Assembly (NCBI RefSeq): GCF_028885415.1
Contig: NZ_CP118527.1
Coordinates: 1,488,001 to 1,552,000 of the forward strand
Direction: 5' to 3'
DNA length: 64,000 bases
From: Streptomyces coeruleorubidus
GTDB lineage: Bacteria > Actinomycetota > Actinomycetes > Streptomycetales > Streptomycetaceae
In this document: positions 1 through 64,000 of the stretch, one piece after another
Layout: every line of letters starts with the position of its first letter
Numbering within the stretch: position 1 is the first letter of the stretch
Position numbers and translations under genes: made by a program
Notes under the pieces: model-generated
Seen by the model: only the letters and a program-made list of their open reading frames with translations
Told to the model about the DNA's origin: nothing
The model's database searches: none

Positions 1-486
1 GAATCTGTCGTACTGGACCCGGTGGATCTCCACCTGCTGCGGCTGTTGCAGAACGACGCCCGGACGACGTACCGGGATCTCGCCGCGCAGGTCGGGGTGG
101 CGCCGTCGACCTGTCTGGACCGGGTGACCCGGCTGCGCCGCTCCGGCGTGATCCTCGGGCACCGGCTGGAGCTGGATCCGGCCAAGCTGGGGCGAGGGCT
201 GGAGGCCCTGCTGTCGGTGCAGGTCAGGCCGCACCGGCGGGAGCTGGTCGGGCCGTTCGTGGAGCGGATCCGCGCCCTGCCGGAGTCGCGGACCGTCTTC
301 CACCTGACCGGACCGGACGACTACCTCGTCCATGTCGCGGTCGCCGACATGGCCGACCTTCAGCGGCTCGTGCTGGACGGGTTCACCTCGCGGCGGGAGG
401 TGGCACGGGTGGAGACCCGGCTGATCTTCCAGCAGTGGGAGTGCGGGCCGCTGTTGCCGCCTTCGCCCTCGGCTCAATCCACGTGA
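1..486 (+). CDS. Lrp/AsnC-family transcriptional regulator (5' end cut by window)
   Basis: This is a feast/famine-type DNA-binding regulator, which in this family usually senses an amino acid or related ligand. The reading frame is open from base 1, and the residues before the first GTG (position 22) already read like the family start, so the true start probably lies just outside the window. The N-terminal winged helix-turn-helix is clear (LLRLLQNDARTTYRDLAAQVG followed by STCLDRVTRL), then an RAM/AsnC ligand domain with the GPDDYLVHVAV strand. The C-terminus, ending FQQWECGPLLPP, is typical. The next gene starts 32 bases downstream on the same strand. The ligand and targets cannot be told from sequence. 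Confidence 0.85.
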   Translation, partial: ESVVLDPVDLHLLRLLQNDARTTYRDLAAQVGVAPSTCLDRVTRLRRSGVILGHRLELDPAKLGRGLEALLSVQVRPHRRELVGPFVERIRALPESRTVFHLTGPDDYLVHVAVADMADLQRLVLDGFTSRREVARVETRLIFQQWECGPLLPPSPSAQST

Positions 487-518
487 CGCGCGCCGCACGT
501 CGTACCAGGATGGACCGC

Positions 519-2210
519 ATGTCTGAGATCAAGAGCCCGCTGCCCCGTGAGGTCGCCGACGCGTACGTCGACGAGCTCGTCGCCCTCGACCCGATCACCG
601 GCACGTTCCTCGGCGTCAAGGAGAGTTCGAGCAGGCTGCCCGACACCTCGCCCGCGGGCCAGGAGGCGTTCGCGGAGCTGGCGCGCCGGACGCTGGCCCG
701 GCTGGACGAGGCGGAGCGGCTGCCCGGCGCGGACAGCGACATCGAGCGCCGGTGCGCTCGGCTGCTGCGTGAGCGGCTCAACGCCGAACTCGGCGTCCAC
801 GAGGCCGAGGAGGGTCTGCGTTCCGTCAGCAACCTGAGCTCCATCGCCCATGCGGTGCGGCAGGTGTTCACCGTGACGCCGGCGCAGTCGGAGGAGGACT
901 GGGCGGCGATCGCCGAGCGGCTGCGCGCGGTCCCGGCCGCGCTTGAGGGGTACCGCCAGTCCCTGGCGCTCGGCCTGGAGCGGAAGCTGTACGGCGGGCC
1001 GCGTGCCACGGCCACGTTCGTGGAGCAGCTCGGCGAGTGGGCGGACGCCGACGGCGAGGGCCGTGGCTGGTTCGAGACCTACGCGGCCGCCGGACCCGAG
1101 GCGCTGCGGTCCGAGCTGGACACGGCGGCCCGCTCGGCCACCGAGGCGGTTCTGCGGCTGCGCGACTGGATGCGGGACGTGTACGCACCGGCGATCGAGG
1201 GCACGCCGGACGTGGTGGGCCGCGAGCGGTACGCGCGCTGGGTGCGCTACTACAACGGCACGGATCTCGACCTGGACGAGGCGTACGCGTACGGCTGGTC
1301 CGAGTACAACCGCCTCCTCGGCGAGATGAAGACGGAGGCCGAGAAGATCCTGCCGGGTGCCGCCACACCGTGGGTGGCGCTGGCGCACCTGGACGAGCAC
1401 GGCACGCACATCGAGGGCGTCGACGAGGTCCGCGACTGGTTGCAGTCCCTGATGGACGAGGCGATCGACGCGCTCGACGGCACCCACTTCGACCTGGCCG
1501 AGCGGGTGCGCAGGGTGGAGTCGCGCATCGCCCCTCCGGGCAGCGCCGCGGCCCCGTACTACACACCGCCCTCGGACGACTTCACGCGCCCGGGCTGCAC
1601 CTGGCTGCCGACCATGGGCGAGACACGCTTCCCCGTCTACGACCTGGTGTCGACCTGGTACCACGAGGGTGTGCCCGGCCACCATCTCCAGCTGGCCCAG
1701 TGGAAGCACGTGGCGGAGAACCTCTCCCGCTACCAGGCGAGTGTCGGCATGGTGAGCGCCAACGCCGAGGGCTGGGCCCTGTACGCCGAGCGGCTGATGG
1801 ACGAACTGGGCTTCCTGACGGACCCGGAGCGCCGGCTCGGTTACCTGGACGCGCAGATGATGCGTGCCGTCCGCGTCATCATCGACATCGGTATGCACCT
1901 GGAGCTGACGATCCCCGACGACTCCCCCTTCCACCCGGGCGAGCGCTGGACGCCCGAGCTGGCGCAGGAGTTCTTCGGCTCGCACAGCAGCCGGCCCGCG
2001 GACTTCGTGGAGAGCGAGCTGACCCGCTATCTGTCCATGCCGGGCCAGGCCATCGGTTACAAGCTCGGCGAACGGGCCTGGCTGCTGGGCCGCGAGAAGG
2101 CCCGCGCCCGGCGCGGTGACGCCTTCGACCCGAAGGCCTGGCACATGGCAGCCCTCTCGCAGGGGTCCCTGGGTCTGGACGACCTGGTGGACGAACTGTC
2201 CCAGCTCTAG
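519..2210 (+). CDS. DUF885 family (putative zinc carboxypeptidase-like) protein
   Basis: The product is about 563 residues and belongs to the DUF885 family, whose members resemble gluzincin metallopeptidases or carboxypeptidases. The key motif is WYHEGVPGHHLQ, the HExxxxH-like metal site of the family, followed by the NAEGWALYAE segment that usually supplies the third metal ligand. I chose ATG 519 (MSEIKSPLP) because AGGA lies upstream at a reasonable distance; ATG 510 is an in-frame alternative. No signal peptide is visible, so it is probably cytoplasmic. It follows the Lrp-type regulator and converges on an SDR gene 6 bases away. The substrate is unknown. Confidence 0.85.
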   Translation: MSEIKSPLPREVADAYVDELVALDPITGTFLGVKESSSRLPDTSPAGQEAFAELARRTLARLDEAERLPGADSDIERRCARLLRERLNAELGVHEAEEGLRSVSNLSSIAHAVRQVFTVTPAQSEEDWAAIAERLRAVPAALEGYRQSLALGLERKLYGGPRATATFVEQLGEWADADGEGRGWFETYAAAGPEALRSELDTAARSATEAVLRLRDWMRDVYAPAIEGTPDVVGRERYARWVRYYNGTDLDLDEAYAYGWSEYNRLLGEMKTEAEKILPGAATPWVALAHLDEHGTHIEGVDEVRDWLQSLMDEAIDALDGTHFDLAERVRRVESRIAPPGSAAAPYYTPPSDDFTRPGCTWLPTMGETRFPVYDLVSTWYHEGVPGHHLQLAQWKHVAENLSRYQASVGMVSANAEGWALYAERLMDELGFLTDPERRLGYLDAQMMRAVRVIIDIGMHLELTIPDDSPFHPGERWTPELAQEFFGSHSSRPADFVESELTRYLSMPGQAIGYKLGERAWLLGREKARARRGDAFDPKAWHMAALSQGSLGLDDLVDELSQL

Positions 2211-2216
2211 AGGAAG

Positions 2217-3062
2217 TCAGCGGCGGAAGCCGCCCTCGGAGTCGATGACCTGGCCGGTGACCCACTCCGCCTCGTCCGTGGCGAGCCATGCGATGAGGCG
2301 GGCCGGGTCGTCGGGCATGCCCCACCGGCCGGCCGGGAAGAGGGCCGCGATGGCCTCGTAATCCTCGCCGGTCATGTAGTCCGTGTCCACGGGCCCGGGG
2401 TTGACGGTGTTCACGGTGACGGCGTGCTCGGCCAGGGTCGTCGCCAGGGAGCGGGTGATGGAGGCGAGGGCGCCCTTCTGGAGGGCGTAGGCGATCTCGC
2501 CCGGCATGCCGCCTCCGAGATCCTGGCCGGAGGTCATCATCATCACGCGTCCGCCCGGGCTGCGCGGCGGCAGTGCGGAACGCAGCCGCGCGTAGGCCTG
2601 GATCAGCAGGATCACGGAGCGGGTGTCGACCGCCCAGTGCGTGTCGAGCATCGCCGTGTCGATCTCGTCCAGGGATCCGTCGAACCCGCTCTGCGCGTGG
2701 TTGGCGACGAGGATGTCCAGACGCCCGCCGAGCGCCTCGGCGGCCCTGCCGACGAGTTCACCGGGCACGGCCGGATCGGCCAGATCACCGGGCCCGGCGA
2801 CGACCCGGGCATCAGGGTCCGCGAGCACCCCGCGCACGGACGCTACGACATCCTCGGGACGGTCCGCGCCCCAGGGCTGGTCGGCATCGTGCGGCACATG
2901 GTGATGCAGATGGACACTCGCCCCGTAGGCGGCAAGGCGCCGGGCGACGGCGTGCCCGATGCCGCCGCGCCGGCTGGCACCGGTGACGAGGGCTGTGCGG
3001 CCGCGCAGGGGCAGGGGGTCGCGGCGGAGTTCCTCGGGGGTGGGGTGGGGAAGTCGAGGCAT
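2217..3062 (-). CDS. SDR family oxidoreductase
   Basis: This is a 281-residue short-chain dehydrogenase/reductase. The N-terminal cofactor motif TGASRRGGIG and the NHAQ segment (family NNAG position) are present. The catalytic Ser lies in MMMTSGQD and the Tyr-Lys pair in YALQKGA. The end, VTGQVIDSEGGF, is the usual SDR C-terminus. A spacer of about 30 residues precedes the Rossmann core. The enzyme probably uses NAD(P)H on an alcohol or ketone; the substrate is not predictable. It converges with the DUF885 gene. Confidence 0.85.
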   Translation of the reverse strand: MPRLPHPTPEELRRDPLPLRGRTALVTGASRRGGIGHAVARRLAAYGASVHLHHHVPHDADQPWGADRPEDVVASVRGVLADPDARVVAGPGDLADPAVPGELVGRAAEALGGRLDILVANHAQSGFDGSLDEIDTAMLDTHWAVDTRSVILLIQAYARLRSALPPRSPGGRVMMMTSGQDLGGGMPGEIAYALQKGALASITRSLATTLAEHAVTVNTVNPGPVDTDYMTGEDYEAIAALFPAGRWGMPDDPARLIAWLATDEAEWVTGQVIDSEGGFRR

Positions 3063-3099
3063 ACGATCATCGTGGCCGGACCTGATGACTGAAGCACGC

Positions 3100-3165
3100 G
3101 AATATCGCCCTTGAAGGGGCGCGGGGAACTGCGCGACCAGCCACTGTCAACCCGCACACGCCAAC
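3100..3165. repeat. Streptomyces-type interspersed intergenic repeat
   Basis: The segment contains a short hairpin (CGCCCTT/AGGGGCG around 3106-3121) followed by GCGGGGAACTGCGCGACCAG. From memory, this hairpin plus GGGGAACTGCGCGA block is a very common intergenic repeat in Streptomyces chromosomes. Only one copy was noticed in this window, so the repeat status rests on recall. It sits between two leftward genes and could act as a terminator for the Imm21 side or be a dispersed palindromic unit. Confidence 0.5.
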
Positions 3166-3182
3166 AGCCAACAGACCCACGG

Positions 3183-3701
3183 TCACCTAGGCGCAAGCAA
3201 CCGCAACTGAATCAGGCCCAACCACGTTTCAGGCCCCGGCTGCACCCGAGCCGCCCGAACCGCGTAGCGCCCCGGCTCCAGCCCCACCCGAACCCGCTCG
3301 CTCCCCGAAGGCTCAGCCCCAGGCCACGCCGCGTCGAACAGCAGCACAGCCCCGGGCACCTCCCAGAGAACCTCCGGCTCCCACTCCGCCGTATCGACAG
3401 CCAACGGCACGCTCGCCAGCAACTCGCCCTCGGAGTTACCCGCGCACCACCGGACGAACATCCCGTGGTCGGGCAGATAGGCCGTCGAGGCAGGCTCGTC
3501 GCCGAGGACCAGGGCGGTGCAGTCGCCGACCGGGAGGAGTCCGACGTTGCCGTCCACCTCACAGGCCCGGTCGTAGTCCGACGCCGTCTCCTCGCCGTCG
3601 GCACCCGCCCAGAACGGCAGAACCGTCTCGGGCACCGCTATCAGCGGCCCGCCGCCCGATTCCACCCATTCCACGACGCCCGGCTCCGCGTATCGCACCA
3701 T
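3183..3701 (-). CDS. Imm21-like immunity family protein
   Basis: The 172-residue product has the hallmark opening of the Imm21 family (VEWVESGGGPLIAVP, then LPFWAGADG), with acidic residues and the HGMFVRWCAG segment. Imm21 proteins are predicted immunity partners of polymorphic toxins, but in actinobacteria they often stand alone, as here: no toxin gene adjoins it. I chose ATG 3701; an upstream TTG in frame would add 11 residues. No signal peptide is visible, so it is probably cytoplasmic. The family assignment is from motif recall. Confidence 0.65.
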   Translation of the reverse strand: MVRYAEPGVVEWVESGGGPLIAVPETVLPFWAGADGEETASDYDRACEVDGNVGLLPVGDCTALVLGDEPASTAYLPDHGMFVRWCAGNSEGELLASVPLAVDTAEWEPEVLWEVPGAVLLFDAAWPGAEPSGSERVRVGLEPGRYAVRAARVQPGPETWLGLIQLRLLAPR

Positions 3702-3745
3702 GGCGCAAGAACCTACAGGGTCGACTCCCGTCAAGGTTTCGGGGG

Positions 3746-4140
3746 TCAGCAGCCGCAGTCGCCGGCGCCCGCGGGAGTCGTCAGGGGATCCGGGGTACGG
3801 CGTTCGCGGCCGGCACGGGCGGCGCCGTTGCAGCCGGGGCCCCAGCAGTACGTCACGACCGGCACCGACCTGTCGAGGAGTTGTCCGGCCTGCTCGCGGA
3901 CGAGCGCGGTCGGCAGGTGGACGGCGCCGGGGACGTGGCCCTGGTCCCAGGCCTCTGTGGAGCGGGAGTCGACCGATACGAAGTCGGGGTCTTGGCCGGC
4001 CGCGAGTGCGGCGGCGACGTCGGACACGTCGGTGTGGAAGGCGAGACCGGCGCGGAAGTGGGCGGCGGCCCCGCTCGATGCGTCACCTGGAGGAGGTGTC
4101 CGGGCGGATCGGGGCGCTGGGCTCGGTGACCACGAGCGTC
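3746..4140 (-). pseudogene. Rhodanese-domain protein, frameshifted and internally deleted
   Basis: The main frame (4027 down to 3746) encodes DVAAALAAGQDPDFVSVDSR, then WDQGHVPGAVHLP and YCWGPGCNGAARA, a clear single rhodanese domain with the active-site loop CWGPGCNG. Two defects are visible. Upstream, VTEPSAPIRPDTSSR runs into a TGA at 4083-4085, while the in-phase continuation SSGAAAHFRAGLAFHTDV is in the next frame. Downstream, the active loop jumps straight to a C-terminal tail (GRERRTPDPL...), skipping the roughly 40 residues that normally complete the fold. I therefore call it a pseudogene, although a short protein could still start at GTG 4027. Confidence 0.7.
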
Positions 4141-4207
4141 GTGTACTCCTCGCCGCTCCCCCGGCGTCCCCTCGGCCGCTGACCCCACGCTCCCTCGGCC
4201 GCTGACC

Positions 4208-7204
4208 TCAGCCCGCGCCGCGCTGCCGCAGCACGGATCCGGACCTGCCCTTGACGACCTCCAGTTGGGCGTGGATCCGCCGCCGCAGGTCGGGCACGTG
4301 GCTGACGATGCCGACGCTGCGGTCGCGTTCGCGCAGGGAGTCGAGGACGTCGAGGACCTCGTCGAGGGTCTGGTCGTCGAGGCTGCCGAAGCCCTCGTCG
4401 ATGAAGAGGGTGTCCAGCCGTACCCCGCCCGCCTCGTCCGTGACGACGTCCGCGAGGCCCAGGGCGAGGGCGAGCGAGGCGAAGAACGTCTCGCCGCCCG
4501 ACAGTGTCGCCGTGTCCCGCTCGCGGCCGGTCCAGGCGTCGACGACGTGCAGTCCGAGCCCGCTGCGGCCGCGTCCGGTGCGGTCGTCGGAGTGGACGAG
4601 GGTGTAGCGGCCGGACGACATGCGCCGCAGCCGTAGGGTCGCGGCGGCGGCGACCTGTTCCAGACGGGCCGCCAGCACGTACGACTCCAGGCGCATCCGG
4701 CGTTCGTTGTCCGCCGAGGTGCCCGCGGTGAGGCCGGCCATGCGGGCGACCCGGTCGTACTCCTCGCGCAGCGGCGCCAGCCGGCGGACGGCGGCGGCCG
4801 CCCGGGCGGAGAGCCGGTCGAGTTCGGCGCAGCGCCGGGCGGCGGCGTCGTGGGCGGAGGCGGCGGCGCGCAGCCGGCGGGCCGCTGCGTCGGCGGCGAG
4901 CTGCGCCGACGCGAGGTCGGCGGGCTGCTGTCGGGCGGCGGCCGTGGTGTCGGCCTCGGCGAGGACGGCCCGTACGGCGGCCTCCTCGGTCTGCCAGGCG
5001 TCCAGCCGGTGTTGCAGCTCGCGGTGGGCGGCGTCGTCGAGGAGGGCGGCGGCCGCGTCCCGCGGGGTGTCGAAGCCGGCGCGGAAGGCGGCGTCGGCGA
5101 GCCGGGCGTCGGCGTCCTTGAGCCGCTGGGCGGTGTCCCCGGCGGCGCGGGCGGCGTCGGCGGCGTCCGTGAGCAGCGCGGTTTGGCGCTCCAGTTGCGC
5201 GGCCCGGGCGGCGACGCTGTCCAGGGCGCCCCTCGCCCGGTCCAGCTCCTCCTCCAGGGCGGCGCGTTCGCTCTCCAGCCGCTCCCGGTGGCCGACCCGG
5301 GCGGCGCTGCGCACGGCAGCCTCCTGCCGGGCGGCGACGCGCCGCTCGTGCTCGTGCCCGGCCTGCCGCATCCGCTCCTGCGCGGCGTGCAGCTCGGCGG
5401 CGCCCCGGCGGGCCTGCGCGTACTGCTCCTCCAACTCCTCGGCCTCGCGGGCGAGTTGTTCGGTGGGGGTGTCACCGGCCTCGGCGGTGGCGGCGGCCAG
5501 CGCTTCCCGGACGACGCCGAGGTTCCGCTCGTCCTCGGCGCGCTGTTCGTCGGCGCGCTGGTAGGCGGCCAGGGCGTGTTCCTCGGCCTCGCGGTCGACG
5601 TGCCCGGCGACCTTGCGGGCGGGCGCGGGGTGTTCGGTGGCACCGCAGACGGCGCAGGGCTCGCCGTCGGTGAGGTTCGCGGCCAGTTCGGCGGCGATGC
5701 CGGTCAGGCGCTGTTCCTTGAGGTCCAGCCAGTGCTGCTTGGCGCGCAGCGCCTCTTCCTGTGCGGTGCGGACCTGCTCGACGGCCTTGTTCGTGTCCTC
5801 GGCGAGCTGGTCGCGCAGCCTTGCCGCCGTCAGCCGCTGCCGCGCGGGCTCGCGCCGTACGGCGAGCTGTTCGGCGAGGGAGGCCGCCTGCTGCGCGGCG
5901 TCGACGCGGGCCTGGAGGGCGGTGCGTGTCTCCTCCCAGCCGTCGAGCCAGGCCTGCGCCTCCTGGAGGACGTCGGCGTCGGCGCGTTCCTGGCGGTCCA
6001 GCCCGGCGCGTTCGTCGAGGAGTTCGGCCAGTCGCCGCTCGGCGCGGCGGGCCGAGTCCAGTCCGCCCAGTTCCTCGGCGGCCCGGCGGGCGGCGGCCGC
6101 GAGTCCGGCCGCGCCCGCGTCGGCGAAGGTCTCGGGCAGCAGGGCACGCGCGCGTGCCTCCGCGGCGGCCGCCCGGCGGTGTTCGGCGTCGGCGGTCTCC
6201 CGCAGGTCCAGGGCGGGTGCCACCGCCTCGGCCTTGCGGGCCCGCTCCATGCGCTGCTGCGCCTGCCGGTACGCCTCCGTCCGCTCCTCCAGGAGCGCCG
6301 CCCGTTCCCGTGCCTGCGCGAACCGCCGCTGGAGCCGGGCGAGTTCGCGTACGTCGTCGAGGGCGCGGGCGCTGGCGGCCTGCGCGGACTCGGCGGCGGC
6401 GAGCGTGCACTCGGCGACGGTGAGCTGTTCGCGGGCGGTGCTGCGGGCGACGGCGGCGGCGCCCAGCACGGCCTCGGCCAGTCCCGGTTCGCCGGGGGCC
6501 AGGTCCGGCAGGCGCATGGCGTCGCCCGCGGCCTGCTGCATGCGGTGGGCGTCGGCCAGCAGCGCGGCGTCCCCGTCCCGGACCTGGGCCTCGGTGGCGC
6601 GGCGGCGCTCGGCGAGGCGCTTCTCGACGTCGGCGAAGCGGCGGGTGTCGAACAGGCGGCCCAGCAGCTTGCCGCGGGCCTCGGCGTCGGCGCGCAGGAA
6701 CCGCGCGAAGTCGCCCTGGGGCAGCAGCACGACCTGGCAGAACTGCTCCCGGCTCATGCCGAGCAGCTGGGTGATCTCCTCGCCGATCTCCTGGTGCGAG
6801 CGGCTGAGGTCCTTCCAGGCCCCGGCCGTGGTGTCGTACTCGCGGAGCCAGGTCTGGGCCTTGTCGAGGGTCGTGCCGGTGCCGCGTTTCTTGGGGCGTT
6901 CCCAGGGCGGTTGGCGGGTGATCTCCAGGCGGCGGCCTGCCACGGTGAGTTCGAGGGTGACCTCCGTGCGGGTCGCGGGGGCCGCGTGGTCGCTGCGCAG
7001 GGCCGTGCCCTGTCCGCTGCCCTGCCGGGCGCCGGGGACCGAGCCGTACAGGGCGTAGCAGACGGCGTCGAGGACGGAGGTCTTGCCCGCGCCGGTCGGT
7101 CCGTGCAGCAGGAACAGCCCGGCCGCCGACAGCTCGTCGAAGTCGACGGTCTGGGTGCCTCCGAAGGGTCCGAAGGCGGTGGCCGTCAGCCGGTGGAGCC
7201 TCAC
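4208..7204 (-). CDS. sbcC: SbcC-type AAA ATPase, exonuclease subunit
   Basis: This 998-residue SMC-like protein is the ATPase partner of SbcD in the complex that opens hairpins and trims DNA ends. It shows a Walker A (GPTGAGKTS) near residue 38, long Ala/Arg/Glu-rich coiled coils, a zinc hook CAVCG in the middle, and the C-terminal signature LSGGETFFASLALALGL with Walker B FIDEGFGSLD. The start is GTG 7204, whose GTGA overlaps the sbcD stop; the open frame continues further upstream but is only the shadow of sbcD. Translational coupling with sbcD is likely. Confidence 0.93.
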   Translation of the reverse strand: MRLHRLTATAFGPFGGTQTVDFDELSAAGLFLLHGPTGAGKTSVLDAVCYALYGSVPGARQGSGQGTALRSDHAAPATRTEVTLELTVAGRRLEITRQPPWERPKKRGTGTTLDKAQTWLREYDTTAGAWKDLSRSHQEIGEEITQLLGMSREQFCQVVLLPQGDFARFLRADAEARGKLLGRLFDTRRFADVEKRLAERRRATEAQVRDGDAALLADAHRMQQAAGDAMRLPDLAPGEPGLAEAVLGAAAVARSTAREQLTVAECTLAAAESAQAASARALDDVRELARLQRRFAQARERAALLEERTEAYRQAQQRMERARKAEAVAPALDLRETADAEHRRAAAAEARARALLPETFADAGAAGLAAAARRAAEELGGLDSARRAERRLAELLDERAGLDRQERADADVLQEAQAWLDGWEETRTALQARVDAAQQAASLAEQLAVRREPARQRLTAARLRDQLAEDTNKAVEQVRTAQEEALRAKQHWLDLKEQRLTGIAAELAANLTDGEPCAVCGATEHPAPARKVAGHVDREAEEHALAAYQRADEQRAEDERNLGVVREALAAATAEAGDTPTEQLAREAEELEEQYAQARRGAAELHAAQERMRQAGHEHERRVAARQEAAVRSAARVGHRERLESERAALEEELDRARGALDSVAARAAQLERQTALLTDAADAARAAGDTAQRLKDADARLADAAFRAGFDTPRDAAAALLDDAAHRELQHRLDAWQTEEAAVRAVLAEADTTAAARQQPADLASAQLAADAAARRLRAAASAHDAAARRCAELDRLSARAAAAVRRLAPLREEYDRVARMAGLTAGTSADNERRMRLESYVLAARLEQVAAAATLRLRRMSSGRYTLVHSDDRTGRGRSGLGLHVVDAWTGRERDTATLSGGETFFASLALALGLADVVTDEAGGVRLDTLFIDEGFGSLDDQTLDEVLDVLDSLRERDRSVGIVSHVPDLRRRIHAQLEVVKGRSGSVLRQRGAG

Positions 7205-8364
7205 CGGGCCACCTCCCGTACGGTCTCGTCGGCCCGTACCGCGTCGAACGCGTCCCGCAGCACGCCCTGTTCGTGTGCGTCGGGTCCGGCGCCGCGCACG
7301 TGGGCGACGAAGTCCTCCGCGATCTGCTGGTCGCTGCGGCCGGCGAGGCGCCGGGCGTACGACACCTCGGGGTCGTCCTCGGCCCGGTCGGGGTCGAAGA
7401 CGAGGCTGAGGGTGTGCGGGAAGCGCTCGGTGAGCCGGGCCATCGGGTCGGCCGGGCGGACCGGGTCGGTGAGCGTCGCCTCGACCCACGCCTCCTCGTG
7501 CCGCGCCAGCTCCGGGTCGGCGAGCAGGTCCTCCAGCGTGCCCCGGATCCGGGCCAGGGGGCGCGGCACGGGGCAGTCGAGGCGCTCGGCGTCGACGGAG
7601 CCGTCGGCGGCCAGGTCGACGAGCCACATGCTCTTGCGGTGGGCGGCCTCCGAGAAGGAGTAGGGCAGCGGGGAGCCGGAGTAGCGGACGCGGTCGGTGA
7701 GAGTCTGGCAGCCGTGCAGATGCCCGAGCGCCACGTAGTCGACGCCGTCGAAGACGCCGGCGGGCACCGCGGCCACGCCGCCGACGGTGATGTCCCGTTC
7801 GCTGTCGCTGGGTTCGCCGCCGGTGACGAAGGCGTGCGCGAGGACGACGGAGCGCGTGCCGGGCGCACGCGTGGCGAGGTCGGCGCGGACCCGGTCCATG
7901 GCGGCGGCGAGCACGGCCTCGTGCCCGGCCTTCTCCACACCGAACTCGTCCTTGACCAAGGCAGGTTCGAGGTAGGGCAGTCCGTAGAAGGCGACGTCCC
8001 CGTGGGCGTCGGCCAGCACCACCGGGGTGCCGGCCGCCGACGGCTCGGTCCGCAGATGGATCCCGGCCCGCCCGATGAGGCCCGCGCCGACGCCCAGCCG
8101 GCGGGCCGAGTCGTGGTTCCCGGAGATCATCACCGTCGGCACGCCGAGGTCGGCGAGGCGGTGCAGGGCGTCGTCGAACAGCTCGACCGCGGCGAGCGGT
8201 GGCACGGCCCGGTCGTACACGTCCCCGGACACGAGCACCGCGTCCACGGCCCGCTCCCGCACGGTCGTGACGAGGTGGCCGATGAACTCGGCCTGGGCGC
8301 CGAGCATGTTCACCCGGTGGAACGACCGGCCGAGGTGCCAGTCGGACGTGTGCAGCAGTCTCAC
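7201..8364 (-). CDS. sbcD: SbcD exonuclease, calcineurin-like phosphoesterase
   Basis: This 387-residue nuclease subunit carries the metallophosphoesterase motifs in order: HTSDWHLG, SGDVYDRA, SGNHDS, HAFVTGG and GHLHG. It acts with SbcC on double-strand breaks and hairpins. GTG 8364 begins VRLLHTSDWHLG, which matches the family start; the upstream extension of the frame lacks family similarity. The stop overlaps the sbcC start by 4 bases, so the two form an operon. Confidence 0.93.
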   Translation of the reverse strand: MRLLHTSDWHLGRSFHRVNMLGAQAEFIGHLVTTVRERAVDAVLVSGDVYDRAVPPLAAVELFDDALHRLADLGVPTVMISGNHDSARRLGVGAGLIGRAGIHLRTEPSAAGTPVVLADAHGDVAFYGLPYLEPALVKDEFGVEKAGHEAVLAAAMDRVRADLATRAPGTRSVVLAHAFVTGGEPSDSERDITVGGVAAVPAGVFDGVDYVALGHLHGCQTLTDRVRYSGSPLPYSFSEAAHRKSMWLVDLAADGSVDAERLDCPVPRPLARIRGTLEDLLADPELARHEEAWVEATLTDPVRPADPMARLTERFPHTLSLVFDPDRAEDDPEVSYARRLAGRSDQQIAEDFVAHVRGAGPDAHEQGVLRDAFDAVRADETVREVAR

Positions 8365-8549
8365 GACGCCGCTCCGACCTGCATGTCTCCCCCTGCTACC
8401 GCTCCACGACCCGCACGAGCCGGCCCGGCTCGCTGTCAGCACCCACCACGCTAACCCGTGCGGGCACCTGGTCCATCACGAACCTCGGGATGCCCCACCC
8501 ATCGGGTGTCAATTCAGGGGAAATGTCCGCAGGTATGCCGTGGAAGAGG

Positions 8550-10403
8550 TCACTCCGGCGCGATGCCGTACTCCCGCATCCACCGGTCCAGGTACAGCGC
8601 GGTCTCCAGGCCGTTGCGGTGCAGCTGCGTGTGGTAGTGCCCCTGCGGGAGGTCGAGCATGCGGGCGAGCTCGCCGGCGTCGACGACGTCGAAGGCGGGA
8701 GAGGAGCGGTCGTCGAGCAGCGCCTGGATCCGGGCCCGCAGGTCCTTCTCGTAGAGCTGGTCGGCGGTGGTCGGGTAGGGACTCTTGCGCCTCTCCAGCA
8801 CGGACCTGGGCACGATGTCGCGGGTGGCCCGCTTGAGGAGGCCCTTGGGGTCCCCGCCGGGTGTCTTGAGGTCCCAGGGCGTGTTGTGCACGTACTCGAC
8901 CAGCCGGTGGTCGCAGAAGGGCACGCGGACCTCGAGACCGGCGGCCATGCTGAGCCGGTCCTTGCGGTCGAGCAGGGCGGGCAGCCAGCGGGTGAGGTGC
9001 AGGTGGCTGATCTCGCGCATGCGGCGTTCCGACGGGGAGTCGCCGGGCAGGTGCTCGACCTCCCCGAGGGCCTCCTGGTAGCGGTCCGCGCGGTACTGCT
9101 CGAAGCGGGTGGCCGTCCGGAAGGCCGGGGAGAGCAGTTCGGGGGTGATCAGCTGCATGCGGCTGAGCCAGGGGAAGTTCGCCGCCTGGACGACGGCCGG
9201 GTCGTGGAACCAGGCGTAGCCGCCGAACACCTCGTCGGCCGACTCCCCGGACAGGGCGACCGTGGAGTGCTCGCGTATCCCGCGGAACAGCAGGTGCAGT
9301 GAGGTGTCCACGTCGCCGAAGGTGTACGGAAGGTCGTGGGCGCGCAGGACCGCGTCGCGGTTGACGTCCCGGGTGAGCTCGTCGGCGGAGAGTTCGATGA
9401 GCCGGTGGTCGGTGCCGATGTGCCGGGCGGCTTCGAGGGCGTAGGGGGAGTCGCGCTCCGGCCGGAAGTCGCTGGCCTTGAAGTCGGCTTCGCTGCCGGT
9501 GAAGTCCACCGCGAAGGAGCGGACGGGGGGTTCGCCGGCGCGGGCCTGGACCCGGGCGGCCAGCGCGGTGAGCACGGTGGAGTCCAGTCCGCCGGAGAGC
9601 AGGGTGCACAGCGGTACGTCGGTGACCATCTGGCGGGAGACGGTGTCCTCCAGCAGGGCCCGCACGGTGTCCGCCGTGGTGGCGGCGTCGTCCTCGTGCT
9701 GCTGCCGCCCGAGGCTCCAGTACCGCTCGGTCCGCAGCCCGTCACGGTCGTAGGCCGCGACGCAGCCCGGCGGCACTTCCTCGACGTCCCGGTAGGGGGT
9801 GACGCCCGGCGACTTCATCAGGCCGAGGAGGTCGGCGAGTCCCTGACTGTCGAGCCGGGCCCGGAAACGCGGGTGGGCGAGGATCGCCTTGGGTTCGGAG
9901 CCGAACAGGACGCCGCCCGCGAGCCGTGCGACGTACAGGGGCTTGATGCCGAGACGGTCGCGCACCAGGAGGAGGCGCTGGGCGCGCTCGTCCCACAGGG
10001 CGAAGGCGAACATGCCGTTGAGGCGCCCGACGAAGTCCTGGCCCCACTGGAGGTAGGCGCGCAGGACGACCTCGGTGTCCGAGCGGGTGCGGAAGGCGTG
10101 ACCGAACCCACGGAGTTCTTCCCGGAGTTCGCGGAAGTTGTACACCTCTCCGCTGTAGCTGAGCACGACGGCCGGCCTTTCCCCGGCGGGCCGGTCCGGC
10201 TCCGCGGGGGCCGTCATCGGCTGCCTGCCGCCTTCGACATCGATGATGGCGAGCCGGCGATGTCCGAGGATCGCGTGCTCACCGGCGTGCATTCCGGCGG
10301 CGTCCGGCCCGCGGCAGGCCATGGTCCGCACCATCGGTTCGACGCCGTCCACCTCCTGCGTGAGGTCCTGGCCGAGGTCGGCCCAGCCTGCGATTCCGCA
10401 CAT
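8550..10403 (-). CDS. asnB: Asparagine synthase (glutamine-hydrolysing) / AsnB-type amidotransferase
   Basis: The 617-residue protein begins MCGIAGW, so Cys2 becomes the N-terminal nucleophile of the class II glutaminase domain after Met removal; CRGPDAAG and SYSGEVYNFREL follow. The synthetase half has the PP-loop LSGGLDST and SGESADEVFGGYAW. It would transfer ammonia from glutamine to an adenylated carboxylate. True asparagine synthases and amide-forming enzymes of antibiotic pathways share this layout, so the substrate could be aspartate or a pathway acid. It is divergent from the biosynthetic run that starts at 10820, which suggests but does not prove a role in it. A GGAG-like ribosome site precedes ATG 10403. 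Confidence 0.9.
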   Translation of the reverse strand: MCGIAGWADLGQDLTQEVDGVEPMVRTMACRGPDAAGMHAGEHAILGHRRLAIIDVEGGRQPMTAPAEPDRPAGERPAVVLSYSGEVYNFRELREELRGFGHAFRTRSDTEVVLRAYLQWGQDFVGRLNGMFAFALWDERAQRLLLVRDRLGIKPLYVARLAGGVLFGSEPKAILAHPRFRARLDSQGLADLLGLMKSPGVTPYRDVEEVPPGCVAAYDRDGLRTERYWSLGRQQHEDDAATTADTVRALLEDTVSRQMVTDVPLCTLLSGGLDSTVLTALAARVQARAGEPPVRSFAVDFTGSEADFKASDFRPERDSPYALEAARHIGTDHRLIELSADELTRDVNRDAVLRAHDLPYTFGDVDTSLHLLFRGIREHSTVALSGESADEVFGGYAWFHDPAVVQAANFPWLSRMQLITPELLSPAFRTATRFEQYRADRYQEALGEVEHLPGDSPSERRMREISHLHLTRWLPALLDRKDRLSMAAGLEVRVPFCDHRLVEYVHNTPWDLKTPGGDPKGLLKRATRDIVPRSVLERRKSPYPTTADQLYEKDLRARIQALLDDRSSPAFDVVDAGELARMLDLPQGHYHTQLHRNGLETALYLDRWMREYGIAPE

Positions 10404-10819
10404 GAGAAAGCTCCAACCGGATTCGGATGAGGGTTGCGGACTGCCGGGTAAAACGGCGTGCGGTATGCGCTCCAACTGGGCGCGAAACCCGCTGTTCGGG
10501 CTCGATTAACCGCGGCGTCAAAACGCTGCCGGTTTCACATCGGCGCTCGTAGAGACTAGGCCGGGAAATCAACTCGGGCAACGTACTGAGTAGTAGGCGC
10601 TTTACATCACCACGGAGGCCGTCGATTTTCGGTCGCATATGGCTAGTTGGGCCTCCCAGGGGCGGTTGCACGGCCCACCTTTAGTGCTATACGTTCGCTG
10701 TGGGTCGGGCTCCTGGACCCCGCCAACAAGCCCTGAGCTGTGGCTTCCCGACCCCTCGCAAGGCTGCCCGTCGAGACCGACGTCACGGGCGCGATAAGCG
10801 ATTAACGAGCGAGGTTCGT
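10404..10819. promoter_or_regulatory. Divergent promoter region between asnB and the biosynthetic run
   Basis: These 416 bases hold no convincing gene and are clearly more AT-rich than the flanks, with patches such as GATTAAC, TTTACATCACC and CGATTTTC. They must contain the start signals for both the leftward asnB and the rightward cluster genes. No long inverted repeat was found by eye. One candidate rightward promoter is listed separately. Confidence 0.6.
10666..10693 (+). promoter_or_regulatory. Candidate vegetative promoter for the biosynthetic run
   Basis: TTGCAC (10666-10671) and TATACG (10688-10693) are separated by 16 bases, resembling the -35 and -10 boxes of a principal-sigma promoter. 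Transcription would begin near 10700, leaving a leader of about 120 bases before GTG 10820. This is a by-eye match only. Confidence 0.3.
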
Positions 10820-12160
10820 GTGATCCTGCACACCGACAAACGCCAGGCATTACTCCGTGAGGCACAATCCGAGATACGGGCGAATCAAGGCCGCATCCCG
10901 GCCGAGGACTTCTACGCCAGAAAGCTCTCCGCAGCCTGGCGACGCGCGCGCGGAACACAGGCATACGGCCCCTGTGAGGACCGGGACGATATCGGTGAGT
11001 TCTCCCTGGAGCGTTTCCGGGACCTGCCCGTGACGCCGCGTGAGTCGCTCAAGGCGCAGCCCCTGCGCTATGCGGCAGTGACGCCCACCGAGGCCTCGAA
11101 GTACTACGAGACCACCGGCACGACGGGGCAGCCCACGCCGACCCCGCGCCTGGCCGAGGACACCATCTGGAACACGGTCTCGGTCGCCGAGGCCTGGCGT
11201 CCGCTGCTCGGAGCCGACGAGCGGGTGGTGATCCTCCTGCCGTCCGACGTCGTTCCGGTGGCGGACCTGGTCTCCGGGGTCTGCGAGTACCTGGACCTCG
11301 CGCACATCCGGGCCTATCCGTTCGCCACCGGCATCACAGGCTGGGACCGGCTGGAGGCGATGTGGCGGACCTTCCGCCCCACGACCGTCTTCGTCGCCCC
11401 CGGCGTGGCCCTCCAGTTCACCCGGCTGCTGGCGCAGCGCGGGCAGCTCGACGAGCTCAGCGCCTCGGTCGACCGGCTGATGCTGCTCGGCGAGGTCAAC
11501 ACCCCGCCCTTCCGCACCCGGCTGGGCCGATGGTGGAACGCCGACGCCCACGACGCCAGTTACGGCAGCACGGAGACCGGCACGCTGGCCGCCGCCTGTG
11601 CGCACGGCCGTCAGCACCTGCTGCCGGCCGCCACCTACTTCGAGCTCGCCACCCCCGAGGGCGTCGTCCCGCTGCACGACCGGGGCGGGCACGACCAGGG
11701 CCGGCTCGTCGTCACCCCCCTCAACGCACACGCCAGGCCCCTGCTGCGGCTCGACACCGGCGACGAGGTGTCCGTCGCGACGGACTGCCCGTGCGGCAGC
11801 GCGGCGCCCCGGATCACCGTCCACGGACGCGCCAGCGACGGCCTCCGGGTGCGCGGCACGCCGCTGTCGGTGCGTGCCGTGGAGGAGGTCGTCTACGGCG
11901 TCACCGACGCCACCGGCTACCTGCTGGAGGTGGACAGCGAGGGCACCTACGCCCGGCTGCTCCTGGAACGCGGAGTCGGCACCGGGCGCGACCGCGAGCC
12001 CGAGGAGTGCCGGCGTGTCCAGGCCAGGTCCGAGGAGCTGCTCGGGCTGCGCTGGGACGGGGTCGTGTTCGTCAACTCCCTGCCCGCCAACACCAAGAGC
12101 GGCGCCTCGCAGAAGAGCTGGAAGCGGTCCAACATCCGGGAAGTGGAGGCCGCGCGATGA
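10820..12160 (+). CDS. PaaK-like adenylate-forming ligase with an early TTA codon
   Basis: This 446-residue member of the phenylacetate-CoA ligase branch activates a carboxylic acid as an acyl adenylate and probably passes it to CoA or a carrier thiol. It has the P-loop YETTGTTGQPTPTP (family form SGTTGxPT), the YGSTETG adenine motif, LLRLDTGDEV, and a GRASDGLRVRG hinge. CPCGSAAPR resembles the Cys cluster of PaaK relatives. GTG 10820 is preceded by GCGAGG. Codon 11 (10850-10852) is TTA, the rare leucine codon read by the bldA tRNA in Streptomyces. The stop overlaps the next start (ATGA at 12157). The substrate is not predictable; an aryl or amino acid is plausible. Confidence 0.82.
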   Translation: MILHTDKRQALLREAQSEIRANQGRIPAEDFYARKLSAAWRRARGTQAYGPCEDRDDIGEFSLERFRDLPVTPRESLKAQPLRYAAVTPTEASKYYETTGTTGQPTPTPRLAEDTIWNTVSVAEAWRPLLGADERVVILLPSDVVPVADLVSGVCEYLDLAHIRAYPFATGITGWDRLEAMWRTFRPTTVFVAPGVALQFTRLLAQRGQLDELSASVDRLMLLGEVNTPPFRTRLGRWWNADAHDASYGSTETGTLAAACAHGRQHLLPAATYFELATPEGVVPLHDRGGHDQGRLVVTPLNAHARPLLRLDTGDEVSVATDCPCGSAAPRITVHGRASDGLRVRGTPLSVRAVEEVVYGVTDATGYLLEVDSEGTYARLLLERGVGTGRDREPEECRRVQARSEELLGLRWDGVVFVNSLPANTKSGASQKSWKRSNIREVEAAR

Positions 12161-13941
12161 CCGCCACCGTGACCACCGCCCCGCGCGCCCCGCAGGGCGA
12201 GGGCGTCTCCGGCGGGGAACCCGACCTGTGGTGCACCTACGCCGCCGTGCGGACCCTGGCCTGGCTGGACCGCACCGACACCGTCGCCGACCCGGACGGC
12301 ACGGCCGCCTACCTGAGCGGCCGGCGCAACGCCGACGGCGGTTACGCCTGGAGCCGGGGCATGCTCTCCGACGCCTGGGCCACCTTCTACTGCACGCAGG
12401 CGCTGCGCGACATGGGCCGCCCGGTGCCCGGCACCGAGGCCACGGCCCGCTGGCTGGAGCGCACCTGGTCCGGCGAGGCCTACGCGATGCTCCCGGGACA
12501 GGCCCCGGACGTGTGGGCCACCCACTTCTCCGCCCGCACGGCCGTCGAGCTGTGCGACGGCCCGGTGCCCGACCGCGCCCGCCTGCTGGACTGGCTGAGC
12601 CGGCTCCAGTGCGCCGAGGGCGGACTGAGCTGGTCCCCCGAGGACGCGCGGCGCGGCAAGGCCGACGTACGGGCCTGCTACTACGGGGTCATGGCCTGGC
12701 GGGCCGCCACGGACAACGGCGCCTCGGGAGCACCGCCGTGGGACGTCGCGGCGCTCGCCGCCTGGCTGCGCGACCGCCAGGGCGCGGAGGGCGGCTTCCG
12801 TTTCGCGCCCGCCGCCGAGGTGCCCTGCCTGTGGGCCACGTACCGGGCCGTGGGCGCGCTCGCGGCGCTCGGCCGGGCGCCGCGCGATCCCGACCGCTGC
12901 CAGGCGTGGGTCATGGGCCTGCGCGGTCCCTCCGGCGCCTTCGTCCGCTGGGAGGGGTACGACGTCGAGGACGTGTGGGCCTCCTTCTGTGCCGTGGGCA
13001 CGCTCAAGGCGCTCGGCGCGCCGCTCGCCCCGGTCGCCGACTCCGTCACCGCCCGCATATCCGAACTGGCCTGTCCCGGGGGCGGCTACACCTACCGGGA
13101 GCCCCGGGACGCGGCGGACGCCCTGACCACCGCCGCCGCCGTGCTCTCGGCCGGCCCCGCGGCCCCGCGCCCGGACGGGGTGCGCTGGCTGGAGGGCTGC
13201 CAACTGCCCAACGAGGGCGGCGTGATGTACATGCCGGGCAGGGGCAGCGAGGTGCGCTGCACCCTGTGGGCCCTCGCGGCCGGAGCGTTCGCCGGGGACC
13301 GGGCGGCCCGGCACCGGATCGCCGACTGGCTGGCCGAACTCCAGAACGCCGACGGCGGGTTCGGCTACTGGGAGGGGCGCGGGTCCGACATGGTGTCCAC
13401 GGCCGCGGCGGTGGAGACGGCGGCCCTCCTCGGCGGACCGGACGGGCCCCGTCTCGACGAGCTCGGTCTGGACCTCGCCGGCGTCCTCTCCTTCGTCGAC
13501 TCCTGCCGCACCGCCGAGGGCGAGCCGTTCGCGCACGGCAACGTGCCGGGCGCCGAGCCGGGCCTGCGCCCGGCGCTCCAGGCCCAGCGCGTCCGGCTGC
13601 TCCTCGGCCCCGGCTTCGCCCCGCCCGCCGAGGCCCGCGAGGCCGTCGGCGCCCTGCTCGCCCGCCATCGCGTACGCGGCGGCGGCTACGCGGGCGAGGG
13701 CAACCGGGTCCCCGACCTGCTGTCCACCTACGAGGCGGTGCTGGCCGCCGACCGGGCCCAACTGGCCCTCGACACCGGGCACGTCTCCGCGTTCGTCGAC
13801 CGGGTGCGCGCCGCCGACGGCACCGCGTGGAGCCCGCTGGCCCCCGGCAGTGGCGGACCGCTCGCCGACTGTCTCGGCAGCCTGCTCGCCCGGCGCCTGG
13901 CCTCGGGCCCCGGCGCACTTCCGGCCCTCGCCCTGTCCTGA
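12157..13941 (+). CDS. Prenyltransferase/squalene-oxidase-repeat toroid protein
   Basis: The 594-residue protein is built of about twelve helical-hairpin repeats spaced 43-58 residues apart. Each carries a helix of the form PDVWATHFSARTAVEL, often followed by a GGY/GGF turn (NADGGYAW, AEGGLSW, AEGGFRF, NADGGFGYW). This is the alpha/alpha toroid fold of protein prenyltransferase beta subunits and class II terpene cyclases. Twelve hairpins would make two six-hairpin toroids in tandem. No convincing DXDD acid motif is present and no isoprenoid gene lies nearby, so terpene cyclisation is doubtful. Coupled by ATGA to the ligase before it, it may be the condensing or tailoring enzyme of the pathway, but that is inference. 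Confidence 0.75.
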   Translation: MTATVTTAPRAPQGEGVSGGEPDLWCTYAAVRTLAWLDRTDTVADPDGTAAYLSGRRNADGGYAWSRGMLSDAWATFYCTQALRDMGRPVPGTEATARWLERTWSGEAYAMLPGQAPDVWATHFSARTAVELCDGPVPDRARLLDWLSRLQCAEGGLSWSPEDARRGKADVRACYYGVMAWRAATDNGASGAPPWDVAALAAWLRDRQGAEGGFRFAPAAEVPCLWATYRAVGALAALGRAPRDPDRCQAWVMGLRGPSGAFVRWEGYDVEDVWASFCAVGTLKALGAPLAPVADSVTARISELACPGGGYTYREPRDAADALTTAAAVLSAGPAAPRPDGVRWLEGCQLPNEGGVMYMPGRGSEVRCTLWALAAGAFAGDRAARHRIADWLAELQNADGGFGYWEGRGSDMVSTAAAVETAALLGGPDGPRLDELGLDLAGVLSFVDSCRTAEGEPFAHGNVPGAEPGLRPALQAQRVRLLLGPGFAPPAEAREAVGALLARHRVRGGGYAGEGNRVPDLLSTYEAVLAADRAQLALDTGHVSAFVDRVRAADGTAWSPLAPGSGGPLADCLGSLLARRLASGPGALPALALS

Positions 13942-13961
13942 ACCGCCGAACCGGAGGCCCC

Positions 13962-14387
13962 GTGCCCACCATCACCATCCGTACCCCCGAACTCCCCGTC
14001 CCCCGCCGTCGCGCCGTGGCGCTGCGTCTCACCCGCTGGCTCACCGCCCAGGGCGTCCAGGCCGGTCACGTCGTCGTGCGCTTCGAGCCCACCGAGGACG
14101 GCACCGTCTTCTCCGGCGGGATGCCGGTGGAGGCCCTGCCGTACGAGACGGACGGCAGCGGCCTGCGCCACGCGTCCGTGACGGTCTGTGTGGGCCCCGA
14201 CCGCGACGACACCTTCCGCGACGGGCTCGCCCGGTGCATCACCGAGGCGCTCGGCGCCGACGCCCGGACGCCCTTCTGTTACCTGGAGTTCCGCCCCACC
14301 TCCCCGTCCGACGTCTACCTCGGCGCCGGCGAACGGCTGCGCCGGGCCGACGGCACCGCCGTGGAGCCCGCACCAGCCGCCGTCTGA
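13962..14387 (+). CDS. Tautomerase/MIF-superfamily-like protein
   Basis: This 141-residue protein starts MPTITIRT, leaving Pro as the first residue after Met removal, as in the catalytic Pro1 of the 4-oxalocrotonate tautomerase/MIF superfamily. Two beta-alpha-beta halves can be traced: an N-terminal one ending HVVVRFEP...FSGG and a C-terminal one VTVCVGPDRDD...FCYLEFRPTSPSDVYLG. Both end in the strand-turn expected for the fold. The double-unit length fits MIF or CHMI-type members. GTG 13962 has GGAGG at a good distance. It may isomerise an enol or act as a lyase on a pathway intermediate. The assignment is by pattern, without a database search. Confidence 0.55.
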   Translation: MPTITIRTPELPVPRRRAVALRLTRWLTAQGVQAGHVVVRFEPTEDGTVFSGGMPVEALPYETDGSGLRHASVTVCVGPDRDDTFRDGLARCITEALGADARTPFCYLEFRPTSPSDVYLGAGERLRRADGTAVEPAPAAV

Positions 14388-14442
14388 CCACCCCGGCGCC
14401 CGCACCGCACCGCACGCTGTACCACCGGCAAGGAGTACGACC

Positions 14443-14748
14443 ATGACCTCGACCGCGACCGTTCCCTCCCCCGAAGAGATCCACGACCGCACGCGAACCG
14501 TCCTGGCCACCCGTATCGGCGACGCCTTCACCGACGTGCCCTCCGACGCCGACCTCCAGAAGGCGCTCGGTGAGCGCTACGACAGCCTCACCGCCATGGA
14601 GTGCATCTCCGCCGTGGAGAGCGAGTTCGGCATCGAGGTGGACTTCGTCGCCGACGACGTCCGCTTCTGGTTCTCCAGCGTGGAGCGGATGGTGCGCTTC
14701 ACCCACGAGCGACTGGAGGACACGGCGGCCCTCGGGCTGGGGAGCTGA
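14443..14748 (+). CDS. Acyl carrier protein
   Basis: The 101-residue acidic protein has the carrier-protein signature RYDSLTAMECISAVESEFGIEV; Ser48 in the DSL motif would receive the phosphopantetheine arm. It stands alone, directly upstream of a small acyl-AMP ligase (2-base gap), the pairing used to load aryl acids in aryl-polyene-type pathways. No ketosynthase or phosphopantetheinyl transferase lies in the window, so a transferase encoded elsewhere must activate it. ATG 14443 is preceded by AAGGAG. Confidence 0.88.
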   Translation: MTSTATVPSPEEIHDRTRTVLATRIGDAFTDVPSDADLQKALGERYDSLTAMECISAVESEFGIEVDFVADDVRFWFSSVERMVRFTHERLEDTAALGLGS

Positions 14749-14750
14749 CC

Positions 14751-15767
14751 GTGCCGGACATCGCCTTCGCCACCTCCGGCAGCACCGGCCCGCCGGTGAC
14801 CTGGCTGCGCACCGAGGACCGGTTGCACGCCGAGGTGACACTCGTGCACGAGGCAGTGCTGGGCTCCGCCCGGTTCGGCCGCATCGTGTCCTACGCGCCC
14901 CCCGGCCACCTCTACGGCCGGCTGTACGGGCGCGAGCTGCCCCGGCTCGCGGACATCCCGGTGACCGGCCTGTGGGACGAGCCGCTCACCGTGCCCCCGC
15001 TCGACGACGGCGTCCCCACCCTGCTGGTCTGCCTGCCCTCCACCTGGCAGCTGCTCGCCCGGCACCTCCCGGCACTGGCGCGGCACGGCCGGGTGACGGC
15101 ACTGCACAGCACCGGCCCGGCCACACCGGCCGCCCACCACGTCGCCGGACGCCTCGCGGACACCGGCTTCCGGGCGCATGAACTCCTCGGCTCCACCGAG
15201 ACCGGGGCCGTCGCCCACCGCCCCGTCGCCGGCGAGCACACGTCCGGCCTCCCCTGGCACCTGCTGCCCGACGTGGAGATGCTGCCCGGCTCGGTCGCGG
15301 ACGGCGACGGCACGGCCCGGCGCCTGCGGGTCTCCAGTCCCCGGCTGGCCCGCCGGGCAGGCACCGAAGCACCCCCGGCCGACTGGGAGTTGCCCGACCT
15401 CGTCGCACCGGTGGGCCCGCGCGCCTTCCACCACCTGGGGCGGGCGTCCCGGCTGGTCAAGGTGAACGGAGTGCGCTGCGACCTGGCCCGGGTGGAGGAC
15501 CTGGCCCGCGCCCGCTGCCCCGGCCTGGACCTCGTCTGCGCGCCCGTCAGCGACCCCGTACGGGGAGAGCACTACGAGGTGTTCTACGCCGGGCCCGGAC
15601 CGGTCGACCCGGCGGCCCTGCGCCGGAGTCTTGGCCGGCTCCCCTCGGGGCTGCCCGCGCCGCGCGCCGTGCACCGCGTTCCCCACATCCCCCGCAGCTC
15701 CACCGGCAAGGTCCTCACCGCCGAGCTCACCGCCGCACGCCCCGCCCAGGAGGCCGAGCATGTCTGA
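14751..15767 (+). CDS. Minimal acyl-AMP ligase, probable ACP loader
   Basis: The 338-residue ANL-superfamily enzyme begins almost at the ATP P-loop: residues 6-17 are ATSGSTGPPVTW. ELLGSTETG and the C-terminal SSTGKVLTAEL with its catalytic Lys follow. Most ANL enzymes have 100 or more residues before the P-loop, so this is a short form like the AMP ligases of aryl-polyene clusters. GTG 14751 follows the ACP stop by two bases, so a GTG start just after the ACP and translational coupling are likely. It would adenylate a hydroxycinnamate or similar acid and pass it to the ACP. The substrate is inferred from the ammonia lyase in the same run. Confidence 0.78.
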   Translation: MPDIAFATSGSTGPPVTWLRTEDRLHAEVTLVHEAVLGSARFGRIVSYAPPGHLYGRLYGRELPRLADIPVTGLWDEPLTVPPLDDGVPTLLVCLPSTWQLLARHLPALARHGRVTALHSTGPATPAAHHVAGRLADTGFRAHELLGSTETGAVAHRPVAGEHTSGLPWHLLPDVEMLPGSVADGDGTARRLRVSSPRLARRAGTEAPPADWELPDLVAPVGPRAFHHLGRASRLVKVNGVRCDLARVEDLARARCPGLDLVCAPVSDPVRGEHYEVFYAGPGPVDPAALRRSLGRLPSGLPAPRAVHRVPHIPRSSTGKVLTAELTAARPAQEAEHV

Positions 15768-17154
15768 CGCCCCCGCCCCGCAGGACGCGATCACCGGCTA
15801 CGCGCGGCAGGCGCGCTGGACCGCCGTGCCCCCGGCGCCGCAGCCCGGCGCACCGATGTCGCTGTCGTTGCCGGAGCGGGTGACGGCCCGCGCCCGGGGC
15901 ACGCTGACCGCCGAGGAGTGGCGTACCGAGGAGGCCGCCTGGTCGGACCTGGCGGACGCCCGCTACCGGGCGTGCGTCCACCGCGCCCCGCTCGACGCGG
16001 ACGCCGCCCCGGTGCGCGTGGGGGTGAAGGACACCGTGGACGTGGCCGGCTTCCCCACCCGGCTGGGGCTGCGCGGCCACCGCCACCACGCCCGGGTCTC
16101 GAACCCCGCGATCGCCGCATTGCCGTCACGACTGGCGGCCGTGACCGCCAAGGTCGTCACCACCGAACTCAACATCGGGGTGGGGTCGGAGTGCGTCAAC
16201 CCCTACGTTCCGCAGATCGACCCCGGCGGCTCCAGCACCGGCACGGCCGTGTCGGTGGCCGCGGGCATCTGCGACATCGGCCTCGGCACGGACGTGCTGG
16301 GCTCGGTGCGCTGGCCGGCCGGGCAGTGCGGCACGGTGGGACTGCGGATGACGCAGCGCACCTCACTGCTGGAGGGCGTCTTCCCGCTCTCCCCGCCCAT
16401 GGACGCCCTCGGCTGGGCCACCCGCGGCGCGGCGGACCTGGCGTATCTGTGGCCGCTGCTCGGACTCGACCGGCTCGGCGCTCAGCGCCCGGCCGCCGAA
16501 GGCCCGTACCGCATCGGCTTCGTCGCGAACGTCGACGGGGCCGAGGGCACCTGCGGCCCCGTCATGCGCCGGGCGCTGGAGACGGCCTGCGGGCGGCTGG
16601 AAGCGAGCGGCCAGAGGCTCGACGAGGTGCGGCTCGACGACCTGTGGGCGCTGCGCGGGCCCGCCTGGGAGCTGTGCGCGCGTCAGGCCTGGGACGCCTA
16701 CCAGGTGTGGCGGCCCTGGGTGCCCGCCGACCTGCACGAGACCACCCGCGGCGCGCTGGAGGTGGGTGCGAAGGTCCAGGACGACCGCTACGCCTGGATC
16801 CTGGAGCGCCTGGCGCACACCCGCGCCACGGTCGAGGGCGACTTCGACGCCGCGGGCGTGGACGCCTGGCTGCTGCCCCTGGACCCGGCCGCGCCCCCGG
16901 ACCTCGCCACCGCCGACGCCCGGGTGTCGACCATCCCCGCTCCGCAGGACCCCGACTACGACCTGCGCGTGGCCTACACCCCGCTCGCCAGCTTCGCCGG
17001 GCTGCCCGCGCTCACCATGCCGGTCGCCCGGGACGAGCGCGGCGCACCGCTGTGCGTCCAGCTGATCGCCCGCCGCGACCACGAACCGCTGCTGATCCGG
17101 CTGGCCGGACTGCTGGAGGAGGCGGTCGGCCCGCTCGGCTTCCGGCCCAGCTGA
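15760..17154 (+). CDS. Amidase-signature family hydrolase
   Basis: This 464-residue enzyme has the Lys-cisSer-Ser triad of amidase-signature proteins: Lys90 in VGVKDTVDVAG, Ser158/159 in PGGSSTG, and the nucleophile Ser182 in GTDVLGSVRWPA. The usual GTDTGGS is changed to GTDVLGS, a small departure. The family hydrolyses or transfers amide and ester groups; some members act as acyl- or amidotransferases. The start overlaps the ligase stop by 8 bases. In a cluster with an asnB-type amide maker it could remove a protecting group or transfer an acyl group; which one is unknown. Confidence 0.85.
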   Translation: MSDAPAPQDAITGYARQARWTAVPPAPQPGAPMSLSLPERVTARARGTLTAEEWRTEEAAWSDLADARYRACVHRAPLDADAAPVRVGVKDTVDVAGFPTRLGLRGHRHHARVSNPAIAALPSRLAAVTAKVVTTELNIGVGSECVNPYVPQIDPGGSSTGTAVSVAAGICDIGLGTDVLGSVRWPAGQCGTVGLRMTQRTSLLEGVFPLSPPMDALGWATRGAADLAYLWPLLGLDRLGAQRPAAEGPYRIGFVANVDGAEGTCGPVMRRALETACGRLEASGQRLDEVRLDDLWALRGPAWELCARQAWDAYQVWRPWVPADLHETTRGALEVGAKVQDDRYAWILERLAHTRATVEGDFDAAGVDAWLLPLDPAAPPDLATADARVSTIPAPQDPDYDLRVAYTPLASFAGLPALTMPVARDERGAPLCVQLIARRDHEPLLIRLAGLLEEAVGPLGFRPS

Positions 17155-17202
17155 AGCGGCCCGCCAGCACCCCCGCCAACGCCAGGAGGACGGAGGACCT
17201 TC

Positions 17203-18786
17203 ATGCCCCTCCCTCGCTCATCCGACGACCGACGATCACCCGACACCCTGGTGCGTGACCTGCTGGACCGCAGCAGCGCCCCGCTGGAACCGACGGCCGC
17301 CGAGCAGGACCGCATGGCGGCGGCTCATCGCACGCTGGCCGGCCTCGATGCCTCCCGGCGCGTCTACGGGGTCACGCATGGCTTCGGCCCGCTGGTGGAC
17401 CATCCCGCCGACCCGGACCCGGCCCGCCAGGGCATCGGACTCATCTCCCACCTGGCGAGCGGGCAGGGCGCTCCGCTGCCGCCGGACGTCACCCGCACCA
17501 TGGTCTGGCTGCGGCTGCGCGGCATGGCGCTGGGGCACTCCGCAGTCGCGCCGGAGACCTGGCGGCGTCTCGCCGACCTGGTGAACGCGGGCTTCGTCCC
17601 CGTGGTGCCGAGCGAGGGCAGCCTGAGCGCGAGCGGCGACCTGGTGCCGCTGGCGCACGCCGCACTCGCATGCGCGGCGGACCGTGCCGACAGCGCCCAG
17701 GCATGGTGCCAGGACGCCGAGGGCGGGTGGCGGCGCGAGGACGCGTCCGCCGCGCTGGCCGCCCTGGGCCTGCCGCCCGTCGAGTGGGAGGCCCGGTCCG
17801 CGCTCGCCTTCGTCAACGGCAGCAGCGCCTGCCTGGCCCGCGCCCTGCACACCCACCGCGAACTCGGCGCTCTCACCCGGGCCGCCGCGGTCGTCACCGG
17901 CCGTACGGCCGCGCTGCTCGGCGCCTCGGGCGAACCGTACGAGGACGCCCTCCAGCGGGTGCGCAACCAGCCCGGGCAGCGGACGGCCGCCGCGTGGATC
18001 CGGGCGGAACGCGCCGCCTCGGGCACCGGGAGCGGCACGGCACCCGGCCCGGACCGCCCGCTCCAGGAACGGTATTCGCTGCGGTGCGCCCCGCAGGTCC
18101 TCGGCGCCGTACTGGACCAGCTGGACCTCCAGGGCTCGGTACTGGCCGACGAGGCCGAGGGGTGCAGCGACAACCCCGTTCTCGTCGAGGACACCGTGCT
18201 GCACGGCGGCAACTTCCACGCCGCGCCCGTGGCGTTCGCCTGCGAGACGCACGCCTCGTGCGTGCACCAGGTGGCTTATCTGCTGGAGCGGCAGCTCGCC
18301 CTGGTGCTGGACCCGGCCGTCAACGGCGGGCTGCCCCCGCTGCTGACGCCGCGGCCCGGGGCCGGGAGCGGCTTCGCCGGTGTGCAGATCGCGGCGAGTT
18401 CCCATCTGGGCCGGCTGCGTCAGCTGGGTCATCCGGCGTCCTTCACCGCCGTGCCGACCAATCTGCACAACCAGGACCAGGTGCCGCTCGCCCTCAACAG
18501 CGCCAACGCCGTCGCCGAGATGGCCGAGCGGGCCTGGTGGATCCTCGGCTCGCTGCTCCTCGCGGTCAACCAGCTCGCTCACCTGACCGGGCACCGGGAC
18601 CGGGCGCAGGGGCGGCTGTGGCGGGAGCTGCGGGAGGAGTTCCCGCCGGTGGACCAGGACCGGCCGCTCGCGCAGGAGATCGCCCGGGCGGCCGGGCTGG
18701 CCCGGGCCCGGTTCCTGCCGCTCGCCGTCACGGATCCCGGCCCCGACGCCACCACCACAGACACGCGCCGCACCGCCGCCGCCTGA
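17203..18786 (+). CDS. MIO-dependent aromatic amino acid ammonia lyase (tyrosine type likely)
   Basis: The 527-residue protein has all landmarks of the HAL/PAL/TAL family: catalytic Tyr55 in YGVTHGFG, the self-cyclising Ala143-Ser144-Gly145 in SLSASGDLVPL, CSDNPVL, HGGNFHA and NLHNQDQVPLALNSA. The selectivity pair in LISHLASG is His83-Leu84; His-Leu is typical of tyrosine lyases, Phe-Leu of phenylalanine lyases and Ser-His of histidine lyases. It should give 4-hydroxycinnamate and ammonia, although a tyrosine aminomutase is not excluded. ATG 17203 has AGGAGG upstream. The C-terminal Thr/Asp tail is disordered. The adjacent DAHP synthase fits supply of the aromatic substrate. Confidence 0.88.
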   Translation: MPLPRSSDDRRSPDTLVRDLLDRSSAPLEPTAAEQDRMAAAHRTLAGLDASRRVYGVTHGFGPLVDHPADPDPARQGIGLISHLASGQGAPLPPDVTRTMVWLRLRGMALGHSAVAPETWRRLADLVNAGFVPVVPSEGSLSASGDLVPLAHAALACAADRADSAQAWCQDAEGGWRREDASAALAALGLPPVEWEARSALAFVNGSSACLARALHTHRELGALTRAAAVVTGRTAALLGASGEPYEDALQRVRNQPGQRTAAAWIRAERAASGTGSGTAPGPDRPLQERYSLRCAPQVLGAVLDQLDLQGSVLADEAEGCSDNPVLVEDTVLHGGNFHAAPVAFACETHASCVHQVAYLLERQLALVLDPAVNGGLPPLLTPRPGAGSGFAGVQIAASSHLGRLRQLGHPASFTAVPTNLHNQDQVPLALNSANAVAEMAERAWWILGSLLLAVNQLAHLTGHRDRAQGRLWRELREEFPPVDQDRPLAQEIARAAGLARARFLPLAVTDPGPDATTTDTRRTAAA

Positions 18787-18913
18787 CGCCGGCGACCACC
18801 CAGCACGGCCGGGGGCGCCGGGTTGCCCCCGCCCTGCCCCCAACCCCACGCCACCACCCGCTACTTCGGCCCGGCCCCGAGCCGGACGCCGCACCGCCCG
18901 ATGGAGGAAGACC

Positions 18914-20101
18914 ATGACCGCCACGCGCCTGCTGTTGCCGGCCCGGGCCCTTCAGCAGCCCGAATGGGCCTCACTCGACGAACTCAAGGACGTCCTGCTC
19001 TCCCTGGAGGCGAAACCTCCCCTGGTGGACGCCACCGCCTGCGCCGATCTCACCGTCGAGCTCGGGCGGGCCGCCCGGGGTGAGGCCTTCGTGCTCCAGG
19101 CCGGGGAGTGCGCCGAGCGGTTCGCCGACGCCACCCCCGAGACCGTTCTCGCCAAGGCGGACCAACTGCACCGGCTGGCCGACGAGTTCACCGACACCAG
19201 CGGTCTGCCCACCGTACGGATGGGGCGGATCGCCGGGCAGTACGCCAAACCGCGCTCGAAGCCGACCGAGACCCTGTCCGACGGCACGGTGCTGCCCGTC
19301 TACCGCGGGGACGCGGTCAACGCCCCCGAGCCCACCCTGGCGGCACGCATCGCGCTGCCGTCCCGGCTGCTTCTGGCGTACCGGAACGCCGGGAACACCC
19401 TGAGCACCCTGCTCGAACGGGACCTGGGCCTGGCCGGGCGGACGGCGCCCCAGCGCACGTACGCGGGACACGAGGCGCTGCTCCTGGAGTACGAGCAGGC
19501 CCTGGTGCGCCCCGACGCGGACGGGGGCCGCTACGGCTCCTCCGGCCACTTCCTGTGGATCGGCGACCGGACGCGTCAACCGGACCATCAGCACGTGCAG
19601 TTCGCCGCGTCGGTCGGCAACCCCGTCGGTGTCAAGATCGGCCCCGAGGCATCGCCCGAGGACGTCCGCACGCTGGTGCGGATGCTCGGCGACCGGCGCC
19701 GTCCCGGCAGGCTCTCACTGATCGTGCGCATGGGCCGGGAGCACATCGTCCCGCGACTGACCTCCGTGCTCGGGGCACTCGGCGACGAGGCCGCCGGCGT
19801 GGCCTGGATCTGCGATCCGATGCACGGCAACACCCGCACCAACGGCGCCGGGCAGAAGAGCCGTGCGGTCGATGACGTCATGGCGGAGATCGAGGGCTTC
19901 GTGTCGGCCCTGCTCGCCCGCGGCCTGCGTCCGGCCGGTCTGATGCTGGAGACGGCCCATCGCCCCGTCACCGAGTGCGTCGACACGGCGGCGGAACTGG
20001 CCTCGCCCGCCCCGCTGCCCCACTACGAGTCGGCCTGCGACCCGCGGCTGAGCCCCCGCCAGGCCCGCCAGGTGGTGGCCCGCACGGCGGCACTGCTGTG
20101 A
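18914..20101 (+). CDS. Type II DAHP synthase, short form
   Basis: The 395-residue enzyme makes 3-deoxy-D-arabino-heptulosonate 7-phosphate, the first step of the shikimate pathway. Type II motifs are present: LQAGECAERF with the metal-binding Cys, GRIAGQYAKPRS, WICDPMHGNT and LMLETAHRPVTECVD. Primary type II enzymes are about 450-460 residues; this short form resembles the PhzC-like subgroup that lacks allosteric elements, so feedback inhibition is probably weak. ATG 18914 has GGAGG at 18904. A 127-base gap separates it from the lyase. Its role here is probably to raise tyrosine supply. Confidence 0.9.
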   Translation: MTATRLLLPARALQQPEWASLDELKDVLLSLEAKPPLVDATACADLTVELGRAARGEAFVLQAGECAERFADATPETVLAKADQLHRLADEFTDTSGLPTVRMGRIAGQYAKPRSKPTETLSDGTVLPVYRGDAVNAPEPTLAARIALPSRLLLAYRNAGNTLSTLLERDLGLAGRTAPQRTYAGHEALLLEYEQALVRPDADGGRYGSSGHFLWIGDRTRQPDHQHVQFAASVGNPVGVKIGPEASPEDVRTLVRMLGDRRRPGRLSLIVRMGREHIVPRLTSVLGALGDEAAGVAWICDPMHGNTRTNGAGQKSRAVDDVMAEIEGFVSALLARGLRPAGLMLETAHRPVTECVDTAAELASPAPLPHYESACDPRLSPRQARQVVARTAALL

Positions 20102-20218
20102 GGCGGCGCGCCGGCCGTCCCGTCGTACCCGCACGCGCACCGCCGGGACGCGCCGCGGCACCCGAGAACGTCCGAGAGAAGACCCAGAGAAAAAGCCCCA
20201 GAGAAGAGGACACAGCAC

Positions 20219-21211
20219 ATGGAGTTCCGACGGCTCGGCCAGAGCGGCCTCGTGATCAGCGAGATCGCCTACGGCAACTGGATCACCCACGGTGCCCAGA
20301 TCGACGAGGAGGCGGCGCACGCCTGCGTGCGAGCCGCGCTCGACGCGGGCATCACCACATTCGACACCGCCGACGTGTATTCCGAGACCCGCGCCGAGAC
20401 CGTGCTCGGCAAGGCGCTCGCCGGTGAGCGGCGCGAGGGCCTCGTGCTCTCCACCAAGGTCTGCCACCCGGTGGGCCCCGGCCCCAACGACCGCGGTCTG
20501 TCCCGCAAGCACGTCATCGAGGGCTGCGAGGGCTCGCTGCGCCGGCTCGGCACCGACTACGTCGACGTCTACTACGCGCACCGCTACGACCCGGCCGTTC
20601 CGCTGGAGGAGACCATGCTCGCCTTCGCGGACCTGGTCCGCTCCGGGAAGGTCCTCTACGTCGGGGTGAGCGAGTGGACCGCCGAGCAGATCAGCCGCGC
20701 GGCCTCTCTCGCCCGGGAGCTGCGCGTCCCGCTGGTCGCCAGCCAGCCGCAGTACTCGATGCTGTGGCGGGTCATCGACTCGCAGGTCGTGCCCGCCTGC
20801 GAGCGGGAGGGACTGGGGCAGGTCGTCTGGTCGCCCCTGGCCCAGGGCATCCTGAGCGGCAAGTACCTGCCGGGCACCGCGGCGCCTTCGGACTCCCGGG
20901 CGGGCACCGAGGCCGGCAAGGGCTTCGTCGACATGCTGGTGGGCCACTGGATGAAGGACGAGGGAGCCCTGCGGGCCGTCCAGGAGCTGGGGCCGGTCGC
21001 CTCGGACCTCGGCCTGACGATGAGCCAGCTGGCGATCGCGTGGGTCCTGCAGAACCCGTCCGTCTCCGCGGCCATCATCGGCGCCAGCCGTCCCGAGCAG
21101 GTCAAGGAGAACGCCGCGGCCTCCGGCGTACGCCTGGAGCAGGCGGTGCTGGACCGCATCGACGAGATCCTCTCGGCGTACATCGTGCGCGACCCCGCGA
21201 GGACGGGCTGA
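20219..21211 (+). CDS. Aldo/keto reductase
   Basis: The 330-residue TIM-barrel reductase has the full catalytic tetrad: Asp49 and Tyr54 in FDTADVYS, Lys80 in STKV and His121 in YAHRYD. The C-terminal NADPH-binding stretch AIIGASRPEQVKEN matches the voltage-gated-channel-beta/YghZ type of AKR. It would reduce an aldehyde or ketone in the pathway. ATG 20219 is preceded by AGAGGA. A 65-base gap leads to the SDR, so both are probably cotranscribed. Confidence 0.9.
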   Translation: MEFRRLGQSGLVISEIAYGNWITHGAQIDEEAAHACVRAALDAGITTFDTADVYSETRAETVLGKALAGERREGLVLSTKVCHPVGPGPNDRGLSRKHVIEGCEGSLRRLGTDYVDVYYAHRYDPAVPLEETMLAFADLVRSGKVLYVGVSEWTAEQISRAASLARELRVPLVASQPQYSMLWRVIDSQVVPACEREGLGQVVWSPLAQGILSGKYLPGTAAPSDSRAGTEAGKGFVDMLVGHWMKDEGALRAVQELGPVASDLGLTMSQLAIAWVLQNPSVSAAIIGASRPEQVKENAAASGVRLEQAVLDRIDEILSAYIVRDPARTG

Positions 21212-21275
21212 ACGTCCCACCCGGAGCAGGGAAACGAGGAGGGAGGCGACAGTACGAGGAGAGGAGCAGGACGGC

Positions 21276-22076
21276 TTGAACGACACAGTCGACACCAAGG
21301 ACACGGGCGACACGGGCGGAAAGGCGGTGATCGTGACCGGCGGCAGCCGCGGGCTGGGGCGGGAGACCACGCTCCGGCTCGCCGCGCAGGGCTGCGATCT
21401 CGCCGTGTGCGGCCGTGACGCGGCCTCGCTGGAGGCGGTGGCCGAGGAGGTGCGCGCCCGGTACGGGCGCACCCTCCACACCGCGCGACTGGACGTGCTC
21501 GACGAGTCCGCCCTCGCGGCGTTCGTACGGGAGTCGGCCGCCCGGCTCGGCCGGGTGAACGGCCTCGTGACCGTCGCGGGCGGCGCGCGCGGTGCGGACC
21601 TGCGCGACACGGAACCGTCCGACTGGGACCTGACGTGCCGGCTCAACGTCACCCATCCGGCGATCGCGCTGCGCGAGGCCGCCGATCACCTGGCCGGGAC
21701 CGGGGGCGGCGCCGTGCTGGTGTCCTCCGTCTCCGGCTGGAAGCCCGCCCCGCCCGCGCAGTACGCGGCGGCCAAGGCCGCGCAGATCCACATGGCCTCG
21801 TCCCTGGCCCGCGAGCTGGGGCCGCGAGGCGTCCGGGTCAACTGTGTCTCGCCCGGCTCCATGCTGATCGAGGGCAAGGGCTGGGCCAGGCTCCGGGACG
21901 AGGACCCGCGGGCCTACCGCGAGTTCGAGAAGGAGTTCCCCGGCGGCCGTCTGGTCGATCCGCGGGACGTCGCCGAGGTGATCGCCTTCCTGCTCTCGGA
22001 CCGGGCACGGGCCGTCAACGGCGCGAACATCCCGGTGGACGGCGGCCAGAACGCGCCCAGCGCATACGGATACTGA
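21276..22076 (+). CDS. SDR family oxidoreductase, cluster-associated
   Basis: The 266-residue short-chain dehydrogenase has the cofactor motif TGGSRGLG (residues 21-28), catalytic Ser150, and Tyr163 and Lys167 in YAAAK; the C-terminal NIPVDGGQ is typical. It begins at TTG 21276, with GAGGAG upstream, because no ATG or GTG precedes the Rossmann core in frame. The N-terminal ten residues are Asp/Thr rich. It follows the AKR, and the two reductases may act on successive carbonyls. It ends the rightward biosynthetic run. Confidence 0.88.
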   Translation: MNDTVDTKDTGDTGGKAVIVTGGSRGLGRETTLRLAAQGCDLAVCGRDAASLEAVAEEVRARYGRTLHTARLDVLDESALAAFVRESAARLGRVNGLVTVAGGARGADLRDTEPSDWDLTCRLNVTHPAIALREAADHLAGTGGGAVLVSSVSGWKPAPPAQYAAAKAAQIHMASSLARELGPRGVRVNCVSPGSMLIEGKGWARLRDEDPRAYREFEKEFPGGRLVDPRDVAEVIAFLLSDRARAVNGANIPVDGGQNAPSAYGY

Positions 22077-22178
22077 GCCGGCACCGAGCCAGTACGGAGC
22101 CGGCACCGCCGCCCCGGAACAGGACGGCACGGCTTCCCCGCAGACGGCCCGGGGAAGCCGTGCCGACGACGGTCCGGC

Positions 22179-22766
22179 TCAGCCCTGCCCCGTGTGGTCG
22201 AGGCCCTCGTGCCCCACATGGGAGACGCCCCGCACGTTCAGCTCGTCCTGCACGTCGTCGAGCAGCTCGCGCAGCAACTCGGCGAGCGCTTCACGCCGCT
22301 CCGGGCCCAGGCGTTCCAGCAACTGTGCCTCGCGGGTGAGCACCCGGTCCACCGTGCGTTCCACCAGCTCGTGCCCGGCCGGGGTCAGTTCGACCAGAAC
22401 CGCGCGGCTGCGGCCGGGGGCGGGGCGGCGCGTGACCAGGTTGTCGCGCTCGGCGCGCGCGACCCGCTGGGAGATGGCGCCCGCGGTCACCAGGGAGTGC
22501 GCGGCGAGGTCCCGGGTGCTCAGGGTGTAGGGCGGCCCGCTGCGGCGCAGCACGCTCAGCAGGTCCAGGGTGGCCGGGTCGACTCCCGCCTCGGCGAGGA
22601 CCCGCCGGCGGTCGTCGCCGAAGTGCTTGGCGAGCTGCCAGATTCTCGTGACCACGCCGATGGAGCCCACCGGGGTCTGGGGCCGCTCGCGGCTCCAGGC
22701 GGCCGCGATGGCGTCCGCCGGGTCCTCTCCCGCCGGTCGGCGATCGCTTTCCTCTGATGCCGTCAT
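22179..22766 (-). CDS. MarR-family transcriptional regulator
   Basis: The 195-residue protein contains a winged helix: LDLLSVLRRSG, then LSTRDLAAHSLVTAGAISQRVARAERDNLV, followed by the RAVLVELTPAGHEL wing. It is transcribed away from an MFS exporter, the classic arrangement in which the regulator represses the pump and itself until a ligand binds. ATG 22766 has AAGGGTGAG before it; a GTG 15 bases upstream is possible. Palindromes in the 92-base gap are likely operator sites. Confidence 0.9.
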   Translation of the reverse strand: MTASEESDRRPAGEDPADAIAAAWSRERPQTPVGSIGVVTRIWQLAKHFGDDRRRVLAEAGVDPATLDLLSVLRRSGPPYTLSTRDLAAHSLVTAGAISQRVARAERDNLVTRRPAPGRSRAVLVELTPAGHELVERTVDRVLTREAQLLERLGPERREALAELLRELLDDVQDELNVRGVSHVGHEGLDHTGQG

Positions 22767-22795
22767 GAGCTCACCCTTCACACCGACCTGCTACA

Positions 22796-22830
22796 TTTAG
22801 ATCTGAATTTAGCACTAAACAAGCGCGCTT
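22796..22830. promoter_or_regulatory. Probable MarR operator cluster
   Basis: The 92-base gap between the MarR gene and the MFS gene is AT-rich in its middle. It contains TTTAG-CA-CTAAA (22808-22819), a perfect 5-2-5 inverted repeat, a further direct TTTAG copy at 22796-22800, and the 10-base perfect palindrome AAGCGCGCTT (22821-22830). Overlapping palindromes between divergent promoters are what a MarR dimer would bind. Confidence 0.55.
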
Positions 22831-22858
22831 CAGCGCACGTTGGAAACCGAGTGGTGAT

Positions 22859-24490
22859 ATGCGCACAGAGACACGGAAAGCGAACCCGAAGGCAGGAGCC
22901 GATGCCGGGGCCGCCACCGCGACCGGCCCTCCCCGAGCAACGGGGCGGGACTGGGCGGGACTCACCGTGGTCCTGCTCGCGATGTTCATGAGCCAGATCG
23001 ACATGTTCATCGTGAACGTCGCGGCTCCGGGGATCCAGGCGGACCTGAACGCCGGGTTCGGCCAACTCCAGTTCATCATCGACGGTTACGTGATCGCCTA
23101 CGCCGCGGGCATGGTAACCGGCGGCCGGCTCGGCGACCGGATCGGCCGCAAGCGCACCTTCCAGTACGGCGTGGCCACCTTCACCCTGACGTCCCTGCTG
23201 TGCGCGCTCGCGCCCAGCCCGGCCACGCTGATCGCTGCCCGGGTGCTGCAGGGCCTGTCGGCCGCGGTGATGACACCGCAGGTGCTCTCGCTCATCCGGG
23301 CCGTCTTCGTGCACGAACGCGACCGCGCCCGTGCCGTCGGCGCCTACGGTGCCTCCATCGGCGCGGGCGTCATCGCCGGCCTCGTCGGCGGCGGTCTGCT
23401 GCTCGACCTCGATGTGGCCGGTCTGGGCTGGCGCATGATCTTCCTGATCAACGTGCCGATCGGCGCGGCGATCCTGTGCGCGGCCGTGCCCGCCGTCACC
23501 GAGAGCCGCAGCGCCGATCTGCCGCGACTCGACATCGCCGGAGCCGTCTTCACCGCCGTGCTGCTGCCTCTCGTGCTCATCCCGTTGATCCTCGGCGGTG
23601 AGCACGGCTGGCCTTGGTGGACGTACGTCTGCTTCGCCCTCACCGCGGCCGGCACCGTGGCCTTCCTGCGGTGGGAGCGCCGGACGGAATCCCAGGGCAA
23701 CGACCCGCTGCTGCCGAGCCGGCTGCTGCGGGCCAAGGGCTTCCCGCTCAGCATGGGCACCGTGCTGCTGTTCTTCTCCGGCAACGCCGGGCTGTTCCTG
23801 GTTCTCACCTTCCACCTCCAGTCGGGACTCCGGCTGACGCCACTGGCCGCGAGCATGGTCTTCGTGCCGCTCGGCCTCGGATTCATCGCCGCCTCCGCGG
23901 CCTGCCGCGGGCTCGCGGCCCGGTTCGGCATCGGGGTGTCGGTGGCGGGCGGTCTGGTCATGGCGGCCGGTCTCGCCGCCGTGCCCGCCGTCACCGGCCT
24001 GGAGAGCACGAGCCAGGCGATCGGGCTCGCGGTGGTGATGGGGGTCTCCGGGTTCGGGCAGGGCCTGGTCGTCGCCCCCCTGGTGGACACCGTCCTCTCC
24101 CGGGTCCACCCGGACGACGCGGGCGCCGGATCGGGTGTGCTGAACACCGTCACCCAGGCGGGCATGGCCTTCGGTGTGGCTGTCATCGGGGCCCTGTACC
24201 GCGGCTTTCTGGGTACCAATCCCCAGGCACCGGGTCCGGACACCGGCATGGCCGACTTCGTGGCGGCCTTCGACCTCACCGCCTACGTCCTCGCGGCACT
24301 CGCCGTCGGCACGGCCTTGCTCGCCGTCCGGCTGGGCCGCGTCCCCGCGAGCGCGGAAGCCGCGGGGGGTGCGGGGGCCGAGGGCGGCCAAGGCCCCATC
24401 GACCCGGCCGGGCATGTTGAGGAGCCCGTCGGCGCCGCCCGCTTTGCCGTACACCGGGAGACGCCCGCCGTCACCGACACCGACCGATAG
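22859..24490 (+). CDS. MFS drug exporter, DHA2/EmrB-QacA type
   Basis: The 543-residue membrane protein carries the first-helix signature LAMFMSQIDMFIVNVAAPGI, the GGRLGDRIGRKRTF loop between helices 2 and 3, and about 14 hydrophobic segments, the DHA2 pattern. It should export a small molecule by proton antiport, most simply the product of the neighbouring pathway. The divergent MarR gene suggests ligand-induced expression. The cytoplasmic C-terminal tail is Ala/Gly rich. Two terminator hairpins follow. Confidence 0.9.
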   Translation: MRTETRKANPKAGADAGAATATGPPRATGRDWAGLTVVLLAMFMSQIDMFIVNVAAPGIQADLNAGFGQLQFIIDGYVIAYAAGMVTGGRLGDRIGRKRTFQYGVATFTLTSLLCALAPSPATLIAARVLQGLSAAVMTPQVLSLIRAVFVHERDRARAVGAYGASIGAGVIAGLVGGGLLLDLDVAGLGWRMIFLINVPIGAAILCAAVPAVTESRSADLPRLDIAGAVFTAVLLPLVLIPLILGGEHGWPWWTYVCFALTAAGTVAFLRWERRTESQGNDPLLPSRLLRAKGFPLSMGTVLLFFSGNAGLFLVLTFHLQSGLRLTPLAASMVFVPLGLGFIAASAACRGLAARFGIGVSVAGGLVMAAGLAAVPAVTGLESTSQAIGLAVVMGVSGFGQGLVVAPLVDTVLSRVHPDDAGAGSGVLNTVTQAGMAFGVAVIGALYRGFLGTNPQAPGPDTGMADFVAAFDLTAYVLAALAVGTALLAVRLGRVPASAEAAGGAGAEGGQGPIDPAGHVEEPVGAARFAVHRETPAVTDTDR

Positions 24491-24492
24491 CC

Positions 24493-24561
24493 ACCGTCCG
24501 CGGCGGACGGTCCGGTGCCCACCGCTCCGCCCCTTCGCCGGTTCGGCCGAGGGGGCGGGGC
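24493..24561 (+). terminator. Double terminator after the MFS gene
   Basis: Two GC-rich hairpins follow the MFS stop. The first is ACCGTCCG-CGG-CGGACGGT (24493-24511), a perfect 8-bp stem. The second has 14-base arms at 24524-24537 and 24548-24561 around a 10-base loop, pairing throughout with two G-T wobbles. The yigZ gene converges from the right, so the second may work in both directions. Confidence 0.6.
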
Positions 24562-24680
24562 GCGTACCGGTGCGCAACGGCCTAGGTGGTGCGCTGCGGG
24601 CCGCCGTCCCGCTCCCGCTCCATCGGCACTGATGCCCGCCGGGCCGGCTCCCGGGCGCCGCGCACGTGGCTGATCGCACG

Positions 24681-25307
24681 TCAGGCGTCGCCGTACGCCT
24701 CCCCGCCCGGTTCGAAGCCGGCCGTTCCGGCGGTCGCGTCGGCGAGCCACGCCCGGAAGGCGTCCACGTCGGCGTCCGGCAGTGCGATCTCGATCGTGAC
24801 CGCCTCCCCGTAACGCACGTCCCGCACCTCGCGCCCGGAGGTACGCAGGTCGTTCTCCAGCTTGCCGGCCCGCTGGTGGTCGACGGTGACCGTGGCCAGC
24901 CGGAACCGGCGCCGGGTGCGCGTGCCGAGGGTGTCCAGGGCCTCGCCGACCGCTCCGCCGTACGCCCGGATGAGCCCGCCCGCGCCGAGCTTGACCCCGC
25001 CGTAGTAGCGGGTGACGACGGCGACGACGTACCGCATGTCGCGGCGCAGCAGCATCTGGAGCATGGGGACGCCGGCGGTGCCGCCGGGTTCGCCGTCGTC
25101 GCTCGCCTTCTGGACGGAGGCGTCTGCGCCGATGACGTAGGCCCAGCAGTTGTGGCTGGCGTCGGCGTGCTCCTTGCGGACCGTGGCGACGAAGTCCTGC
25201 GCCTCCTGCTCGGTGGCCGCCGGGGCGAGGGCGCACAGGAAGCGGGAGCGGTTGACCTCGGTCTCGTGCACGCCGGCGCGGGCGACCGTGCGGTATTCGT
25301 CCTGCAT
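24681..25307 (-). CDS. YigZ/IMPACT family protein
   Basis: The 208-residue protein matches the YigZ (UPF0029) family: SRFLCALAPA, then HNCWAYVIG, SDDGEPGGTAG and RYYGGVKLGAGGLIRAYG, with an alpha/beta C-terminal domain. Bacterial members are of uncertain function, and eukaryotic IMPACT relatives affect translation control. It lies 27 bases upstream of nothing obvious and forms a leftward group with the phosphatase and CysRS-like genes to its right. Confidence 0.9.
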   Translation of the reverse strand: MQDEYRTVARAGVHETEVNRSRFLCALAPAATEQEAQDFVATVRKEHADASHNCWAYVIGADASVQKASDDGEPGGTAGVPMLQMLLRRDMRYVVAVVTRYYGGVKLGAGGLIRAYGGAVGEALDTLGTRTRRRFRLATVTVDHQRAGKLENDLRTSGREVRDVRYGEAVTIEIALPDADVDAFRAWLADATAGTAGFEPGGEAYGDA

Positions 25308-25334
25308 CGGGCCAGCCTATGCGCGGGCCCGGGG

Positions 25335-25877
25335 CTACTTCTTCGCGCCCCGGGGCACGGTCATGGAGGTGAGCAGCGCGGTGCCGGGGGTGAGGGCGCG
25401 CCAGGTCGTGCCGTACCAGGACAGGACTGCGATGGCCGAGGTAGGGAACTTCGTGCGGACCCGCTCCAGAGTGTCGTCGAGGCCGTCATCGGCGAGCGCC
25501 AGGACCAGTTCCTCCAGGCCCGGGTTGTGCCCGATCAGCAGGAGTGTCTCCACTTCGGCCGACACCTCGTGCACGACGGCCAGCAGACCGGCGGGGCTCG
25601 CGGCGTACAGACGCCGGTCGTACCGGACGGGCGGGGGTGTGCCCCACTCGGCGGCGGCCAGCTCCCAGGTCCGGCGGGCGCGTACGGCGGTGGAGCACAG
25701 CGCGAGGTCCGGCAGGCAGTCGGCCTCGGCCAGGGCCTGTCCGGCCGCGGGGGCGTCGCGGCGGCCGCGCGGGGCGAGCGGGCGCTCGTGGTCGGCGACG
25801 TCCAGGGGCCAGGCGGACTTGGCGTGCCGCAGCACGACCAGGCGGCGCAGCGGGCCCGCTCCCTTGCGCTCGATCAT
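25335..25877 (-). CDS. SixA-like histidine phosphatase
   Basis: The 180-residue enzyme of the phosphoglycerate-mutase-like superfamily has the phosphohistidine motif LRHAKSAWP, typical of SixA phosphohistidine phosphatases, Arg residues in TAVRARRTWEL, and the second catalytic His in LLIGHNPGLEEL. It would remove phosphate from phosphohistidine proteins or small molecules. ATG 25877 overlaps the stop of the upstream gene by 4 bases, so they are translationally coupled. Confidence 0.88.
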   Translation of the reverse strand: MIERKGAGPLRRLVVLRHAKSAWPLDVADHERPLAPRGRRDAPAAGQALAEADCLPDLALCSTAVRARRTWELAAAEWGTPPPVRYDRRLYAASPAGLLAVVHEVSAEVETLLLIGHNPGLEELVLALADDGLDDTLERVRTKFPTSAIAVLSWYGTTWRALTPGTALLTSMTVPRGAKK

Positions 25878-27106
25878 GACGGGGCTCCCAGGTCGCGGGT
25901 GAGTTCGAGTCCGAGGAGCCGGTCGGCATAGGCGTACGTCTCGAAACGGGCGCCGTCCGGCAGCTCCGGCTCGTTCTCCACCCGCCGCAGCTCGTCCAGC
26001 ACCCGGGGCACGTCCAGATCGTCCTCCCAGGCATCGCGCAACCGCCCGCGCACGTCGTCGGGGACGGGCCGCGAGGGCCTGCGGGCCCAATGGGCGACCG
26101 CGCCGCGCCAGCGGGCCAGGGTGGCCTGCGCCTCGTCGAGGACGCCCGCGTCCAGCCGGACGGGCGCGCTGTGATGCCGGGTGAGCAGGGCGAGACGCAG
26201 GACGGTGGGATCGACGCCCAGCGGGGCAGGGTCCACCGACTGGCTGTTCGACGGGGCCGGCCTCGCGGACTTGCCGTCGGCTGGCAGATCTTCCTCCGTC
26301 GGCTGGCGGCTCGGCGGGCGTGACTCCGAGGACGAGTCGGCTGGCGGGCCCGGCTCCGCCGGCTGGACGCTCGGCGCGCCTGACTTCGCCGACTCACCGA
26401 CCGACAGGCTCGAAGCCGCCGACTCACCGGCTGGCAGGCCCGACTCCGCCGGGTGGCCGTTCGGCATGTCCGCGCCCGCCGACTGCCCGCCAGACCGGCG
26501 CTCCGCCGACTCACCGCTCCGCAGGCCCGAGCCCGCCGACTCACCGCCCCGCAGTCCCGAGCCCACCGACTGGTCGCCCCGCAGGCCCGAACCCACCGAC
26601 TGCCCGCCGGGCCGGCCCGACTGCGCCGACTCACCGACCGGCAGGCCCGAGCCCGCCGACCGGCCGCTCGACAGGCCCGACTCCGCCGAAACGTCGTCCG
26701 ACCTCCCGGCTTCCCGCCGCCCTCCGTCCGACGCGCCCGGCCCCGCCGCCTCCACGGGGGCGACAGCGATCCGCACGCCGTCAGGCGCCGCCCCGCCCTC
26801 GGCGGCGACATGGACGACCTGGGCCTCGCCCAGCCCGGCGCTGACGTCGGGGCTGTCCTCGAAGGGGCGGATGCCGAGGGCCGCGGCGTCCGCTCGCAGC
26901 TCCGCCTGGCGGCGCCCGCCGGTCAGCAGGGCCCACACCGGTGTGCCGCCGAGCTCCAGCGCCCGCACGAGCAGGTCCGCCACGAGCAGCACCCGCAGAT
27001 CCGTCGTGTCGGAGCCGGGCGCGTGTACCTCGACACGGGTCAGGCCCCGGCGGGCCGGAGCGGCGTCGACCGGCTCGCCGGTACGGGCGTCGATGATGCG
27101 CAGCAC
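25874..27106 (-). CDS. CysRS-like protein with a decapeptide-repeat linker
   Basis: The 410-residue protein has an N-terminal part (LRIIDARTGEPV...VLLVADLLVRALELGGTPVWALL) and a C-terminal part (WEDDLDVPRVLDELRR, FETYAYADRLLGLEL) that resemble pieces of cysteinyl-tRNA synthetase: the post-HIGH region and the DALR anticodon-binding end. The catalytic HIGH and KMSKS motifs are missing, so it is not a working synthetase. Between them, residues about 139-298 are sixteen degenerate 10-residue repeats of the type SAGSGLPVGE. GTG 27106 starts LRIIDARTG. It is coupled to the SixA-like gene. Its function is unknown. Confidence 0.7.
   Translation of the reverse strand: MLRIIDARTGEPVDAAPARRGLTRVEVHAPGSDTTDLRVLLVADLLVRALELGGTPVWALLTGGRRQAELRADAAALGIRPFEDSPDVSAGLGEAQVVHVAAEGGAAPDGVRIAVAPVEAAGPGASDGGRREAGRSDDVSAESGLSSGRSAGSGLPVGESAQSGRPGGQSVGSGLRGDQSVGSGLRGGESAGSGLRSGESAERRSGGQSAGADMPNGHPAESGLPAGESAASSLSVGESAKSGAPSVQPAEPGPPADSSSESRPPSRQPTEEDLPADGKSARPAPSNSQSVDPAPLGVDPTVLRLALLTRHHSAPVRLDAGVLDEAQATLARWRGAVAHWARRPSRPVPDDVRGRLRDAWEDDLDVPRVLDELRRVENEPELPDGARFETYAYADRLLGLELTRDLGAPS
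26213..26692 (-). repeat. 30-bp minisatellite, about 16 degenerate copies
   Basis: Inside the CysRS-like gene about sixteen 30-base units follow one another in frame, each encoding a decapeptide of the form S-A-x-S-G-L-x-x-G-E/Q. On the + strand most units end in AGGCCC or GGCCC followed by GA. Central copies are most alike and the edges more diverged, as expected of a tandem array that grows by slippage. The total of 480 bases fits an exact multiple of 30. Confidence 0.8.
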
Positions 27107-27266
27107 TAGGCGAGCGTAGGCCGGGTGGGCGGGCACACGCAGGCATGTGCGGCTTTTTCCGGCCACAGTGGCGGGAACACCCCACCAATGGCGTGCCGGG
27201 CGGCCGCCCCCACCCACGACACACCGGCCGTTCAGACCACCACGGCCCCAATCGCTCTACGCCTCC

Positions 27267-27995
27267 TCACCCCAGCGTCCCCAGGAACCGCACATGAGGC
27301 CGCCGCTCGGGGCCGTCACGGCTGACGGCGGCCCGCACCCCGTACACCTCGGCGATGAGTTCCTCCGTCAGGACATCGCCCGGAGCGCCACCCGCCACGA
27401 CCCGCCCCGCGCTCAGTACGACGACCTGGTCGCAGTACATCGCCGCGAGGTTGAGGTCGTGCAGGGCGACGACGGTGGTGACCGGCAGGCCGGTGACCAG
27501 GGCGAGCAGGTCGAGCTGGTGGTGGATGTCGAGGTGGTTCGTCGGCTCGTCCAGGAGGAGTTCGCGGGGCTCCTGGGCGAGCGCGCGGGCGATCTGCACC
27601 CGCTGGCGTTCGCCGCCCGAGAGGGTGTGCCAGGGCTGGTCGGCGCGGTGCGGCGGTGCGGGACACGGCCCAGCCGTACGACGTCCGCGACCGTCAACTC
27701 GACCTGCGTGTCGGCCTGTTGCTCGACCACGGCGAGGCGGGGGCGACGGTGCGGCGGGGCAGGTCGCCAGCGGCGTGCCTTCGAGGGTGACGACTCCGGC
27801 GGTCGGCGTGAGCAACCCGGCCAGCAGCCGCAGCAGCGTGGACTTGCCGGAGCCGTTGGGGCCGAGGACGCCGACGGTGGAGCCGGTCTCCGGCGCGAGG
27901 ACGACGTCGTCGAGGATCAGGCGCCCGTCGGCACGGCGGCCGACCCGCTCGGCCCGCAGCCCGGCACCGCTCTTCGCCGCCCCCACCCCGCTCAC
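27267..27995 (-). pseudogene. btuD: Cobalamin-type ABC transporter ATPase, frame-damaged
   Basis: The ends of the gene are normal: Walker A GPNGSGKST, signature LSGGERQRVQIARAL, Walker B LLLDEPTNHLD and the switch His in ALHDLN. Between VTLEGTPLAT and DQPWHTLSGG, however, the open frame encodes a Pro/Arg-rich stretch unlike any ATPase, while the expected Q-loop region VVEQQADTQVELTVADVVRLGRVPHRR lies in another frame (about 27655-27735). About 25 codons that normally precede the signature are also missing. Thus there are two compensating frame changes plus a deletion; the protein would be full frame but probably inactive. GTG 27995 overlaps the permease stop. Confidence 0.75.
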
Positions 27996-29005
27996 CGCAC
28001 CCTCCGCGTCCGGTACAGCACCGCCACGAACGCCGGCACCCCGATCAGCGACGTCACGACTCCCACCGGCACCTCCTGCGGATCCAGGATCGTACGGGCG
28101 AGCGTGTCCACCCACACCAGGAACACCGCGCCGGCGAGTGCGGTGACCGGCAGCAGCCGGACGTGCCCGGGACCGGCCAGGGCCCGCGCGGCGTGCGGCA
28201 GGACCAGCCCGACGAAGCCGATCGCCCCGGCCGAGCTGACCAGCGCGGCGGTGAGCAGGGCCGTGACGCACAGCAGCGCCAGCCGGGTGCGGGCCACGGA
28301 CACCCCGAGCGCGGCCGCCGCGTCCTGCCCGAAGGCGAAGGCGTCGAGGGTACGGGCGTACGACAGGCAGACCACCAGCGTCACGGCCAGGACGGACAGG
28401 CACAGCCACACGTCGGTCCAGCCCGCGCCGCCGAGCGAGCCGAGGAGCCAGAACAGCACGCCCCGGGTCGTCTCGGCGTCGGCGGCGGTCATCACGACGA
28501 AGGAGGTGAGCGCGGAGAAGAGCTGCATGGCGGCGACGCCCGCGAGGACGACCCGGTCGGTGGTGCCGCCGAGGGTGTGGCTGAGCAGCAGCACCAGCGC
28601 GAAGGACACCAGGGCGCCGAGGAACGCGCCCGCGGACACCGAGACGGCACCGCCGCCCACGCCCAGGACGACGACCACGACCGCGCCGGTGGAGGCGCCG
28701 GAGGACACCCCGAGCACGAACGGGTCGGCGAGCGGGTTGCGCAGCAGCGACTGCATCACCGCCCCGCAGACGGCCAGTCCGGCGCCGCACACGGCAGCGA
28801 GCAGGGTGCGCGGCAGCCGCAGCTGCCAGACGATCCCGTCGCGGATCGGCGTCAGGTCCGAGCTGCCGAGCCCGAGGTGGGCGGCGACGACGGACCAGAC
28901 GTCCGCGACCCGGATGTCGGCCGGGCCGACGGTGATCGCCAGGGCAAGGGAGACCACCAGGAGCAAGGCGCCGGCAACACCGAGCGCGGGCCCGCGGACG
29001 GTCAC
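27992..29005 (-). CDS. btuC: FecCD-family ABC transporter permease, cobalamin-type
   Basis: The 337-residue permease has the FecCD/BtuC landmarks RLPRTLLAAVCGAGLAVCGAVMQSLLRNPLADPFVLGVSSGAS, about ten hydrophobic segments, and the ATPase-contact loop GFVGLVLPHAARALAGPGH. It should form the membrane channel for the solute captured by the adjacent lipoprotein. GTG 29005 overlaps the binding-protein stop by 4 bases. The upstream riboswitch points to vitamin B12 or a corrinoid as substrate. Confidence 0.88.
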   Translation of the reverse strand: MTVRGPALGVAGALLLVVSLALAITVGPADIRVADVWSVVAAHLGLGSSDLTPIRDGIVWQLRLPRTLLAAVCGAGLAVCGAVMQSLLRNPLADPFVLGVSSGASTGAVVVVVLGVGGGAVSVSAGAFLGALVSFALVLLLSHTLGGTTDRVVLAGVAAMQLFSALTSFVVMTAADAETTRGVLFWLLGSLGGAGWTDVWLCLSVLAVTLVVCLSYARTLDAFAFGQDAAAALGVSVARTRLALLCVTALLTAALVSSAGAIGFVGLVLPHAARALAGPGHVRLLPVTALAGAVFLVWVDTLARTILDPQEVPVGVVTSLIGVPAFVAVLYRTRRVR

Positions 29006-30018
29006 TTCGCGAGCCCGAACTCGCGCAGTCCGGCGGCGACCTGTTCCACGCCCTCGACCGTGCGGATGGTCGGGTTCATGGCCTGCCCGCTGAGCAGTAC
29101 GTACCGCTTGTGCTCGACCGCGTCCATGTTCCTGGTGACCGGGTTGGACTCCAGGAAGGCGATCTTCTTCGCGGCGGACTCGGCGGTCTGCGACCTGCGG
29201 GTCAGGTCGCCGATGACGAGCACGTCGGGGTCGCGGTCGGCGACCGTCTCCCAGTTGGTCTGCGGCCACTCCTCGTGCGTGTCGTCGAAGACGTTCTTCG
29301 CGCCGAGGGCCCGGGTGATGATGCCGGGTGCTCCGCAACAGCCCGCCATGTAGGGCGACTCGGAGTTGGCGAACCAGTACAGGAGAGTGACGTCGGAGGC
29401 CTCGATGCCGTGTGTGGCCTTCGCCATGCGGCTCTGGAGGGAGGCCACGAGCCTGTCGCCCCGTTCCTTCACCCCGAACACGGTCGCCAGGTCGCGCACT
29501 TCGCCGTAGACGGTGTCGATGCCCAGCGCCTTGGCGCGCGCGCCGTCGCCGCCCCCGGAGTTGTCCTTGCCGGCGCAGTCCGACGGGGAGACGTACGTGG
29601 GCACGCCGAGCTTCTCGAACTGCTCGCGGGTGGCGACGCCGCCCTTGCCGAGGGTGGAGACGAAGGACGCCGCGACGAAGTCGGGGCCGGTGTCCAGGAC
29701 CCGTTCGAAGGACGGGTTGTCGTCGGCGATGCGCGGCACCTTCGCGTTGGCCTTCGCCAACCCCTTCATCACGGGGTCGGTCCAGGTGGCGGTGCCCGCG
29801 AGGCGGTCGGCGAGGCCGAGGGAGAGCAGGATCTCGGTGGTGCCCTGGTTGAGGGAGACGGCGTGCCGCGGCGCGGCCTCGACGCGCACCTCGTGGCCGC
29901 AGTTGTCGAGCGTGACGGCGGCTTTCACGGTCGTGGCCTTCGAGTCGCCGCAGCCGGTCAGGAGCAGGGAGCCGGCCGCGAGCAGGACGGCGGCACGGGC
30001 GGGTGGGGCGAGGGGCAC
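29002..30018 (-). CDS. btuF: Corrinoid-type ABC transporter solute-binding lipoprotein
   Basis: The 338-residue precursor has a signal peptide with lipobox LLTGC (Cys23), then a class III periplasmic-binding fold: HAVSLNQGTTEILLSLGLADRLAG, then DPDVLVIGD and the C-terminal LSGQAMNPTIRTVEGVEQ. It would capture corrinoid outside the membrane for the permease. A cobalamin riboswitch lies just upstream on the same strand, which is the main reason to prefer B12 over a siderophore. It is the first gene of the set. Confidence 0.85.
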   Translation of the reverse strand: MPLAPPARAAVLLAAGSLLLTGCGDSKATTVKAAVTLDNCGHEVRVEAAPRHAVSLNQGTTEILLSLGLADRLAGTATWTDPVMKGLAKANAKVPRIADDNPSFERVLDTGPDFVAASFVSTLGKGGVATREQFEKLGVPTYVSPSDCAGKDNSGGGDGARAKALGIDTVYGEVRDLATVFGVKERGDRLVASLQSRMAKATHGIEASDVTLLYWFANSESPYMAGCCGAPGIITRALGAKNVFDDTHEEWPQTNWETVADRDPDVLVIGDLTRRSQTAESAAKKIAFLESNPVTRNMDAVEHKRYVLLSGQAMNPTIRTVEGVEQVAAGLREFGLAK

Positions 30019-30074
30019 GGAAACCAGTCCTCAGTCGTCGAGGGCTCGATCGCGGAGCCCGGTCGTACGGTGCT

Positions 30075-30099
30075 CCCCCGCCGCGAACGGCCGCGGGGG
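30075..30099 (-). terminator. Hairpin after the riboswitch (expression platform)
   Basis: CCCCCGC (30075-30081) and GCGGGGG (30093-30099) form a 7-bp stem directly downstream of the cobalamin aptamer and 57 bases before the btuF start. It could end transcription or hide the ribosome site when B12 is bound. No U-tract follows, as is common in actinobacteria. Confidence 0.45.
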
Positions 30100-30101
30100 C
30101 C

Positions 30102-30270
30102 GCCAGCAGGTCTTCGGACTCGGGTTCGTCCGGTGCGGGGCGCCTTCCCGGACGTCACACACGCCGTCCAGTGGCCGAGGCCCCGCCCGTCCCCCTCACC
30201 GCTGCGCGTCAGTTCCGGATTCGCACCGGATTCCCTGACCCACGTACATGGGTTCGACTGGCCTCGGCAA
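30102..30270 (-). promoter_or_regulatory. Cobalamin riboswitch
   Basis: On the minus strand the conserved core is plain: GGGAATCCGGTGCGAATCC, then GGAACTGACGCGCAGCGGTG (the B12 box, about 30193-30236), and the closing segment GAGTCCGAAGACCTGCTGG (about 30105-30123), with CCAGTCGAACCC at the 5' side. It lies upstream of btuF and would switch off uptake when adenosylcobalamin is abundant. Confidence 0.92.
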
Positions 30271-30358
30271 GCTATCACGGAGGACGCCGGGGAATCACCG
30301 CGGACCGTACGCCGTTGTGGGGACAGCAGTTCTTCCGCGACTTTCGAGGAGGCCGCCG

Positions 30359-30787
30359 GTGTACGGCGACGAGGCAACAGTCCGCAGGATCCTCACCGAG
30401 CTCGGCGACACCTGGGCCGTGGTGGGCCTGTCGTCGAACCAGCGGCGCGCGGCGTACGGCGTCGCCGCCGTCCTCCAGCGCTACGGCAAGCGCGTCGTGC
30501 CCGTGCACCCCAAGGCGGAGACGGTGCACGGCGAGCAGGGGTACGCCAGTCTGGCGGACATCCCCTTCGACGTGGACGTCGTGGACGTGTTCGTGAACAG
30601 CGATCTGGCCGGAGCCGTCGCGGACGAGGCGGTCGCCAAGGGCGCGAAGGCGGTGTGGTTCCAGCTCGACGTCATCGACGAGGCGGCGTACGACCGGACC
30701 CGCGCCGCGGGGCTGGAGATGGTGATGGACCGCTGCCCGGCGATCGAGATCCCACGACTTCCTCATCACCGCGTACAGAATTCCTGA
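30359..30787 (+). CDS. CoA-binding (YccU-like) protein
   Basis: The 142-residue Rossmann-like protein has the family features TWAVVGLSSNQRRAAYGVAAVLQRYGKRVVPVHP, GYASLADIPFDVDVVDVFVNS, WFQLDVID and DRCPAIEIPRL. Members bind CoA, but their role is unknown. GTG 30359 has GAGGAGG seven bases upstream. The last residues (PHHRVQNS) replace the usual short ending and may reflect a small change at the 3' end. Confidence 0.88.
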   Translation: MYGDEATVRRILTELGDTWAVVGLSSNQRRAAYGVAAVLQRYGKRVVPVHPKAETVHGEQGYASLADIPFDVDVVDVFVNSDLAGAVADEAVAKGAKAVWFQLDVIDEAAYDRTRAAGLEMVMDRCPAIEIPRLPHHRVQNS

Positions 30788-30921
30788 AGCCCTTCCCAGG
30801 AAATGCCCGCGCCGGGTCAAGGCTGCACAACTCGTCTTCTACCGCTGGATAATCGATTTCTAATCTGAGGCCTCTTGCTCGCCGAACTCCTTGAGTTCAT
30901 TTATGAGAGGCCCCCGAATTC

Positions 30922-32526
30922 ATGGTAAGAGACGGCCTCCGCCGGGATGTCGGACTGATCGGGCTCATGTGGGCGTCGGTCGGCTCCATCATCGGTTCCG
31001 GCTGGTTGTACGGTGCCGAGAAGGCGGTCGTGGCGGCCGGTCCCGCGGCGATCCTGTCGTGGCTGATCGGCGCGGTCGCGATCGTGCTCCTGGCACTGGT
31101 GCACGCGGAACTGGGCGGCATGTTCCCGGTCGCGGGCGGCACGGCACGCTATCCGCACTACGCGTTCGGCGGTCTGGCCGGCATGTCCTTCGGCTGGTTC
31201 TCCTGGCTCCAGGCCGCGACCGTGGCACCGATCGAGGTCGAGGCCATGATCGGCTACGCCGGGCACTATCACTGGGCGCAGGGCTTCCAGCACGCCAAGG
31301 ACCAGACGCTGACGACGAGCGGGTTCGTCGTCGCCGTGATCCTCATGGCCGTGTTCGTCGTCATCAACTTCCTCGGCGTGCGGATCCTGGCGCACACCAA
31401 CAGCGCCGCCACCTGGTGGAAGGTGGCCGTGCCGCTGGCCGCGATCTTCATCATCGCGGCCGGCAACTTCCACCCGGGCAACTTCACGGAGCACGGCTTC
31501 GCCCCGTTCGGCGCCCACGGCGTGCTGAGCGCCGTCAGCTCCAGCGGCATCATCTTCGCCCTGCTGGGCTTCGAGCAGGCGATCCAGTTGGCGGGCGAGA
31601 GCCGCGACCCGGCCCGTGACCTGCCGCGCGCGACACTCGGCTCGGTCGCCATCGGAGCCGCGATCTACGTCCTGCTCCAGATCGTCTTCATCGCCGCCCT
31701 GCCGCTGACTTCCTTCGCGCACGGCTGGACCAAGCTCGACTACCCAGGTATCAGCGGCCCCTGGGCGGGCCTGGCCACCCTGCTGGGGCTCGGCTGGCTG
31801 AGCGTGGTGCTGTATCTGGACGCGGTCGTCTCCCCCGGCGGCACCGGCCTGATCTACACCACCGCCACCTCCCGCGTCTCCTACGGCCTGGCCCGCAACG
31901 GCTACGCGCCGAAGATCTTCACCCGCACCGACGCGCGCGGCGTGCCGTGGTTCGGCCTGATCATCTCGTTCGTGACCGGCGTGATCTGCTTCCTGCCGTT
32001 CCCGAGCTGGCAGCAGCTGGTCGGCTTCATCACCTCGGCGAGCGTGCTGATGTACGCGGGCGCCCCGCTGGCGTACGGCGTCTTCGCCGACCGGCTGCCG
32101 CACCGCGAACGCCCCTACCGCCTGCCCGGCGGGAACGTCGTCTCCCCGCTGTCGTTCGTGGTCGCCAACCTCATCATCTACTGGTCGACCTGGGACACGC
32201 TGTGGCGCCTCGGTGTGGCCATCGTCCTCGGTTACGTCCTGCTCGGCGGATACGCCTGGTACGCCACCAGCAAGGGCCTGCCCGACGCACCCCGGCTCGA
32301 CTGGAAGGCCGCCCAGTGGCTGCCCGTCTACCTGCTGGGCATGGGCATCATCTCCTGGCAGGGCGGCTTCGGCGGCCAGGGACACATCGGACTGTGGTGG
32401 GACATCCTGGTCATCACGGTGTTCTCCCTGGCGATCTACTACTGGGCCCGGGCGTCGGCGTCCCGGCCGGAGGAGATCGAGCGGAGCATCGGGGAGGTGG
32501 CCGTCACCGAGGTGCCCGTCCACTGA
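30922..32526 (+). CDS. APC-superfamily amino acid permease
   Basis: The 534-residue membrane protein has the APC opening VGLIGLMWASVGSIIGSGWLYG, the ELGGMFPVAGGTARYP segment and 12 or more hydrophobic helices, and ends in a charged tail. It should import an amino acid, amine or organic acid by cation symport. pobA begins 38 bases downstream on the same strand, so the two may share a transcript, but 4-hydroxybenzoate uptake by an APC protein would be unusual. Confidence 0.88.
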   Translation: MVRDGLRRDVGLIGLMWASVGSIIGSGWLYGAEKAVVAAGPAAILSWLIGAVAIVLLALVHAELGGMFPVAGGTARYPHYAFGGLAGMSFGWFSWLQAATVAPIEVEAMIGYAGHYHWAQGFQHAKDQTLTTSGFVVAVILMAVFVVINFLGVRILAHTNSAATWWKVAVPLAAIFIIAAGNFHPGNFTEHGFAPFGAHGVLSAVSSSGIIFALLGFEQAIQLAGESRDPARDLPRATLGSVAIGAAIYVLLQIVFIAALPLTSFAHGWTKLDYPGISGPWAGLATLLGLGWLSVVLYLDAVVSPGGTGLIYTTATSRVSYGLARNGYAPKIFTRTDARGVPWFGLIISFVTGVICFLPFPSWQQLVGFITSASVLMYAGAPLAYGVFADRLPHRERPYRLPGGNVVSPLSFVVANLIIYWSTWDTLWRLGVAIVLGYVLLGGYAWYATSKGLPDAPRLDWKAAQWLPVYLLGMGIISWQGGFGGQGHIGLWWDILVITVFSLAIYYWARASASRPEEIERSIGEVAVTEVPVH

Positions 32527-32564
32527 CACCGGCCACGCGCGGTCGACGCCTCCATAATGAGCGC

Positions 32565-33788
32565 ATGACCCAAGCCTCCCCGCCCCCGAACTCCGGCGCC
32601 CCGCAACGCTTCCCGGTCGTTGTCGTGGGCGCCGGTCCCGCGGGGCTGACCGTCGGCAACATCCTGCGGGCCGCGTCCGTGGACTGCCTGGTGCTGGAGA
32701 CCGAGACCCGCGAGTTCATCGAACAGCGGCCCCGGGCCGGAGTCATCGAGGAATGGGCCGTGCGGGGCCTGGAGAAGCGGGGCCTCGCCCGGAACCTGCT
32801 GGACCGCGCGGAGCTGCACACCGCGTGCGAGTTCCGCTTCGACGGCGAGCGGTACCGGTTCCCCTACGGCGAGCTGACGGGCAGTCATCACTTCGTCTAT
32901 CCGCAGCCGTTGCTGGTGACGGACCTGGTGCGCGAGTACGCCGACGTACGCGGCGGACGGATCCGTTTCGGGGTCCGGGACGTGCGGGTGCACGACATCG
33001 ACACCGACCGGCCGTCGGTGTCGTACACCTGCCCGGAGACGGGTGAACACCGGGTGGTGCACTGCGACTTCGTGGCCGGCTGCGACGGGGCGCGCGGCGT
33101 GACGCGGGCATCCTTGCCGCCGGAGCGGGTCCGTGTCGCACGGCACGACTACGGCATCGGCTGGCTGGCCGTGCTCGCCGAGGCGCCGCCGTCCGCCGAC
33201 TGCGTGCTGTTCGGCTGCCACGCCGACGGGTTCGCCGGGCAGATGCCCCGCAACCCGGAGGTGACCCGCTACTACCTCCAGTGCCCGCCGGGCGACGACC
33301 CGGAGAACTGGCCGCACGAGCGCGTCTGGGCGGAGCTCCACAACCGGCTCGGGGCGGCCGGTGTGCCGCCGCTGACCGAGGGTCGGCTGATCGAGAAGCG
33401 CGTGCTGGACATGCACGACTACGTGGTCGAGCCGATGGTGTTCGGCCGGCTCTTCCTCGCCGGTGACGCGGCCCATCTGGTCGCCCCCATCGCCGCCAAG
33501 GGCATGAACCTCGCCCTGCACGACGCCTTCCTGCTCGGCGACGCCCTGGTGGCCAGCCTGAACAGCGGGGACGACAGCGGCCTGGGCGGCTATGCGCAGG
33601 CGTGCCTGCGGCGGGTGTGGGACTACCAGGAGTTCTCGCAGTGGCTGTCCGAGGTGTACCACGGCACGGCGGCGGGCGACCCGTTCCGCGCGGGCACCAC
33701 GCTGGCCCGGCTGCGCCGCCTGTTCACGTCGCCCGCGGCGGCCGCCGCCTTCGCCGAGCAGTACCTGGGGACGGCCGCGCGGTACTGA
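32565..33788 (+). CDS. pobA: 4-hydroxybenzoate 3-monooxygenase
   Basis: The 407-residue FAD enzyme has the dinucleotide motif VVGAGPAGLTVGNIL, the PobA-specific RPRAGVIEEWAV segment, the CDGARG motif and GRLFLAGDAAHLVAPIAAKGMN, which binds the FAD ribityl chain. It hydroxylates 4-hydroxybenzoate to protocatechuate with NAD(P)H and oxygen. No protocatechuate ring-cleavage genes are in the window. It converges on the ArsR gene one base away. Confidence 0.88.
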   Translation: MTQASPPPNSGAPQRFPVVVVGAGPAGLTVGNILRAASVDCLVLETETREFIEQRPRAGVIEEWAVRGLEKRGLARNLLDRAELHTACEFRFDGERYRFPYGELTGSHHFVYPQPLLVTDLVREYADVRGGRIRFGVRDVRVHDIDTDRPSVSYTCPETGEHRVVHCDFVAGCDGARGVTRASLPPERVRVARHDYGIGWLAVLAEAPPSADCVLFGCHADGFAGQMPRNPEVTRYYLQCPPGDDPENWPHERVWAELHNRLGAAGVPPLTEGRLIEKRVLDMHDYVVEPMVFGRLFLAGDAAHLVAPIAAKGMNLALHDAFLLGDALVASLNSGDDSGLGGYAQACLRRVWDYQEFSQWLSEVYHGTAAGDPFRAGTTLARLRRLFTSPAAAAAFAEQYLGTAARY

Positions 33789-33789
33789 T

Positions 33790-34149
33790 TCAGTCGTGGA
33801 CGGGCCGGTCGGTGAGCCGGTGGTCGGCCACGTTCAGCGCCTCGTCCACGAGCCGGCGCAGATGGCCGTCGCGGAGCGCGTAGATCACCCGGCGGCCCTC
33901 CTTGCGCGTGTTCACCAGGCCCGCCAGACGCAGTCGCGCCAGGTGCTGGCTGACGGCGGGCCGGGCCGCCCCGCACCTCTGTGTGAGGGTCGTGACGTCG
34001 GCCTCCGTCTCGGCCAGCGCGTGCAGCAGGGCGAGGCGGGTGCGGTCGCCGAGCAGGGCGAGGAGTTCGGCGGCGAGCGCGAACTGTTCCTCGCCCGGGC
34101 TGCGCGAATGCGCATCGTGCGCAGATGACAGGTGCATGCGTGCGCTCAT
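33790..34149 (-). CDS. ArsR/SmtB-family metal-sensing repressor
   Basis: The 119-residue winged-helix protein has LLALLGDRTRLALLHAL, the recognition helix region GAARPAVSQHLARLRLAGLV and the wing TRKEGRRVIYAL. The C-terminal helix with DGHLRRLVDEALNVADH resembles the alpha-5 metal site of SmtB/CzrA sensors (Asp-x-His and a distal His). It is divergent from a CDF metal exporter, so it probably derepresses that gene when zinc or a similar metal is high. ATG 34149 or 34137 may be the start. Confidence 0.85.
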   Translation of the reverse strand: MSARMHLSSAHDAHSRSPGEEQFALAAELLALLGDRTRLALLHALAETEADVTTLTQRCGAARPAVSQHLARLRLAGLVNTRKEGRRVIYALRDGHLRRLVDEALNVADHRLTDRPVHD

Positions 34150-34211
34150 ACGCACATAATGGCCCCATGGACGTGGGCACGTCCACTCGCACGCACCGGA
34201 AGGGGACGCAC

Positions 34212-35246
34212 GTGAGCGACCGGCACCAGCACTCCCACCCTCACGACCGGGGGCACCGGCACGGCCTCCGGCACCGCCTCTCCCACCTCCTCACGCCGCA
34301 CTCCCACGAGACGGCCGACAAGGTCGACCCCGCACTGGAGTCCTCGGCCCGCGGGATGCGGGCGCTGTGGGTCTCGCTCGCGGTGCTCGGCGTGACGGCG
34401 CTGGCTCAGGCGGTCGTGGTGGCCGTCTCCGGCTCGGTGGCGCTGCTCGGGGACACCGTGCACAACGCCGCGGACGCGCTCACCGCCGTACCCCTCGGCA
34501 TCGCCTTCGTACTGGGCCGGCGCGCGGCCACCCGGCGCTTCACCTACGGCTACGGGCGGGCCGAGGACCTGGCGGGCCTGGTGATCGTGCTGACGATCGC
34601 CGCGTCGGCGGCCTTCGCCGGCTGGACGGCGATCGACCGCCTCCTCGACCCGCGCCCGGTCCAGCACGTCCCGGCGGTCGCCGTGGCCGCCCTCGTCGGG
34701 TTCGCGGGCAACGAGTGGGTGGCCCGCTACCGCATTCGCGTCGGCCGTGCGATCGGCTCGGCCGCGCTGGTCGCCGACGGACTGCACGCCCGCACCGACG
34801 GTTTCACCTCGCTGGCCGTGCTGCTGGGTGCCGGCGGATCGGCCCTGGGCTGGCAACTGGCCGACCCGATCGTCGGGCTGGCGATCACGGCGGCGATCGC
34901 GCTGGTACTGCGGGACGCCGCGCGGGAGGTGTTCCGCCGGGTGATGGACGCGGTCGACCCGGCCCTGGTGGACCGGGCCGAGCGGGCGCTCACCGAGGTC
35001 GCCGGGGTGCGCGGGGTCGGCGAGCTGCGGCTGCGCTGGATCGGTCACCGGCTGCGCGCCGAGGTCGCGGTCGTGGTGGACGGTGACGTGACCGTACGCC
35101 AGGCCCACCGCATCGCCGTCGACGCCGAGCACGCCCTGCTGCACGCCGTGCCCCGCCTCACCGCGGCCCTGGTCCACGCCGACCCGGAACCGGCCCCAGG
35201 CGAGGCCGACCCGCATCTGCCGCTGGCCCACCACGCGGTGACATAG
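34212..35246 (+). CDS. Cation diffusion facilitator metal exporter
   Basis: The 344-residue CDF protein begins with a His-rich segment (HQHSHPHDRGHRHG) and six hydrophobic helices. The metal-site motifs are HNAADAL in helix 2 and HARTDGF in helix 5, with His/Asp ligands as in zinc exporters. A cytoplasmic C-terminal ferredoxin-like domain follows. GTG 34212 has AAGGGGA upstream; ATG 34167 in the same frame is the alternative. It is probably controlled by the divergent ArsR. Confidence 0.88.
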   Translation: MSDRHQHSHPHDRGHRHGLRHRLSHLLTPHSHETADKVDPALESSARGMRALWVSLAVLGVTALAQAVVVAVSGSVALLGDTVHNAADALTAVPLGIAFVLGRRAATRRFTYGYGRAEDLAGLVIVLTIAASAAFAGWTAIDRLLDPRPVQHVPAVAVAALVGFAGNEWVARYRIRVGRAIGSAALVADGLHARTDGFTSLAVLLGAGGSALGWQLADPIVGLAITAAIALVLRDAAREVFRRVMDAVDPALVDRAERALTEVAGVRGVGELRLRWIGHRLRAEVAVVVDGDVTVRQAHRIAVDAEHALLHAVPRLTAALVHADPEPAPGEADPHLPLAHHAVT

Positions 35247-35253
35247 GCCCCCC

Positions 35254-35811
35254 TCAGGCGACCCCGAGCCCCTCCAGCACCACCGCGCCCGGCAGTTCCG
35301 CGAACGCCTTGCCCGGCACCAGCAGCTTGCCGCGCCGCCGGCCGCTGCCGACCAGCAGGTACGGCAGGTCGACGACGGCCGCGTCCACCAGCACGGGCCA
35401 GCCGCCGGGCAGTCCGAGCGGGGTGATGCCGCCGTACTCCATGCCGGTCTCCCCGGTCGCCGTGTCCATCGCGGCGAACGAGGCCTTGCGGGCGCCGAGT
35501 TGGCGGCGCACGACGCCGTTGACGTCGACCCGGGTGGTGGACAGCACCACGCACCCGGCGAGCGTGGACTCGCCGCCACGCTTGCCCGCGACGACCACGC
35601 AGTTCGCGGACTGTTCCAGCAGCTCCCGCCCGTAGTGCTCCACGAAGACGGCCGTGTCGGCCCACTCCGGGTCGGTGTCGACGTAGAGGATCTGGTCGGC
35701 GGGGACGCTGCCGCGCCAGTGGCGTACGGCGTCGGCGACCGGGCCGGTGAGCTCGTCGAGGCAGGCCGGGGCCGGACGGGCGTCGTCGAAGTGTCCGATG
35801 GGAGCGCGCAT
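35254..35811 (-). CDS. YbaK/ProX-type aminoacyl-tRNA deacylase domain protein
   Basis: The 185-residue protein has the YbaK fold pattern: SANCVVVAGKRGG, the conserved Lys in RKASFAAMDTATGETG, GGITPLGLPGGWPVLVD and LLVGSGRRRGKLLV. Such proteins hydrolyse mischarged tRNAs. It converges on the CDF gene and is preceded by the XRE-cupin gene. The amino acid specificity is not predictable. Confidence 0.88.
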   Translation of the reverse strand: MRAPIGHFDDARPAPACLDELTGPVADAVRHWRGSVPADQILYVDTDPEWADTAVFVEHYGRELLEQSANCVVVAGKRGGESTLAGCVVLSTTRVDVNGVVRRQLGARKASFAAMDTATGETGMEYGGITPLGLPGGWPVLVDAAVVDLPYLLVGSGRRRGKLLVPGKAFAELPGAVVLEGLGVA

Positions 35812-35854
35812 AACGGCACGCTAACAACACCGGACCGCCCTCGGACCGGGCGTC

Positions 35855-36427
35855 TCAGGTCACGGGCGGCACCGAGACGGCCATCATCATCTCCATCGGC
35901 ACGTCGCCGGTGTTGCCGTACGTGTGCGGGAGGTTGGCCTCGAAGGACACGCTCGCGCCGGCGGGGACGCGGTGCTCCACGCCGTCGACGGTGAGCGTCA
36001 GCTCCCCGGCCGTGACGTGGAGCAGCTCCATGGTGCCGGCGGGGTGCGGGTCGGACGGGCTGTTCTCGCCGGGCATCAACCGCCAGTCCCACATCTCCAG
36101 CGGGCCGGGCGCCTCGGTGCCCGCGAGCAGCCGGTTGTAGCTGCCTGCCTCGGTGTGCCACAGCCGTACGGCCTGCTCGGCGGGGACGATGCGGACCCTC
36201 GGGCCCTGCTCGTAGTCGAGGAGGGTGGTGATGCTGACGCCGAGCGCGTCGCCGATCTTGACGACGGTGCCGAGGCTGGGGTTGGTGCGGGCCTGCTCGA
36301 TCTGGATGAGCATGCCGCGGCTGACGCCCGCCCGGGCGGCGAGCACGTCCAGGGTGAAGCCGCGCACCGCGCGCCAGTGCTTGACGCTGCGCGCCAGGGA
36401 CTGGGTCAGCAGATCGAGGTCCGACAC
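35855..36427 (-). CDS. XRE-family regulator with C-terminal cupin
   Basis: The 190-residue protein joins a helix-turn-helix (FTLDVLAARAGVSRGMLIQIEQARTNPSLGTVVKIGDAL) to a small cupin barrel (PHPAGTMELLHVTAGELTLTVDG and PHTYGNTGDVPMEM). This type often regulates small-molecule or amino-acid metabolism by sensing a ligand in the cupin. GTG 36427 has GGACGG before it; a TTG 33 bases upstream is possible. The target is probably a neighbour, perhaps the YbaK gene 43 bases downstream. Confidence 0.85.
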   Translation of the reverse strand: MSDLDLLTQSLARSVKHWRAVRGFTLDVLAARAGVSRGMLIQIEQARTNPSLGTVVKIGDALGVSITTLLDYEQGPRVRIVPAEQAVRLWHTEAGSYNRLLAGTEAPGPLEMWDWRLMPGENSPSDPHPAGTMELLHVTAGELTLTVDGVEHRVPAGASVSFEANLPHTYGNTGDVPMEMMMAVSVPPVT

Positions 36428-36527
36428 ATTCCGTCCAATATTCTGCACGCCGTAGCGCAACTGGCTGCACTATGGCGTAGTTGACCTGAGCGTTCACTGA
36501 ACTGTACTGCGCGGCTCGTCGCCGGGT

Positions 36528-37292
36528 TCAGGACTCCGGTTCCAGCTCGGCGAGTCCGGCCGCCGTCTCCTCGTCCAGGTCCGACAGGGCGCACAGCTGC
36601 TCGGGCGTGACGCCCTGCGGTATCGGCACCGGCGGCGGGGTGCGCAGGGGCGGCTGCCAGCCACCGGCCGGTGTCCAGCGCCGTACGACGCGCGCCGGCG
36701 CACCCGCCACCACGGCGTGGTCGGGCACCGCGCCCCGGACGACCGCGCCCGCGGCCACCACCACGTTCCGCCCGATCCGGGCACCCGGCAGGATCACAGC
36801 GCCCGTGCCGATCCAGCAGCCGGGCCCGATCTCCACCGGCTCCATCCGCGGCCACTGCTTGCCGATCGGCTCGTGGGGATCGTCGTAGGAGTGGTTCGTG
36901 GACGTGACGTAGACGTACGGACCGAAGTAGCAGTCGCTGCCGATGGCGACCGTCGTGTCCGCGATGACGTGACTGCCGCGGCCCAGGACGACGCCGTCGC
37001 CGATGCGCAGGATCGGGTCCGGGCCGAGGTCGAGGTCGGGCATCAGGCCCGCGGTGAGGGTGACCTGCTCGCCGATGATGCAGTGGGCGCCCACGTGGAT
37101 CCAGGGTTCGCCGAAGACCGTGCCGAGCGGGAAGGCGAGTCTGGTACCTGTTCCCATCGCGCCGAATCGGTAGCGCCCGGGATGTTCGGCGGTCACGGAA
37201 CCCGTGCGCTGCACCCAGGCCCAGCCCGCGTGGACGGCGCGCTGCGCGAGGCCGCGCCACCAGGATGAGAACGTGTTCTTGCGCTTCGGCAC
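36528..37292 (-). CDS. Hexapeptide-repeat acyltransferase
   Basis: The 254-residue protein has left-handed beta-helix repeats (IGDGVVLGRGSHV, IGSDCYFGPYVYV, IGPGCWIGTGAVI) and the catalytic-type His in NHSYDDPHEPIG, as in maltose/galactoside O-acetyltransferases. It ends VVAGAPARVVRRW plus an acidic tail. It would acetylate a sugar or polymer. GTG 37292 starts it. It is divergent from the gamma-carbonic-anhydrase-like gene, which has the same fold. Confidence 0.85.
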   Translation of the reverse strand: MPKRKNTFSSWWRGLAQRAVHAGWAWVQRTGSVTAEHPGRYRFGAMGTGTRLAFPLGTVFGEPWIHVGAHCIIGEQVTLTAGLMPDLDLGPDPILRIGDGVVLGRGSHVIADTTVAIGSDCYFGPYVYVTSTNHSYDDPHEPIGKQWPRMEPVEIGPGCWIGTGAVILPGARIGRNVVVAAGAVVRGAVPDHAVVAGAPARVVRRWTPAGGWQPPLRTPPPVPIPQGVTPEQLCALSDLDEETAAGLAELEPES

Positions 37293-37404
37293 GAGGTCAC
37301 GGTACTCAGCGGTAGCTCACCCCGCGGGGTCGGAGGCCTGTGATCTTCGCCCCATCGAGTGTCGTACGGTTTGCGCGTTGTCTACGACGTTTCTGGAGGC
37401 GGAC

Positions 37405-37932
37405 ATGGGACAGCGGGCGATGATCACGGGTATCGGCGGCAGGGAGCCGCAGGTCGATCCGGAGGCGTTCGTGGCGCCGACGGCTTCGGTGATCGGCGGC
37501 GTGACGCTGGGGGTGGGCGCGAGTGTCTGGTACGGGGCCGTCCTGCGCGGTGACGTCGAGACGATCTCCGTCGGCGCGAGCAGCAACGTCCAGGACAACT
37601 GCACCCTCCATGCCGACCCGGGGTTTCCCGTCACGGTGGGTGAGCGGGTGTCCATCGGGCACAACGCCGTGGTGCACGGGGCGACCGTCGAGGACGACTG
37701 TCTGATCGGTATGGGGGCGACGGTTCTGAACGGGGCGGTGATCGGGGCCGGGTCGCTCGTCGCCGCGCAGGCGCTGGTGCCGCAGGGCATGGTCGTGCCG
37801 CCCGGGTCGCTGGTGGCGGGGGTGCCTGCGAAGGTCCGGCGGGAGCTGTCGGAGGAGGAACGGCAGGGAGTCACCCTCAACGGCACGATGTACGCCGAGC
37901 TGGCGAAGGCGCATCGTGAGGTGCACGCATAG
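37405..37932 (+). CDS. Gamma carbonic anhydrase family protein
   Basis: The 175-residue beta-helix protein carries the gamma-class pattern: GASVWYGAVLRGD, VQDNCTLHADPG, and GHNAVVHGATV, which hold the three His zinc ligands. Members are either carbonic anhydrases or YrdA-like proteins of unclear role. ATG 37405 has TGGAGG upstream. It is divergent from the hexapeptide acyltransferase. Confidence 0.88.
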   Translation: MGQRAMITGIGGREPQVDPEAFVAPTASVIGGVTLGVGASVWYGAVLRGDVETISVGASSNVQDNCTLHADPGFPVTVGERVSIGHNAVVHGATVEDDCLIGMGATVLNGAVIGAGSLVAAQALVPQGMVVPPGSLVAGVPAKVRRELSEEERQGVTLNGTMYAELAKAHREVHA

Positions 37933-37944
37933 CAGAAGGGCGTC

Positions 37945-38568
37945 TCACTCGGCAGCGGTTACAGGCTGGGCCTTCTTCGCCTTGCGCTTGAGGACCAGCA
38001 TCGACGTGAGCCCGACGAGGACCGCCGCCACCAGGCCCAGCCAGGAGAAGCGCTTCAGCCAGGACTCGGCGACGATGCCCACGTAGTAGATGACCGCCGT
38101 CGTGCCGCCTGCCCAGACGATGCCGCCGAGGACGTTGGCGATGAGGAACTTCCAGTACGGCATGCGGAGCACACCGGCGAGGGGGCCCGCGAAGATGCGG
38201 AGGAGGGCGACGAAGCGGCCGAAGAAGACGGCCCACATGCCCCACTTCTCGAAGGAGCGCTCGGCGGTGGCGATGTGGCCCTCGCTGAAGTGCTTGGGGA
38301 ACTTCTTGCCGAGCCAGGCCAGCAGGGGGCGGCCGCCCTTGCGGCCGATGGCGTAGCCGATGGAGTCGCCGATGATCGCGCCGGCCGTGGCGCTGGCGCC
38401 GAGGACGACGGGGTCGATGGCACCGTGCTGGGAGGCCAGCAGCGCGGAGGAGACCAGGATGATCTCGCCCGGCAGCGGGATGCCCAGGCTTTCCAGGCCG
38501 ATGACCAGTCCCACCAGTGCGTAGACGGCGACCGCGGGTACGGTCTCGAGCCACTCCTGGACGTGCAA
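37945..38568 (-). CDS. DedA-family membrane protein
   Basis: The 207-residue protein has the DedA/VTT core: GIPLPGEIILVSSALLAS, GASATAGAIIGDSIGYAIGRKGG and FFGRFVALLRIFAGPLAGV (the F/Y-G-R-x3-P/R-x-R region), with about five hydrophobic stretches. The family is linked to lipid-carrier flipping and membrane homeostasis. The start is TTG 38568 with AAAGGA upstream. A 12-base gap separates its stop from the convergent carbonic-anhydrase-like gene. Confidence 0.87.
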   Translation of the reverse strand: MHVQEWLETVPAVAVYALVGLVIGLESLGIPLPGEIILVSSALLASQHGAIDPVVLGASATAGAIIGDSIGYAIGRKGGRPLLAWLGKKFPKHFSEGHIATAERSFEKWGMWAVFFGRFVALLRIFAGPLAGVLRMPYWKFLIANVLGGIVWAGGTTAVIYYVGIVAESWLKRFSWLGLVAAVLVGLTSMLVLKRKAKKAQPVTAAE

Positions 38569-38639
38569 CGCCGGATCCTTTCCCTGTGCTTCCCTGCGTG
38601 CACGGGAAGCCTACCGGGTGACAAGACGTCCCCTGCGAA

Positions 38640-41027
38640 TCAGGCGTTCCAGTTCCACTCGGCGACCTCGGGCAGGTCGGTGCCGTGCTCACGGATCCAG
38701 GCGTGGTGGCGGGTGCGGGCGTCGGCCATGCGCTGGCGTACGGCCGTGGCGCGCACCGCGAGACCCGGGACGCGGTCGATGACGTCCATGACGAGGCGAT
38801 AGCGGTCGAGGTCGTTGCGGACGACCATGTCGAAGGGCGTGGTGGTGGTGCCGGCCTCCTTGTAGCCGCGCACGTGCAGGTGCTGGTGGCCGGTGCGGCG
38901 GTAGGCCAGGCGGTGGATCAGCCACGGGTAGCCGTGGTAGGCGAAGATCACCGGCTTGTCGGTGGTGAAGAGGCCGTCGTACTCGAAGTCGTTCATGCCG
39001 TGCGGATGTTCCTCGCGGGGCAGCAACCGGGCGAGGTCGACGACGTTCACCACGCGGACCGACAGGTCGGGCAGGTGCCGGCGCAGCAGGTGCGCGGCGG
39101 CCAGGGTCTCCTGGGTGGGGACGTCCCCGGCGCAGGCCAGCACCACGTCGGGTTCGCGGGAGCCGTCCTCGGTGCCGGCCCACTCCCAGATGCCGGCGCC
39201 GCGGGCGCAGTGGACCCGGGCCTCGTCCATCGACAGCCAGTCGAAGCAGGGCTGCTTGCCGGCCACGACGACGTTGACGTAGTCGCGGCTGCGCAGGGCG
39301 TGGTCGGCGACGGACAGCAGGGTGTTGGCGTCCGGCGGGAGGTAGACCCGGACGACCTCGGGGCTCTTGTTGAGGACGTGGTCGACGAAGCCGGGGTCCT
39401 GGTGGGAGAAGCCGTTGTGGTCCTGCCGCCACACGTGTGAGGTCAGCAGATAGTTGAGGGAGGCGATGGGGGCGCGCCACGGCAGCCGCCGGGAGGTGCG
39501 CAGCCATTTGATGTGCTGGTTGACCATCGAGTCGACGATGTGCACGAACGCCTCGTAGCAGGAGAACAGCCCGTGCCGGCCGGTGAGCAGATAGCCCTCC
39601 AGCCAGCCTTGGCAGAGGTGTTCGGAGAGGACCTCCATCACCCGGCCGTGCCGGTCGAGGTGCTCGTCGACGTCGAGGGTCTCGGCCTGCCAGGCCTTGC
39701 CGCTGGCGTCGAAGACGGCCTGGAGCCGGTTGGAGGCGGTCTCGTCCGGGCCGACCAGGCGGAAGTCGCGACGCCCGGCGGTGTCCCGCATGACCTGGGC
39801 CAGGAGGTCGCCGAGGACGCGCGTGGGCTCGTGCAGGGTCGTGCCCGGCTTGTCGACGGGGACGGCGAAGTCGTCCAGGGACGGGACCGGCAGGTCGCGG
39901 ACGAGCAGCCCGCCGTTGGCGTACGGGGTGGCGCCGAGCCGCCTGCTGCCCTCGGGGACGCAGGCGAGGACGTCCGCGACCGGCCGGCCCTCGGTGTCGA
40001 ACAGCTCCTCGGGCCGGTAGGAGCGCAGCCAGGCCTCCAGTTGCCGCAGGTGTTCCGGGTTGTCGTGGACGCCGGCCAGCGGCACCTGGTGGGAGCGCCA
40101 GGTGCCCTCGACCGGCTCGCCGTCGACCTCGGCCGGGCCGGTCCAGCCCTTCGGGGTGCGCAGCACGATCACCGGCCAGTGCGGGCGCTCGGTCACGCCC
40201 TCCTCGCGGGCGGCGCGCTGGGCCTCGGCGATGCGATCGAGGGCGGTGTCCATCGCCTGGGCCATCGCGCGGTGGACGACGGCGGGGTCGTCGCCGACGA
40301 CGTGGATCGGCTCGTGGCCGTAGCCGCGCAGGAGCGCGTCGAGCTCGTCCTCCGGGAGGCGGGCGAGCACGGTCGGGTTGGCGATCTTGTAGCCGTTGAG
40401 GTGCAGGATCGGCAGGACGGCACCGTCGTGGACGGGGTCGAGGAACTTGTTGGCGTGCCAGGAGCCGGCCAGCGGGCCGGTCTCGGCCTCGCCGTCGCCG
40501 ATCACGCAGGCGACCAGCAGGCCGGGGTGGTCGAGGGCGGCGCCGTAGGCGTGGGCGAGGGAGTAGCCGAGTTCGCCGCCCTCGTGGATCGAGCCGGGCA
40601 CCTCCGGGGCGACATGGCTGGGCACGCCTCCGGGGAACGAGAACTGCCGCAGCAGCAGCTCCATGCCCTGCGCGTCCCGCGTCACGTCCGGGTACTTCTC
40701 GCTGTAGCTGCCCTCCAGCCAGGAGTTGGCCAGCACCGACGGGCCGCCGTGGCCCGGGCCCCAGATGCACAGGGCGTCCAGCCCGCGGTTCTTGATCACC
40801 CGGTTGAGGTGGGTGTGGACGAGGTTGAGCCCGGGCGAGGTGCCCCAGTGGCCCAGCAGCCGCGGCTTGATGTGCTCGGGCCGCAGCGGCTCGGTCAGCA
40901 GGGGGTTCGCCAGCAGGTAGATCTGTCCGGCCGCCAGGTAGTTGGCGGCCCGCCAGTGGGCGTCCAGCGTGCGCAGTTCCTCGTCGGTCGGTTGCGTGCC
41001 GGTGTCCAGGCGCGGGGCCTCGGGCAT
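38640..41027 (-). CDS. xfp: Phosphoketolase
   Basis: The 795-residue thiamine-diphosphate enzyme splits xylulose-5-phosphate (and possibly fructose-6-phosphate) into acetyl phosphate and an aldose phosphate. Motifs are [36 protein letters not shown], the TPP-binding [19 protein letters not shown] and [11 protein letters not shown], and near the C-terminus [16 protein letters not shown]. Length is normal for the family. It is separated from the DedA gene by 71 bases. No acetate kinase is adjacent. Confidence 0.93.
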
Positions 41028-41179
41028 GAGTGACTCCCTGGGTTCTGCGACGGCCTCAGGAGGAGTACCAGTCTGTTCCGGTTCGATGCCCGGCGCCTGT
41101 CGGCCATGTGCCGCCCGCTGTGCGGTACGCGCCGCGTCATCCGCCCACCCGTACGCTCGTCCGCAGTCGCGGATCCCGT

Positions 41180-41523
41180 GACGACGCCCCGATCCACAGG
41201 GTGCGCGAGCCGGTACCCGGCCAGCACGCGGACCGGCTGGTCGAGCGGGAGGTCCGGGGAGGGGCCCGCGTACACCTGGGGCACGTCCACGCCGTGGCGC
41301 GGGCCGGTGTTGCGGACCGTGATGGCGACGTGCGGCCGGCGGCCGTCCAGCGCGCGTCCGGCTCCGCGTAGGCGAAGGACGTGTAGGACGGTCCGTGGCC
41401 GAAGGGGAACAGCGGTCGTACGTCCTCGGCGTCGTACCAGCGGTGGCCGACGTGGATGCCCTCCGTGTACTCCTCGAGACGCGGGGCGGACCGCCGGGAG
41501 AATCGGGGGACGGTGTCGGTCAT
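41180..41523 (-). pseudogene. C-terminal remnant of a GH3 beta-glucosidase
   Basis: From ATG 41523 the frame gives [19 protein letters not shown] then [16 protein letters not shown], a typical end of the GH3 C-terminal domain. The following fibronectin-like domain ([20 protein letters not shown], then [15 protein letters not shown]) is in a different frame. Only about 110 of the usual 700-800 residues remain, and they are split by a frameshift near 41340. No catalytic part is present. Confidence 0.72.
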
Positions 41524-41886
41524 GCGACGCACTGTGCCCAGGCCGGTCTGACACCTCGTCGGACACCACCGACGGACCGCCTGAACCACTCGCCGGGGAT
41601 CGGGGTGGGCCACTCGATCGAGTGACACGACGGGGGGCGTCGCGTGTGACGGCGGGGGCCGGGGGCGGTTTCAGGAACGACTCGGGGAGACCGGGCCGGC
41701 CTCGGAAACGGCCCCGGCCGACCGGGCCAGTGACGCCGGAAGGCCGACCCCGGGAACGGGCTTGGGGCCCCGCCGGTGACATTGGAGGAGCCCCGTCCTC
41801 GGGACCTGGGCGACGTGGCCCTGCGGACGCCCGGAGACCCGCCCCGGGATGGGGGCGGCATGACCCGGCGAGGCCGAACGCCCGGT
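41524..41886. other. Intergenic stretch with no recognised gene
   Basis: These 363 bases between the GH3 remnant and the lectin gene are GC-rich. Frames are open on both strands but match nothing I know. A GGCCGG/CCGGCC hairpin around 41692-41722 could end transcription of the leftward lectin gene. Confidence 0.4.
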
Positions 41887-43761
41887 CTACCGGAGTGCGG
41901 AGTGGGGCGTCGTCGTCACGGCCGTGGTCACGGTGGCCGGCGCCGAAACGAGGGCGTCGGCGCGGGTCGCCGGACCGAGTACGTCGGTGTCGGGCGCGCC
42001 GGTGTCGCCGGGGCCCCCTCCCGGTTCCGCTGCGTCGCAGCAGTCCGCCTGGGCGAACCGCGTCTCGTACCGCTCCTGCGGCAGGTCCCCGGACTTGCTC
42101 TGCGGAGGCTCGGGCCGATGCACGGGCGGGGCGTCGTCGTACGACTCCTCCTCCCGGCGGCTCTCCTTCTGGCCGCTTTCCTTCTGACGGCTCCCCCGGG
42201 GCGTGTCCTGGCTCCGCCGCTCCCCCGGCTTCTCAGCGTCGCCGCCGGGAGCAGCCTCCGGTTCCAGCGCCCATCGCTGCGCCTCGGACCCGTCACGCCC
42301 GGCGACGATCACGTTCCGGCCCTTGCCATGGGAGACGGCCAGCCCCTTGCCGCCGCGCGGCAGGAGTTCGCCGCGCACGGTCAGGTCGTAGCGCACCACT
42401 CCGGCGTGCACGAGGCAGCCGGTCAGGACGACCGAGCCCTCGGCGGTGTCGGAGCCGAGGCAGAGGGTGGGGTCGGCGGCGCTGCGCAGCATGCCGTCGT
42501 CGTGGTACGACCACTGGAGGGACCCGGTGGCGGAGCAGGAGTTCAGCACGGCGCGGGCGTCGGCCCGGGCCCGGCCGCCCCGGACGTCGAGGCACAGGCC
42601 GGCGTCGAGGTTGCGCAGCCGTCCGCGGGCCACTTCGGCGGGGTGACCCGCGGACGCGGCCGACGGGAGGCCGGCCGAGGACCTTCCCGCGGAATCCGGG
42701 GCGACGGAGTGGCCGCTGACCGCTCCCCAGGTGGCCTGGGGAGCGACGGCGCCGCCCTCCTCCGTCCAGCCCCTGACGGCCAGCACTGTCGCGAGCAGCA
42801 CGAGGGAGGTCACCCCGACCGCGGCGGCCAGCGCCTTCGAGCGTCTCCTCGACGGCCCGAGCCGGCCGCCCGCCGGCAGGGCATGGGCCCGGAGCCGGTG
42901 TCGGCCACCGGCCGGGACCGCGGGCAGGACGCCCCGGCCCCCGTCGCGGCCCGGCCGTGATGCGAGGTAGCGGCGGGCGCCCCAGCCGAGCACGGTCTCG
43001 ACGAGCAGGTCCTCCAACCCGCCCTCGAAATGGCTGAGTTGTTCGGCGGCATGCCGGCAGTAGCGGCAAGCCATCAGATGCCGTTGCACATCCGGCAGCA
43101 GGGACCCGCCACGGCGCATCGGAACGTCCAGCAGACGGTTGTAGAAGCGGCATTCCCGCGTCGGCGCGAGTTCCCGGTGGGCCCGGACGCAACCCGCCCG
43201 GAATTGCTCGCGCGCCTGCTCCAGCGCGGTCGATGCGGTACGGACGTCCACTCCCAGCAGACCGGCTGGTACGGATATGGGCTCGGCCTCGACCTCCGTG
43301 TGCCAGAGAAGGCATTGGGAAGCCCCCGGAAGGGCCCGGAATGCGCGCTCGGCGAGCCGTCGCCTTTCGGCTGTCACGGACCGCGCGGCACGCAGACCGC
43401 GAGCGCCGACGGGTTTGCGGAGTTCCGGCAGTACTCTGGAAATGCCGTCGTCGGCGGCCCACTCCCCGACCGTGTCCCGCACGGCCGCGAGCAGCCGCGG
43501 GCGCAGGGCGCCGCCGCCCGGCCGGGCGAGTTCCCGGCGGAACGCGGCGGCGGCGGCCATCGACGCCGAGTCCTGCGAGGAGGCCAGGCAGATCACGGCG
43601 TACTCGTACACCGCCCGCCAGTGCCGGGCCAGCAACAGCGCGGCGGCGCGCGGGCCTTCACCGGTATCACCGACCCGGGCGAGGAGATTGCGATCGGAAT
43701 CCGCGGGACCCGCTCCGGGGCGCGGCGGGTACGGCGGGCGTGGGGGGTGAGGGGATTGCAC
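41887..43761 (-). CDS. Sigma-like / zinc-finger membrane protein with ricin-B lectin domain
   Basis: This 624-residue protein is a chain of unrelated parts. Residues about 22-200 resemble an ECF-sigma core (RNLLARVGDT...HWRAVYEYAVICLAS, then the region-4-like QCLLWHTEVEAE...GLLGVDVRTASTALEQAREQF). Residues 228-235 (HLMACRYC) look like an anti-sigma zinc finger. A single transmembrane helix follows at about 309-329. Outside would lie a ricin-type trefoil (about 375-510: LDAGLCLDVRGG, QWSYHDDGMLR, LCLGSD) and a charged, disordered tail. It could link binding of a glycan outside to gene control inside, but sigma activity is unproven. GTG 43761 is the start. Confidence 0.7.
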   Translation of the reverse strand: MQSPHPPRPPYPPRPGAGPADSDRNLLARVGDTGEGPRAAALLLARHWRAVYEYAVICLASSQDSASMAAAAAFRRELARPGGGALRPRLLAAVRDTVGEWAADDGISRVLPELRKPVGARGLRAARSVTAERRRLAERAFRALPGASQCLLWHTEVEAEPISVPAGLLGVDVRTASTALEQAREQFRAGCVRAHRELAPTRECRFYNRLLDVPMRRGGSLLPDVQRHLMACRYCRHAAEQLSHFEGGLEDLLVETVLGWGARRYLASRPGRDGGRGVLPAVPAGGRHRLRAHALPAGGRLGPSRRRSKALAAAVGVTSLVLLATVLAVRGWTEEGGAVAPQATWGAVSGHSVAPDSAGRSSAGLPSAASAGHPAEVARGRLRNLDAGLCLDVRGGRARADARAVLNSCSATGSLQWSYHDDGMLRSAADPTLCLGSDTAEGSVVLTGCLVHAGVVRYDLTVRGELLPRGGKGLAVSHGKGRNVIVAGRDGSEAQRWALEPEAAPGGDAEKPGERRSQDTPRGSRQKESGQKESRREEESYDDAPPVHRPEPPQSKSGDLPQERYETRFAQADCCDAAEPGGGPGDTGAPDTDVLGPATRADALVSAPATVTTAVTTTPHSALR

Positions 43762-44103
43762 TGAACCATTTCCTTCCAGCCGCAGGACGGCAGGCGAATT
43801 GCGCGTCCGTCGGAAAGCAGGTGCGTGATTGGTGCATACCTATGCCGCGTCAGCTGCGGGCTTGGCTGTGAGGTGGCTCACTTTCGCACACGCGACTCAC
43901 AGGTAACAAGGAGTTCGATGGCCCAGGTTCAGAACGAGGGGAATTCAGATGTGTTACCGGCGGTATTCGCACCGGTTTTCGAGAACCACTGCCGCGATCG
44001 TCCTCAAGTTGTGCGCAGTCAAAGACGGTTGGTCCACGAAATCTCCAACTCCACAGCCCGCTCCCATGTGGCTCTCGGCGCGCTCTCATCTGCGCCCGCC
44101 AGC
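43762..44103 (+). other. Leader region of galU with a possible in-frame N-terminal extension
   Basis: The 342 bases between the lectin start and the usual galU start are AT-richer than the neighbours. They contain AAGGAG followed five bases later by ATG 43918, whose frame stays open for 62 codons (MAQVQNEGNSDVLPAVF...) straight into GalU. Codon 13 (43954-43956) is TTA. The peptide is not recognised. It may be a real extension, a regulatory leader or chance. Confidence 0.4.
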
Positions 44104-45060
44104 ATGGGCCGCATGATCGCCCCCCACTCTTCCACCCCGGTCACCCCCGCCCGCACCGTGCGCAAGGCGGTCGTCCCGGCCGCCGGTCTCGGCACCCGCT
44201 TCCTGCCCGCCACGAAGGCGACGCCCAAGGAGATGCTGCCGGTCGTCGACAAGCCGGCCATCCAGTACGTCGTCGAGGAGGCGGCAGCGGCGGGTCTGGA
44301 CGACGTCCTGATGGTCACCGGCCGGCACAAGCGGGCCATCGAGGACCACTTCGACCACGCCTTCGAGCTGGAGCAGACCCTCGCGGCCAAGGGCGACACA
44401 GTGCGGCTGGACGCGGTGCGCGACCCGGCGCGGCTGGCGAGCATCCACCACATCCGGCAGGGGGAGCCGCTCGGCCTCGGCCACGCCGTGCTGTGCGCCC
44501 GCCGGCACGTCGGCGACCAGCCCTTCGCAGTCCTCCTCGGCGACGACCTGATCGACCCGCGCGAGAGCCTGCTCAGCCGGATGCTCGACGTCCGCGACCG
44601 CCGGCTCGGCAGCGTGGTCGCCCTGCTGGAGGTCCCACCGGAACAGATCCACCTCTACGGCTGCGCGGCCGTGGAGCCGACCGGCGAGGAGGACGTCGTC
44701 CGCGTCACCGGCCTGGTCGAGAAGCCGGGTCGGCGGGACGCGCCCAGCCGTTACGCGGTCATCGGGCGCTACGTCCTGGACCCGGCCGTCTTCGACGTCC
44801 TGGAGCGCACCCCGCCGGGCCGGGGCGGCGAGATCCAGCTGACCGACGCCCTCCAGGAACTGGCCTGGGGCGGCACGGTGCACGGAGTCGTCTTCAAGGG
44901 CCTGCGCTACGACACCGGCGACAAGGCCGACTACCTGCGCACGGTGGTCCGGTTGGCCTGCGACCGCCCCGACCTGGGGCCGGAGTTCGTGGCCTGGCTC
45001 AAGGAATTCGTCGCCGACCTCGACGGCGCACACCCCGCGCGGCGGGACGTCGCAGCCTGA
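44104..45060 (+). CDS. galU: UTP-glucose-1-phosphate uridylyltransferase
   Basis: The 318-residue nucleotidyltransferase makes UDP-glucose for glycans and cell-wall polymers. Landmarks are VVPAAGLGTRFLPATKATPKEMLPVVDKP, QGEPLGLGHAVL, AVLLGDDLID, VEKPG and KGLRYDTGDKADYL. ATG 44104 gives about 20 residues before the core, as usual; ATG 44113 is nearly equal, and ATG 43918 would add 62 residues. The leftward lectin gene is divergent. A terminator follows. Confidence 0.9.
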   Translation: MGRMIAPHSSTPVTPARTVRKAVVPAAGLGTRFLPATKATPKEMLPVVDKPAIQYVVEEAAAAGLDDVLMVTGRHKRAIEDHFDHAFELEQTLAAKGDTVRLDAVRDPARLASIHHIRQGEPLGLGHAVLCARRHVGDQPFAVLLGDDLIDPRESLLSRMLDVRDRRLGSVVALLEVPPEQIHLYGCAAVEPTGEEDVVRVTGLVEKPGRRDAPSRYAVIGRYVLDPAVFDVLERTPPGRGGEIQLTDALQELAWGGTVHGVVFKGLRYDTGDKADYLRTVVRLACDRPDLGPEFVAWLKEFVADLDGAHPARRDVAA

Positions 45061-45112
45061 CAGCGGGGACGTCGCAGCCGGGCAACGGGACATCACAGCC
45101 CGGCACGCGAGA

Positions 45113-45133
45113 GCCCCGGCACCCGGCCGGGGC
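45113..45133. terminator. Hairpin between galU and the thioesterase gene
   Basis: GCCCCGGC (45113-45120) and GCCGGGGC (45126-45133) form an 8-bp perfect stem with a 5-base loop, located between two converging genes, so it may serve both. Confidence 0.5.
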
Positions 45134-45135
45134 CC

Positions 45136-45167
45136 GCTCACACGACAGCCGGCTCACACGACAGCCG
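45136..45167. repeat. 16-bp tandem direct repeat
   Basis: GCTCACACGACAGCCG occurs twice in direct succession, just after the hairpin and before the end of the thioesterase gene. It looks like a recent local duplication. Confidence 0.7.
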
Positions 45168-45169
45168 GA

Positions 45170-45622
45170 TCAGCCGTTGGGACGCAGCGTCCACACGACA
45201 GTCATCTCGCCGGTCACCGCACCATCGGCCCGCTGGATGGCGATGGCCACCGGGAACTCCGGGCGCTCGCCCGCGTCCAGCTCCGCGACGACCTCGGCGG
45301 CCGGACGACCGAGGGTCGCGGTCGCGGTGACCGCGCCCATCGCCAGCTTCTTGTAGGAGATCTCGGCGCTGACGGCGAGCGGCACGGCGCGCGAGAGCTG
45401 GTCCCCGAACGCGGCCAGCACGATCGCCCCGCTCGCGGACTCGCCGAGCGTGAACATCGCCCCGGCGTGCGGCCCGCCCACGTGGTTGTGGTACTCGCCC
45501 TGGTCCGGCAGGGACACCACCGCCCGCTCCGGCGTCGTCTCGAGGAACTCGAGGTTGAGGGTCCGGGCCATGGGCACCGTGGCGGCGAGCATCTCGCCGA
45601 TGGACATCTGGTCTGCGCTCAT
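45170..45622 (-). CDS. PaaI/DUF4442-like hot-dog thioesterase
   Basis: The 150-residue protein fits a single hot-dog fold: RTLNLEFLETTPERAVVSLP, the helix HVGGPHAGAMFTLGESASGAIVLAAF, and the strands SYKKLAMGAVTATA and EFPVAIAIQRADG. Such proteins cleave acyl-CoA thioesters; the substrate is unknown. ATG 45622 is used. Confidence 0.82.
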   Translation of the reverse strand: MSADQMSIGEMLAATVPMARTLNLEFLETTPERAVVSLPDQGEYHNHVGGPHAGAMFTLGESASGAIVLAAFGDQLSRAVPLAVSAEISYKKLAMGAVTATATLGRPAAEVVAELDAGERPEFPVAIAIQRADGAVTGEMTVVWTLRPNG

Positions 45623-45786
45623 GGCCGCATGTTACTCACGAGTAGAGACGGCTGGCCAGGTCCGTGTGACGACCGCCGCACCGGTCCTCGGCCCAAGCGT
45701 CCGCGCCGCCCCGTTCGCGGGTTGCTACGTCTCCGTCCACGGGCAGTGACCGAATCGTGTCCGGAGCGCGGCTAGGGTGGCTGCCC

Positions 45787-46803
45787 ATGTGGCCAGGACA
45801 GCAGCCGCCCGGGGGCGAGCAGAACCCGCAGGCGAACAACCCGTATCAGCAGCCGGGGTACCAGCAGCCGAATCCGTATCAGCAGCCGGGCTATCAGCAG
45901 CAGCCCAACCCCTATGGGCAGCAGCCGCAATGGGGTGCCCCCGGGCCGGCCGGCGCGCCTCAGCCCCCGCAGGGCGGTGGCGGTGGCAACCGGACGAAGC
46001 TGGTCGCGATCATCGCCGCCACGGCGGTGGTCGTGGCGGCCGGTGTCACGGGGTTCCTGGTGCTGGGCGGCGACAAGGACGACACCGCGGACGGCGGCAA
46101 GGGCAAGAACGAGAAGAACGCGGCGCCGCCGAGCCCGTCCGCGAAGCCGAGCGAACCCACCACGGGCGGCGACAACCCCCGCGGCGGCGAGGAGGAGCAA
46201 CCCACGGTCAAGGGCTGGAAGGTCGTCATCAACCCCAAGTGGGGCACGGCCTTCGACGTCCCGGCGGACTGGGAGGTGGCGTCCCCGACGTCGTCCGTCT
46301 TCTTCGAGGACGAGAAGTCCGACGACGGCAAGCCGCTCATCCTCATGTCGGCGCCGGCGTTCTACAAGTCCGAGTGGTGCACGAGCGACGACGACAAGGA
46401 CGGCAGGACCGAGAGCGAGGCCCTGGCCGGGGCGGGCACCAAGGGTGCGGACGGCGCCAAGAACACGGACGAGGTCGCGCTCAACCAGGTGGCCTGGTGG
46501 GTGTTCGGCGGCTACACGCAGCCGGACAAGAAGAGCGTCAAGACCGACGACAAGGCCTTGCCCTACACCACCGCCGCGGGCGTGAAGGGCAGCGTCGCCT
46601 GGGCGTGGTCGGAGAACACGCCCGACAAGGGCAAGTGCGCGAGCGACGGCAAGGCGGTCACGTTCGGCTTCAAGAACTCGGCCGGCGACTTCGTCGCGTG
46701 GAGTTTCTTCGGGGCCAAGGGCGTCAAGGGCGAGGTGCCCAAGGAGACCATCATGAAGATCCTCAGCACGGTCCGGCTGCACGGGGAGCCGACCGGAGGC
46801 TGA
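45787..46803 (+). CDS. Gln/Pro-rich single-pass membrane protein
   Basis: The 338-residue protein opens with a low-complexity cytoplasmic region made of NPYQQPGYQQ-type repeats, then a transmembrane helix (LVAIIAATAVVVAAGVTGFLVLGG), a charged linker, and an extracytoplasmic domain (WGTAFDVPADWEV, WWVFGGYTQ, KETIMKILSTVRL). This layout is common among Streptomyces membrane proteins of unknown function. The domain resembles the PsbP/LpqN-like lipoprotein folds only loosely. ATG 45787 follows TAGGGTGG. Confidence 0.8.
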   Translation: MWPGQQPPGGEQNPQANNPYQQPGYQQPNPYQQPGYQQQPNPYGQQPQWGAPGPAGAPQPPQGGGGGNRTKLVAIIAATAVVVAAGVTGFLVLGGDKDDTADGGKGKNEKNAAPPSPSAKPSEPTTGGDNPRGGEEEQPTVKGWKVVINPKWGTAFDVPADWEVASPTSSVFFEDEKSDDGKPLILMSAPAFYKSEWCTSDDDKDGRTESEALAGAGTKGADGAKNTDEVALNQVAWWVFGGYTQPDKKSVKTDDKALPYTTAAGVKGSVAWAWSENTPDKGKCASDGKAVTFGFKNSAGDFVAWSFFGAKGVKGEVPKETIMKILSTVRLHGEPTGG

Positions 46804-46894
46804 CCCGGAAGCCGAACGGGCCCGCCCCGGCACGGGTCGGGCCCGGCTCAACGGAGCCCCGGGACAACGCGCAAAGTCGCCGCCGCCGGTGCGC

Positions 46895-47165
46895 TGCGGT
46901 TTTCTCGACGTCGGCCACATCCCGCCGCGCGCACCGGGCGGCGGTCTGCTCGTCGCCCGCGACCACCTCGGCGGCGCGGGCCGTGGGGCCTGGCCCTCGG
47001 CGCGTTCGAGGCGGGCACCGTCGCCGGGGGCCGTGCTGATGACCCGCTGGAAACCCCGCCGCCGGCTCCTCGCCGCGCACGGTCGAGGTGTTCGGCGTGT
47101 CCTGGATGACGGCCCTGCACCAAGAGATCCCCGAGGACAAGCTCTCCGACGTCTGGCCCAGGGCG
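46895..47165 (+). pseudogene. Decayed MFS transporter fragment
   Basis: Pieces of one major-facilitator family appear in order but in different frames: LLVARDHLGGAG, then WGLALGAFEAGTVAGG, then LMTRWKPRRRLLAA, then VEVFGVSWMTALHQEIPEDKLS. In intact relatives these segments are separated by one or two more helices and followed by three. Here they are compressed into 270 bases with at least two frame changes and a deletion. The rest of the gap 46804-47179 holds nothing else recognised. Confidence 0.65.
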
Positions 47166-47179
47166 GCACCGAGCACGCG

Positions 47180-48025
47180 TCAGCCGATACCGAACGCCCC
47201 GTCGGGGGGCTCGGGTGACGGCACGGCGTCCTCGTCCCGCACCGCACGCGCGTCCCCGATGAACTCCCGCAGGGCGGCGCCGTGTTGGACCCGGGCCGGA
47301 AAGGCGTCGGCGGCCATGAGCCGGGCCAGGGCGGCGACGTCCACAGGCTCGTGCCCGGCCACGAGCACCGCGTTCCCGAACCGCCGCCCACGCAGCACAC
47401 CCGGCTCGGCGATCAGCACGAGCTCCTCGAAGGCGGTGGCCAGGGTGGCGAGTTGCGACCGCAGGAAGTCGAACGGCGCCGCATCGGGGAGATTGGCGAG
47501 GTAGACCCCACTGCCCCGCAGGACCCGCGCGGCCTCCCGCACATAGGCGACGGACGTGAGGTGCGCCGGAACCCGCGATCCGCCGAACACATCGGCGACG
47601 ATCACGTCGGCCGAGCCCCCGGCCGCGCTCTCCAGCCACCCCCGCGCGTCCGCCGCGTGCAGCGCGACCCGGGCGCCCTCGGGCAACGGCAGATACTCGG
47701 CCACCAGCTCCAGCAGCCCCCGATCGGCCTCGACGACGTCCTGGCGGGACCCCGGCCGGGTCACGGCCACGTACCGCGGCAGCGTGAGCGCGCCGCCACC
47801 GAGGTGCAGCACGTCCAGGGCACGCCCCGGCTCCGCGACCACGTCCAGCGCGTGCCCGAGCCGGCGCGCGTACTCGAACTCCAGATGCGTCGGCTCATCC
47901 AGATCCACATACGACTGCGGCGCCCCGTCGACGGTCAGCAGCCAGGCCCGTTCCCGGTCGACGTCGGGCATCAGCTTGGCGAACCCGTGATCGACGGACC
48001 GGGCAACGGGAATGGAGTCCTTCAC
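47180..48025 (-). CDS. Spermidine-synthase-like methyltransferase-fold protein
   Basis: The 281-residue protein has the spermidine synthase-like fold: a short N-terminal beta part (VDLDEPTHLEFEYARRLG), then a Rossmann core VLHLGGGALTLPRYVA, VVEADRGLLEL and DVIVADVFGG. The acidic residues for decarboxylated SAM and putrescine are not fully conserved, so it may be a related aminopropyl- or methyltransferase. GTG 48025 lies 43 bases after the EF-Tu stop on the same strand, so the genes may be cotranscribed. Confidence 0.8.
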   Translation of the reverse strand: MKDSIPVARSVDHGFAKLMPDVDRERAWLLTVDGAPQSYVDLDEPTHLEFEYARRLGHALDVVAEPGRALDVLHLGGGALTLPRYVAVTRPGSRQDVVEADRGLLELVAEYLPLPEGARVALHAADARGWLESAAGGSADVIVADVFGGSRVPAHLTSVAYVREAARVLRGSGVYLANLPDAAPFDFLRSQLATLATAFEELVLIAEPGVLRGRRFGNAVLVAGHEPVDVAALARLMAADAFPARVQHGAALREFIGDARAVRDEDAVPSPEPPDGAFGIG

Positions 48026-48068
48026 CTCTCCATTGTGCGTGGGGGCGACGCAGAGTCCCCCCACAGCC

Positions 48069-49238
48069 TCACCCCACCACGGTCACGGTCCCGGCCCCCA
48101 CCGTCCGCCCGCCCTCACGAATGGCGAACCCGAGCCCCGGCTCCAACGGCACCTCCCGACCCAGCTCCACAGTCATGACCACCGTGTCCCCGGGCCGTGC
48201 CACAGCCACCTCACCGAGGTCGACGTCCCCCACCACGTCCGCCGTACGGATGTAGAACTGCGGCCGATACCCGCTGGAGACAGCCGTCGTACGCCCGCCC
48301 TCACGCGCGGACAGCACGTACACCCGCGCCGTGAAGCGACGACTCGGCACCACACTCCCCGGCGCAGCCACCACATGCCCCCGCCGGACGGCGTCCCGTG
48401 GAACCCCCCGCAGCAGCAGCGCCACGTTGTCCCCGGCCTGGGCCTCCTCCATCGGCTTGCCGAAGGTCTCCAGCCCCGTGACCACCGTCTCGACAAGAGC
48501 CCCGAGCACCTCGACCTTGTCCCCGACCCGCACCACGCCCCGCTCCACCGCACCGGTCACCACGGTCCCCCGCCCGGTGATGGTCAGCACGTTCTCCACG
48601 GACAGCAGGAACGGCGCGTCCAGATACCGCTCCGGCATCGGCACATACGTGTCCACGGCGTCGAGCAGCGCCTCGATGGACGCCGTCCAGCGCGGGTCCC
48701 CCTCCAGCGCCTTCAGCCCCGAGACCCGTACGACGGGTACGGAGTCACCGCCGTAGCCGTGCGCGGTGAGCAGGTCGCGCACCTCCAGCTCGACCAGGTC
48801 GGTCAACTCCTCGTCGCCCGCGTCGGCCTTGTTGAGGGCGACCACGATGTGGTCGACGCCCACCTGCCGGGCGAGCAGCACGTGTTCGGCGGTCTGCGGC
48901 ATGATCCCGTCGAGCGCGGAGACGACGAGGATCGCCCCGTCGAGCTGCGCGGCGCCGGTGACCATGTTCTTGACGTAGTCGGCATGGCCCGGCATGTCGA
49001 CGTGCGCGTAGTGCCGCGTGTCGGTCTCGTACTCGACGTGCGCGATGTTGATGGTGATGCCGCGCGCCGCCTCCTCGGGCGCCCGGTCGATCCGGTCGAA
49101 CGGCACGAAGGTGCCGGTGCCGCGCTCGGCGAGGACCTTGGTGATGGCGGCCGTCAGGGTGGTCTTGCCGTGGTCGACATGACCCATCGTGCCGATGTTG
49201 AGGTGCGGTTTCGTGCGGACGTAGGCCGTCTTGGACAT
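48069..49238 (-). CDS. tuf3: Divergent elongation factor Tu (tuf3-type)
   Basis: The 389-residue GTPase has the EF-Tu G motifs [21 protein letters not shown] (usually DCPGHADY), NKAD and the domain 2/3 sequence through [12 protein letters not shown]. It differs from a main EF-Tu at many normally fixed places ([21 protein letters not shown] for the effector region) and no ribosomal-protein or fusA gene adjoins, so it is a second copy of the kind called tuf3 in Streptomyces. Such copies have been linked to stress or antibiotic tolerance. ATG 49238 is the start. It is followed by the spermidine-synthase-like gene. Confidence 0.88.
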
Positions 49239-49593
49239 GGCTGTACCTCGAAGCGTCTCGTCATGAAGTGGGACCCCGAGGACCTGCCCGACCCTCCCCT
49301 TGCGGGGCCGCCGGACGAACCGGAGAGGGTCAGCTTCGGGCGCCGTCGGCAACGGCCGTGAGAACGGCGACGGCAGCCTTCGGGGCATCCGTGACCACGG
49401 ATGCTGCGAGGGTGAAGGCGTGCCGGAACATGAGACAGATCATTGCCGACGCTTTACCGCACGTCGAATGGTTTTCGGGCCCGCTCCGTGAGCCCGCCCG
49501 TGGATCCGCGCAGAGGGTTGCGCCCGGGCACCTGTGACGCTCGTGAGACGAACCATACGGCGATCACACACATTTGTCGGTTAGTGTCACCGG
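49239..49593. other. Divergent intergenic region of tuf3 and the VTT gene
   Basis: These 355 bases contain no recognised gene. A 32-codon open frame starts at ATG 49264 on the plus strand, but nothing supports it. The right end is AT-richer (CACACATTTGTCGGTTAGTGTC just before ATG 49594) and probably holds the rightward promoter. A CCCC-TTGC-GGGG hairpin lies near 49297 in the tuf3 leader. Confidence 0.4.
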
Positions 49594-50385
49594 ATGCTCG
49601 ATGCCACCACCCGCTCTGGGGGCACCGCCACGGCCTCTCCCCGGGCCACCTCCACGGAGCTCGCCGTCGCCGCTTCCCCGGCAACGACCGCCCTGCCCGA
49701 CGTATCAACCGGTTTCGCCGCCCGCTGCACGAGAGTTCTGCTCTCTCCGTGGTCTCGGCTTTCCCTGCTCGTCGCCCTGCTCGCCGCGGGCGCGTGCGGG
49801 GTGCTGCTGTTCGAGCCGCAGCGGCTGCTGACGCAGGGCTGGCCGCCACAGCTCGGCGGAGCCATGGCGGCGCTGGTGTTCGCGGTCGCGTACGGCGTGT
49901 GCACCGTGGCGTTCGTGCCGAGGCCGCTGCTGAACCTCGCGGCGGGGGCGCTGTTCGGTTCGCAGCTGGGCATCGGCGTGGCGCTGGCGGGCACGGTGCT
50001 CGGTGCCGGGATCGCCTTCTGCCTGGGCCGGGCGCTGGGCCAGGACGCCCTGCGGCCGCTGCTGCGCGGGCGCTGGCTGAAGGCCGCGGACGGCCAGCTC
50101 AGCCGGCACGGCTTCCGCTCGATGCTGGCGGTGCGGCTCTTCCCAGGTGTGCCGTTCTGGGCCGCGAACTACTGCGCCTCCTTCTCCCGCATGGGCCTGC
50201 TGCCGTTCCTGCTGGCCACGGGCCTCGGCTCGATCCCGAACACCGCCGCGTACGTCGTCGCCGGCGCCCGCGCCTCCGCCCCGACGTCCCCCGCCTTCCT
50301 GATCGCCCTGGCCTGCATCGCCCTGCCCGCGCTGGCGGGCGTGGTACTGGCCTGGCGCAAGCGGCACAGCCTGCGCCGGCTCTGA
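49594..50385 (+). CDS. TVP38/TMEM64 (VTT) family membrane protein
   Basis: The 263-residue protein has a 45-residue Ser/Thr/Ala-rich head, then hydrophobic helices around the VTT core: FVPRPLLNLAAGALFGSQLGIGVALAGTVLGAGIAFCLGRALG and RLFPGVPFWAANYCASFSRM. The family is related to DedA and scramblase-like proteins. The specific role is unknown. ATG 49594 follows a short AT-rich promoter-like stretch. Confidence 0.85.
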   Translation: MLDATTRSGGTATASPRATSTELAVAASPATTALPDVSTGFAARCTRVLLSPWSRLSLLVALLAAGACGVLLFEPQRLLTQGWPPQLGGAMAALVFAVAYGVCTVAFVPRPLLNLAAGALFGSQLGIGVALAGTVLGAGIAFCLGRALGQDALRPLLRGRWLKAADGQLSRHGFRSMLAVRLFPGVPFWAANYCASFSRMGLLPFLLATGLGSIPNTAAYVVAGARASAPTSPAFLIALACIALPALAGVVLAWRKRHSLRRL

Positions 50386-50424
50386 CGAACCGTTACACCC
50401 GCCCGAACCGTTACACCCGCCGGC

Positions 50425-51594
50425 TCACACCCGTTCCAGCACCATGGCGTTGGCGAGCCCGCCCGCCTCGCACATGGTCTGGAGCGCGTACCGGGCGCCC
50501 CGCTCCCGCATCGCGTGCACCAGCGTCGTCGTCAGCCGGGTGCCGCTGGCGCCGAGCGGATGGCCGAGCGCGATGGCGCCGCCGTGCACGTTGACCCGCT
50601 CCAGGTCGGCGCCCGTCTCCTGCTGCCAGGCCAGTACGACACTGGCGAACGCCTCGTTGACCTCGAACAGGTCGATGTCGTCGAGGGTCAGCGACGCCCT
50701 GCGCAGCACCTTCTCGGTCGCCGGGACGACACCCGTGAGCATCAGCAGCGGGTCGGAGCCGGTGACGGCGAAGCTGTGCAGCCGGGCGAGCGGGCGCAGG
50801 CCGAGACGGGCCGCCGTCTCGCTCGAGGTGATGAGCACCGCCGAGGCGCCGTCGTTGATGGGGCTGGCGTTGCCCGCCGTGACGTTCCACTCGATCTGCG
50901 GGAAGCGCTCGGCGAAACCAGGGTCGTAGTAGGCGGACCTGAGGCCGGCGAGGGTCTCGGTGGTGCTGCCGGGCCGTACGCACTCGTCGCGCGTGACGCC
51001 CTCCAGGGGCGCGACCTCGGCGTCGAAGAGCCCGCTGTCCCAGGCCGCCGCGGCCTTCCGGTGCGAGGAGACGGCGAAGTCGTCCATCTGCTCGCGGCCG
51101 ATCGACCACTTGGCGGAGATGAGCTCGGCGCTGATGCCCTGCGGGACGAGCCCCTCGGGGTAGCGCTCGGCGATCCCGGGGCCGAAGGGGTCCTTGCCCT
51201 CGGGCACGTTCGACCACATCGGCACCCGGCTCATCGACTCGACGCCGCAGGCCACGACGAGGTCGTACGCGCCCGAGAGGACGCCCTGCGCCGCGAAGTG
51301 CACGGCCTGCTGGGAGGAGCCGCACTGGCGGTCCACGGTGGTCGCGGGCACCGACTCCGGGAAGCCCGCGGACAGGGCGGCGTAGCGGGTGGTGTTCATG
51401 GCCTGCTCGCCGACCTGGTCGACGGTGCCGCCGATGACGTCGTCGATCAGCGCCGCGTCGACGCCGGAGCGTTCGACGAGGGTGCGCAGGGTGTGGGCGA
51501 GGAGCTCGACCGGGTGGACGTGCGCGAGGGCGCCGTTCGGCTTGCCCTTGCCGATCGGGGTGCGTACGGCTTCGACGATGACTGCGTCACGCAT
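50425..51594 (-). CDS. Thiolase family acetyl-CoA acyltransferase
   Basis: The 389-residue thiolase has the acyl-accepting Cys in DRQCGSSQQAVHFAAQ, NASPINDGASAVLI, the His motif VNEAFASV and GGAIALGHPLGASGTR, and ends in TMCEAGGLANA, where the second catalytic Cys (usually CIGGG) sits. It would shorten 3-ketoacyl-CoA or condense acyl-CoAs. ATG 51594 begins MRDAVIVEAVRTPIGKG. It is divergent from an HxlR regulator, probably its repressor. Confidence 0.9.
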   Translation of the reverse strand: MRDAVIVEAVRTPIGKGKPNGALAHVHPVELLAHTLRTLVERSGVDAALIDDVIGGTVDQVGEQAMNTTRYAALSAGFPESVPATTVDRQCGSSQQAVHFAAQGVLSGAYDLVVACGVESMSRVPMWSNVPEGKDPFGPGIAERYPEGLVPQGISAELISAKWSIGREQMDDFAVSSHRKAAAAWDSGLFDAEVAPLEGVTRDECVRPGSTTETLAGLRSAYYDPGFAERFPQIEWNVTAGNASPINDGASAVLITSSETAARLGLRPLARLHSFAVTGSDPLLMLTGVVPATEKVLRRASLTLDDIDLFEVNEAFASVVLAWQQETGADLERVNVHGGAIALGHPLGASGTRLTTTLVHAMRERGARYALQTMCEAGGLANAMVLERV

Positions 51595-51610
51595 GGTGCG
51601 GGCCTCCACG

Positions 51611-51671
51611 ACTTACCGGTGAGTAGGAAATCCGAACTCACCGTAGCCTGATGGGTTGGAAAATCCAACCC
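51611..51671. promoter_or_regulatory. HxlR operator candidates
   Basis: Between the divergent thiolase and HxlR genes lies the perfect inverted repeat GGGTTGGA-AAA-TCCAACCC (51653-51671). A second near-palindrome, ACTTACCGGTGAGT (51611-51624, one mismatched pair), is next to the thiolase start. Both fit binding by a dimeric winged-helix protein. Confidence 0.6.
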
Positions 51672-51688
51672 TCTCCTAGACTGCGCTC

Positions 51689-52159
51689 ATGGCCGCCAGC
51701 AAAGACCCGCGCCCCTGCTCCATCGCCGACACCCTGGCTCTCGTCGGCGAGAAGTACTCCCTGCTCGTGCTGCGGGAGGTGTGCCTCGGCAACGGCCGGT
51801 TCGACCAGTTGGTGCGCAACATCGGCGCACCGCGCGACATCCTCGCCGCACGGCTGCGCCGGCTCGTCGACGCCGGGATCCTGGTCAAGGAGCCCTACAG
51901 CGAGCGCCCGCAGCGCTTCGAGTACCGGCCCACCCGGGCCGGGCTGGAGCTGGAGCCGGTGCTGATGACCCTCATGGCCTGGGGCGACCGCCATCTGCGG
52001 ACGGACGGCGACCGTCCGATGGTCGTCGAGCACTCCTGCGGCCGGGCCCTCGACCCGGTCGTCACCTGCCGGACCTGCGGCGACGAGGTGCGCCACGAGG
52101 ACCTGACGGCCCGCCCCCAGGCACCCGGCTGGACGGTGACCGGACCGACGGCGGCCTGA
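51689..52159 (+). CDS. HxlR-family transcriptional regulator
   Basis: The 156-residue winged-helix protein begins with the family N-terminal Cys region (PCSIADTLALVGEKYSLLVLREV), then RFDQLVRNIGAPRDILAARLRRLVDAGIL and the wing RFEYRPTRAG. A C-terminal CRTCG pair may bind a metal. HxlR proteins react to aldehydes, oxidants or other small molecules through the N-terminal Cys. It probably controls the divergent thiolase. Confidence 0.88.
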   Translation: MAASKDPRPCSIADTLALVGEKYSLLVLREVCLGNGRFDQLVRNIGAPRDILAARLRRLVDAGILVKEPYSERPQRFEYRPTRAGLELEPVLMTLMAWGDRHLRTDGDRPMVVEHSCGRALDPVVTCRTCGDEVRHEDLTARPQAPGWTVTGPTAA

Positions 52160-52321
52160 TCCCGCCCTTGCTGCGGGGCACCTGCCAAACCCCTGTGTCC
52201 GAGCGGCCATCCGGGGACGCTACGCTTCCCCCTCGGCACACCTGATCCCCCGGTCCTCGCACCCGGCGGCCCGGTGTGCCCGTCGTCCGTTCCACGATCG
52301 GCACTTGGACTCCGCTACCTC

Positions 52322-53197
52322 ATGTCTTGGTTCGAATCACTCATCCTCGGACTCGTCCAGGGGCTGACCGAGTTCCTCCCCGTCTCCTCCAGCGCGCACC
52401 TGCGGCTGACGGCGGCCTTCTCGGGCTGGGAGGACCCGGGCGCGGCCTTCACGGCGATCACCCAGATCGGCACCGAGGCCGCCGTGTTGATCTACTTCCG
52501 CAAGGACATCGGGCGGATCATCTCGGCGTGGACGCGCTCGCTGACGAACAAGGCGCTGCGCAGCGACCCGGACGCACGGATGGGCTGGCTGGTCATCGTC
52601 GGCTCGATCCCGATCGGTGTGCTCGGCGTGACGCTGAAGGACCAGATCGAGGGGCCGTTCCGGGACCTGCGGATCACCGCGACGATGCTGATCGGCATGG
52701 GCATCGTCCTGGGCGTCGCCGACCGGCTCGCGGCACGGGACGAGAGCGGCGGCCGGCACCGCGCGCCCAAGCAGCGCAAGGCCCTGGAGGACCTGGGCGT
52801 ACGGGACGGACTGATCTACGGCGTCTGCCAGGCCATGGCGCTCATCCCGGGCGTCTCCCGCTCCGGCGCCACCATCAGCGGCGGCCTGTTCATGGGCTAC
52901 AAGCGCGAGGCAGCGGCCCGCTACTCGTTCCTGCTCGCGATCCCCGCGGTGCTCGCATCCGGCCTGTTCGAGCTCAAGGACGCGACGGAGAACGGTCATG
53001 TCTCGTGGGGGCCGACGATCTTCGCGACGGTCATCGCCTTCGCGGTCGGCTACGCGGTGATCGCGTGGTTCATGAAGTTCATCTCGACCAAGAGCTTCAT
53101 GCCGTTCGTCTACTACCGGATCGCACTCGGCATCGTCATCATCGCCCTGGTGACGATGGGTGTGCTGAGCCCGCACGCGGCCGAGTCGGCGGGCTGA
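52322..53197 (+). CDS. uppP: Undecaprenyl-diphosphatase
   Basis: The 291-residue membrane enzyme recycles the undecaprenyl carrier of cell-wall synthesis and can give bacitracin tolerance. Motifs are [17 protein letters not shown] (with the catalytic Glu and Ser), and [17 protein letters not shown]. The hydrophobic helices and length match the BacA family. ATG 52322 is the start; a 162-base gap separates it from the HxlR gene. Confidence 0.93.
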
Positions 53198-53294
53198 CCC
53201 GACGGCTTGTGATCCGCGTCTCGTGACCAACCGCATAGGGCCGGGGTAGCCGTCCGGTAGCGGGCTGTCAGTGGCTGCCCCTAGGCTTGTCCGC

Positions 53295-53474
53295 ATGTCC
53301 CCCGATTTCTTGACCCCTGGTTCCGTGCGGTCCGCCGCCGAGGTCAACGAGGAGATCCGTGCGCTGTGGCGGCGCACCGGCGGCACCCTGTCGGCCGAGG
53401 AGCGCGCGGAGTACGAGCTGCTGGTCGTCGAGTGGGCGGCCGCGATGCGCAGCGCCGTCGTCAAGGCGGCCTGA
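53295..53474 (+). CDS. Small conserved-looking hypothetical protein
   Basis: The 59-residue helical, acidic protein (MSPDFLTPGS, VNEEIRALWRRTGGTLSAEERAEYELLVVEW) is typical in composition of small Streptomyces proteins. No domain was recognised. It sits between uppP and a SnoaL-like gene on the same strand. Confidence 0.6.
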   Translation: MSPDFLTPGSVRSAAEVNEEIRALWRRTGGTLSAEERAEYELLVVEWAAAMRSAVVKAA

Positions 53475-53546
53475 CCCGACAGGCTTGGCCCCGGCGGCAC
53501 TCCCCGCCACCGAATATCACGCACACCCCTTGGCTGCGCACCTCTA

Positions 53547-54035
53547 ATGCCCAACACTGAGCCGATGACGCAGCGTGTGGAGCTCGCCACCGTGAGGGAC
53601 CGGCTGGCCGTCGACGAAGTGATCACCGACTACGCGGTGGCGGTCGACGACGGTGACTGGGAGGCGTACCGAGGACTGTTCCTCCCTCAGGGGCGGGCGG
53701 ACTACCGCTCGGCCGGCGGCATAGAGGGGGAGGCCACGGCGGTCGCCGCGTGGCTCGCCGAGAGCATGCGGCTGTTCCCGATGCGACAGCACCTGATCGT
53801 CAACCGGCGGGTGCGCTTCGGTGTCTGGGAGCAGGACACCGGCGACACCGCCCAGGTCCAGGCCGACTACATCAATCCCATGGCCACCGAAGGGCCCGCG
53901 CCCGACTTCGTGTGCGGCGGCCGGTACGCCTTCGCGCTGCGGCGCACGATCGAGGGCTGGCGGCTGAGCGAGGTGGTCGTACGGGAGAAGTGGCGGCGCC
54001 TTCCCGAGCGCCGGACGGCACCTGTGGTCAACTGA
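53547..54035 (+). CDS. SnoaL/NTF2-like domain protein
   Basis: The 162-residue protein fits the SnoaL-like cone fold: VRDRLAVDEVITDYAVAVDDGDWEAYRGLF, then HLIVNRRVRF and YAFALRRTIEGWRLSEVVVREKWRR. It may be an isomerase, a dehydratase or a binding protein; nothing further can be said. ATG 53547 or 53565 may be the start. Confidence 0.8.
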   Translation: MPNTEPMTQRVELATVRDRLAVDEVITDYAVAVDDGDWEAYRGLFLPQGRADYRSAGGIEGEATAVAAWLAESMRLFPMRQHLIVNRRVRFGVWEQDTGDTAQVQADYINPMATEGPAPDFVCGGRYAFALRRTIEGWRLSEVVVREKWRRLPERRTAPVVN

Positions 54036-54046
54036 CCCGGCGTCCC

Positions 54047-54114
54047 CTAGGGGGTGTCCGCAAAGTCCCGTCGTCCGCCCACAGGGCAGGCGGGACTTTG
54101 CGGACACTCCCTAG
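54047..54114. repeat. Long inverted repeat with CTAG ends
   Basis: Two 24-base arms (54047-54070 and 54091-54114) are reverse complements with one mismatch, around a 20-base loop which itself can form a GCCC-ACA-GGGC stem. Both ends carry CTAG, a rare tetranucleotide in Streptomyces. It lies between two same-strand genes and may be a terminator or a non-autonomous mobile element. Confidence 0.7.
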
Positions 54115-54162
54115 ATCGTCCGCAGGGCGCACACTGGAGGCACCACGGGGTAGGAGGCGCCT

Positions 54163-55737
54163 ATGAAGACGCTCGGCCACTGGCTCGCCTCTCCCTGGCG
54201 GCGCTCGGCCGCCGCCGTGATCGCGGGCGCCCTTCCCGTACTCGCCTACCCCGCCCCGTCCCTGTGGTGGTGCGCCTACGTCGCCCTGGTCCCGTGGATC
54301 CTGCTGGTGCGCACCGCGCCGACCGGGAAGCGGGCGGCGTACGACGGCTGGTGCGGCGGCTTCGGCTTCATGCTGGCCATGCACCACTGGCTGCTGCCCT
54401 TCCTGCACGTGTTCACGTTCGTCCTCGCCGCGCTGCTCGGGGCCCTGTGGGCCCTGTGGGGCTGGCTCGGGCACCGGCTGCTGGCAGGCGTGCCCTCGCG
54501 GCGGCGGACCGCGGCCGCTCTCGTCGTCCTGCCGTCCGGCTGGCTGGCGATCGAGCTGGTCCGCTCCTGGCAGGGTCTCGGCGGCCCCTGGGGCATGCTC
54601 GGCTCCAGTCAGTGGCAGGTCGAGCCGGCGCTGCGGCTGGCCTCGGTGGGCGGGGTGTGGCTGCTCAGCTTCCTGGCCGTGGCCGTCAACGTCGCGCTCG
54701 CCCTCCTCGTCGCGGTCCGTCAGGCCCGCGTGCCCGCCGTGGCCGGTCTCGTCGCCACGGCCGCCGCCACCTCCGCCGCCTGGACCCTCTCGCCCCGCCC
54801 CGCCGTCGACGGCCAGGTCAGGATCGCCGTGGTCCAGCCGGGCGTCATCGGTGGCCCGGACAGCGCGGACCGCCGGTTCGCCCGCGAGGAACAGCTCACT
54901 CGCCGGCTCGCCGGACAGGACGTCGACCTGATCGTCTGGGGTGAGAGCAGCGTCGGTTTCGACCTCGGGGACCGGCCCGACCTCGCCCGGCGGCTCGCCG
55001 GCCTGTCCCGCGAGACGGGCGCCGACATCCTGGTCAACGTGGACGCCCGGCGCTCCGACAAGCCCGGCATCTACAAGAGCTCCGTCCTGGTCGGGCCCGA
55101 CGGTCTCACCGGCGAGCGCTACGACAAGATGCGGCTCGTCCCCTTCGGCGAGTACATCCCGGCCCGCTCCCTGCTCGGCTGGGCCACCTCCGTCGGCAAG
55201 GCGGCGGGCGAGGACCGCAGGCGCGGCTCCCAGCCGGTCGTGATGAACGTGGGGGACGACCTGCGCGTCGGCCCGATGGTGTGCTTCGAGACGGCCTTCC
55301 CCGACATGACCCGCCACCTCACCCGGGAAGGCGTCGACGTGCTGATCGGCCAGTCGTCGACGTCCACGTTCCAGCAGAGCTGGGCGCCCGAGCAGCACGC
55401 ATCGCTCGCCGCGCTGCGCGCCGCCGAGACCGGCCGTCCGATGGTGCACGCGACGCTGACGGGTGTCTCCGCCGTCTACGGCCCGAGCGGGCAGCGCGTC
55501 GGCTCGTGGCTCGGGACGGACGCGTCCGCCGCGCAGATCTACGAGATCCCCCTCGCCCACGGCACCACGCCGTATGTCCGCCTCGGCGACTGGACCGTGC
55601 ACGCGGCCATGCTGATCCTCGCCGCCTGGGCCGCCGGCGAGGGCGTACGGACACTACGGCTCAGGCGCTCTGCTCCTGAACCGCGCGTACCACCCGCTCG
55701 CACAGCTCATGGGTCTCCAGCGCGTCCCGGGCGCTGA
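54163..55737 (+). CDS. lnt: Apolipoprotein N-acyltransferase
   Basis: The 524-residue protein has several membrane helices, then a nitrilase-type periplasmic domain with the Glu-Lys-Cys triad: VWGESSVG, KMRLVPFGEYIP and MVCFETAFPDM. It adds the third acyl chain to lipoproteins at the N-terminal Cys. ATG 54163 follows GTAGGAGG. The last 77 bases overlap the convergent Gfo/Idh gene, and the Arg/Pro-rich tail is probably not part of the fold. Confidence 0.9.
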   Translation: MKTLGHWLASPWRRSAAAVIAGALPVLAYPAPSLWWCAYVALVPWILLVRTAPTGKRAAYDGWCGGFGFMLAMHHWLLPFLHVFTFVLAALLGALWALWGWLGHRLLAGVPSRRRTAAALVVLPSGWLAIELVRSWQGLGGPWGMLGSSQWQVEPALRLASVGGVWLLSFLAVAVNVALALLVAVRQARVPAVAGLVATAAATSAAWTLSPRPAVDGQVRIAVVQPGVIGGPDSADRRFAREEQLTRRLAGQDVDLIVWGESSVGFDLGDRPDLARRLAGLSRETGADILVNVDARRSDKPGIYKSSVLVGPDGLTGERYDKMRLVPFGEYIPARSLLGWATSVGKAAGEDRRRGSQPVVMNVGDDLRVGPMVCFETAFPDMTRHLTREGVDVLIGQSSTSTFQQSWAPEQHASLAALRAAETGRPMVHATLTGVSAVYGPSGQRVGSWLGTDASAAQIYEIPLAHGTTPYVRLGDWTVHAAMLILAAWAAGEGVRTLRLRRSAPEPRVPPARTAHGSPARPGR

Positions 55738-56566
55738 GCACCTTGCCCGCCCGCACCGCGTCCAGGAAGGCCAGCACCGCCTGCTCGATGCCGCGCTGCC
55801 GAGCCACCGGCACCCAGTCGCCGCGCCGCCGCACGGTCGGCTGCCCCTTGTGGTCGACGACCTCGGCGAGGTTGATCACCTGCCGCTTGGTGTCCTGCCC
55901 CGACACCTCCAGGATCTCCTCGGCCGAACCGCTGAGCCGGTTCATCACGCCGAGCGCGGTGAATCCGTCCCCGGCGAGCTGGAGCACGATGTGGTGCAGC
56001 AGGCCGTCCCGGACGCGGGCGCGCACGGTGACGTCGTCGACCTCGCCGGGCACCAGGAACCGCAGGGTGTCGACGACGTGGATGAAGTCGTCGAGGATCA
56101 TCGCGCGCGGCTCCTCCGGGAGTCCGATGCGGTTCTTCTGCATCAGGATCAGCTCGCGCGGATGGTCGGCGCACTGTGTGTAGCCGGGGGCGTGACGCCG
56201 GTTGAAGCCGACGGCGAGGCTCACATCCCGCTCCTCGGCGAGCGCCACCAGCCGTGCGGACTCGACGAGTTCGTAGGCGAGCGGCTTGTCGACGTAGGTC
56301 GGCACGCCCGCCTCCAGCAGCCCGGTCACGATCTCCGGGTGGACGATCGTGGGCGCGTGCACGAAGGCGGCGTCGAGGCCTTGGGCGAGGAGGGAGTCGA
56401 GGGTGGTGTGCCGCCGCTCCGGCGGGAGGTGGAGGCTGTCGGCGACCCGGGCGAGCGTGGCGGGCGTGCGGGTCTGGAGGTGCAGCTCCACCCCGGGCTG
56501 GAAGGCGAGAACCGGAAGGTAGGCCTTCTGCGCGATGTCGCCGAGTCCGATGCAGCCGACCTTCAC
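55661..56566 (-). CDS. Gfo/Idh/MocA-family oxidoreductase
   Basis: The 301-residue protein has the Rossmann start VGCIGLGDIAQKAYLPVLA, the typical DKPLAYELVESARLVALAEE (EKP-like site) and VGFNRRHAPGY, and an oxidoreductase C-terminal domain. Such enzymes act on sugars, inositols or related compounds with NAD(P). GTG 56566 has AGGAGAG upstream. It overlaps the 3' end of lnt by 77 bases. Confidence 0.88.
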   Translation of the reverse strand: MKVGCIGLGDIAQKAYLPVLAFQPGVELHLQTRTPATLARVADSLHLPPERRHTTLDSLLAQGLDAAFVHAPTIVHPEIVTGLLEAGVPTYVDKPLAYELVESARLVALAEERDVSLAVGFNRRHAPGYTQCADHPRELILMQKNRIGLPEEPRAMILDDFIHVVDTLRFLVPGEVDDVTVRARVRDGLLHHIVLQLAGDGFTALGVMNRLSGSAEEILEVSGQDTKRQVINLAEVVDHKGQPTVRRRGDWVPVARQRGIEQAVLAFLDAVRAGKVLSARDALETHELCERVVRAVQEQSA

Positions 56567-56579
56567 GGGGTGCTCTCCT

Positions 56580-57764
56580 CTAACGGTTGCCTGCCGGGGT
56601 CTGCCCGGAAGCATACGGCTGCTGGGGAGGCCGCCAGTCGGCGATGCCGTCGAAGCCGCGCAGGAACAGGGCGGGTCCTGCCTTCGACAGCGCGGCCATG
56701 GCCGTGTCGCGTACGGCGATCCCCGCGCGGCCGGTCATGAGGTTGAGGCGGGCGACCTTCACGGCCTGGCGTGCGATGGCGGTCGTACGGGGCAGCCGGG
56801 CGGCGGTGTAGGCGGGGAGGTCTTCGCAGTGGTGAGCCAGGACGACGGCGTCCTCGATGGCCTGGTTGCCGCCCTGGCCGAGGGTCGGGGGCATGGCGTG
56901 CGCGGCGTCGCCGACCAGGGCGACCCGGCCGCGGTGGTAGGCGGGCAGGGGCTCGGCGATGTGGTGGACGTCGTGCCGCAGTACGTCCTCGGGGCGGGTG
57001 GCGGCGAGCACGGCGGGGATCGGGTCGTGCCAGTCGCCGAAGCGGCGCAGCAACTCGGCCTTCTCGTCGTCGGGTGCGCGTCCACCTGCGGGTGTCACGG
57101 CGGCGGCGTAGGCGTAGACGCGGCCGTCCTTGAGCGGGTGCGTACCCCAGATTCTGCCCCTGCCCCAGGTCTCGTGCCAGGCGAACTCCACGCCGGGGAC
57201 GGGGATCACGACCCGCCAGGTGGTGAACCCGGAGTAGACGGGCCCCGGGTGGCCGGGGAAGAGCGCGCGGCGTACGGCGGACCGGATGCCGTCGGCGCCC
57301 ACCACCAGGTCGGCCTCCAGCTCGCCGTCCGCGGTGCTGACGCGGGCGGGCCGGCCGGTGTCGCCGCTGTCGGCGAGGGTCGCGGCGGCGGCCGTGCGGA
57401 CGGCGTCCGGTGGGAGCTGTGCGGTCAGGCGCTCGACGAGGGTGGCGCGGTGCAGCAGCACGAGCGGGCCGCCGAAGCGCTCGGCGGCGGCGTCGGCGGA
57501 GGAGCGGGCGAGCCACCGCCCGGACGGTGTGCGCAGCCCGCCGTCCCCCGCCCAGGCGGCGAGGTCACGGATCTCGTCACCGAGGCCGATGACGTCCAGC
57601 GCGCGCAGGGAGTTGGGGGCGAGGGAGATGGCGGCGCCGACCGGTTCCAGTGAGCGGGCGCGCTCCAGCACGGTGACCCGCCAGCCGCGCCGGTGCAGTG
57701 CGGCCGCCGCGGTCAGGCCTCCGATTCCGCCGCCGATCACGACGGCCCGCCTCGCCTGTGTCAT
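56580..57764 (-). CDS. FAD-dependent aromatic hydroxylase-type monooxygenase
   Basis: The 394-residue flavoprotein has GGGIGGLTAAAALHRRGWRVTVLERA, the DG motif VVGADGIRSAVRRAL, and the second FAD motif VALVGDAAHAMPPTLGQGGNQAIEDA. Single-component hydroxylases of this type act on aromatic compounds or antibiotics. It is divergent from a TetR regulator with twin operators, so it is probably induced by its substrate. Confidence 0.88.
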   Translation of the reverse strand: MTQARRAVVIGGGIGGLTAAAALHRRGWRVTVLERARSLEPVGAAISLAPNSLRALDVIGLGDEIRDLAAWAGDGGLRTPSGRWLARSSADAAAERFGGPLVLLHRATLVERLTAQLPPDAVRTAAAATLADSGDTGRPARVSTADGELEADLVVGADGIRSAVRRALFPGHPGPVYSGFTTWRVVIPVPGVEFAWHETWGRGRIWGTHPLKDGRVYAYAAAVTPAGGRAPDDEKAELLRRFGDWHDPIPAVLAATRPEDVLRHDVHHIAEPLPAYHRGRVALVGDAAHAMPPTLGQGGNQAIEDAVVLAHHCEDLPAYTAARLPRTTAIARQAVKVARLNLMTGRAGIAVRDTAMAALSKAGPALFLRGFDGIADWRPPQQPYASGQTPAGNR

Positions 57765-57809
57765 GGCTCCTCCTCGAACCGACGACCAGGCCTGCTGCCC
57801 AGCCTGGCG

Positions 57810-57851
57810 ACTACACCTGTAGTTCCGTTTCGACGTTACTACAGCTGTAGT
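57810..57851. promoter_or_regulatory. Twin TetR operators
   Basis: ACTACA-CC-TGTAGT (57810-57823) and ACTACA-GC-TGTAGT (57838-57851) are palindromes whose centres are 28 bases apart. They lie between the divergent monooxygenase and TetR genes, and would let the repressor control both promoters. Confidence 0.75.
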
Positions 57852-57872
57852 CATACGGGTAGCGTGAGCTCC

Positions 57873-58463
57873 ATGTCCGTACGCACCGCCGGCCCCTCCC
57901 GCTCCGATCTCGTCGCCGACACCGCCCTGGCCCTGCTCGCCGAGCGGGGGATGCGGGGTCTCACGCACCGGGCGGTCGACGAGGCGGCCGGACTCCCCCA
58001 GGGCTCCACGTCGAACCTCGCGCGGACCCGGCAGGCCCTGCTGGAACTGGCGGTGCGGCGCCTGGCCGACCGCGAGGCGCGGGTGCTGGCGCTGCACGAG
58101 ATGCCGGATCCCCGGGCCGGGGCCGGCTCCCTGGCGGACGCGCTGGCCCTGGCCATCCACCGCGCCCTGACCCGCAACCGCGAACTGACCCTCGCCCGCT
58201 ACGAACTGGCCCTGGAGGCCACCCGTCGCCCGGAGCTGCGGGCCTACTTCGACGCGACGGGCGCCCGCTTCCGCGAGCAGCTCACCGCCCTCGTCACGGG
58301 GATGGGCTCGACGGATCCGGCCCGGCACACGCTGTCGCTCGTCGCCTGGGCGGACGGGCTGATGTTCAGTTGTGTGGCGGGGTCGTTCGGTGCCGAGGTG
58401 CCGAACCTGGAGGAAGTCCGGGCCGGGCTGCGGGAGTTGCTGGACGGGATGCTCGGGGCCTGA
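57873..58463 (+). CDS. TetR-family transcriptional regulator
   Basis: The 196-residue protein has the N-terminal helix-turn-helix (RSDLVADTALALLAERGMRGLTHRAVDEAAGLPQGSTSNLARTRQALLEL), with an Asn-Leu in place of the usual Tyr-Tyr/Phe-His of the recognition helix, and a helical ligand domain. It should repress the divergent monooxygenase and itself through the twin palindromes. ATG 57873 is the start. Confidence 0.9.
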   Translation: MSVRTAGPSRSDLVADTALALLAERGMRGLTHRAVDEAAGLPQGSTSNLARTRQALLELAVRRLADREARVLALHEMPDPRAGAGSLADALALAIHRALTRNRELTLARYELALEATRRPELRAYFDATGARFREQLTALVTGMGSTDPARHTLSLVAWADGLMFSCVAGSFGAEVPNLEEVRAGLRELLDGMLGA

Positions 58464-58507
58464 GAAAAGCCGTGGTGCCGCGAGGGGCGTTGGGAAAGGA
58501 TGCGGGC

Positions 58508-59020
58508 ATGACGACCGAACGCCGTATGCCTGCCACGACCGCCGACGAACGCACCATGCTGGAGGGCTGGCTGGAGTTCCACCGGCAGACCCTCGCGTGG
58601 AAGTGCGAGGGCCTGAGCGACGAGCAGCTCAGGTCCTGCGCCGTGGAGCCCTCCGAGCTGTCCCTGCTGGGGCTGGTGCGGCACATGGCGGACGTGGAGC
58701 GGAGCTGGTTCCGCAGGGTGCTGACGAACGAGGACGCGCCGCCGATCTACTTCAGCGACGAGGACCTGGACGGCGAGTTCCACCTCACCGAGGCGGACAG
58801 CTACCAGGAGGCGTACGCCGCCTGGCAGGCCGAGATCGAGACCGCCCGGAGCAACGCGGCCCGCTTCGGCCTGGACGACATCTCCGAGGGCAAGCACCGC
58901 CGCACCGGCGAGCGGTACAACCTGCGGTGGATCTACACCCACATGATCGAGGAGTACGCGCGGCACAACGGCCACGCCGACCTGATCCGCGAGCGCATCG
59001 ACGGCTCGACCGGCGACTGA
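58508..59020 (+). CDS. DinB/DUF664 family protein
   Basis: The 170-residue four-helix protein matches the DinB-like fold: MLEGWLEFHRQTLAWKCEGLSDEQL, LLGLVRHMADVERSWFRR, and WIYTHMIEEYARHNGHADLIRE, which give three His residues for a metal site. Some members are thiol-dependent transferases (mycothiol or bacillithiol S-transferases). Its role here is unknown. Confidence 0.88.
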   Translation: MTTERRMPATTADERTMLEGWLEFHRQTLAWKCEGLSDEQLRSCAVEPSELSLLGLVRHMADVERSWFRRVLTNEDAPPIYFSDEDLDGEFHLTEADSYQEAYAAWQAEIETARSNAARFGLDDISEGKHRRTGERYNLRWIYTHMIEEYARHNGHADLIRERIDGSTGD

Positions 59021-59132
59021 CGTCACCCCGGACAGGCCGACTGTCTCCGTACGGGACGGGAGATCACCCGTGCGGGGCATCCTCCCCCTGTCCGCTGCCC
59101 CGCCGCGGGCCGGACGCACCAGAGTGGCGCGG

Positions 59133-59649
59133 GTGCATCGAACGACGACCACAGCGACGCTCCTGGTGACCGTGGCTGTCTCGGCCCTTTCCGGCTGTAC
59201 GACCGTCCACCATCCGCCCGTGCCGGGGCCCTCGGCGGCACCGTCCCGGCCGTCGGCGCCGCAGCCGGAGGGGCGGACGGAGACACAGATCGTGCAGGCA
59301 CCGGCCCGCGAGGCCCTGCAACTCATCGAGGAGCCCCGCCGCCCGGAGCCGGCCGCGTCCGCGTCCCGCCCGGCCACGCCCCCGACGGCCTCGCCGGAGC
59401 GGACGCAGCCGCCGTCCGGCACCCGCGACGTCCGTCCGCCCGCCCGCCCGCCCGGAACGCCCCGAGCCGGCCCCCCGCAGCCCACGGCATCCGCACGCCG
59501 ACCTGCCCGACGTCCCGGAGTCGGTACGTCAGGACGTCCACGAGAGCGTCCCGGACAACACGGACGTGTGCGCGCTGGGCAGGCGCTACGGGGGGTGGCG
59601 GGCGGACAGCCCGGAGGCGACCATCTGCCGCGACACCTACGGGCGTTGA
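59133..59649 (+). pseudogene. Putative lipoprotein, frameshifted
   Basis: From GTG 59133 the frame encodes a signal peptide with lipobox ALSGC, then a Pro/Ser-rich linker. The end that looks like a real domain (DVPESVRQDVHESVPDNT, then CALGRRYGGWRADSPEATIC) is in the +1 frame and stops at 59647-59649, while the first frame runs on as Arg/Gly-rich noise to 59693. A one-base change between about 59250 and 59490 would join them. It may be a real lesion or a sequence error. Confidence 0.6.
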
Positions 59650-59822
59650 ACCGCGTCCGGGCCGGCGCAGCCGGGCCGCCGACCCGGACCTGACCTGCCC
59701 GTACGGCGGCCCTCACCCCAGGTCCCGGCCCCGGCTCCGGCGCTACGGCCGCTGCCCGGACGAACCTGCCCGCTACCGGCGCTCGGCCACTGCCCCGAGA
59801 GCCCCCGGCCCCGCTCCCGGCG

Positions 59823-60338
59823 CTACGGCCGCTGCCGCGGCGGTGTCCACATCCCCCCGCCGTCCTCGCCCAGCCGGGACTCCAGCCGTCTGATGGCCGC
59901 CCGGACGCCCTCGCCGTAGGGGTCGTCGGTGAGGGCGATGGCCGCTCCCCGGGCCCGCCGCAGGTGTGCGCGGGCAGCGTCGCGGTGGCCGAGTCGGTCG
60001 TAGTCGGCGGCCAGGTTCAGATGCAGGGAGGGGTAGAACGCGCGTACCGCGAGCACCCCCTCCCCCGCTGTGGACCCGGCGTCGGTGATCTCCTCCGCGG
60101 CCGTCAACGCGCGCAGGTCCCACGCCAGTTCGTCGCCGGGATCGTCCTGCGTGTCGGCCAGGTAGTGGGCGAGGGTGCAGCGGTGCAGCGGGTCGCCGTG
60201 CTCCCCGATCTCCGCCCACAGGTCCAGGAACCGGCGCCGGGCCTCCTCCCGGTCCCCGGCGTGGTGCAGCATGACGACCTGCCCGATCCGCGTCGGCACG
60301 GCGTCCGGCGCCGCCTGTCCCTGTCGCTCCACGACCAC
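59823..60338 (-). CDS. Tetratricopeptide-like protein
   Basis: The 171-residue helical protein has TPR-like pairs: GQVVMLHHAGDREEARRRFLDLWAEIGEHGDPL and LNLAADYDRLGHRDAARAHLRRARGA. It probably mediates protein contacts. GTG 60338 is the start. It has no diagnostic enzyme motif. Confidence 0.75.
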   Translation of the reverse strand: MVVERQGQAAPDAVPTRIGQVVMLHHAGDREEARRRFLDLWAEIGEHGDPLHRCTLAHYLADTQDDPGDELAWDLRALTAAEEITDAGSTAGEGVLAVRAFYPSLHLNLAADYDRLGHRDAARAHLRRARGAAIALTDDPYGEGVRAAIRRLESRLGEDGGGMWTPPRQRP

Positions 60339-60438
60339 GCCCTCCGCACCGCTCGCCCGCTGTTCCCCCCGACGCTAACCGCAGGCCGGGGGGATCCGGC
60401 TGAGGCCGCTCCGTACGTCGCCGGAGCGTCGGCCGCGG

Positions 60439-61122
60439 TCAGCCCAGGTCCGGGATCGTCCAGTCGATCGGCTCGTGCCCCTGCGCCGCCACCGCCGCGT
60501 TGATCTGCGTGAACGGACGCGAGCCGAAGAACTTCTTCGCCGACAGCGGCGACGGGTGCGCGCCCTTGACCACCACATGCCGCGACTCGTCGATCAGCGG
60601 GAGCTTCTTCTGCGCGTAGTTCCCCCACAGGACGAACACCGCCGGGTCGGGCCGGCCGGCCACCGCGCGGATGACCGCGTCGGTGAACCTCTCCCAGCCC
60701 CGGCCCTTGTGCGAGTTGGCCTCGCCGCCGCGGACCGTGAGTACCGCGTTGAGCAGCAGGACACCCTGCTCGGCCCACGGCATCAGATAGCCGTTGTCCG
60801 GGATCGGAGTGCCCAGCTCCTCGTGCATCTCCTTGTAGATGTTCCGCAGGGACGGCGGGATCCGCACACCGGGCCGGACCGAGAAGCACAGCCCGTGCCC
60901 CTGCCCCTCGCCGTGGTACGGGTCCTGGCCGAGGATGAGGACCTTCACTCCCTCGTACGGCGTGGCGTCCAGCGCGGCGAAGACCTCCTCGCGCGGCGGG
61001 TAGACCGGACCCTTCGCCCGCTCCTCCTCGACGAACTCCGTCAGCTCCTTGAAGTAGGGCTGCTGAAGCTCGTCACCCAGAACCCCGCGCCAGGACTCGG
61101 GCAGCATGGCGATGTCGGTCAC
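60439..61122 (-). CDS. ung: Uracil-DNA glycosylase
   Basis: The 227-residue family 1 enzyme removes uracil from DNA. The catalytic motif GQDPYHGEGQGHGLCFSV, the uracil-contact GNYAQKK and the HPSPLSAKKFFG loop are all present. GTG 61122 has GAGGACG upstream; the frame extension further upstream is not family-like. Length is normal. Confidence 0.93.
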   Translation of the reverse strand: MTDIAMLPESWRGVLGDELQQPYFKELTEFVEEERAKGPVYPPREEVFAALDATPYEGVKVLILGQDPYHGEGQGHGLCFSVRPGVRIPPSLRNIYKEMHEELGTPIPDNGYLMPWAEQGVLLLNAVLTVRGGEANSHKGRGWERFTDAVIRAVAGRPDPAVFVLWGNYAQKKLPLIDESRHVVVKGAHPSPLSAKKFFGSRPFTQINAAVAAQGHEPIDWTIPDLG

Positions 61123-61215
61123 GTCAACGTCCTCACGATGTGCGGTCACTTCCAGGCCACAGAACCTACAGGCGACCACTGACAACGTGCCGGGAAAGCC
61201 CGGTGCCCGCCCCGT

Positions 61216-62802
61216 CTACCAGGCGGTCTTGCGGTGCAGCTCCCACATCATCATGATCGTCGACGGGTCCATGGCCCGCTCCGCGCCCGAGACGTCCCGG
61301 CTCGCCGCCACGTACTGCCTGCCCTGCCACAGCGGCAGCAGCCGTGCGTCGTCCACGAGGATCCGCTGGGCCTCCTCGAACTCCTTCTCCACGTTCGCGC
61401 GGTCGCTCTCGCGGCGCGAGCGGGGCAGCAGATCGCCGGTGATCTCGGGCGCCGGGTAGGGCGTGCCGAGGGCGTTCTGCTCGCCGACGAACGGCGCGAT
61501 GAAGTTCTCGGCGTCCGGGAAGTCGGGGAACCAGCCACGTCCGAACACCGGGTACTCGCCCTTCTGGTAGCCCTCGACGTAGGTCTTCCAGGGGCGGCTC
61601 TTGAGGGTGATCTGGAACAGGCCGGAGTCCTCGAGCTGGCGCTCCAGCTCCTTGAACTCCGCGGCCGTCTCGGAGCCGTAGCGGTCGCTCGTGTACCAGA
61701 AGGTGAGCGGGACCCGCTGGTTGATGCCCGCGTCGGTGAGGATCTTGCGGGCCTTGCCGACGTCCGGGTCGCCGTAGTCGTCGAAGAAGCCCGTCGTGTG
61801 ACCGGTGAGGCCCTTGGGGACCATGGAGTACAGCGGGTCGACGGTGTCCTTGTAGACCTTGTGGGCGATGGCCGCCCGGTCGACGACCTGCGCGATGGCC
61901 TGGCGCACGGCCTTCTTCTTCGCCCAGGAGTCCTTCGGGTTGAACACCAGGTAGTTGATGTCGGTTCCGGTGCCCTCGACGAGCTGGATCTCCTCCTCCT
62001 TGGAGGTCTTGCTCTGGAGGTCGACGACGTCGCCGGCGGCCAGACCGCGGTAGGTCACGTCGATCTGCTCGTCCCGCAGGGCCTTGACCATGGCGCCGGA
62101 GTCCTGGAAGTAGCGGATGGTCACCGCGTCGTTCCGGCGCTCCGCGTAGCCCTTGTAGCCGTCGTTGCGGACGAGGACGGCCTCCTTGCCGTCGTCGTAC
62201 GAGTCGAGGGTGTACGGCCCGGAGCCGACGACGTCGCCGTCCTTACGCAGGGAGCTCTCCGGATAGGCGTCCGGGGAGACGATCGACATGGCGGGGGTGG
62301 CGAGCACGAAGGGGAAGGTCGCGTCGGGCTTGTTGAGGTGGAAGATCACCTCGCGCTCGTTCGGCGCCTGGACCCGTTCGAGGCTGCCGAGGAGACCGGC
62401 GGGGCCGCCGTTGACGTTGATCTTGCGGATCCGGTCGAACGAGTGCTTCACGGCCCGGGCGTCGAGCGTGTCGCCGTTGGAGAACTTCAGGCCCTCGCGC
62501 AGCTCGCAGCGGTACACCTGGTTCGAGGAGTCGCTGAAGCCGCAACTCTCGGCGGCGTCCGGCTGGGGCTCGCTCGCGCCCGTCGGATAGCTCAGCAGCG
62601 TCTGGTAGACGTTGCGGAACAGCTCCCAGGAGCTGTCCCAGGAGGCGGCAGGGTCGAGCGTGCTGGGGGCACTGGTGGTGCCCACGACGATCGGCCCTTC
62701 GTCCTCCGGGGTGTCGGACGACAGCACGCCGCATCCGGCGACCAGGGACGATATGGACGCGATGGCCGCCACCCGCCGCAGGCATCGGTTCCGGTTGAAC
62801 AC
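61216..62802 (-). CDS. Oligopeptide-type ABC transporter solute-binding lipoprotein
   Basis: The 528-residue precursor has a signal peptide with lipobox LVAGC near residue 24 and the SBP_bac_5 pattern: GTTSAPSTLDPAASWDSSWELFRNVYQTL, LREGLKFSNGDTLDARAVKHSFDR, GSGPYTLDSY, and IAQVVDRAAIAHKVY. It would capture peptides or similar solutes. No permease or ATPase adjoins, so partners must be elsewhere. GTG 62802 lies 7 bases after GAGGAG. Confidence 0.88.
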   Translation of the reverse strand: MFNRNRCLRRVAAIASISSLVAGCGVLSSDTPEDEGPIVVGTTSAPSTLDPAASWDSSWELFRNVYQTLLSYPTGASEPQPDAAESCGFSDSSNQVYRCELREGLKFSNGDTLDARAVKHSFDRIRKINVNGGPAGLLGSLERVQAPNEREVIFHLNKPDATFPFVLATPAMSIVSPDAYPESSLRKDGDVVGSGPYTLDSYDDGKEAVLVRNDGYKGYAERRNDAVTIRYFQDSGAMVKALRDEQIDVTYRGLAAGDVVDLQSKTSKEEEIQLVEGTGTDINYLVFNPKDSWAKKKAVRQAIAQVVDRAAIAHKVYKDTVDPLYSMVPKGLTGHTTGFFDDYGDPDVGKARKILTDAGINQRVPLTFWYTSDRYGSETAAEFKELERQLEDSGLFQITLKSRPWKTYVEGYQKGEYPVFGRGWFPDFPDAENFIAPFVGEQNALGTPYPAPEITGDLLPRSRRESDRANVEKEFEEAQRILVDDARLLPLWQGRQYVAASRDVSGAERAMDPSTIMMMWELHRKTAW

Positions 62803-63000
62803 GCGCACGCTCCTCGATCTGCCATACCAAGGGTCGGCAGACCATACCGCAGTGCCGTGCCCCCTGACCCGCCCAGGGACATGACTCCTTGATCGATAAA
62901 CCTTTGACGACGTTGTCATCGCCCTTTGCGGCGGCTTTACCCGGGCGCGGGCGCCGCCTGTGCGAAGGGGCGCCCGCGCCGGGCCGCGTACGCGCCGGGG

Positions 63001-63759
63001 TCAGCCCGTGCCGGCGTTGAGGAAGATACCGCCGTCCACGACGAGCGTCTGGCCGGTGACCCAGTCGGACTGCCCGGAGGTGAGGAACGCGGCCGCGCCG
63101 CCGATGTCGGAGGGCACACCGAGCCGGCCGAGCGGGTAGGCCGCGGCCGCCTCCTCCTCGCGGCCCTCGTACAGGGCCTGGGCGAACTTCGTCTTCACGA
63201 CGGCCGGGGCGATCGCGTTGACCCGCACCTTGGGCGCGTACTCGTGCGCGAGCTGCACGGTCAGGTTGATCATCGCCGCCTTGCTGACGCCGTACGCGCC
63301 GATGAACGGCGAGGGCGAGAGGCCGGCGACGGAGGCGATGTTGACGATCGCGCCGCCGTTGTCCTTCTGCCAGGCGTGCCAGGTCTTCTGGGCGAAGCCG
63401 AGCGCCGAGATCACGTTGATCTCGAAGACCTTGCGGGCGACGTCCAGGTCGAGGTCGGCGATCGGCCCGAACACCGGGTTCGTGCCGGCGTTGTTGACCA
63501 GGAAGTCGACGCGGCCGAAGGCCTCCATCGTGCGCTCGACGGCGACGGCCTGGTGGGCCTCGTCGTGCGCCTTGCCCGCCACGTAGATCACGCGGTCGGC
63601 GCCGAGCTGCTCGACGGCCTCCTTGAGGGCGTCCTCGTTGCGGCCGGTGATGCACACGCGGTCGCCGCGTGCGACGAGCGCCTCGGCGACGCCGTAGCCG
63701 ATGCCACGGCTGGCGCCCGTGACGAGGGCGGTCTTGCCGGAGAGTTCCACGGAAGTCAT
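63001..63759 (-). CDS. SDR family oxidoreductase, FabG-like
   Basis: The 252-residue enzyme has TGASRGIGYG, NNAG, the catalytic Ser in NIASVAG, YGVSK for Tyr-Lys, and VTGQTLVVDGG. It resembles 3-ketoacyl reductases and 2-dehydro sugar dehydrogenases. ATG 63759 is the start. It follows a second SDR 12 bases upstream on the same strand, so the two are probably an operon. Confidence 0.88.
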   Translation of the reverse strand: MTSVELSGKTALVTGASRGIGYGVAEALVARGDRVCITGRNEDALKEAVEQLGADRVIYVAGKAHDEAHQAVAVERTMEAFGRVDFLVNNAGTNPVFGPIADLDLDVARKVFEINVISALGFAQKTWHAWQKDNGGAIVNIASVAGLSPSPFIGAYGVSKAAMINLTVQLAHEYAPKVRVNAIAPAVVKTKFAQALYEGREEEAAAAYPLGRLGVPSDIGGAAAFLTSGQSDWVTGQTLVVDGGIFLNAGTG

Positions 63760-63771
63760 GTCTGCCGTCCT

Positions 63772-64000
63772 CTAGTCGAGCGGTCCGCCGGCCACGTACA
63801 GCACCTGGCCGGAGACAAACCCGGCCGCCTCGCCCGTGAAGAAGGCGATGGCGTTGGCGATGTCCTCCGGCTCACCGACGCGCGCCACCGGGATCTGGGT
63901 GGCGGCGGCGGCCTTGAAGTCCTCGAAGCCCATGCCGACGCGGTCGGCGGTGGCCTTGGTCATCTCGGTGGCGATGAAGCCGGGGGCGACGGAGTTGGCG
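63772..64000 (-). CDS. 3-oxoacyl-ACP-reductase-like SDR (5' end outside window)
   Basis: Only the C-terminal 75 residues are seen: NSVAPGFIATEMT, then IPVARVGEPEDIANAIAFF and FVSGQVLYVAGGPL, the end of a FabG-type SDR. The frame is open to base 64000. It lies directly upstream of the other SDR. Confidence 0.85.
   Translation of the reverse strand, partial: ANSVAPGFIATEMTKATADRVGMGFEDFKAAAATQIPVARVGEPEDIANAIAFFTGEAAGFVSGQVLYVAGGPLD

What the first reader, a model, noticed from the sequence alone, without database searches (positions are those of the whole stretch)
8550..24490. Compact aromatic biosynthetic cluster of unrecognised type
Twelve or so genes combine an MIO ammonia lyase, short DAHP synthase, standalone ACP, two unlike acyl-AMP ligases, a toroid-repeat protein, tautomerase-like protein, amidase, two reductases, AsnB, and a MarR/MFS pair. 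No ketosynthase, NRPS module or terpene synthase is present. I do not recall a described pathway with exactly this set. The ACP-loaded hydroxycinnamate and an acyl-transfer or amide-forming chemistry are inference.
Basis: partly seen in the sequence, partly recalled or inferred. Interest (0 to 1): 0.85.

Follow-up and report, generated by a model that had tools for sequence, protein, structure and literature searches.

The report
Unnamed aromatic pathway with toroid enzyme
A 16-kb island in this Streptomyces-type genome encodes a small-molecule pathway built on a five-gene core that recurs in distant soil bacteria; the core looks made to activate and process a plant-like aromatic acid with an unusual ring-shaped enzyme, and its product is unknown.

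Summary
Window 8550-24490 carries the 13 genes described, between sbcD and a UPF0029 gene that lie within 0.9 kb of each other in 10 of 18 related genomes.

Five genes (PaaK-like ligase, alpha-alpha toroid, Pro1 tautomerase, ACP, short AMP ligase) form a fixed-order core in Streptomyces, Amycolatopsis, Nocardia, Pseudomonas and Rhizobium and diverge together (r 0.89-0.96, 49 loci). Ammonia-lyases of three motif classes and DAHP synthases of both classes recur around it (each in 27 of 34 actinobacterial representatives). AsnB, ATP-grasp ligase and aldehyde dehydrogenase replace one another.

Best reading: an ACP-dependent pathway without ketosynthase or NRPS modules that activates a hydroxycinnamate-type acid, processes it with the toroid and a cis-CaaD-fold tautomerase, and here ends in an amide. 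Against it: no ammonia-lyase beside the core in 12 of 12 Pseudomonas and 2 of 2 alphaproteobacterial representatives, and two relatives deleted the lyase while the core stays under purifying selection.

Substrate, chemistry and product are unproven. The listings of ten open-access searches held no description; MIBiG and subscription journals were out of reach.

The parts
8550..10403 (-). AsnB-type glutamine-dependent amidotransferase (MCG N-terminus, SGGLDS motif); nearest solved structure 7ylz, listed as hydroxyamidotransferase
10404..10819 (.). 416-bp divergent intergenic region, 61.5% GC against 73.6% for the cluster; probable promoter region (inferred)
10820..12160 (+). lig1, core: PaaK-like AMP ligase (Pfam AMP-binding 18.4 bits, below cutoff); remote relative of 6siw (listed as PaaK-like ligase), AjiA1 and BagE/FevW
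12157..13941 (+). tor, core: alpha-alpha toroid protein; residues about 15-295 match protein prenyltransferase beta subunits; no DxDD; 4-bp overlap with lig1
13962..14387 (+). taut, core: tautomerase-superfamily protein with N-terminal Pro1; cis-CaaD/Cg10062-like fold
14443..14748 (+). ACP, core: free-standing carrier protein, D47-S48-L49 invariant in the 46 aligned rows
14751..15767 (+). lig2, core: short (338 aa) AMP ligase, remote to 4-coumarate--CoA ligase TIGR02372
15760..17154 (+). amidase-signature hydrolase; K90, S158/S159 and S182 (triad assignment recalled) conserved in at least 95% of 31 rows
17203..18786 (+). MIO aromatic ammonia-lyase (ASG motif; His at the selectivity position of 2o6y): probable tyrosine ammonia-lyase
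18914..20101 (+). short class II DAHP synthase (one of five class II DAHP synthase places in the genome)
20219..21211 (+). aldo-keto reductase
21276..22076 (+). short-chain dehydrogenase/reductase
22179..22781 (-). MarR-family regulator, divergent from the MFS gene
22859..24490 (+). MFS transporter, probable exporter

Best explanation
The block is a horizontally mobile secondary-metabolite island organised around a five-gene core, lig1-tor-taut-ACP-lig2. Proposed route: the short DAHP synthase raises shikimate flux; the MIO lyase turns L-tyrosine into p-coumarate; lig2 adenylates it and loads it on the free-standing ACP; the toroid holds and transforms the ACP-bound acyl group, with the Pro1 tautomerase acting on its 3-substituted acrylate double bond or on a tautomer of the intermediate; lig1 activates a carboxylate and joins it to an alcohol or amine (ester or amide); AsnB converts a remaining carboxylate to a primary amide with glutamine nitrogen, in place of the ATP-grasp ligase or aldehyde dehydrogenase of sister clusters; the amidase trims, deprotects or transfers; AKR and SDR reduce; MFS exports under MarR control. 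Shown: gene content, boundaries, core conservation and co-divergence, conserved catalytic motifs. Inferred: every reaction, the substrate and the product.
For: Core order and co-divergence. MIO lyase in 27 of 34 and DAHP synthase in 27 of 34 actinobacterial representatives, with lyases of three motif classes and DAHP synthases of class I and class II: repeated recruitment to one core. In 5 of 20 loci measured, the predicted MIO start lies between 26 bp before and 8 bp after the lig2 stop. lig2's best NCBIfam hit is 4-coumarate ligase, weakly. The tautomerase model matches cis-CaaD, whose substrate is a 3-substituted acrylate, with its Pro on Pro1, and Met1-Pro2 are the only invariant residues in 37 loci. 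lig1's nearest solved relatives are 6siw and AjiA1 (ester-forming role recalled). AsnB, ATP-grasp and aldehyde dehydrogenase do not co-occur in 34 representatives (8, 7, 8).
Against: An MIO lyase was found in the fetched flanks of 0 of 12 Pseudomonas and 0 of 2 alphaproteobacterial representatives and is missing in 7 of 34 actinobacterial ones; MIO genes elsewhere in the 12 Pseudomonas genomes score 528-616 bits, HutH-like (my reading of the scores). L012 and L014 carry an internally deleted TAL while their other cluster genes keep dN/dS 0.11-0.41; L012's genome has a single MIO match, 622 bits. The window MIO enzyme's best NCBIfam hits are histidine ammonia-lyase models (314 bits, cutoff 524), and it passes no curated cutoff. 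lig1 and lig2 fall far below the curated cutoffs of all named ligases. No catalytic role for the toroid is established and its C-terminal half was barely tested by fold search. AsnB is as close to an own-genome paralogue (54%) as to Pseudomonas cluster AsnB (54-57%), and its tree is unresolved.
Confidence: 0.5

Rival explanations
1. The core does not act on a hydroxycinnamate. It activates another acid (an amino acid, 4-hydroxyphenylpyruvate, a benzoate), and the ammonia-lyase is an optional later addition supplying a second building block.
For: MIO lyase missing beside the core in 12 of 12 Pseudomonas, 2 of 2 alphaproteobacterial and 7 of 34 actinobacterial representatives; TAL deletion without decay of the core; L018, L020 and L040 keep a DAHP synthase without an MIO lyase.
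Against: Repeated recruitment of lyases of three motif classes, in five loci apparently translationally coupled to lig2; p-coumarate is common in soil and rhizosphere and could be taken up (established knowledge).
Confidence: 0.35
2. A bagremycin/ferroverdin-like system: TAL supplies a phenol and lig1, a BagE/FevW-type synthetase, esterifies or amidates it with an aromatic acid; the other core genes are tailoring.
For: bag/fev clusters also hold a TAL, a DAHP synthase, a PaaK-family synthetase and a MarR regulator (PMC6692506, passages); lig1 matches BagE_FevW at 70 bits.
Against: No 3,4-AHBA genes or UbiX/UbiD-type decarboxylases among the 13 proteins; lig1 and the MIO lyase score 70 and 166 bits against cutoffs of 800 and 1000, and lig1's top NCBIfam hit is another family (DVU_1553, 74 bits); 'carrier protein' occurs 0 times in the main text of the bagremycin paper.
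Confidence: 0.12
3. A hydroxamate pathway: AsnB is a TsnB9-type hydroxyamidotransferase and the product is an aryl or hydroxycinnamoyl hydroxamic acid.
For: Nearest solved structure is 7ylz hydroxyamidotransferase, E 1.4e-168 over residues 1-608 of 617.
Against: The amidooxygenase and its accessory subunit, which complete the minimal cassette in PMC13418202 (part 1 of 4 read), have no counterpart among the 13 proteins; the genome has two further AsnB paralogues at 52-54%, so the match does not single out hydroxamates.
Confidence: 0.1
4. The MIO enzyme is a tyrosine aminomutase (or acts on another amino acid) and the ACP carries beta-tyrosine or another acid.
For: MIO fold shared with tyrosine aminomutase 2qve (E 3.7e-45); best NCBIfam models are histidine ammonia-lyases, below cutoff; carrier-bound beta-tyrosine is known in C-1027 (recalled).
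Against: The best solved match is 2o6y (E 1.3e-59; listed as putative histidine ammonia-lyase, known to me as RsTAL), and tyrosine 2,3-aminomutase scores 207 bits against a cutoff of 501.
Confidence: 0.08
5. Chance neighbours, not a pathway.
For: None found.
Against: Conserved order over phyla, co-divergence r 0.89-0.96, empty insertion site.
Confidence: 0.01

Closest known systems
Bagremycin (bag) / ferroverdin (fev) clusters
   Same: TAL, DAHP synthase, PaaK-family synthetase, MarR regulator (PMC6692506, passages)
   Different: bag/fev have 3,4-AHBA synthase genes and decarboxylases; no toroid, tautomerase or ACP in the passages read; our ligase and lyase fall far below the BagE and BagA cutoffs
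Avenalumic acid (ava) / p-coumaric acid (cma) clusters
   Same: acyl-ACP ligase with free-standing ACP, MFS, an aromatic acrylate product (PMC10777205, abstract and passages)
   Different: those use ketosynthase/chain length factor, 3,4-AHBA and a diazotase; none of these here, and coumarate would come from tyrosine directly
Trichostatin / benzohydroxamate TsnB6-7-9 cassette
   Same: AsnB-family enzyme close to 7ylz hydroxyamidotransferase
   Different: no amidooxygenase or accessory subunit among the 13 proteins
6siw PaaK-like ligase (NatL2, name recalled) and AjiA1 (6wuq)
   Same: closest solved relatives of lig1; ester-forming role recalled
   Different: only 82-85 bits; benzoxazole amidohydrolase and 3-hydroxyanthranilate genes (recalled) not among the 13 proteins
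Protein prenyltransferase beta subunits and class II terpene cyclases
   Different: about 14% identity, no DxDD; genomic context is acyl activation, with no prenyl-donor gene among the 13
cis-3-chloroacrylic acid dehalogenase family (tautomerase superfamily)
   Different: other cis-CaaD catalytic residues were not compared; context is biosynthetic

Membership tests
Bagremycin/ferroverdin-type cluster | BagE/FevW synthetase at curated cutoff | tested here: not met
   NF041217: 70.1 bits against 800
Bagremycin/ferroverdin-type cluster | BagA/FevV TAL at curated cutoff | tested here: not met
   NF041222: 165.8 bits against 1000
Bagremycin/ferroverdin-type cluster | 3,4-AHBA synthesis genes and UbiX/UbiD-type decarboxylases | tested here: not met
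   no such family among the 13 cluster proteins
Bagremycin/ferroverdin-type cluster | TAL, DAHP synthase, PaaK-family synthetase and MarR together | tested here: met
   compared with PMC6692506 passages
ava/cma highly reducing type II PKS cluster | ketosynthase and chain length factor | tested here: not met
   none among the 13 proteins
TsnB6/7/9 hydroxamate cassette | hydroxyamidotransferase homologue | tested here: inconclusive
   E 1.4e-168 to 7ylz, but own-genome AsnB paralogues are 52-54% identical
TsnB6/7/9 hydroxamate cassette | amidooxygenase and accessory subunit | tested here: not met
   each of the 13 proteins has another assignment; the rest of the genome was not searched for them
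Tyrosine ammonia-lyase | MIO-forming Ala-Ser-Gly | tested here: met
   GSLSASGDL; PF00221 364.5 bits
Tyrosine ammonia-lyase | His at the RsTAL selectivity position (H89, recalled) | tested here: met
   aligns with the His of 2o6y; the 2o78 chain has Phe there;
Tyrosine ammonia-lyase | curated model score (flexirubin TAL, BagA TAL) | tested here: not met
   200.4 against 700 and 165.8 against 1000; the best hits are histidine ammonia-lyase models, 314 and 295 bits, also below cutoff
Tyrosine ammonia-lyase | p-coumarate formation from tyrosine | not testable with these tools
   needs an enzyme assay
4-coumarate--CoA ligase TIGR02372 (lig2) | curated score | tested here: not met
   46.4 bits against 334.7
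Class II terpene cyclase (tor) | SQHop_cyclase_N domain at Pfam cutoff | tested here: met
   PF13249 29.3 bits against 26.2, with no single stretch passing on its own
Class II terpene cyclase (tor) | DxDD motif | tested here: not met
   absent in the window protein; a DxDD string somewhere in 3 of 60 homologues, placement not checked
Protein prenyltransferase beta subunit (tor) | alpha-alpha toroid fold | tested here: met
Protein prenyltransferase beta subunit (tor) | zinc-ligand Asp/Cys/His set | tested here: inconclusive
   the four alignments printed were to terpene cyclases, not to prenyltransferases
Tautomerase superfamily | N-terminal Pro1 after Met removal | tested here: met
   Met1-Pro2 the only invariant residues in 37 rows; 4 further loci have an in-frame TTG followed by a Pro codon just upstream of the default start. 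In choosing starts the script preferred a start followed by CC
Tautomerase superfamily | beta-alpha-beta fold | tested here: met
cis-CaaD subgroup | full catalytic residue set besides Pro1 | not tested
   no residue-level structural alignment was available
Acyl carrier protein | phosphopantetheine Ser in a DSL motif | tested here: met
   D47-S48-L49 invariant in 46 rows

The most novel reading that the evidence does not exclude
lig1-tor-taut-ACP-lig2 is a new kind of carrier-protein assembly unit in which a terpene-cyclase/prenyltransferase-fold toroid, not a ketosynthase or condensation domain, performs the bond-forming or cyclising step on an ACP-bound aromatic acrylate (perhaps by protonation to a quinone-methide-like intermediate), helped by a cis-CaaD-type Pro1 enzyme. 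Interchangeable endings (AsnB amide, ATP-grasp peptide bond, aldehyde dehydrogenase plus AOC-like barrel) would make it a modular bacterial phenylpropanoid system spread over Actinomycetota, Pseudomonas and Rhizobiaceae.
Probability: 0.25. Interest if true: 0.88.

Novelty: new variant of a known kind. Interest (0 to 1): 0.63.

Why it matters
If right, this is a rare, phylum-crossing biosynthetic gene cluster family that lacks the usual marker enzymes (ketosynthase, NRPS condensation domain, canonical terpene synthase). It would give the toroid fold a role in acyl-ACP chemistry, which none of the papers listed in my searches describes, and a cis-CaaD-fold enzyme a role in biosynthesis. The family comes with natural experiments: three interchangeable end modules, repeated ammonia-lyase recruitment, and TAL deletions that leave the core intact. 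A version sits on a plasmid of the biocontrol strain Rhizobium rhizogenes K84 and others in the Pseudomonas putida group, so its products may matter in the rhizosphere.

Tried and rejected
Literature: ten searches of the open-access library. Eight were aimed at this gene set or its chemistry; one search was aimed at hydroxamates and at the K84 plasmids. Of the listed papers (titles and starts of abstracts seen) none describes this gene set; searches matched 333 and 51 papers of which 10 and 15 were listed, so the unlisted ones were not seen. The five '-ACP' names of coumaroyl/cinnamoyl gave 0 papers; one search gave 0. MIBiG and subscription journals could not be searched. The K84 passages (PMC4231840) do not link the core to a known agrocin. 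No Rfam family reached its gathering score in 8000-25500.

Considered and set aside: chance neighbourhood (synteny); terpene pathway (no DxDD, no prenyl-donor gene among the 13); hydroxamate pathway (no amidooxygenase among the 13); AsnB as a cluster-specific clade (tree unresolved, with long-branch warnings); zinc-site test of the toroid (inconclusive); bagremycin membership (cutoffs not met).

Absence note: the structural second look tested mainly residues 6-295 of the toroid, so nothing is claimed about the fold of its C-terminal half.

Full report
What is there. The window lies at 1,488,001-1,552,000 of a 9.41-Mb single-contig genome; names of the closest proteins point to Streptomyces. 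Pfam and NCBIfam support AsnB, a PaaK-like AMP ligase (lig1), an alpha-alpha toroid (tor), a Tautomerase_3-like protein (taut), an ACP, a short AMP ligase (lig2), an amidase, an MIO lyase, a short class II DAHP synthase, an aldo-keto reductase, an SDR, a MarR regulator and an MFS transporter (NCBIfam only for the first ten). Several assignments are weak by sequence alone: lig2 has no Pfam hit, lig1 scores 18.4 bits against 29.9, taut 16.1 against 25.7, and the ACP 20.4 against 20.8. lig1-tor overlap by 4 bp, ACP-lig2 are 2 bp apart and lig2-amidase overlap by 8 bp, as expected of an operon.

Island boundaries. The flanks are an SbcD-type nuclease and a UPF0029 protein. In 10 of 18 other same-genus genomes with an sbcD match these two genes lie within 0.9 kb of each other; in the other 8 the UPF0029 gene was not within the fetched 1.5-kb flank. 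The block therefore looks like a 16-kb insertion at a fixed place. It is rare: in the genus sample 8 of 391 other genomes have a toroid match at E 1e-10 or better, of which 6 are full length, one is a 98-residue fragment and one is weak; in the family sample 8 of 393 others at 1e-60; in the phylum sample 0 of 395 others. The samples overlap, and only the three best first-look candidates per genome were scored.

The core. tblastn of the window proteins against the fetched loci shows lig1-tor-taut-ACP-lig2 in fixed order from Streptomyces, Amycolatopsis, Nocardia, Saccharopolyspora and Actinokineospora to the Pseudomonas putida group and a Hyphomicrobiales genome. The plasmid pAtK84c of R. rhizogenes K84 and pC5.7c of strain C5.7 carry it too. 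Of 66 toroid rows including the window, 54 remained below 90% toroid identity, and the 48 with more than 4.5 kb on both sides were counted (6 dropped): 34 actinobacterial, 12 Pseudomonas-group (one labelled Pantoea), 2 alphaproteobacterial. In the 34: lig1 33, taut 33, ACP 32, lig2 33. In the 12: lig1 12, taut 11, ACP 12, lig2 12. In the 2: lig1 2, lig2 2, ACP 1, taut 0 by tblastn; for the Rhizobium plasmids the annotation shows small ORFs in the right places, and the ones in the taut place carry Met1-Pro2 at 22-23% identity. The clearest exception is L058, with only lig1, tor and a divergent taut. Pairwise distances of the five proteins over 49 loci correlate at r 0.89-0.96; relatedness of the hosts contributes, so this shows shared history, not physical interaction. 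By eye, many lig2 homologues have the same organisms and contig lengths as toroid homologues.

What surrounds the core. In the 34 actinobacterial representatives, homologues of the query proteins were found as follows: MIO lyase 27, DAHP synthase 27, SDR 28, third PaaK-like ligase 21, amidase 20, MFS 20, AsnB 8, aldehyde dehydrogenase 8, ATP-grasp 7, class III aminotransferase 5. AsnB, ATP-grasp and aldehyde dehydrogenase do not co-occur; 11 of 34 have none of the three. All 12 Pseudomonas-group representatives have amidase and AsnB, 5 have a DAHP synthase, none an MIO lyase; the 2 alphaproteobacterial ones have amidase, ATP-grasp, third ligase and SDR. These counts miss unrelated genes of the same function, for instance the MFS genes annotated on the Rhizobium plasmids. 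Pfam on genes of two example sister clusters (L043, L024) confirmed a class I DAHP synthase, an aldehyde dehydrogenase-family protein, an AOC_like barrel (91.7 bits; Dirigent 18.4 bits, below cutoff), a class III aminotransferase and an ATP-grasp protein with a sub-cutoff L-amino acid ligase C-terminal domain. Genomes have 0 to 5 MIO matches, mostly 2 or 3, in 4.8-11.6 Mb, so about 1% of random 20-kb stretches would hold one (my arithmetic); 27 of 34 is far above that.

Is the substrate a hydroxycinnamate? For: the MIO genes fall into three motif classes (HL; YHL with N or V; SH) and so were probably recruited more than once (no tree was made). The window enzyme has the MIO Ala-Ser-Gly and a His that aligns with the selectivity residue of 2o6y (RsTAL, recalled). 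In L021, L024, L029, L032 and L035, of 20 loci measured, the predicted MIO start lies between 26 bp before and 8 bp after the lig2 stop. Against: the Pseudomonas, Rhizobium and Hyphomicrobiales clusters have none nearby, and MIO genes elsewhere in the 12 Pseudomonas genomes score 528-616 bits, like hutH; the Hyphomicrobiales genome has none. The window enzyme's own best NCBIfam hits are histidine ammonia-lyase models, below cutoff. In L012 and L014, whose cluster proteins are 82-96% identical to the window's, the TAL gene is reduced to its ends; L012's genome has a single MIO match of 622 bits, L014's has a second one of 380 bits elsewhere. The remaining genes give dN/dS 0.11-0.41 between L012 and L014, like the TAL-bearing pair window-L013 at 0.13-0.41. 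L014 shows two matching pieces each for lig1 and amidase, a frameshift or sequencing error, so it is weaker evidence than L012. The pathway may use p-coumarate from the surroundings, or TAL may supply only one of several acids.

Comparison with the known. bag/fev clusters share TAL, DAHP synthase, PaaK-family synthetase and MarR (PMC6692506, passages) but, in the passages read, not the rest of the core. ava/cma clusters share an acyl-ACP ligase and ACP (PMC10777205, abstract and passages) but depend on a ketosynthase. Aromatic supply plus PaaK-like ligase is therefore precedented; toroid plus Pro1 tautomerase plus ACP plus two ligases is what I could not match.

Verdict. A real, mobile, conserved biosynthetic cluster of a family I found no description of. 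My estimates: that it is a pathway, about 0.95; that the core is one functional unit, about 0.9; that the acid here is a hydroxycinnamate, about 0.55; detailed chemistry of tor, taut and lig1, speculative.

Noticed in passing
L012 15000-15480 and L014 14980-15480, against window 17203-18786: Internal deletion of the TAL gene in two close relatives; only the gene ends remain while the rest of the cluster is kept.
   Followed up: yes
G000:C1:1285508-1292037 (outside the window): A second place in the genome with a short class II DAHP synthase close to an AsnB paralogue (54% identical to the cluster AsnB), perhaps another aromatic amide cluster.
   Followed up: no
L060 6586-19319 (R. rhizogenes K84 plasmid pAtK84c, CP000631.1): A full version of the core with GNAT, amidase, MFS, LysR, third ligase/SDR and ATP-grasp on a plasmid of the crown-gall biocontrol strain. 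The record's 3-oxoacyl-ACP reductase entry covers what are two genes (AMP-binding, SDR) on pC5.7c: a fusion or a merged call.
   Followed up: partly
L043 6068-17689 and sister loci L041, L044, L045, L048, L049, L074, L078: Sister clusters pair the core with an aldehyde dehydrogenase, a class I DAHP synthase, a third ligase, a small secreted-looking AOC-like barrel protein with weak dirigent similarity and, in seven of these eight, an MIO lyase of another motif class.
   Followed up: partly
L014 8669-11770: lig1 and tor read as one long ORF, with lig1 and amidase each in two matching pieces: frameshift, fusion or sequencing error.
   Followed up: no
L022, L023, L053, L083: The MIO enzymes of these clusters have SH, not HL, at the selectivity position; they may be an aminomutase or a histidine-type lyase, so the aromatic unit may differ.
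   Followed up: no
L085 (unnamed same-genus genome): A cluster with only a partial toroid match beside taut, ACP, lig2, MIO lyase, DAHP synthase, ATP-grasp and amidase.
   Followed up: no
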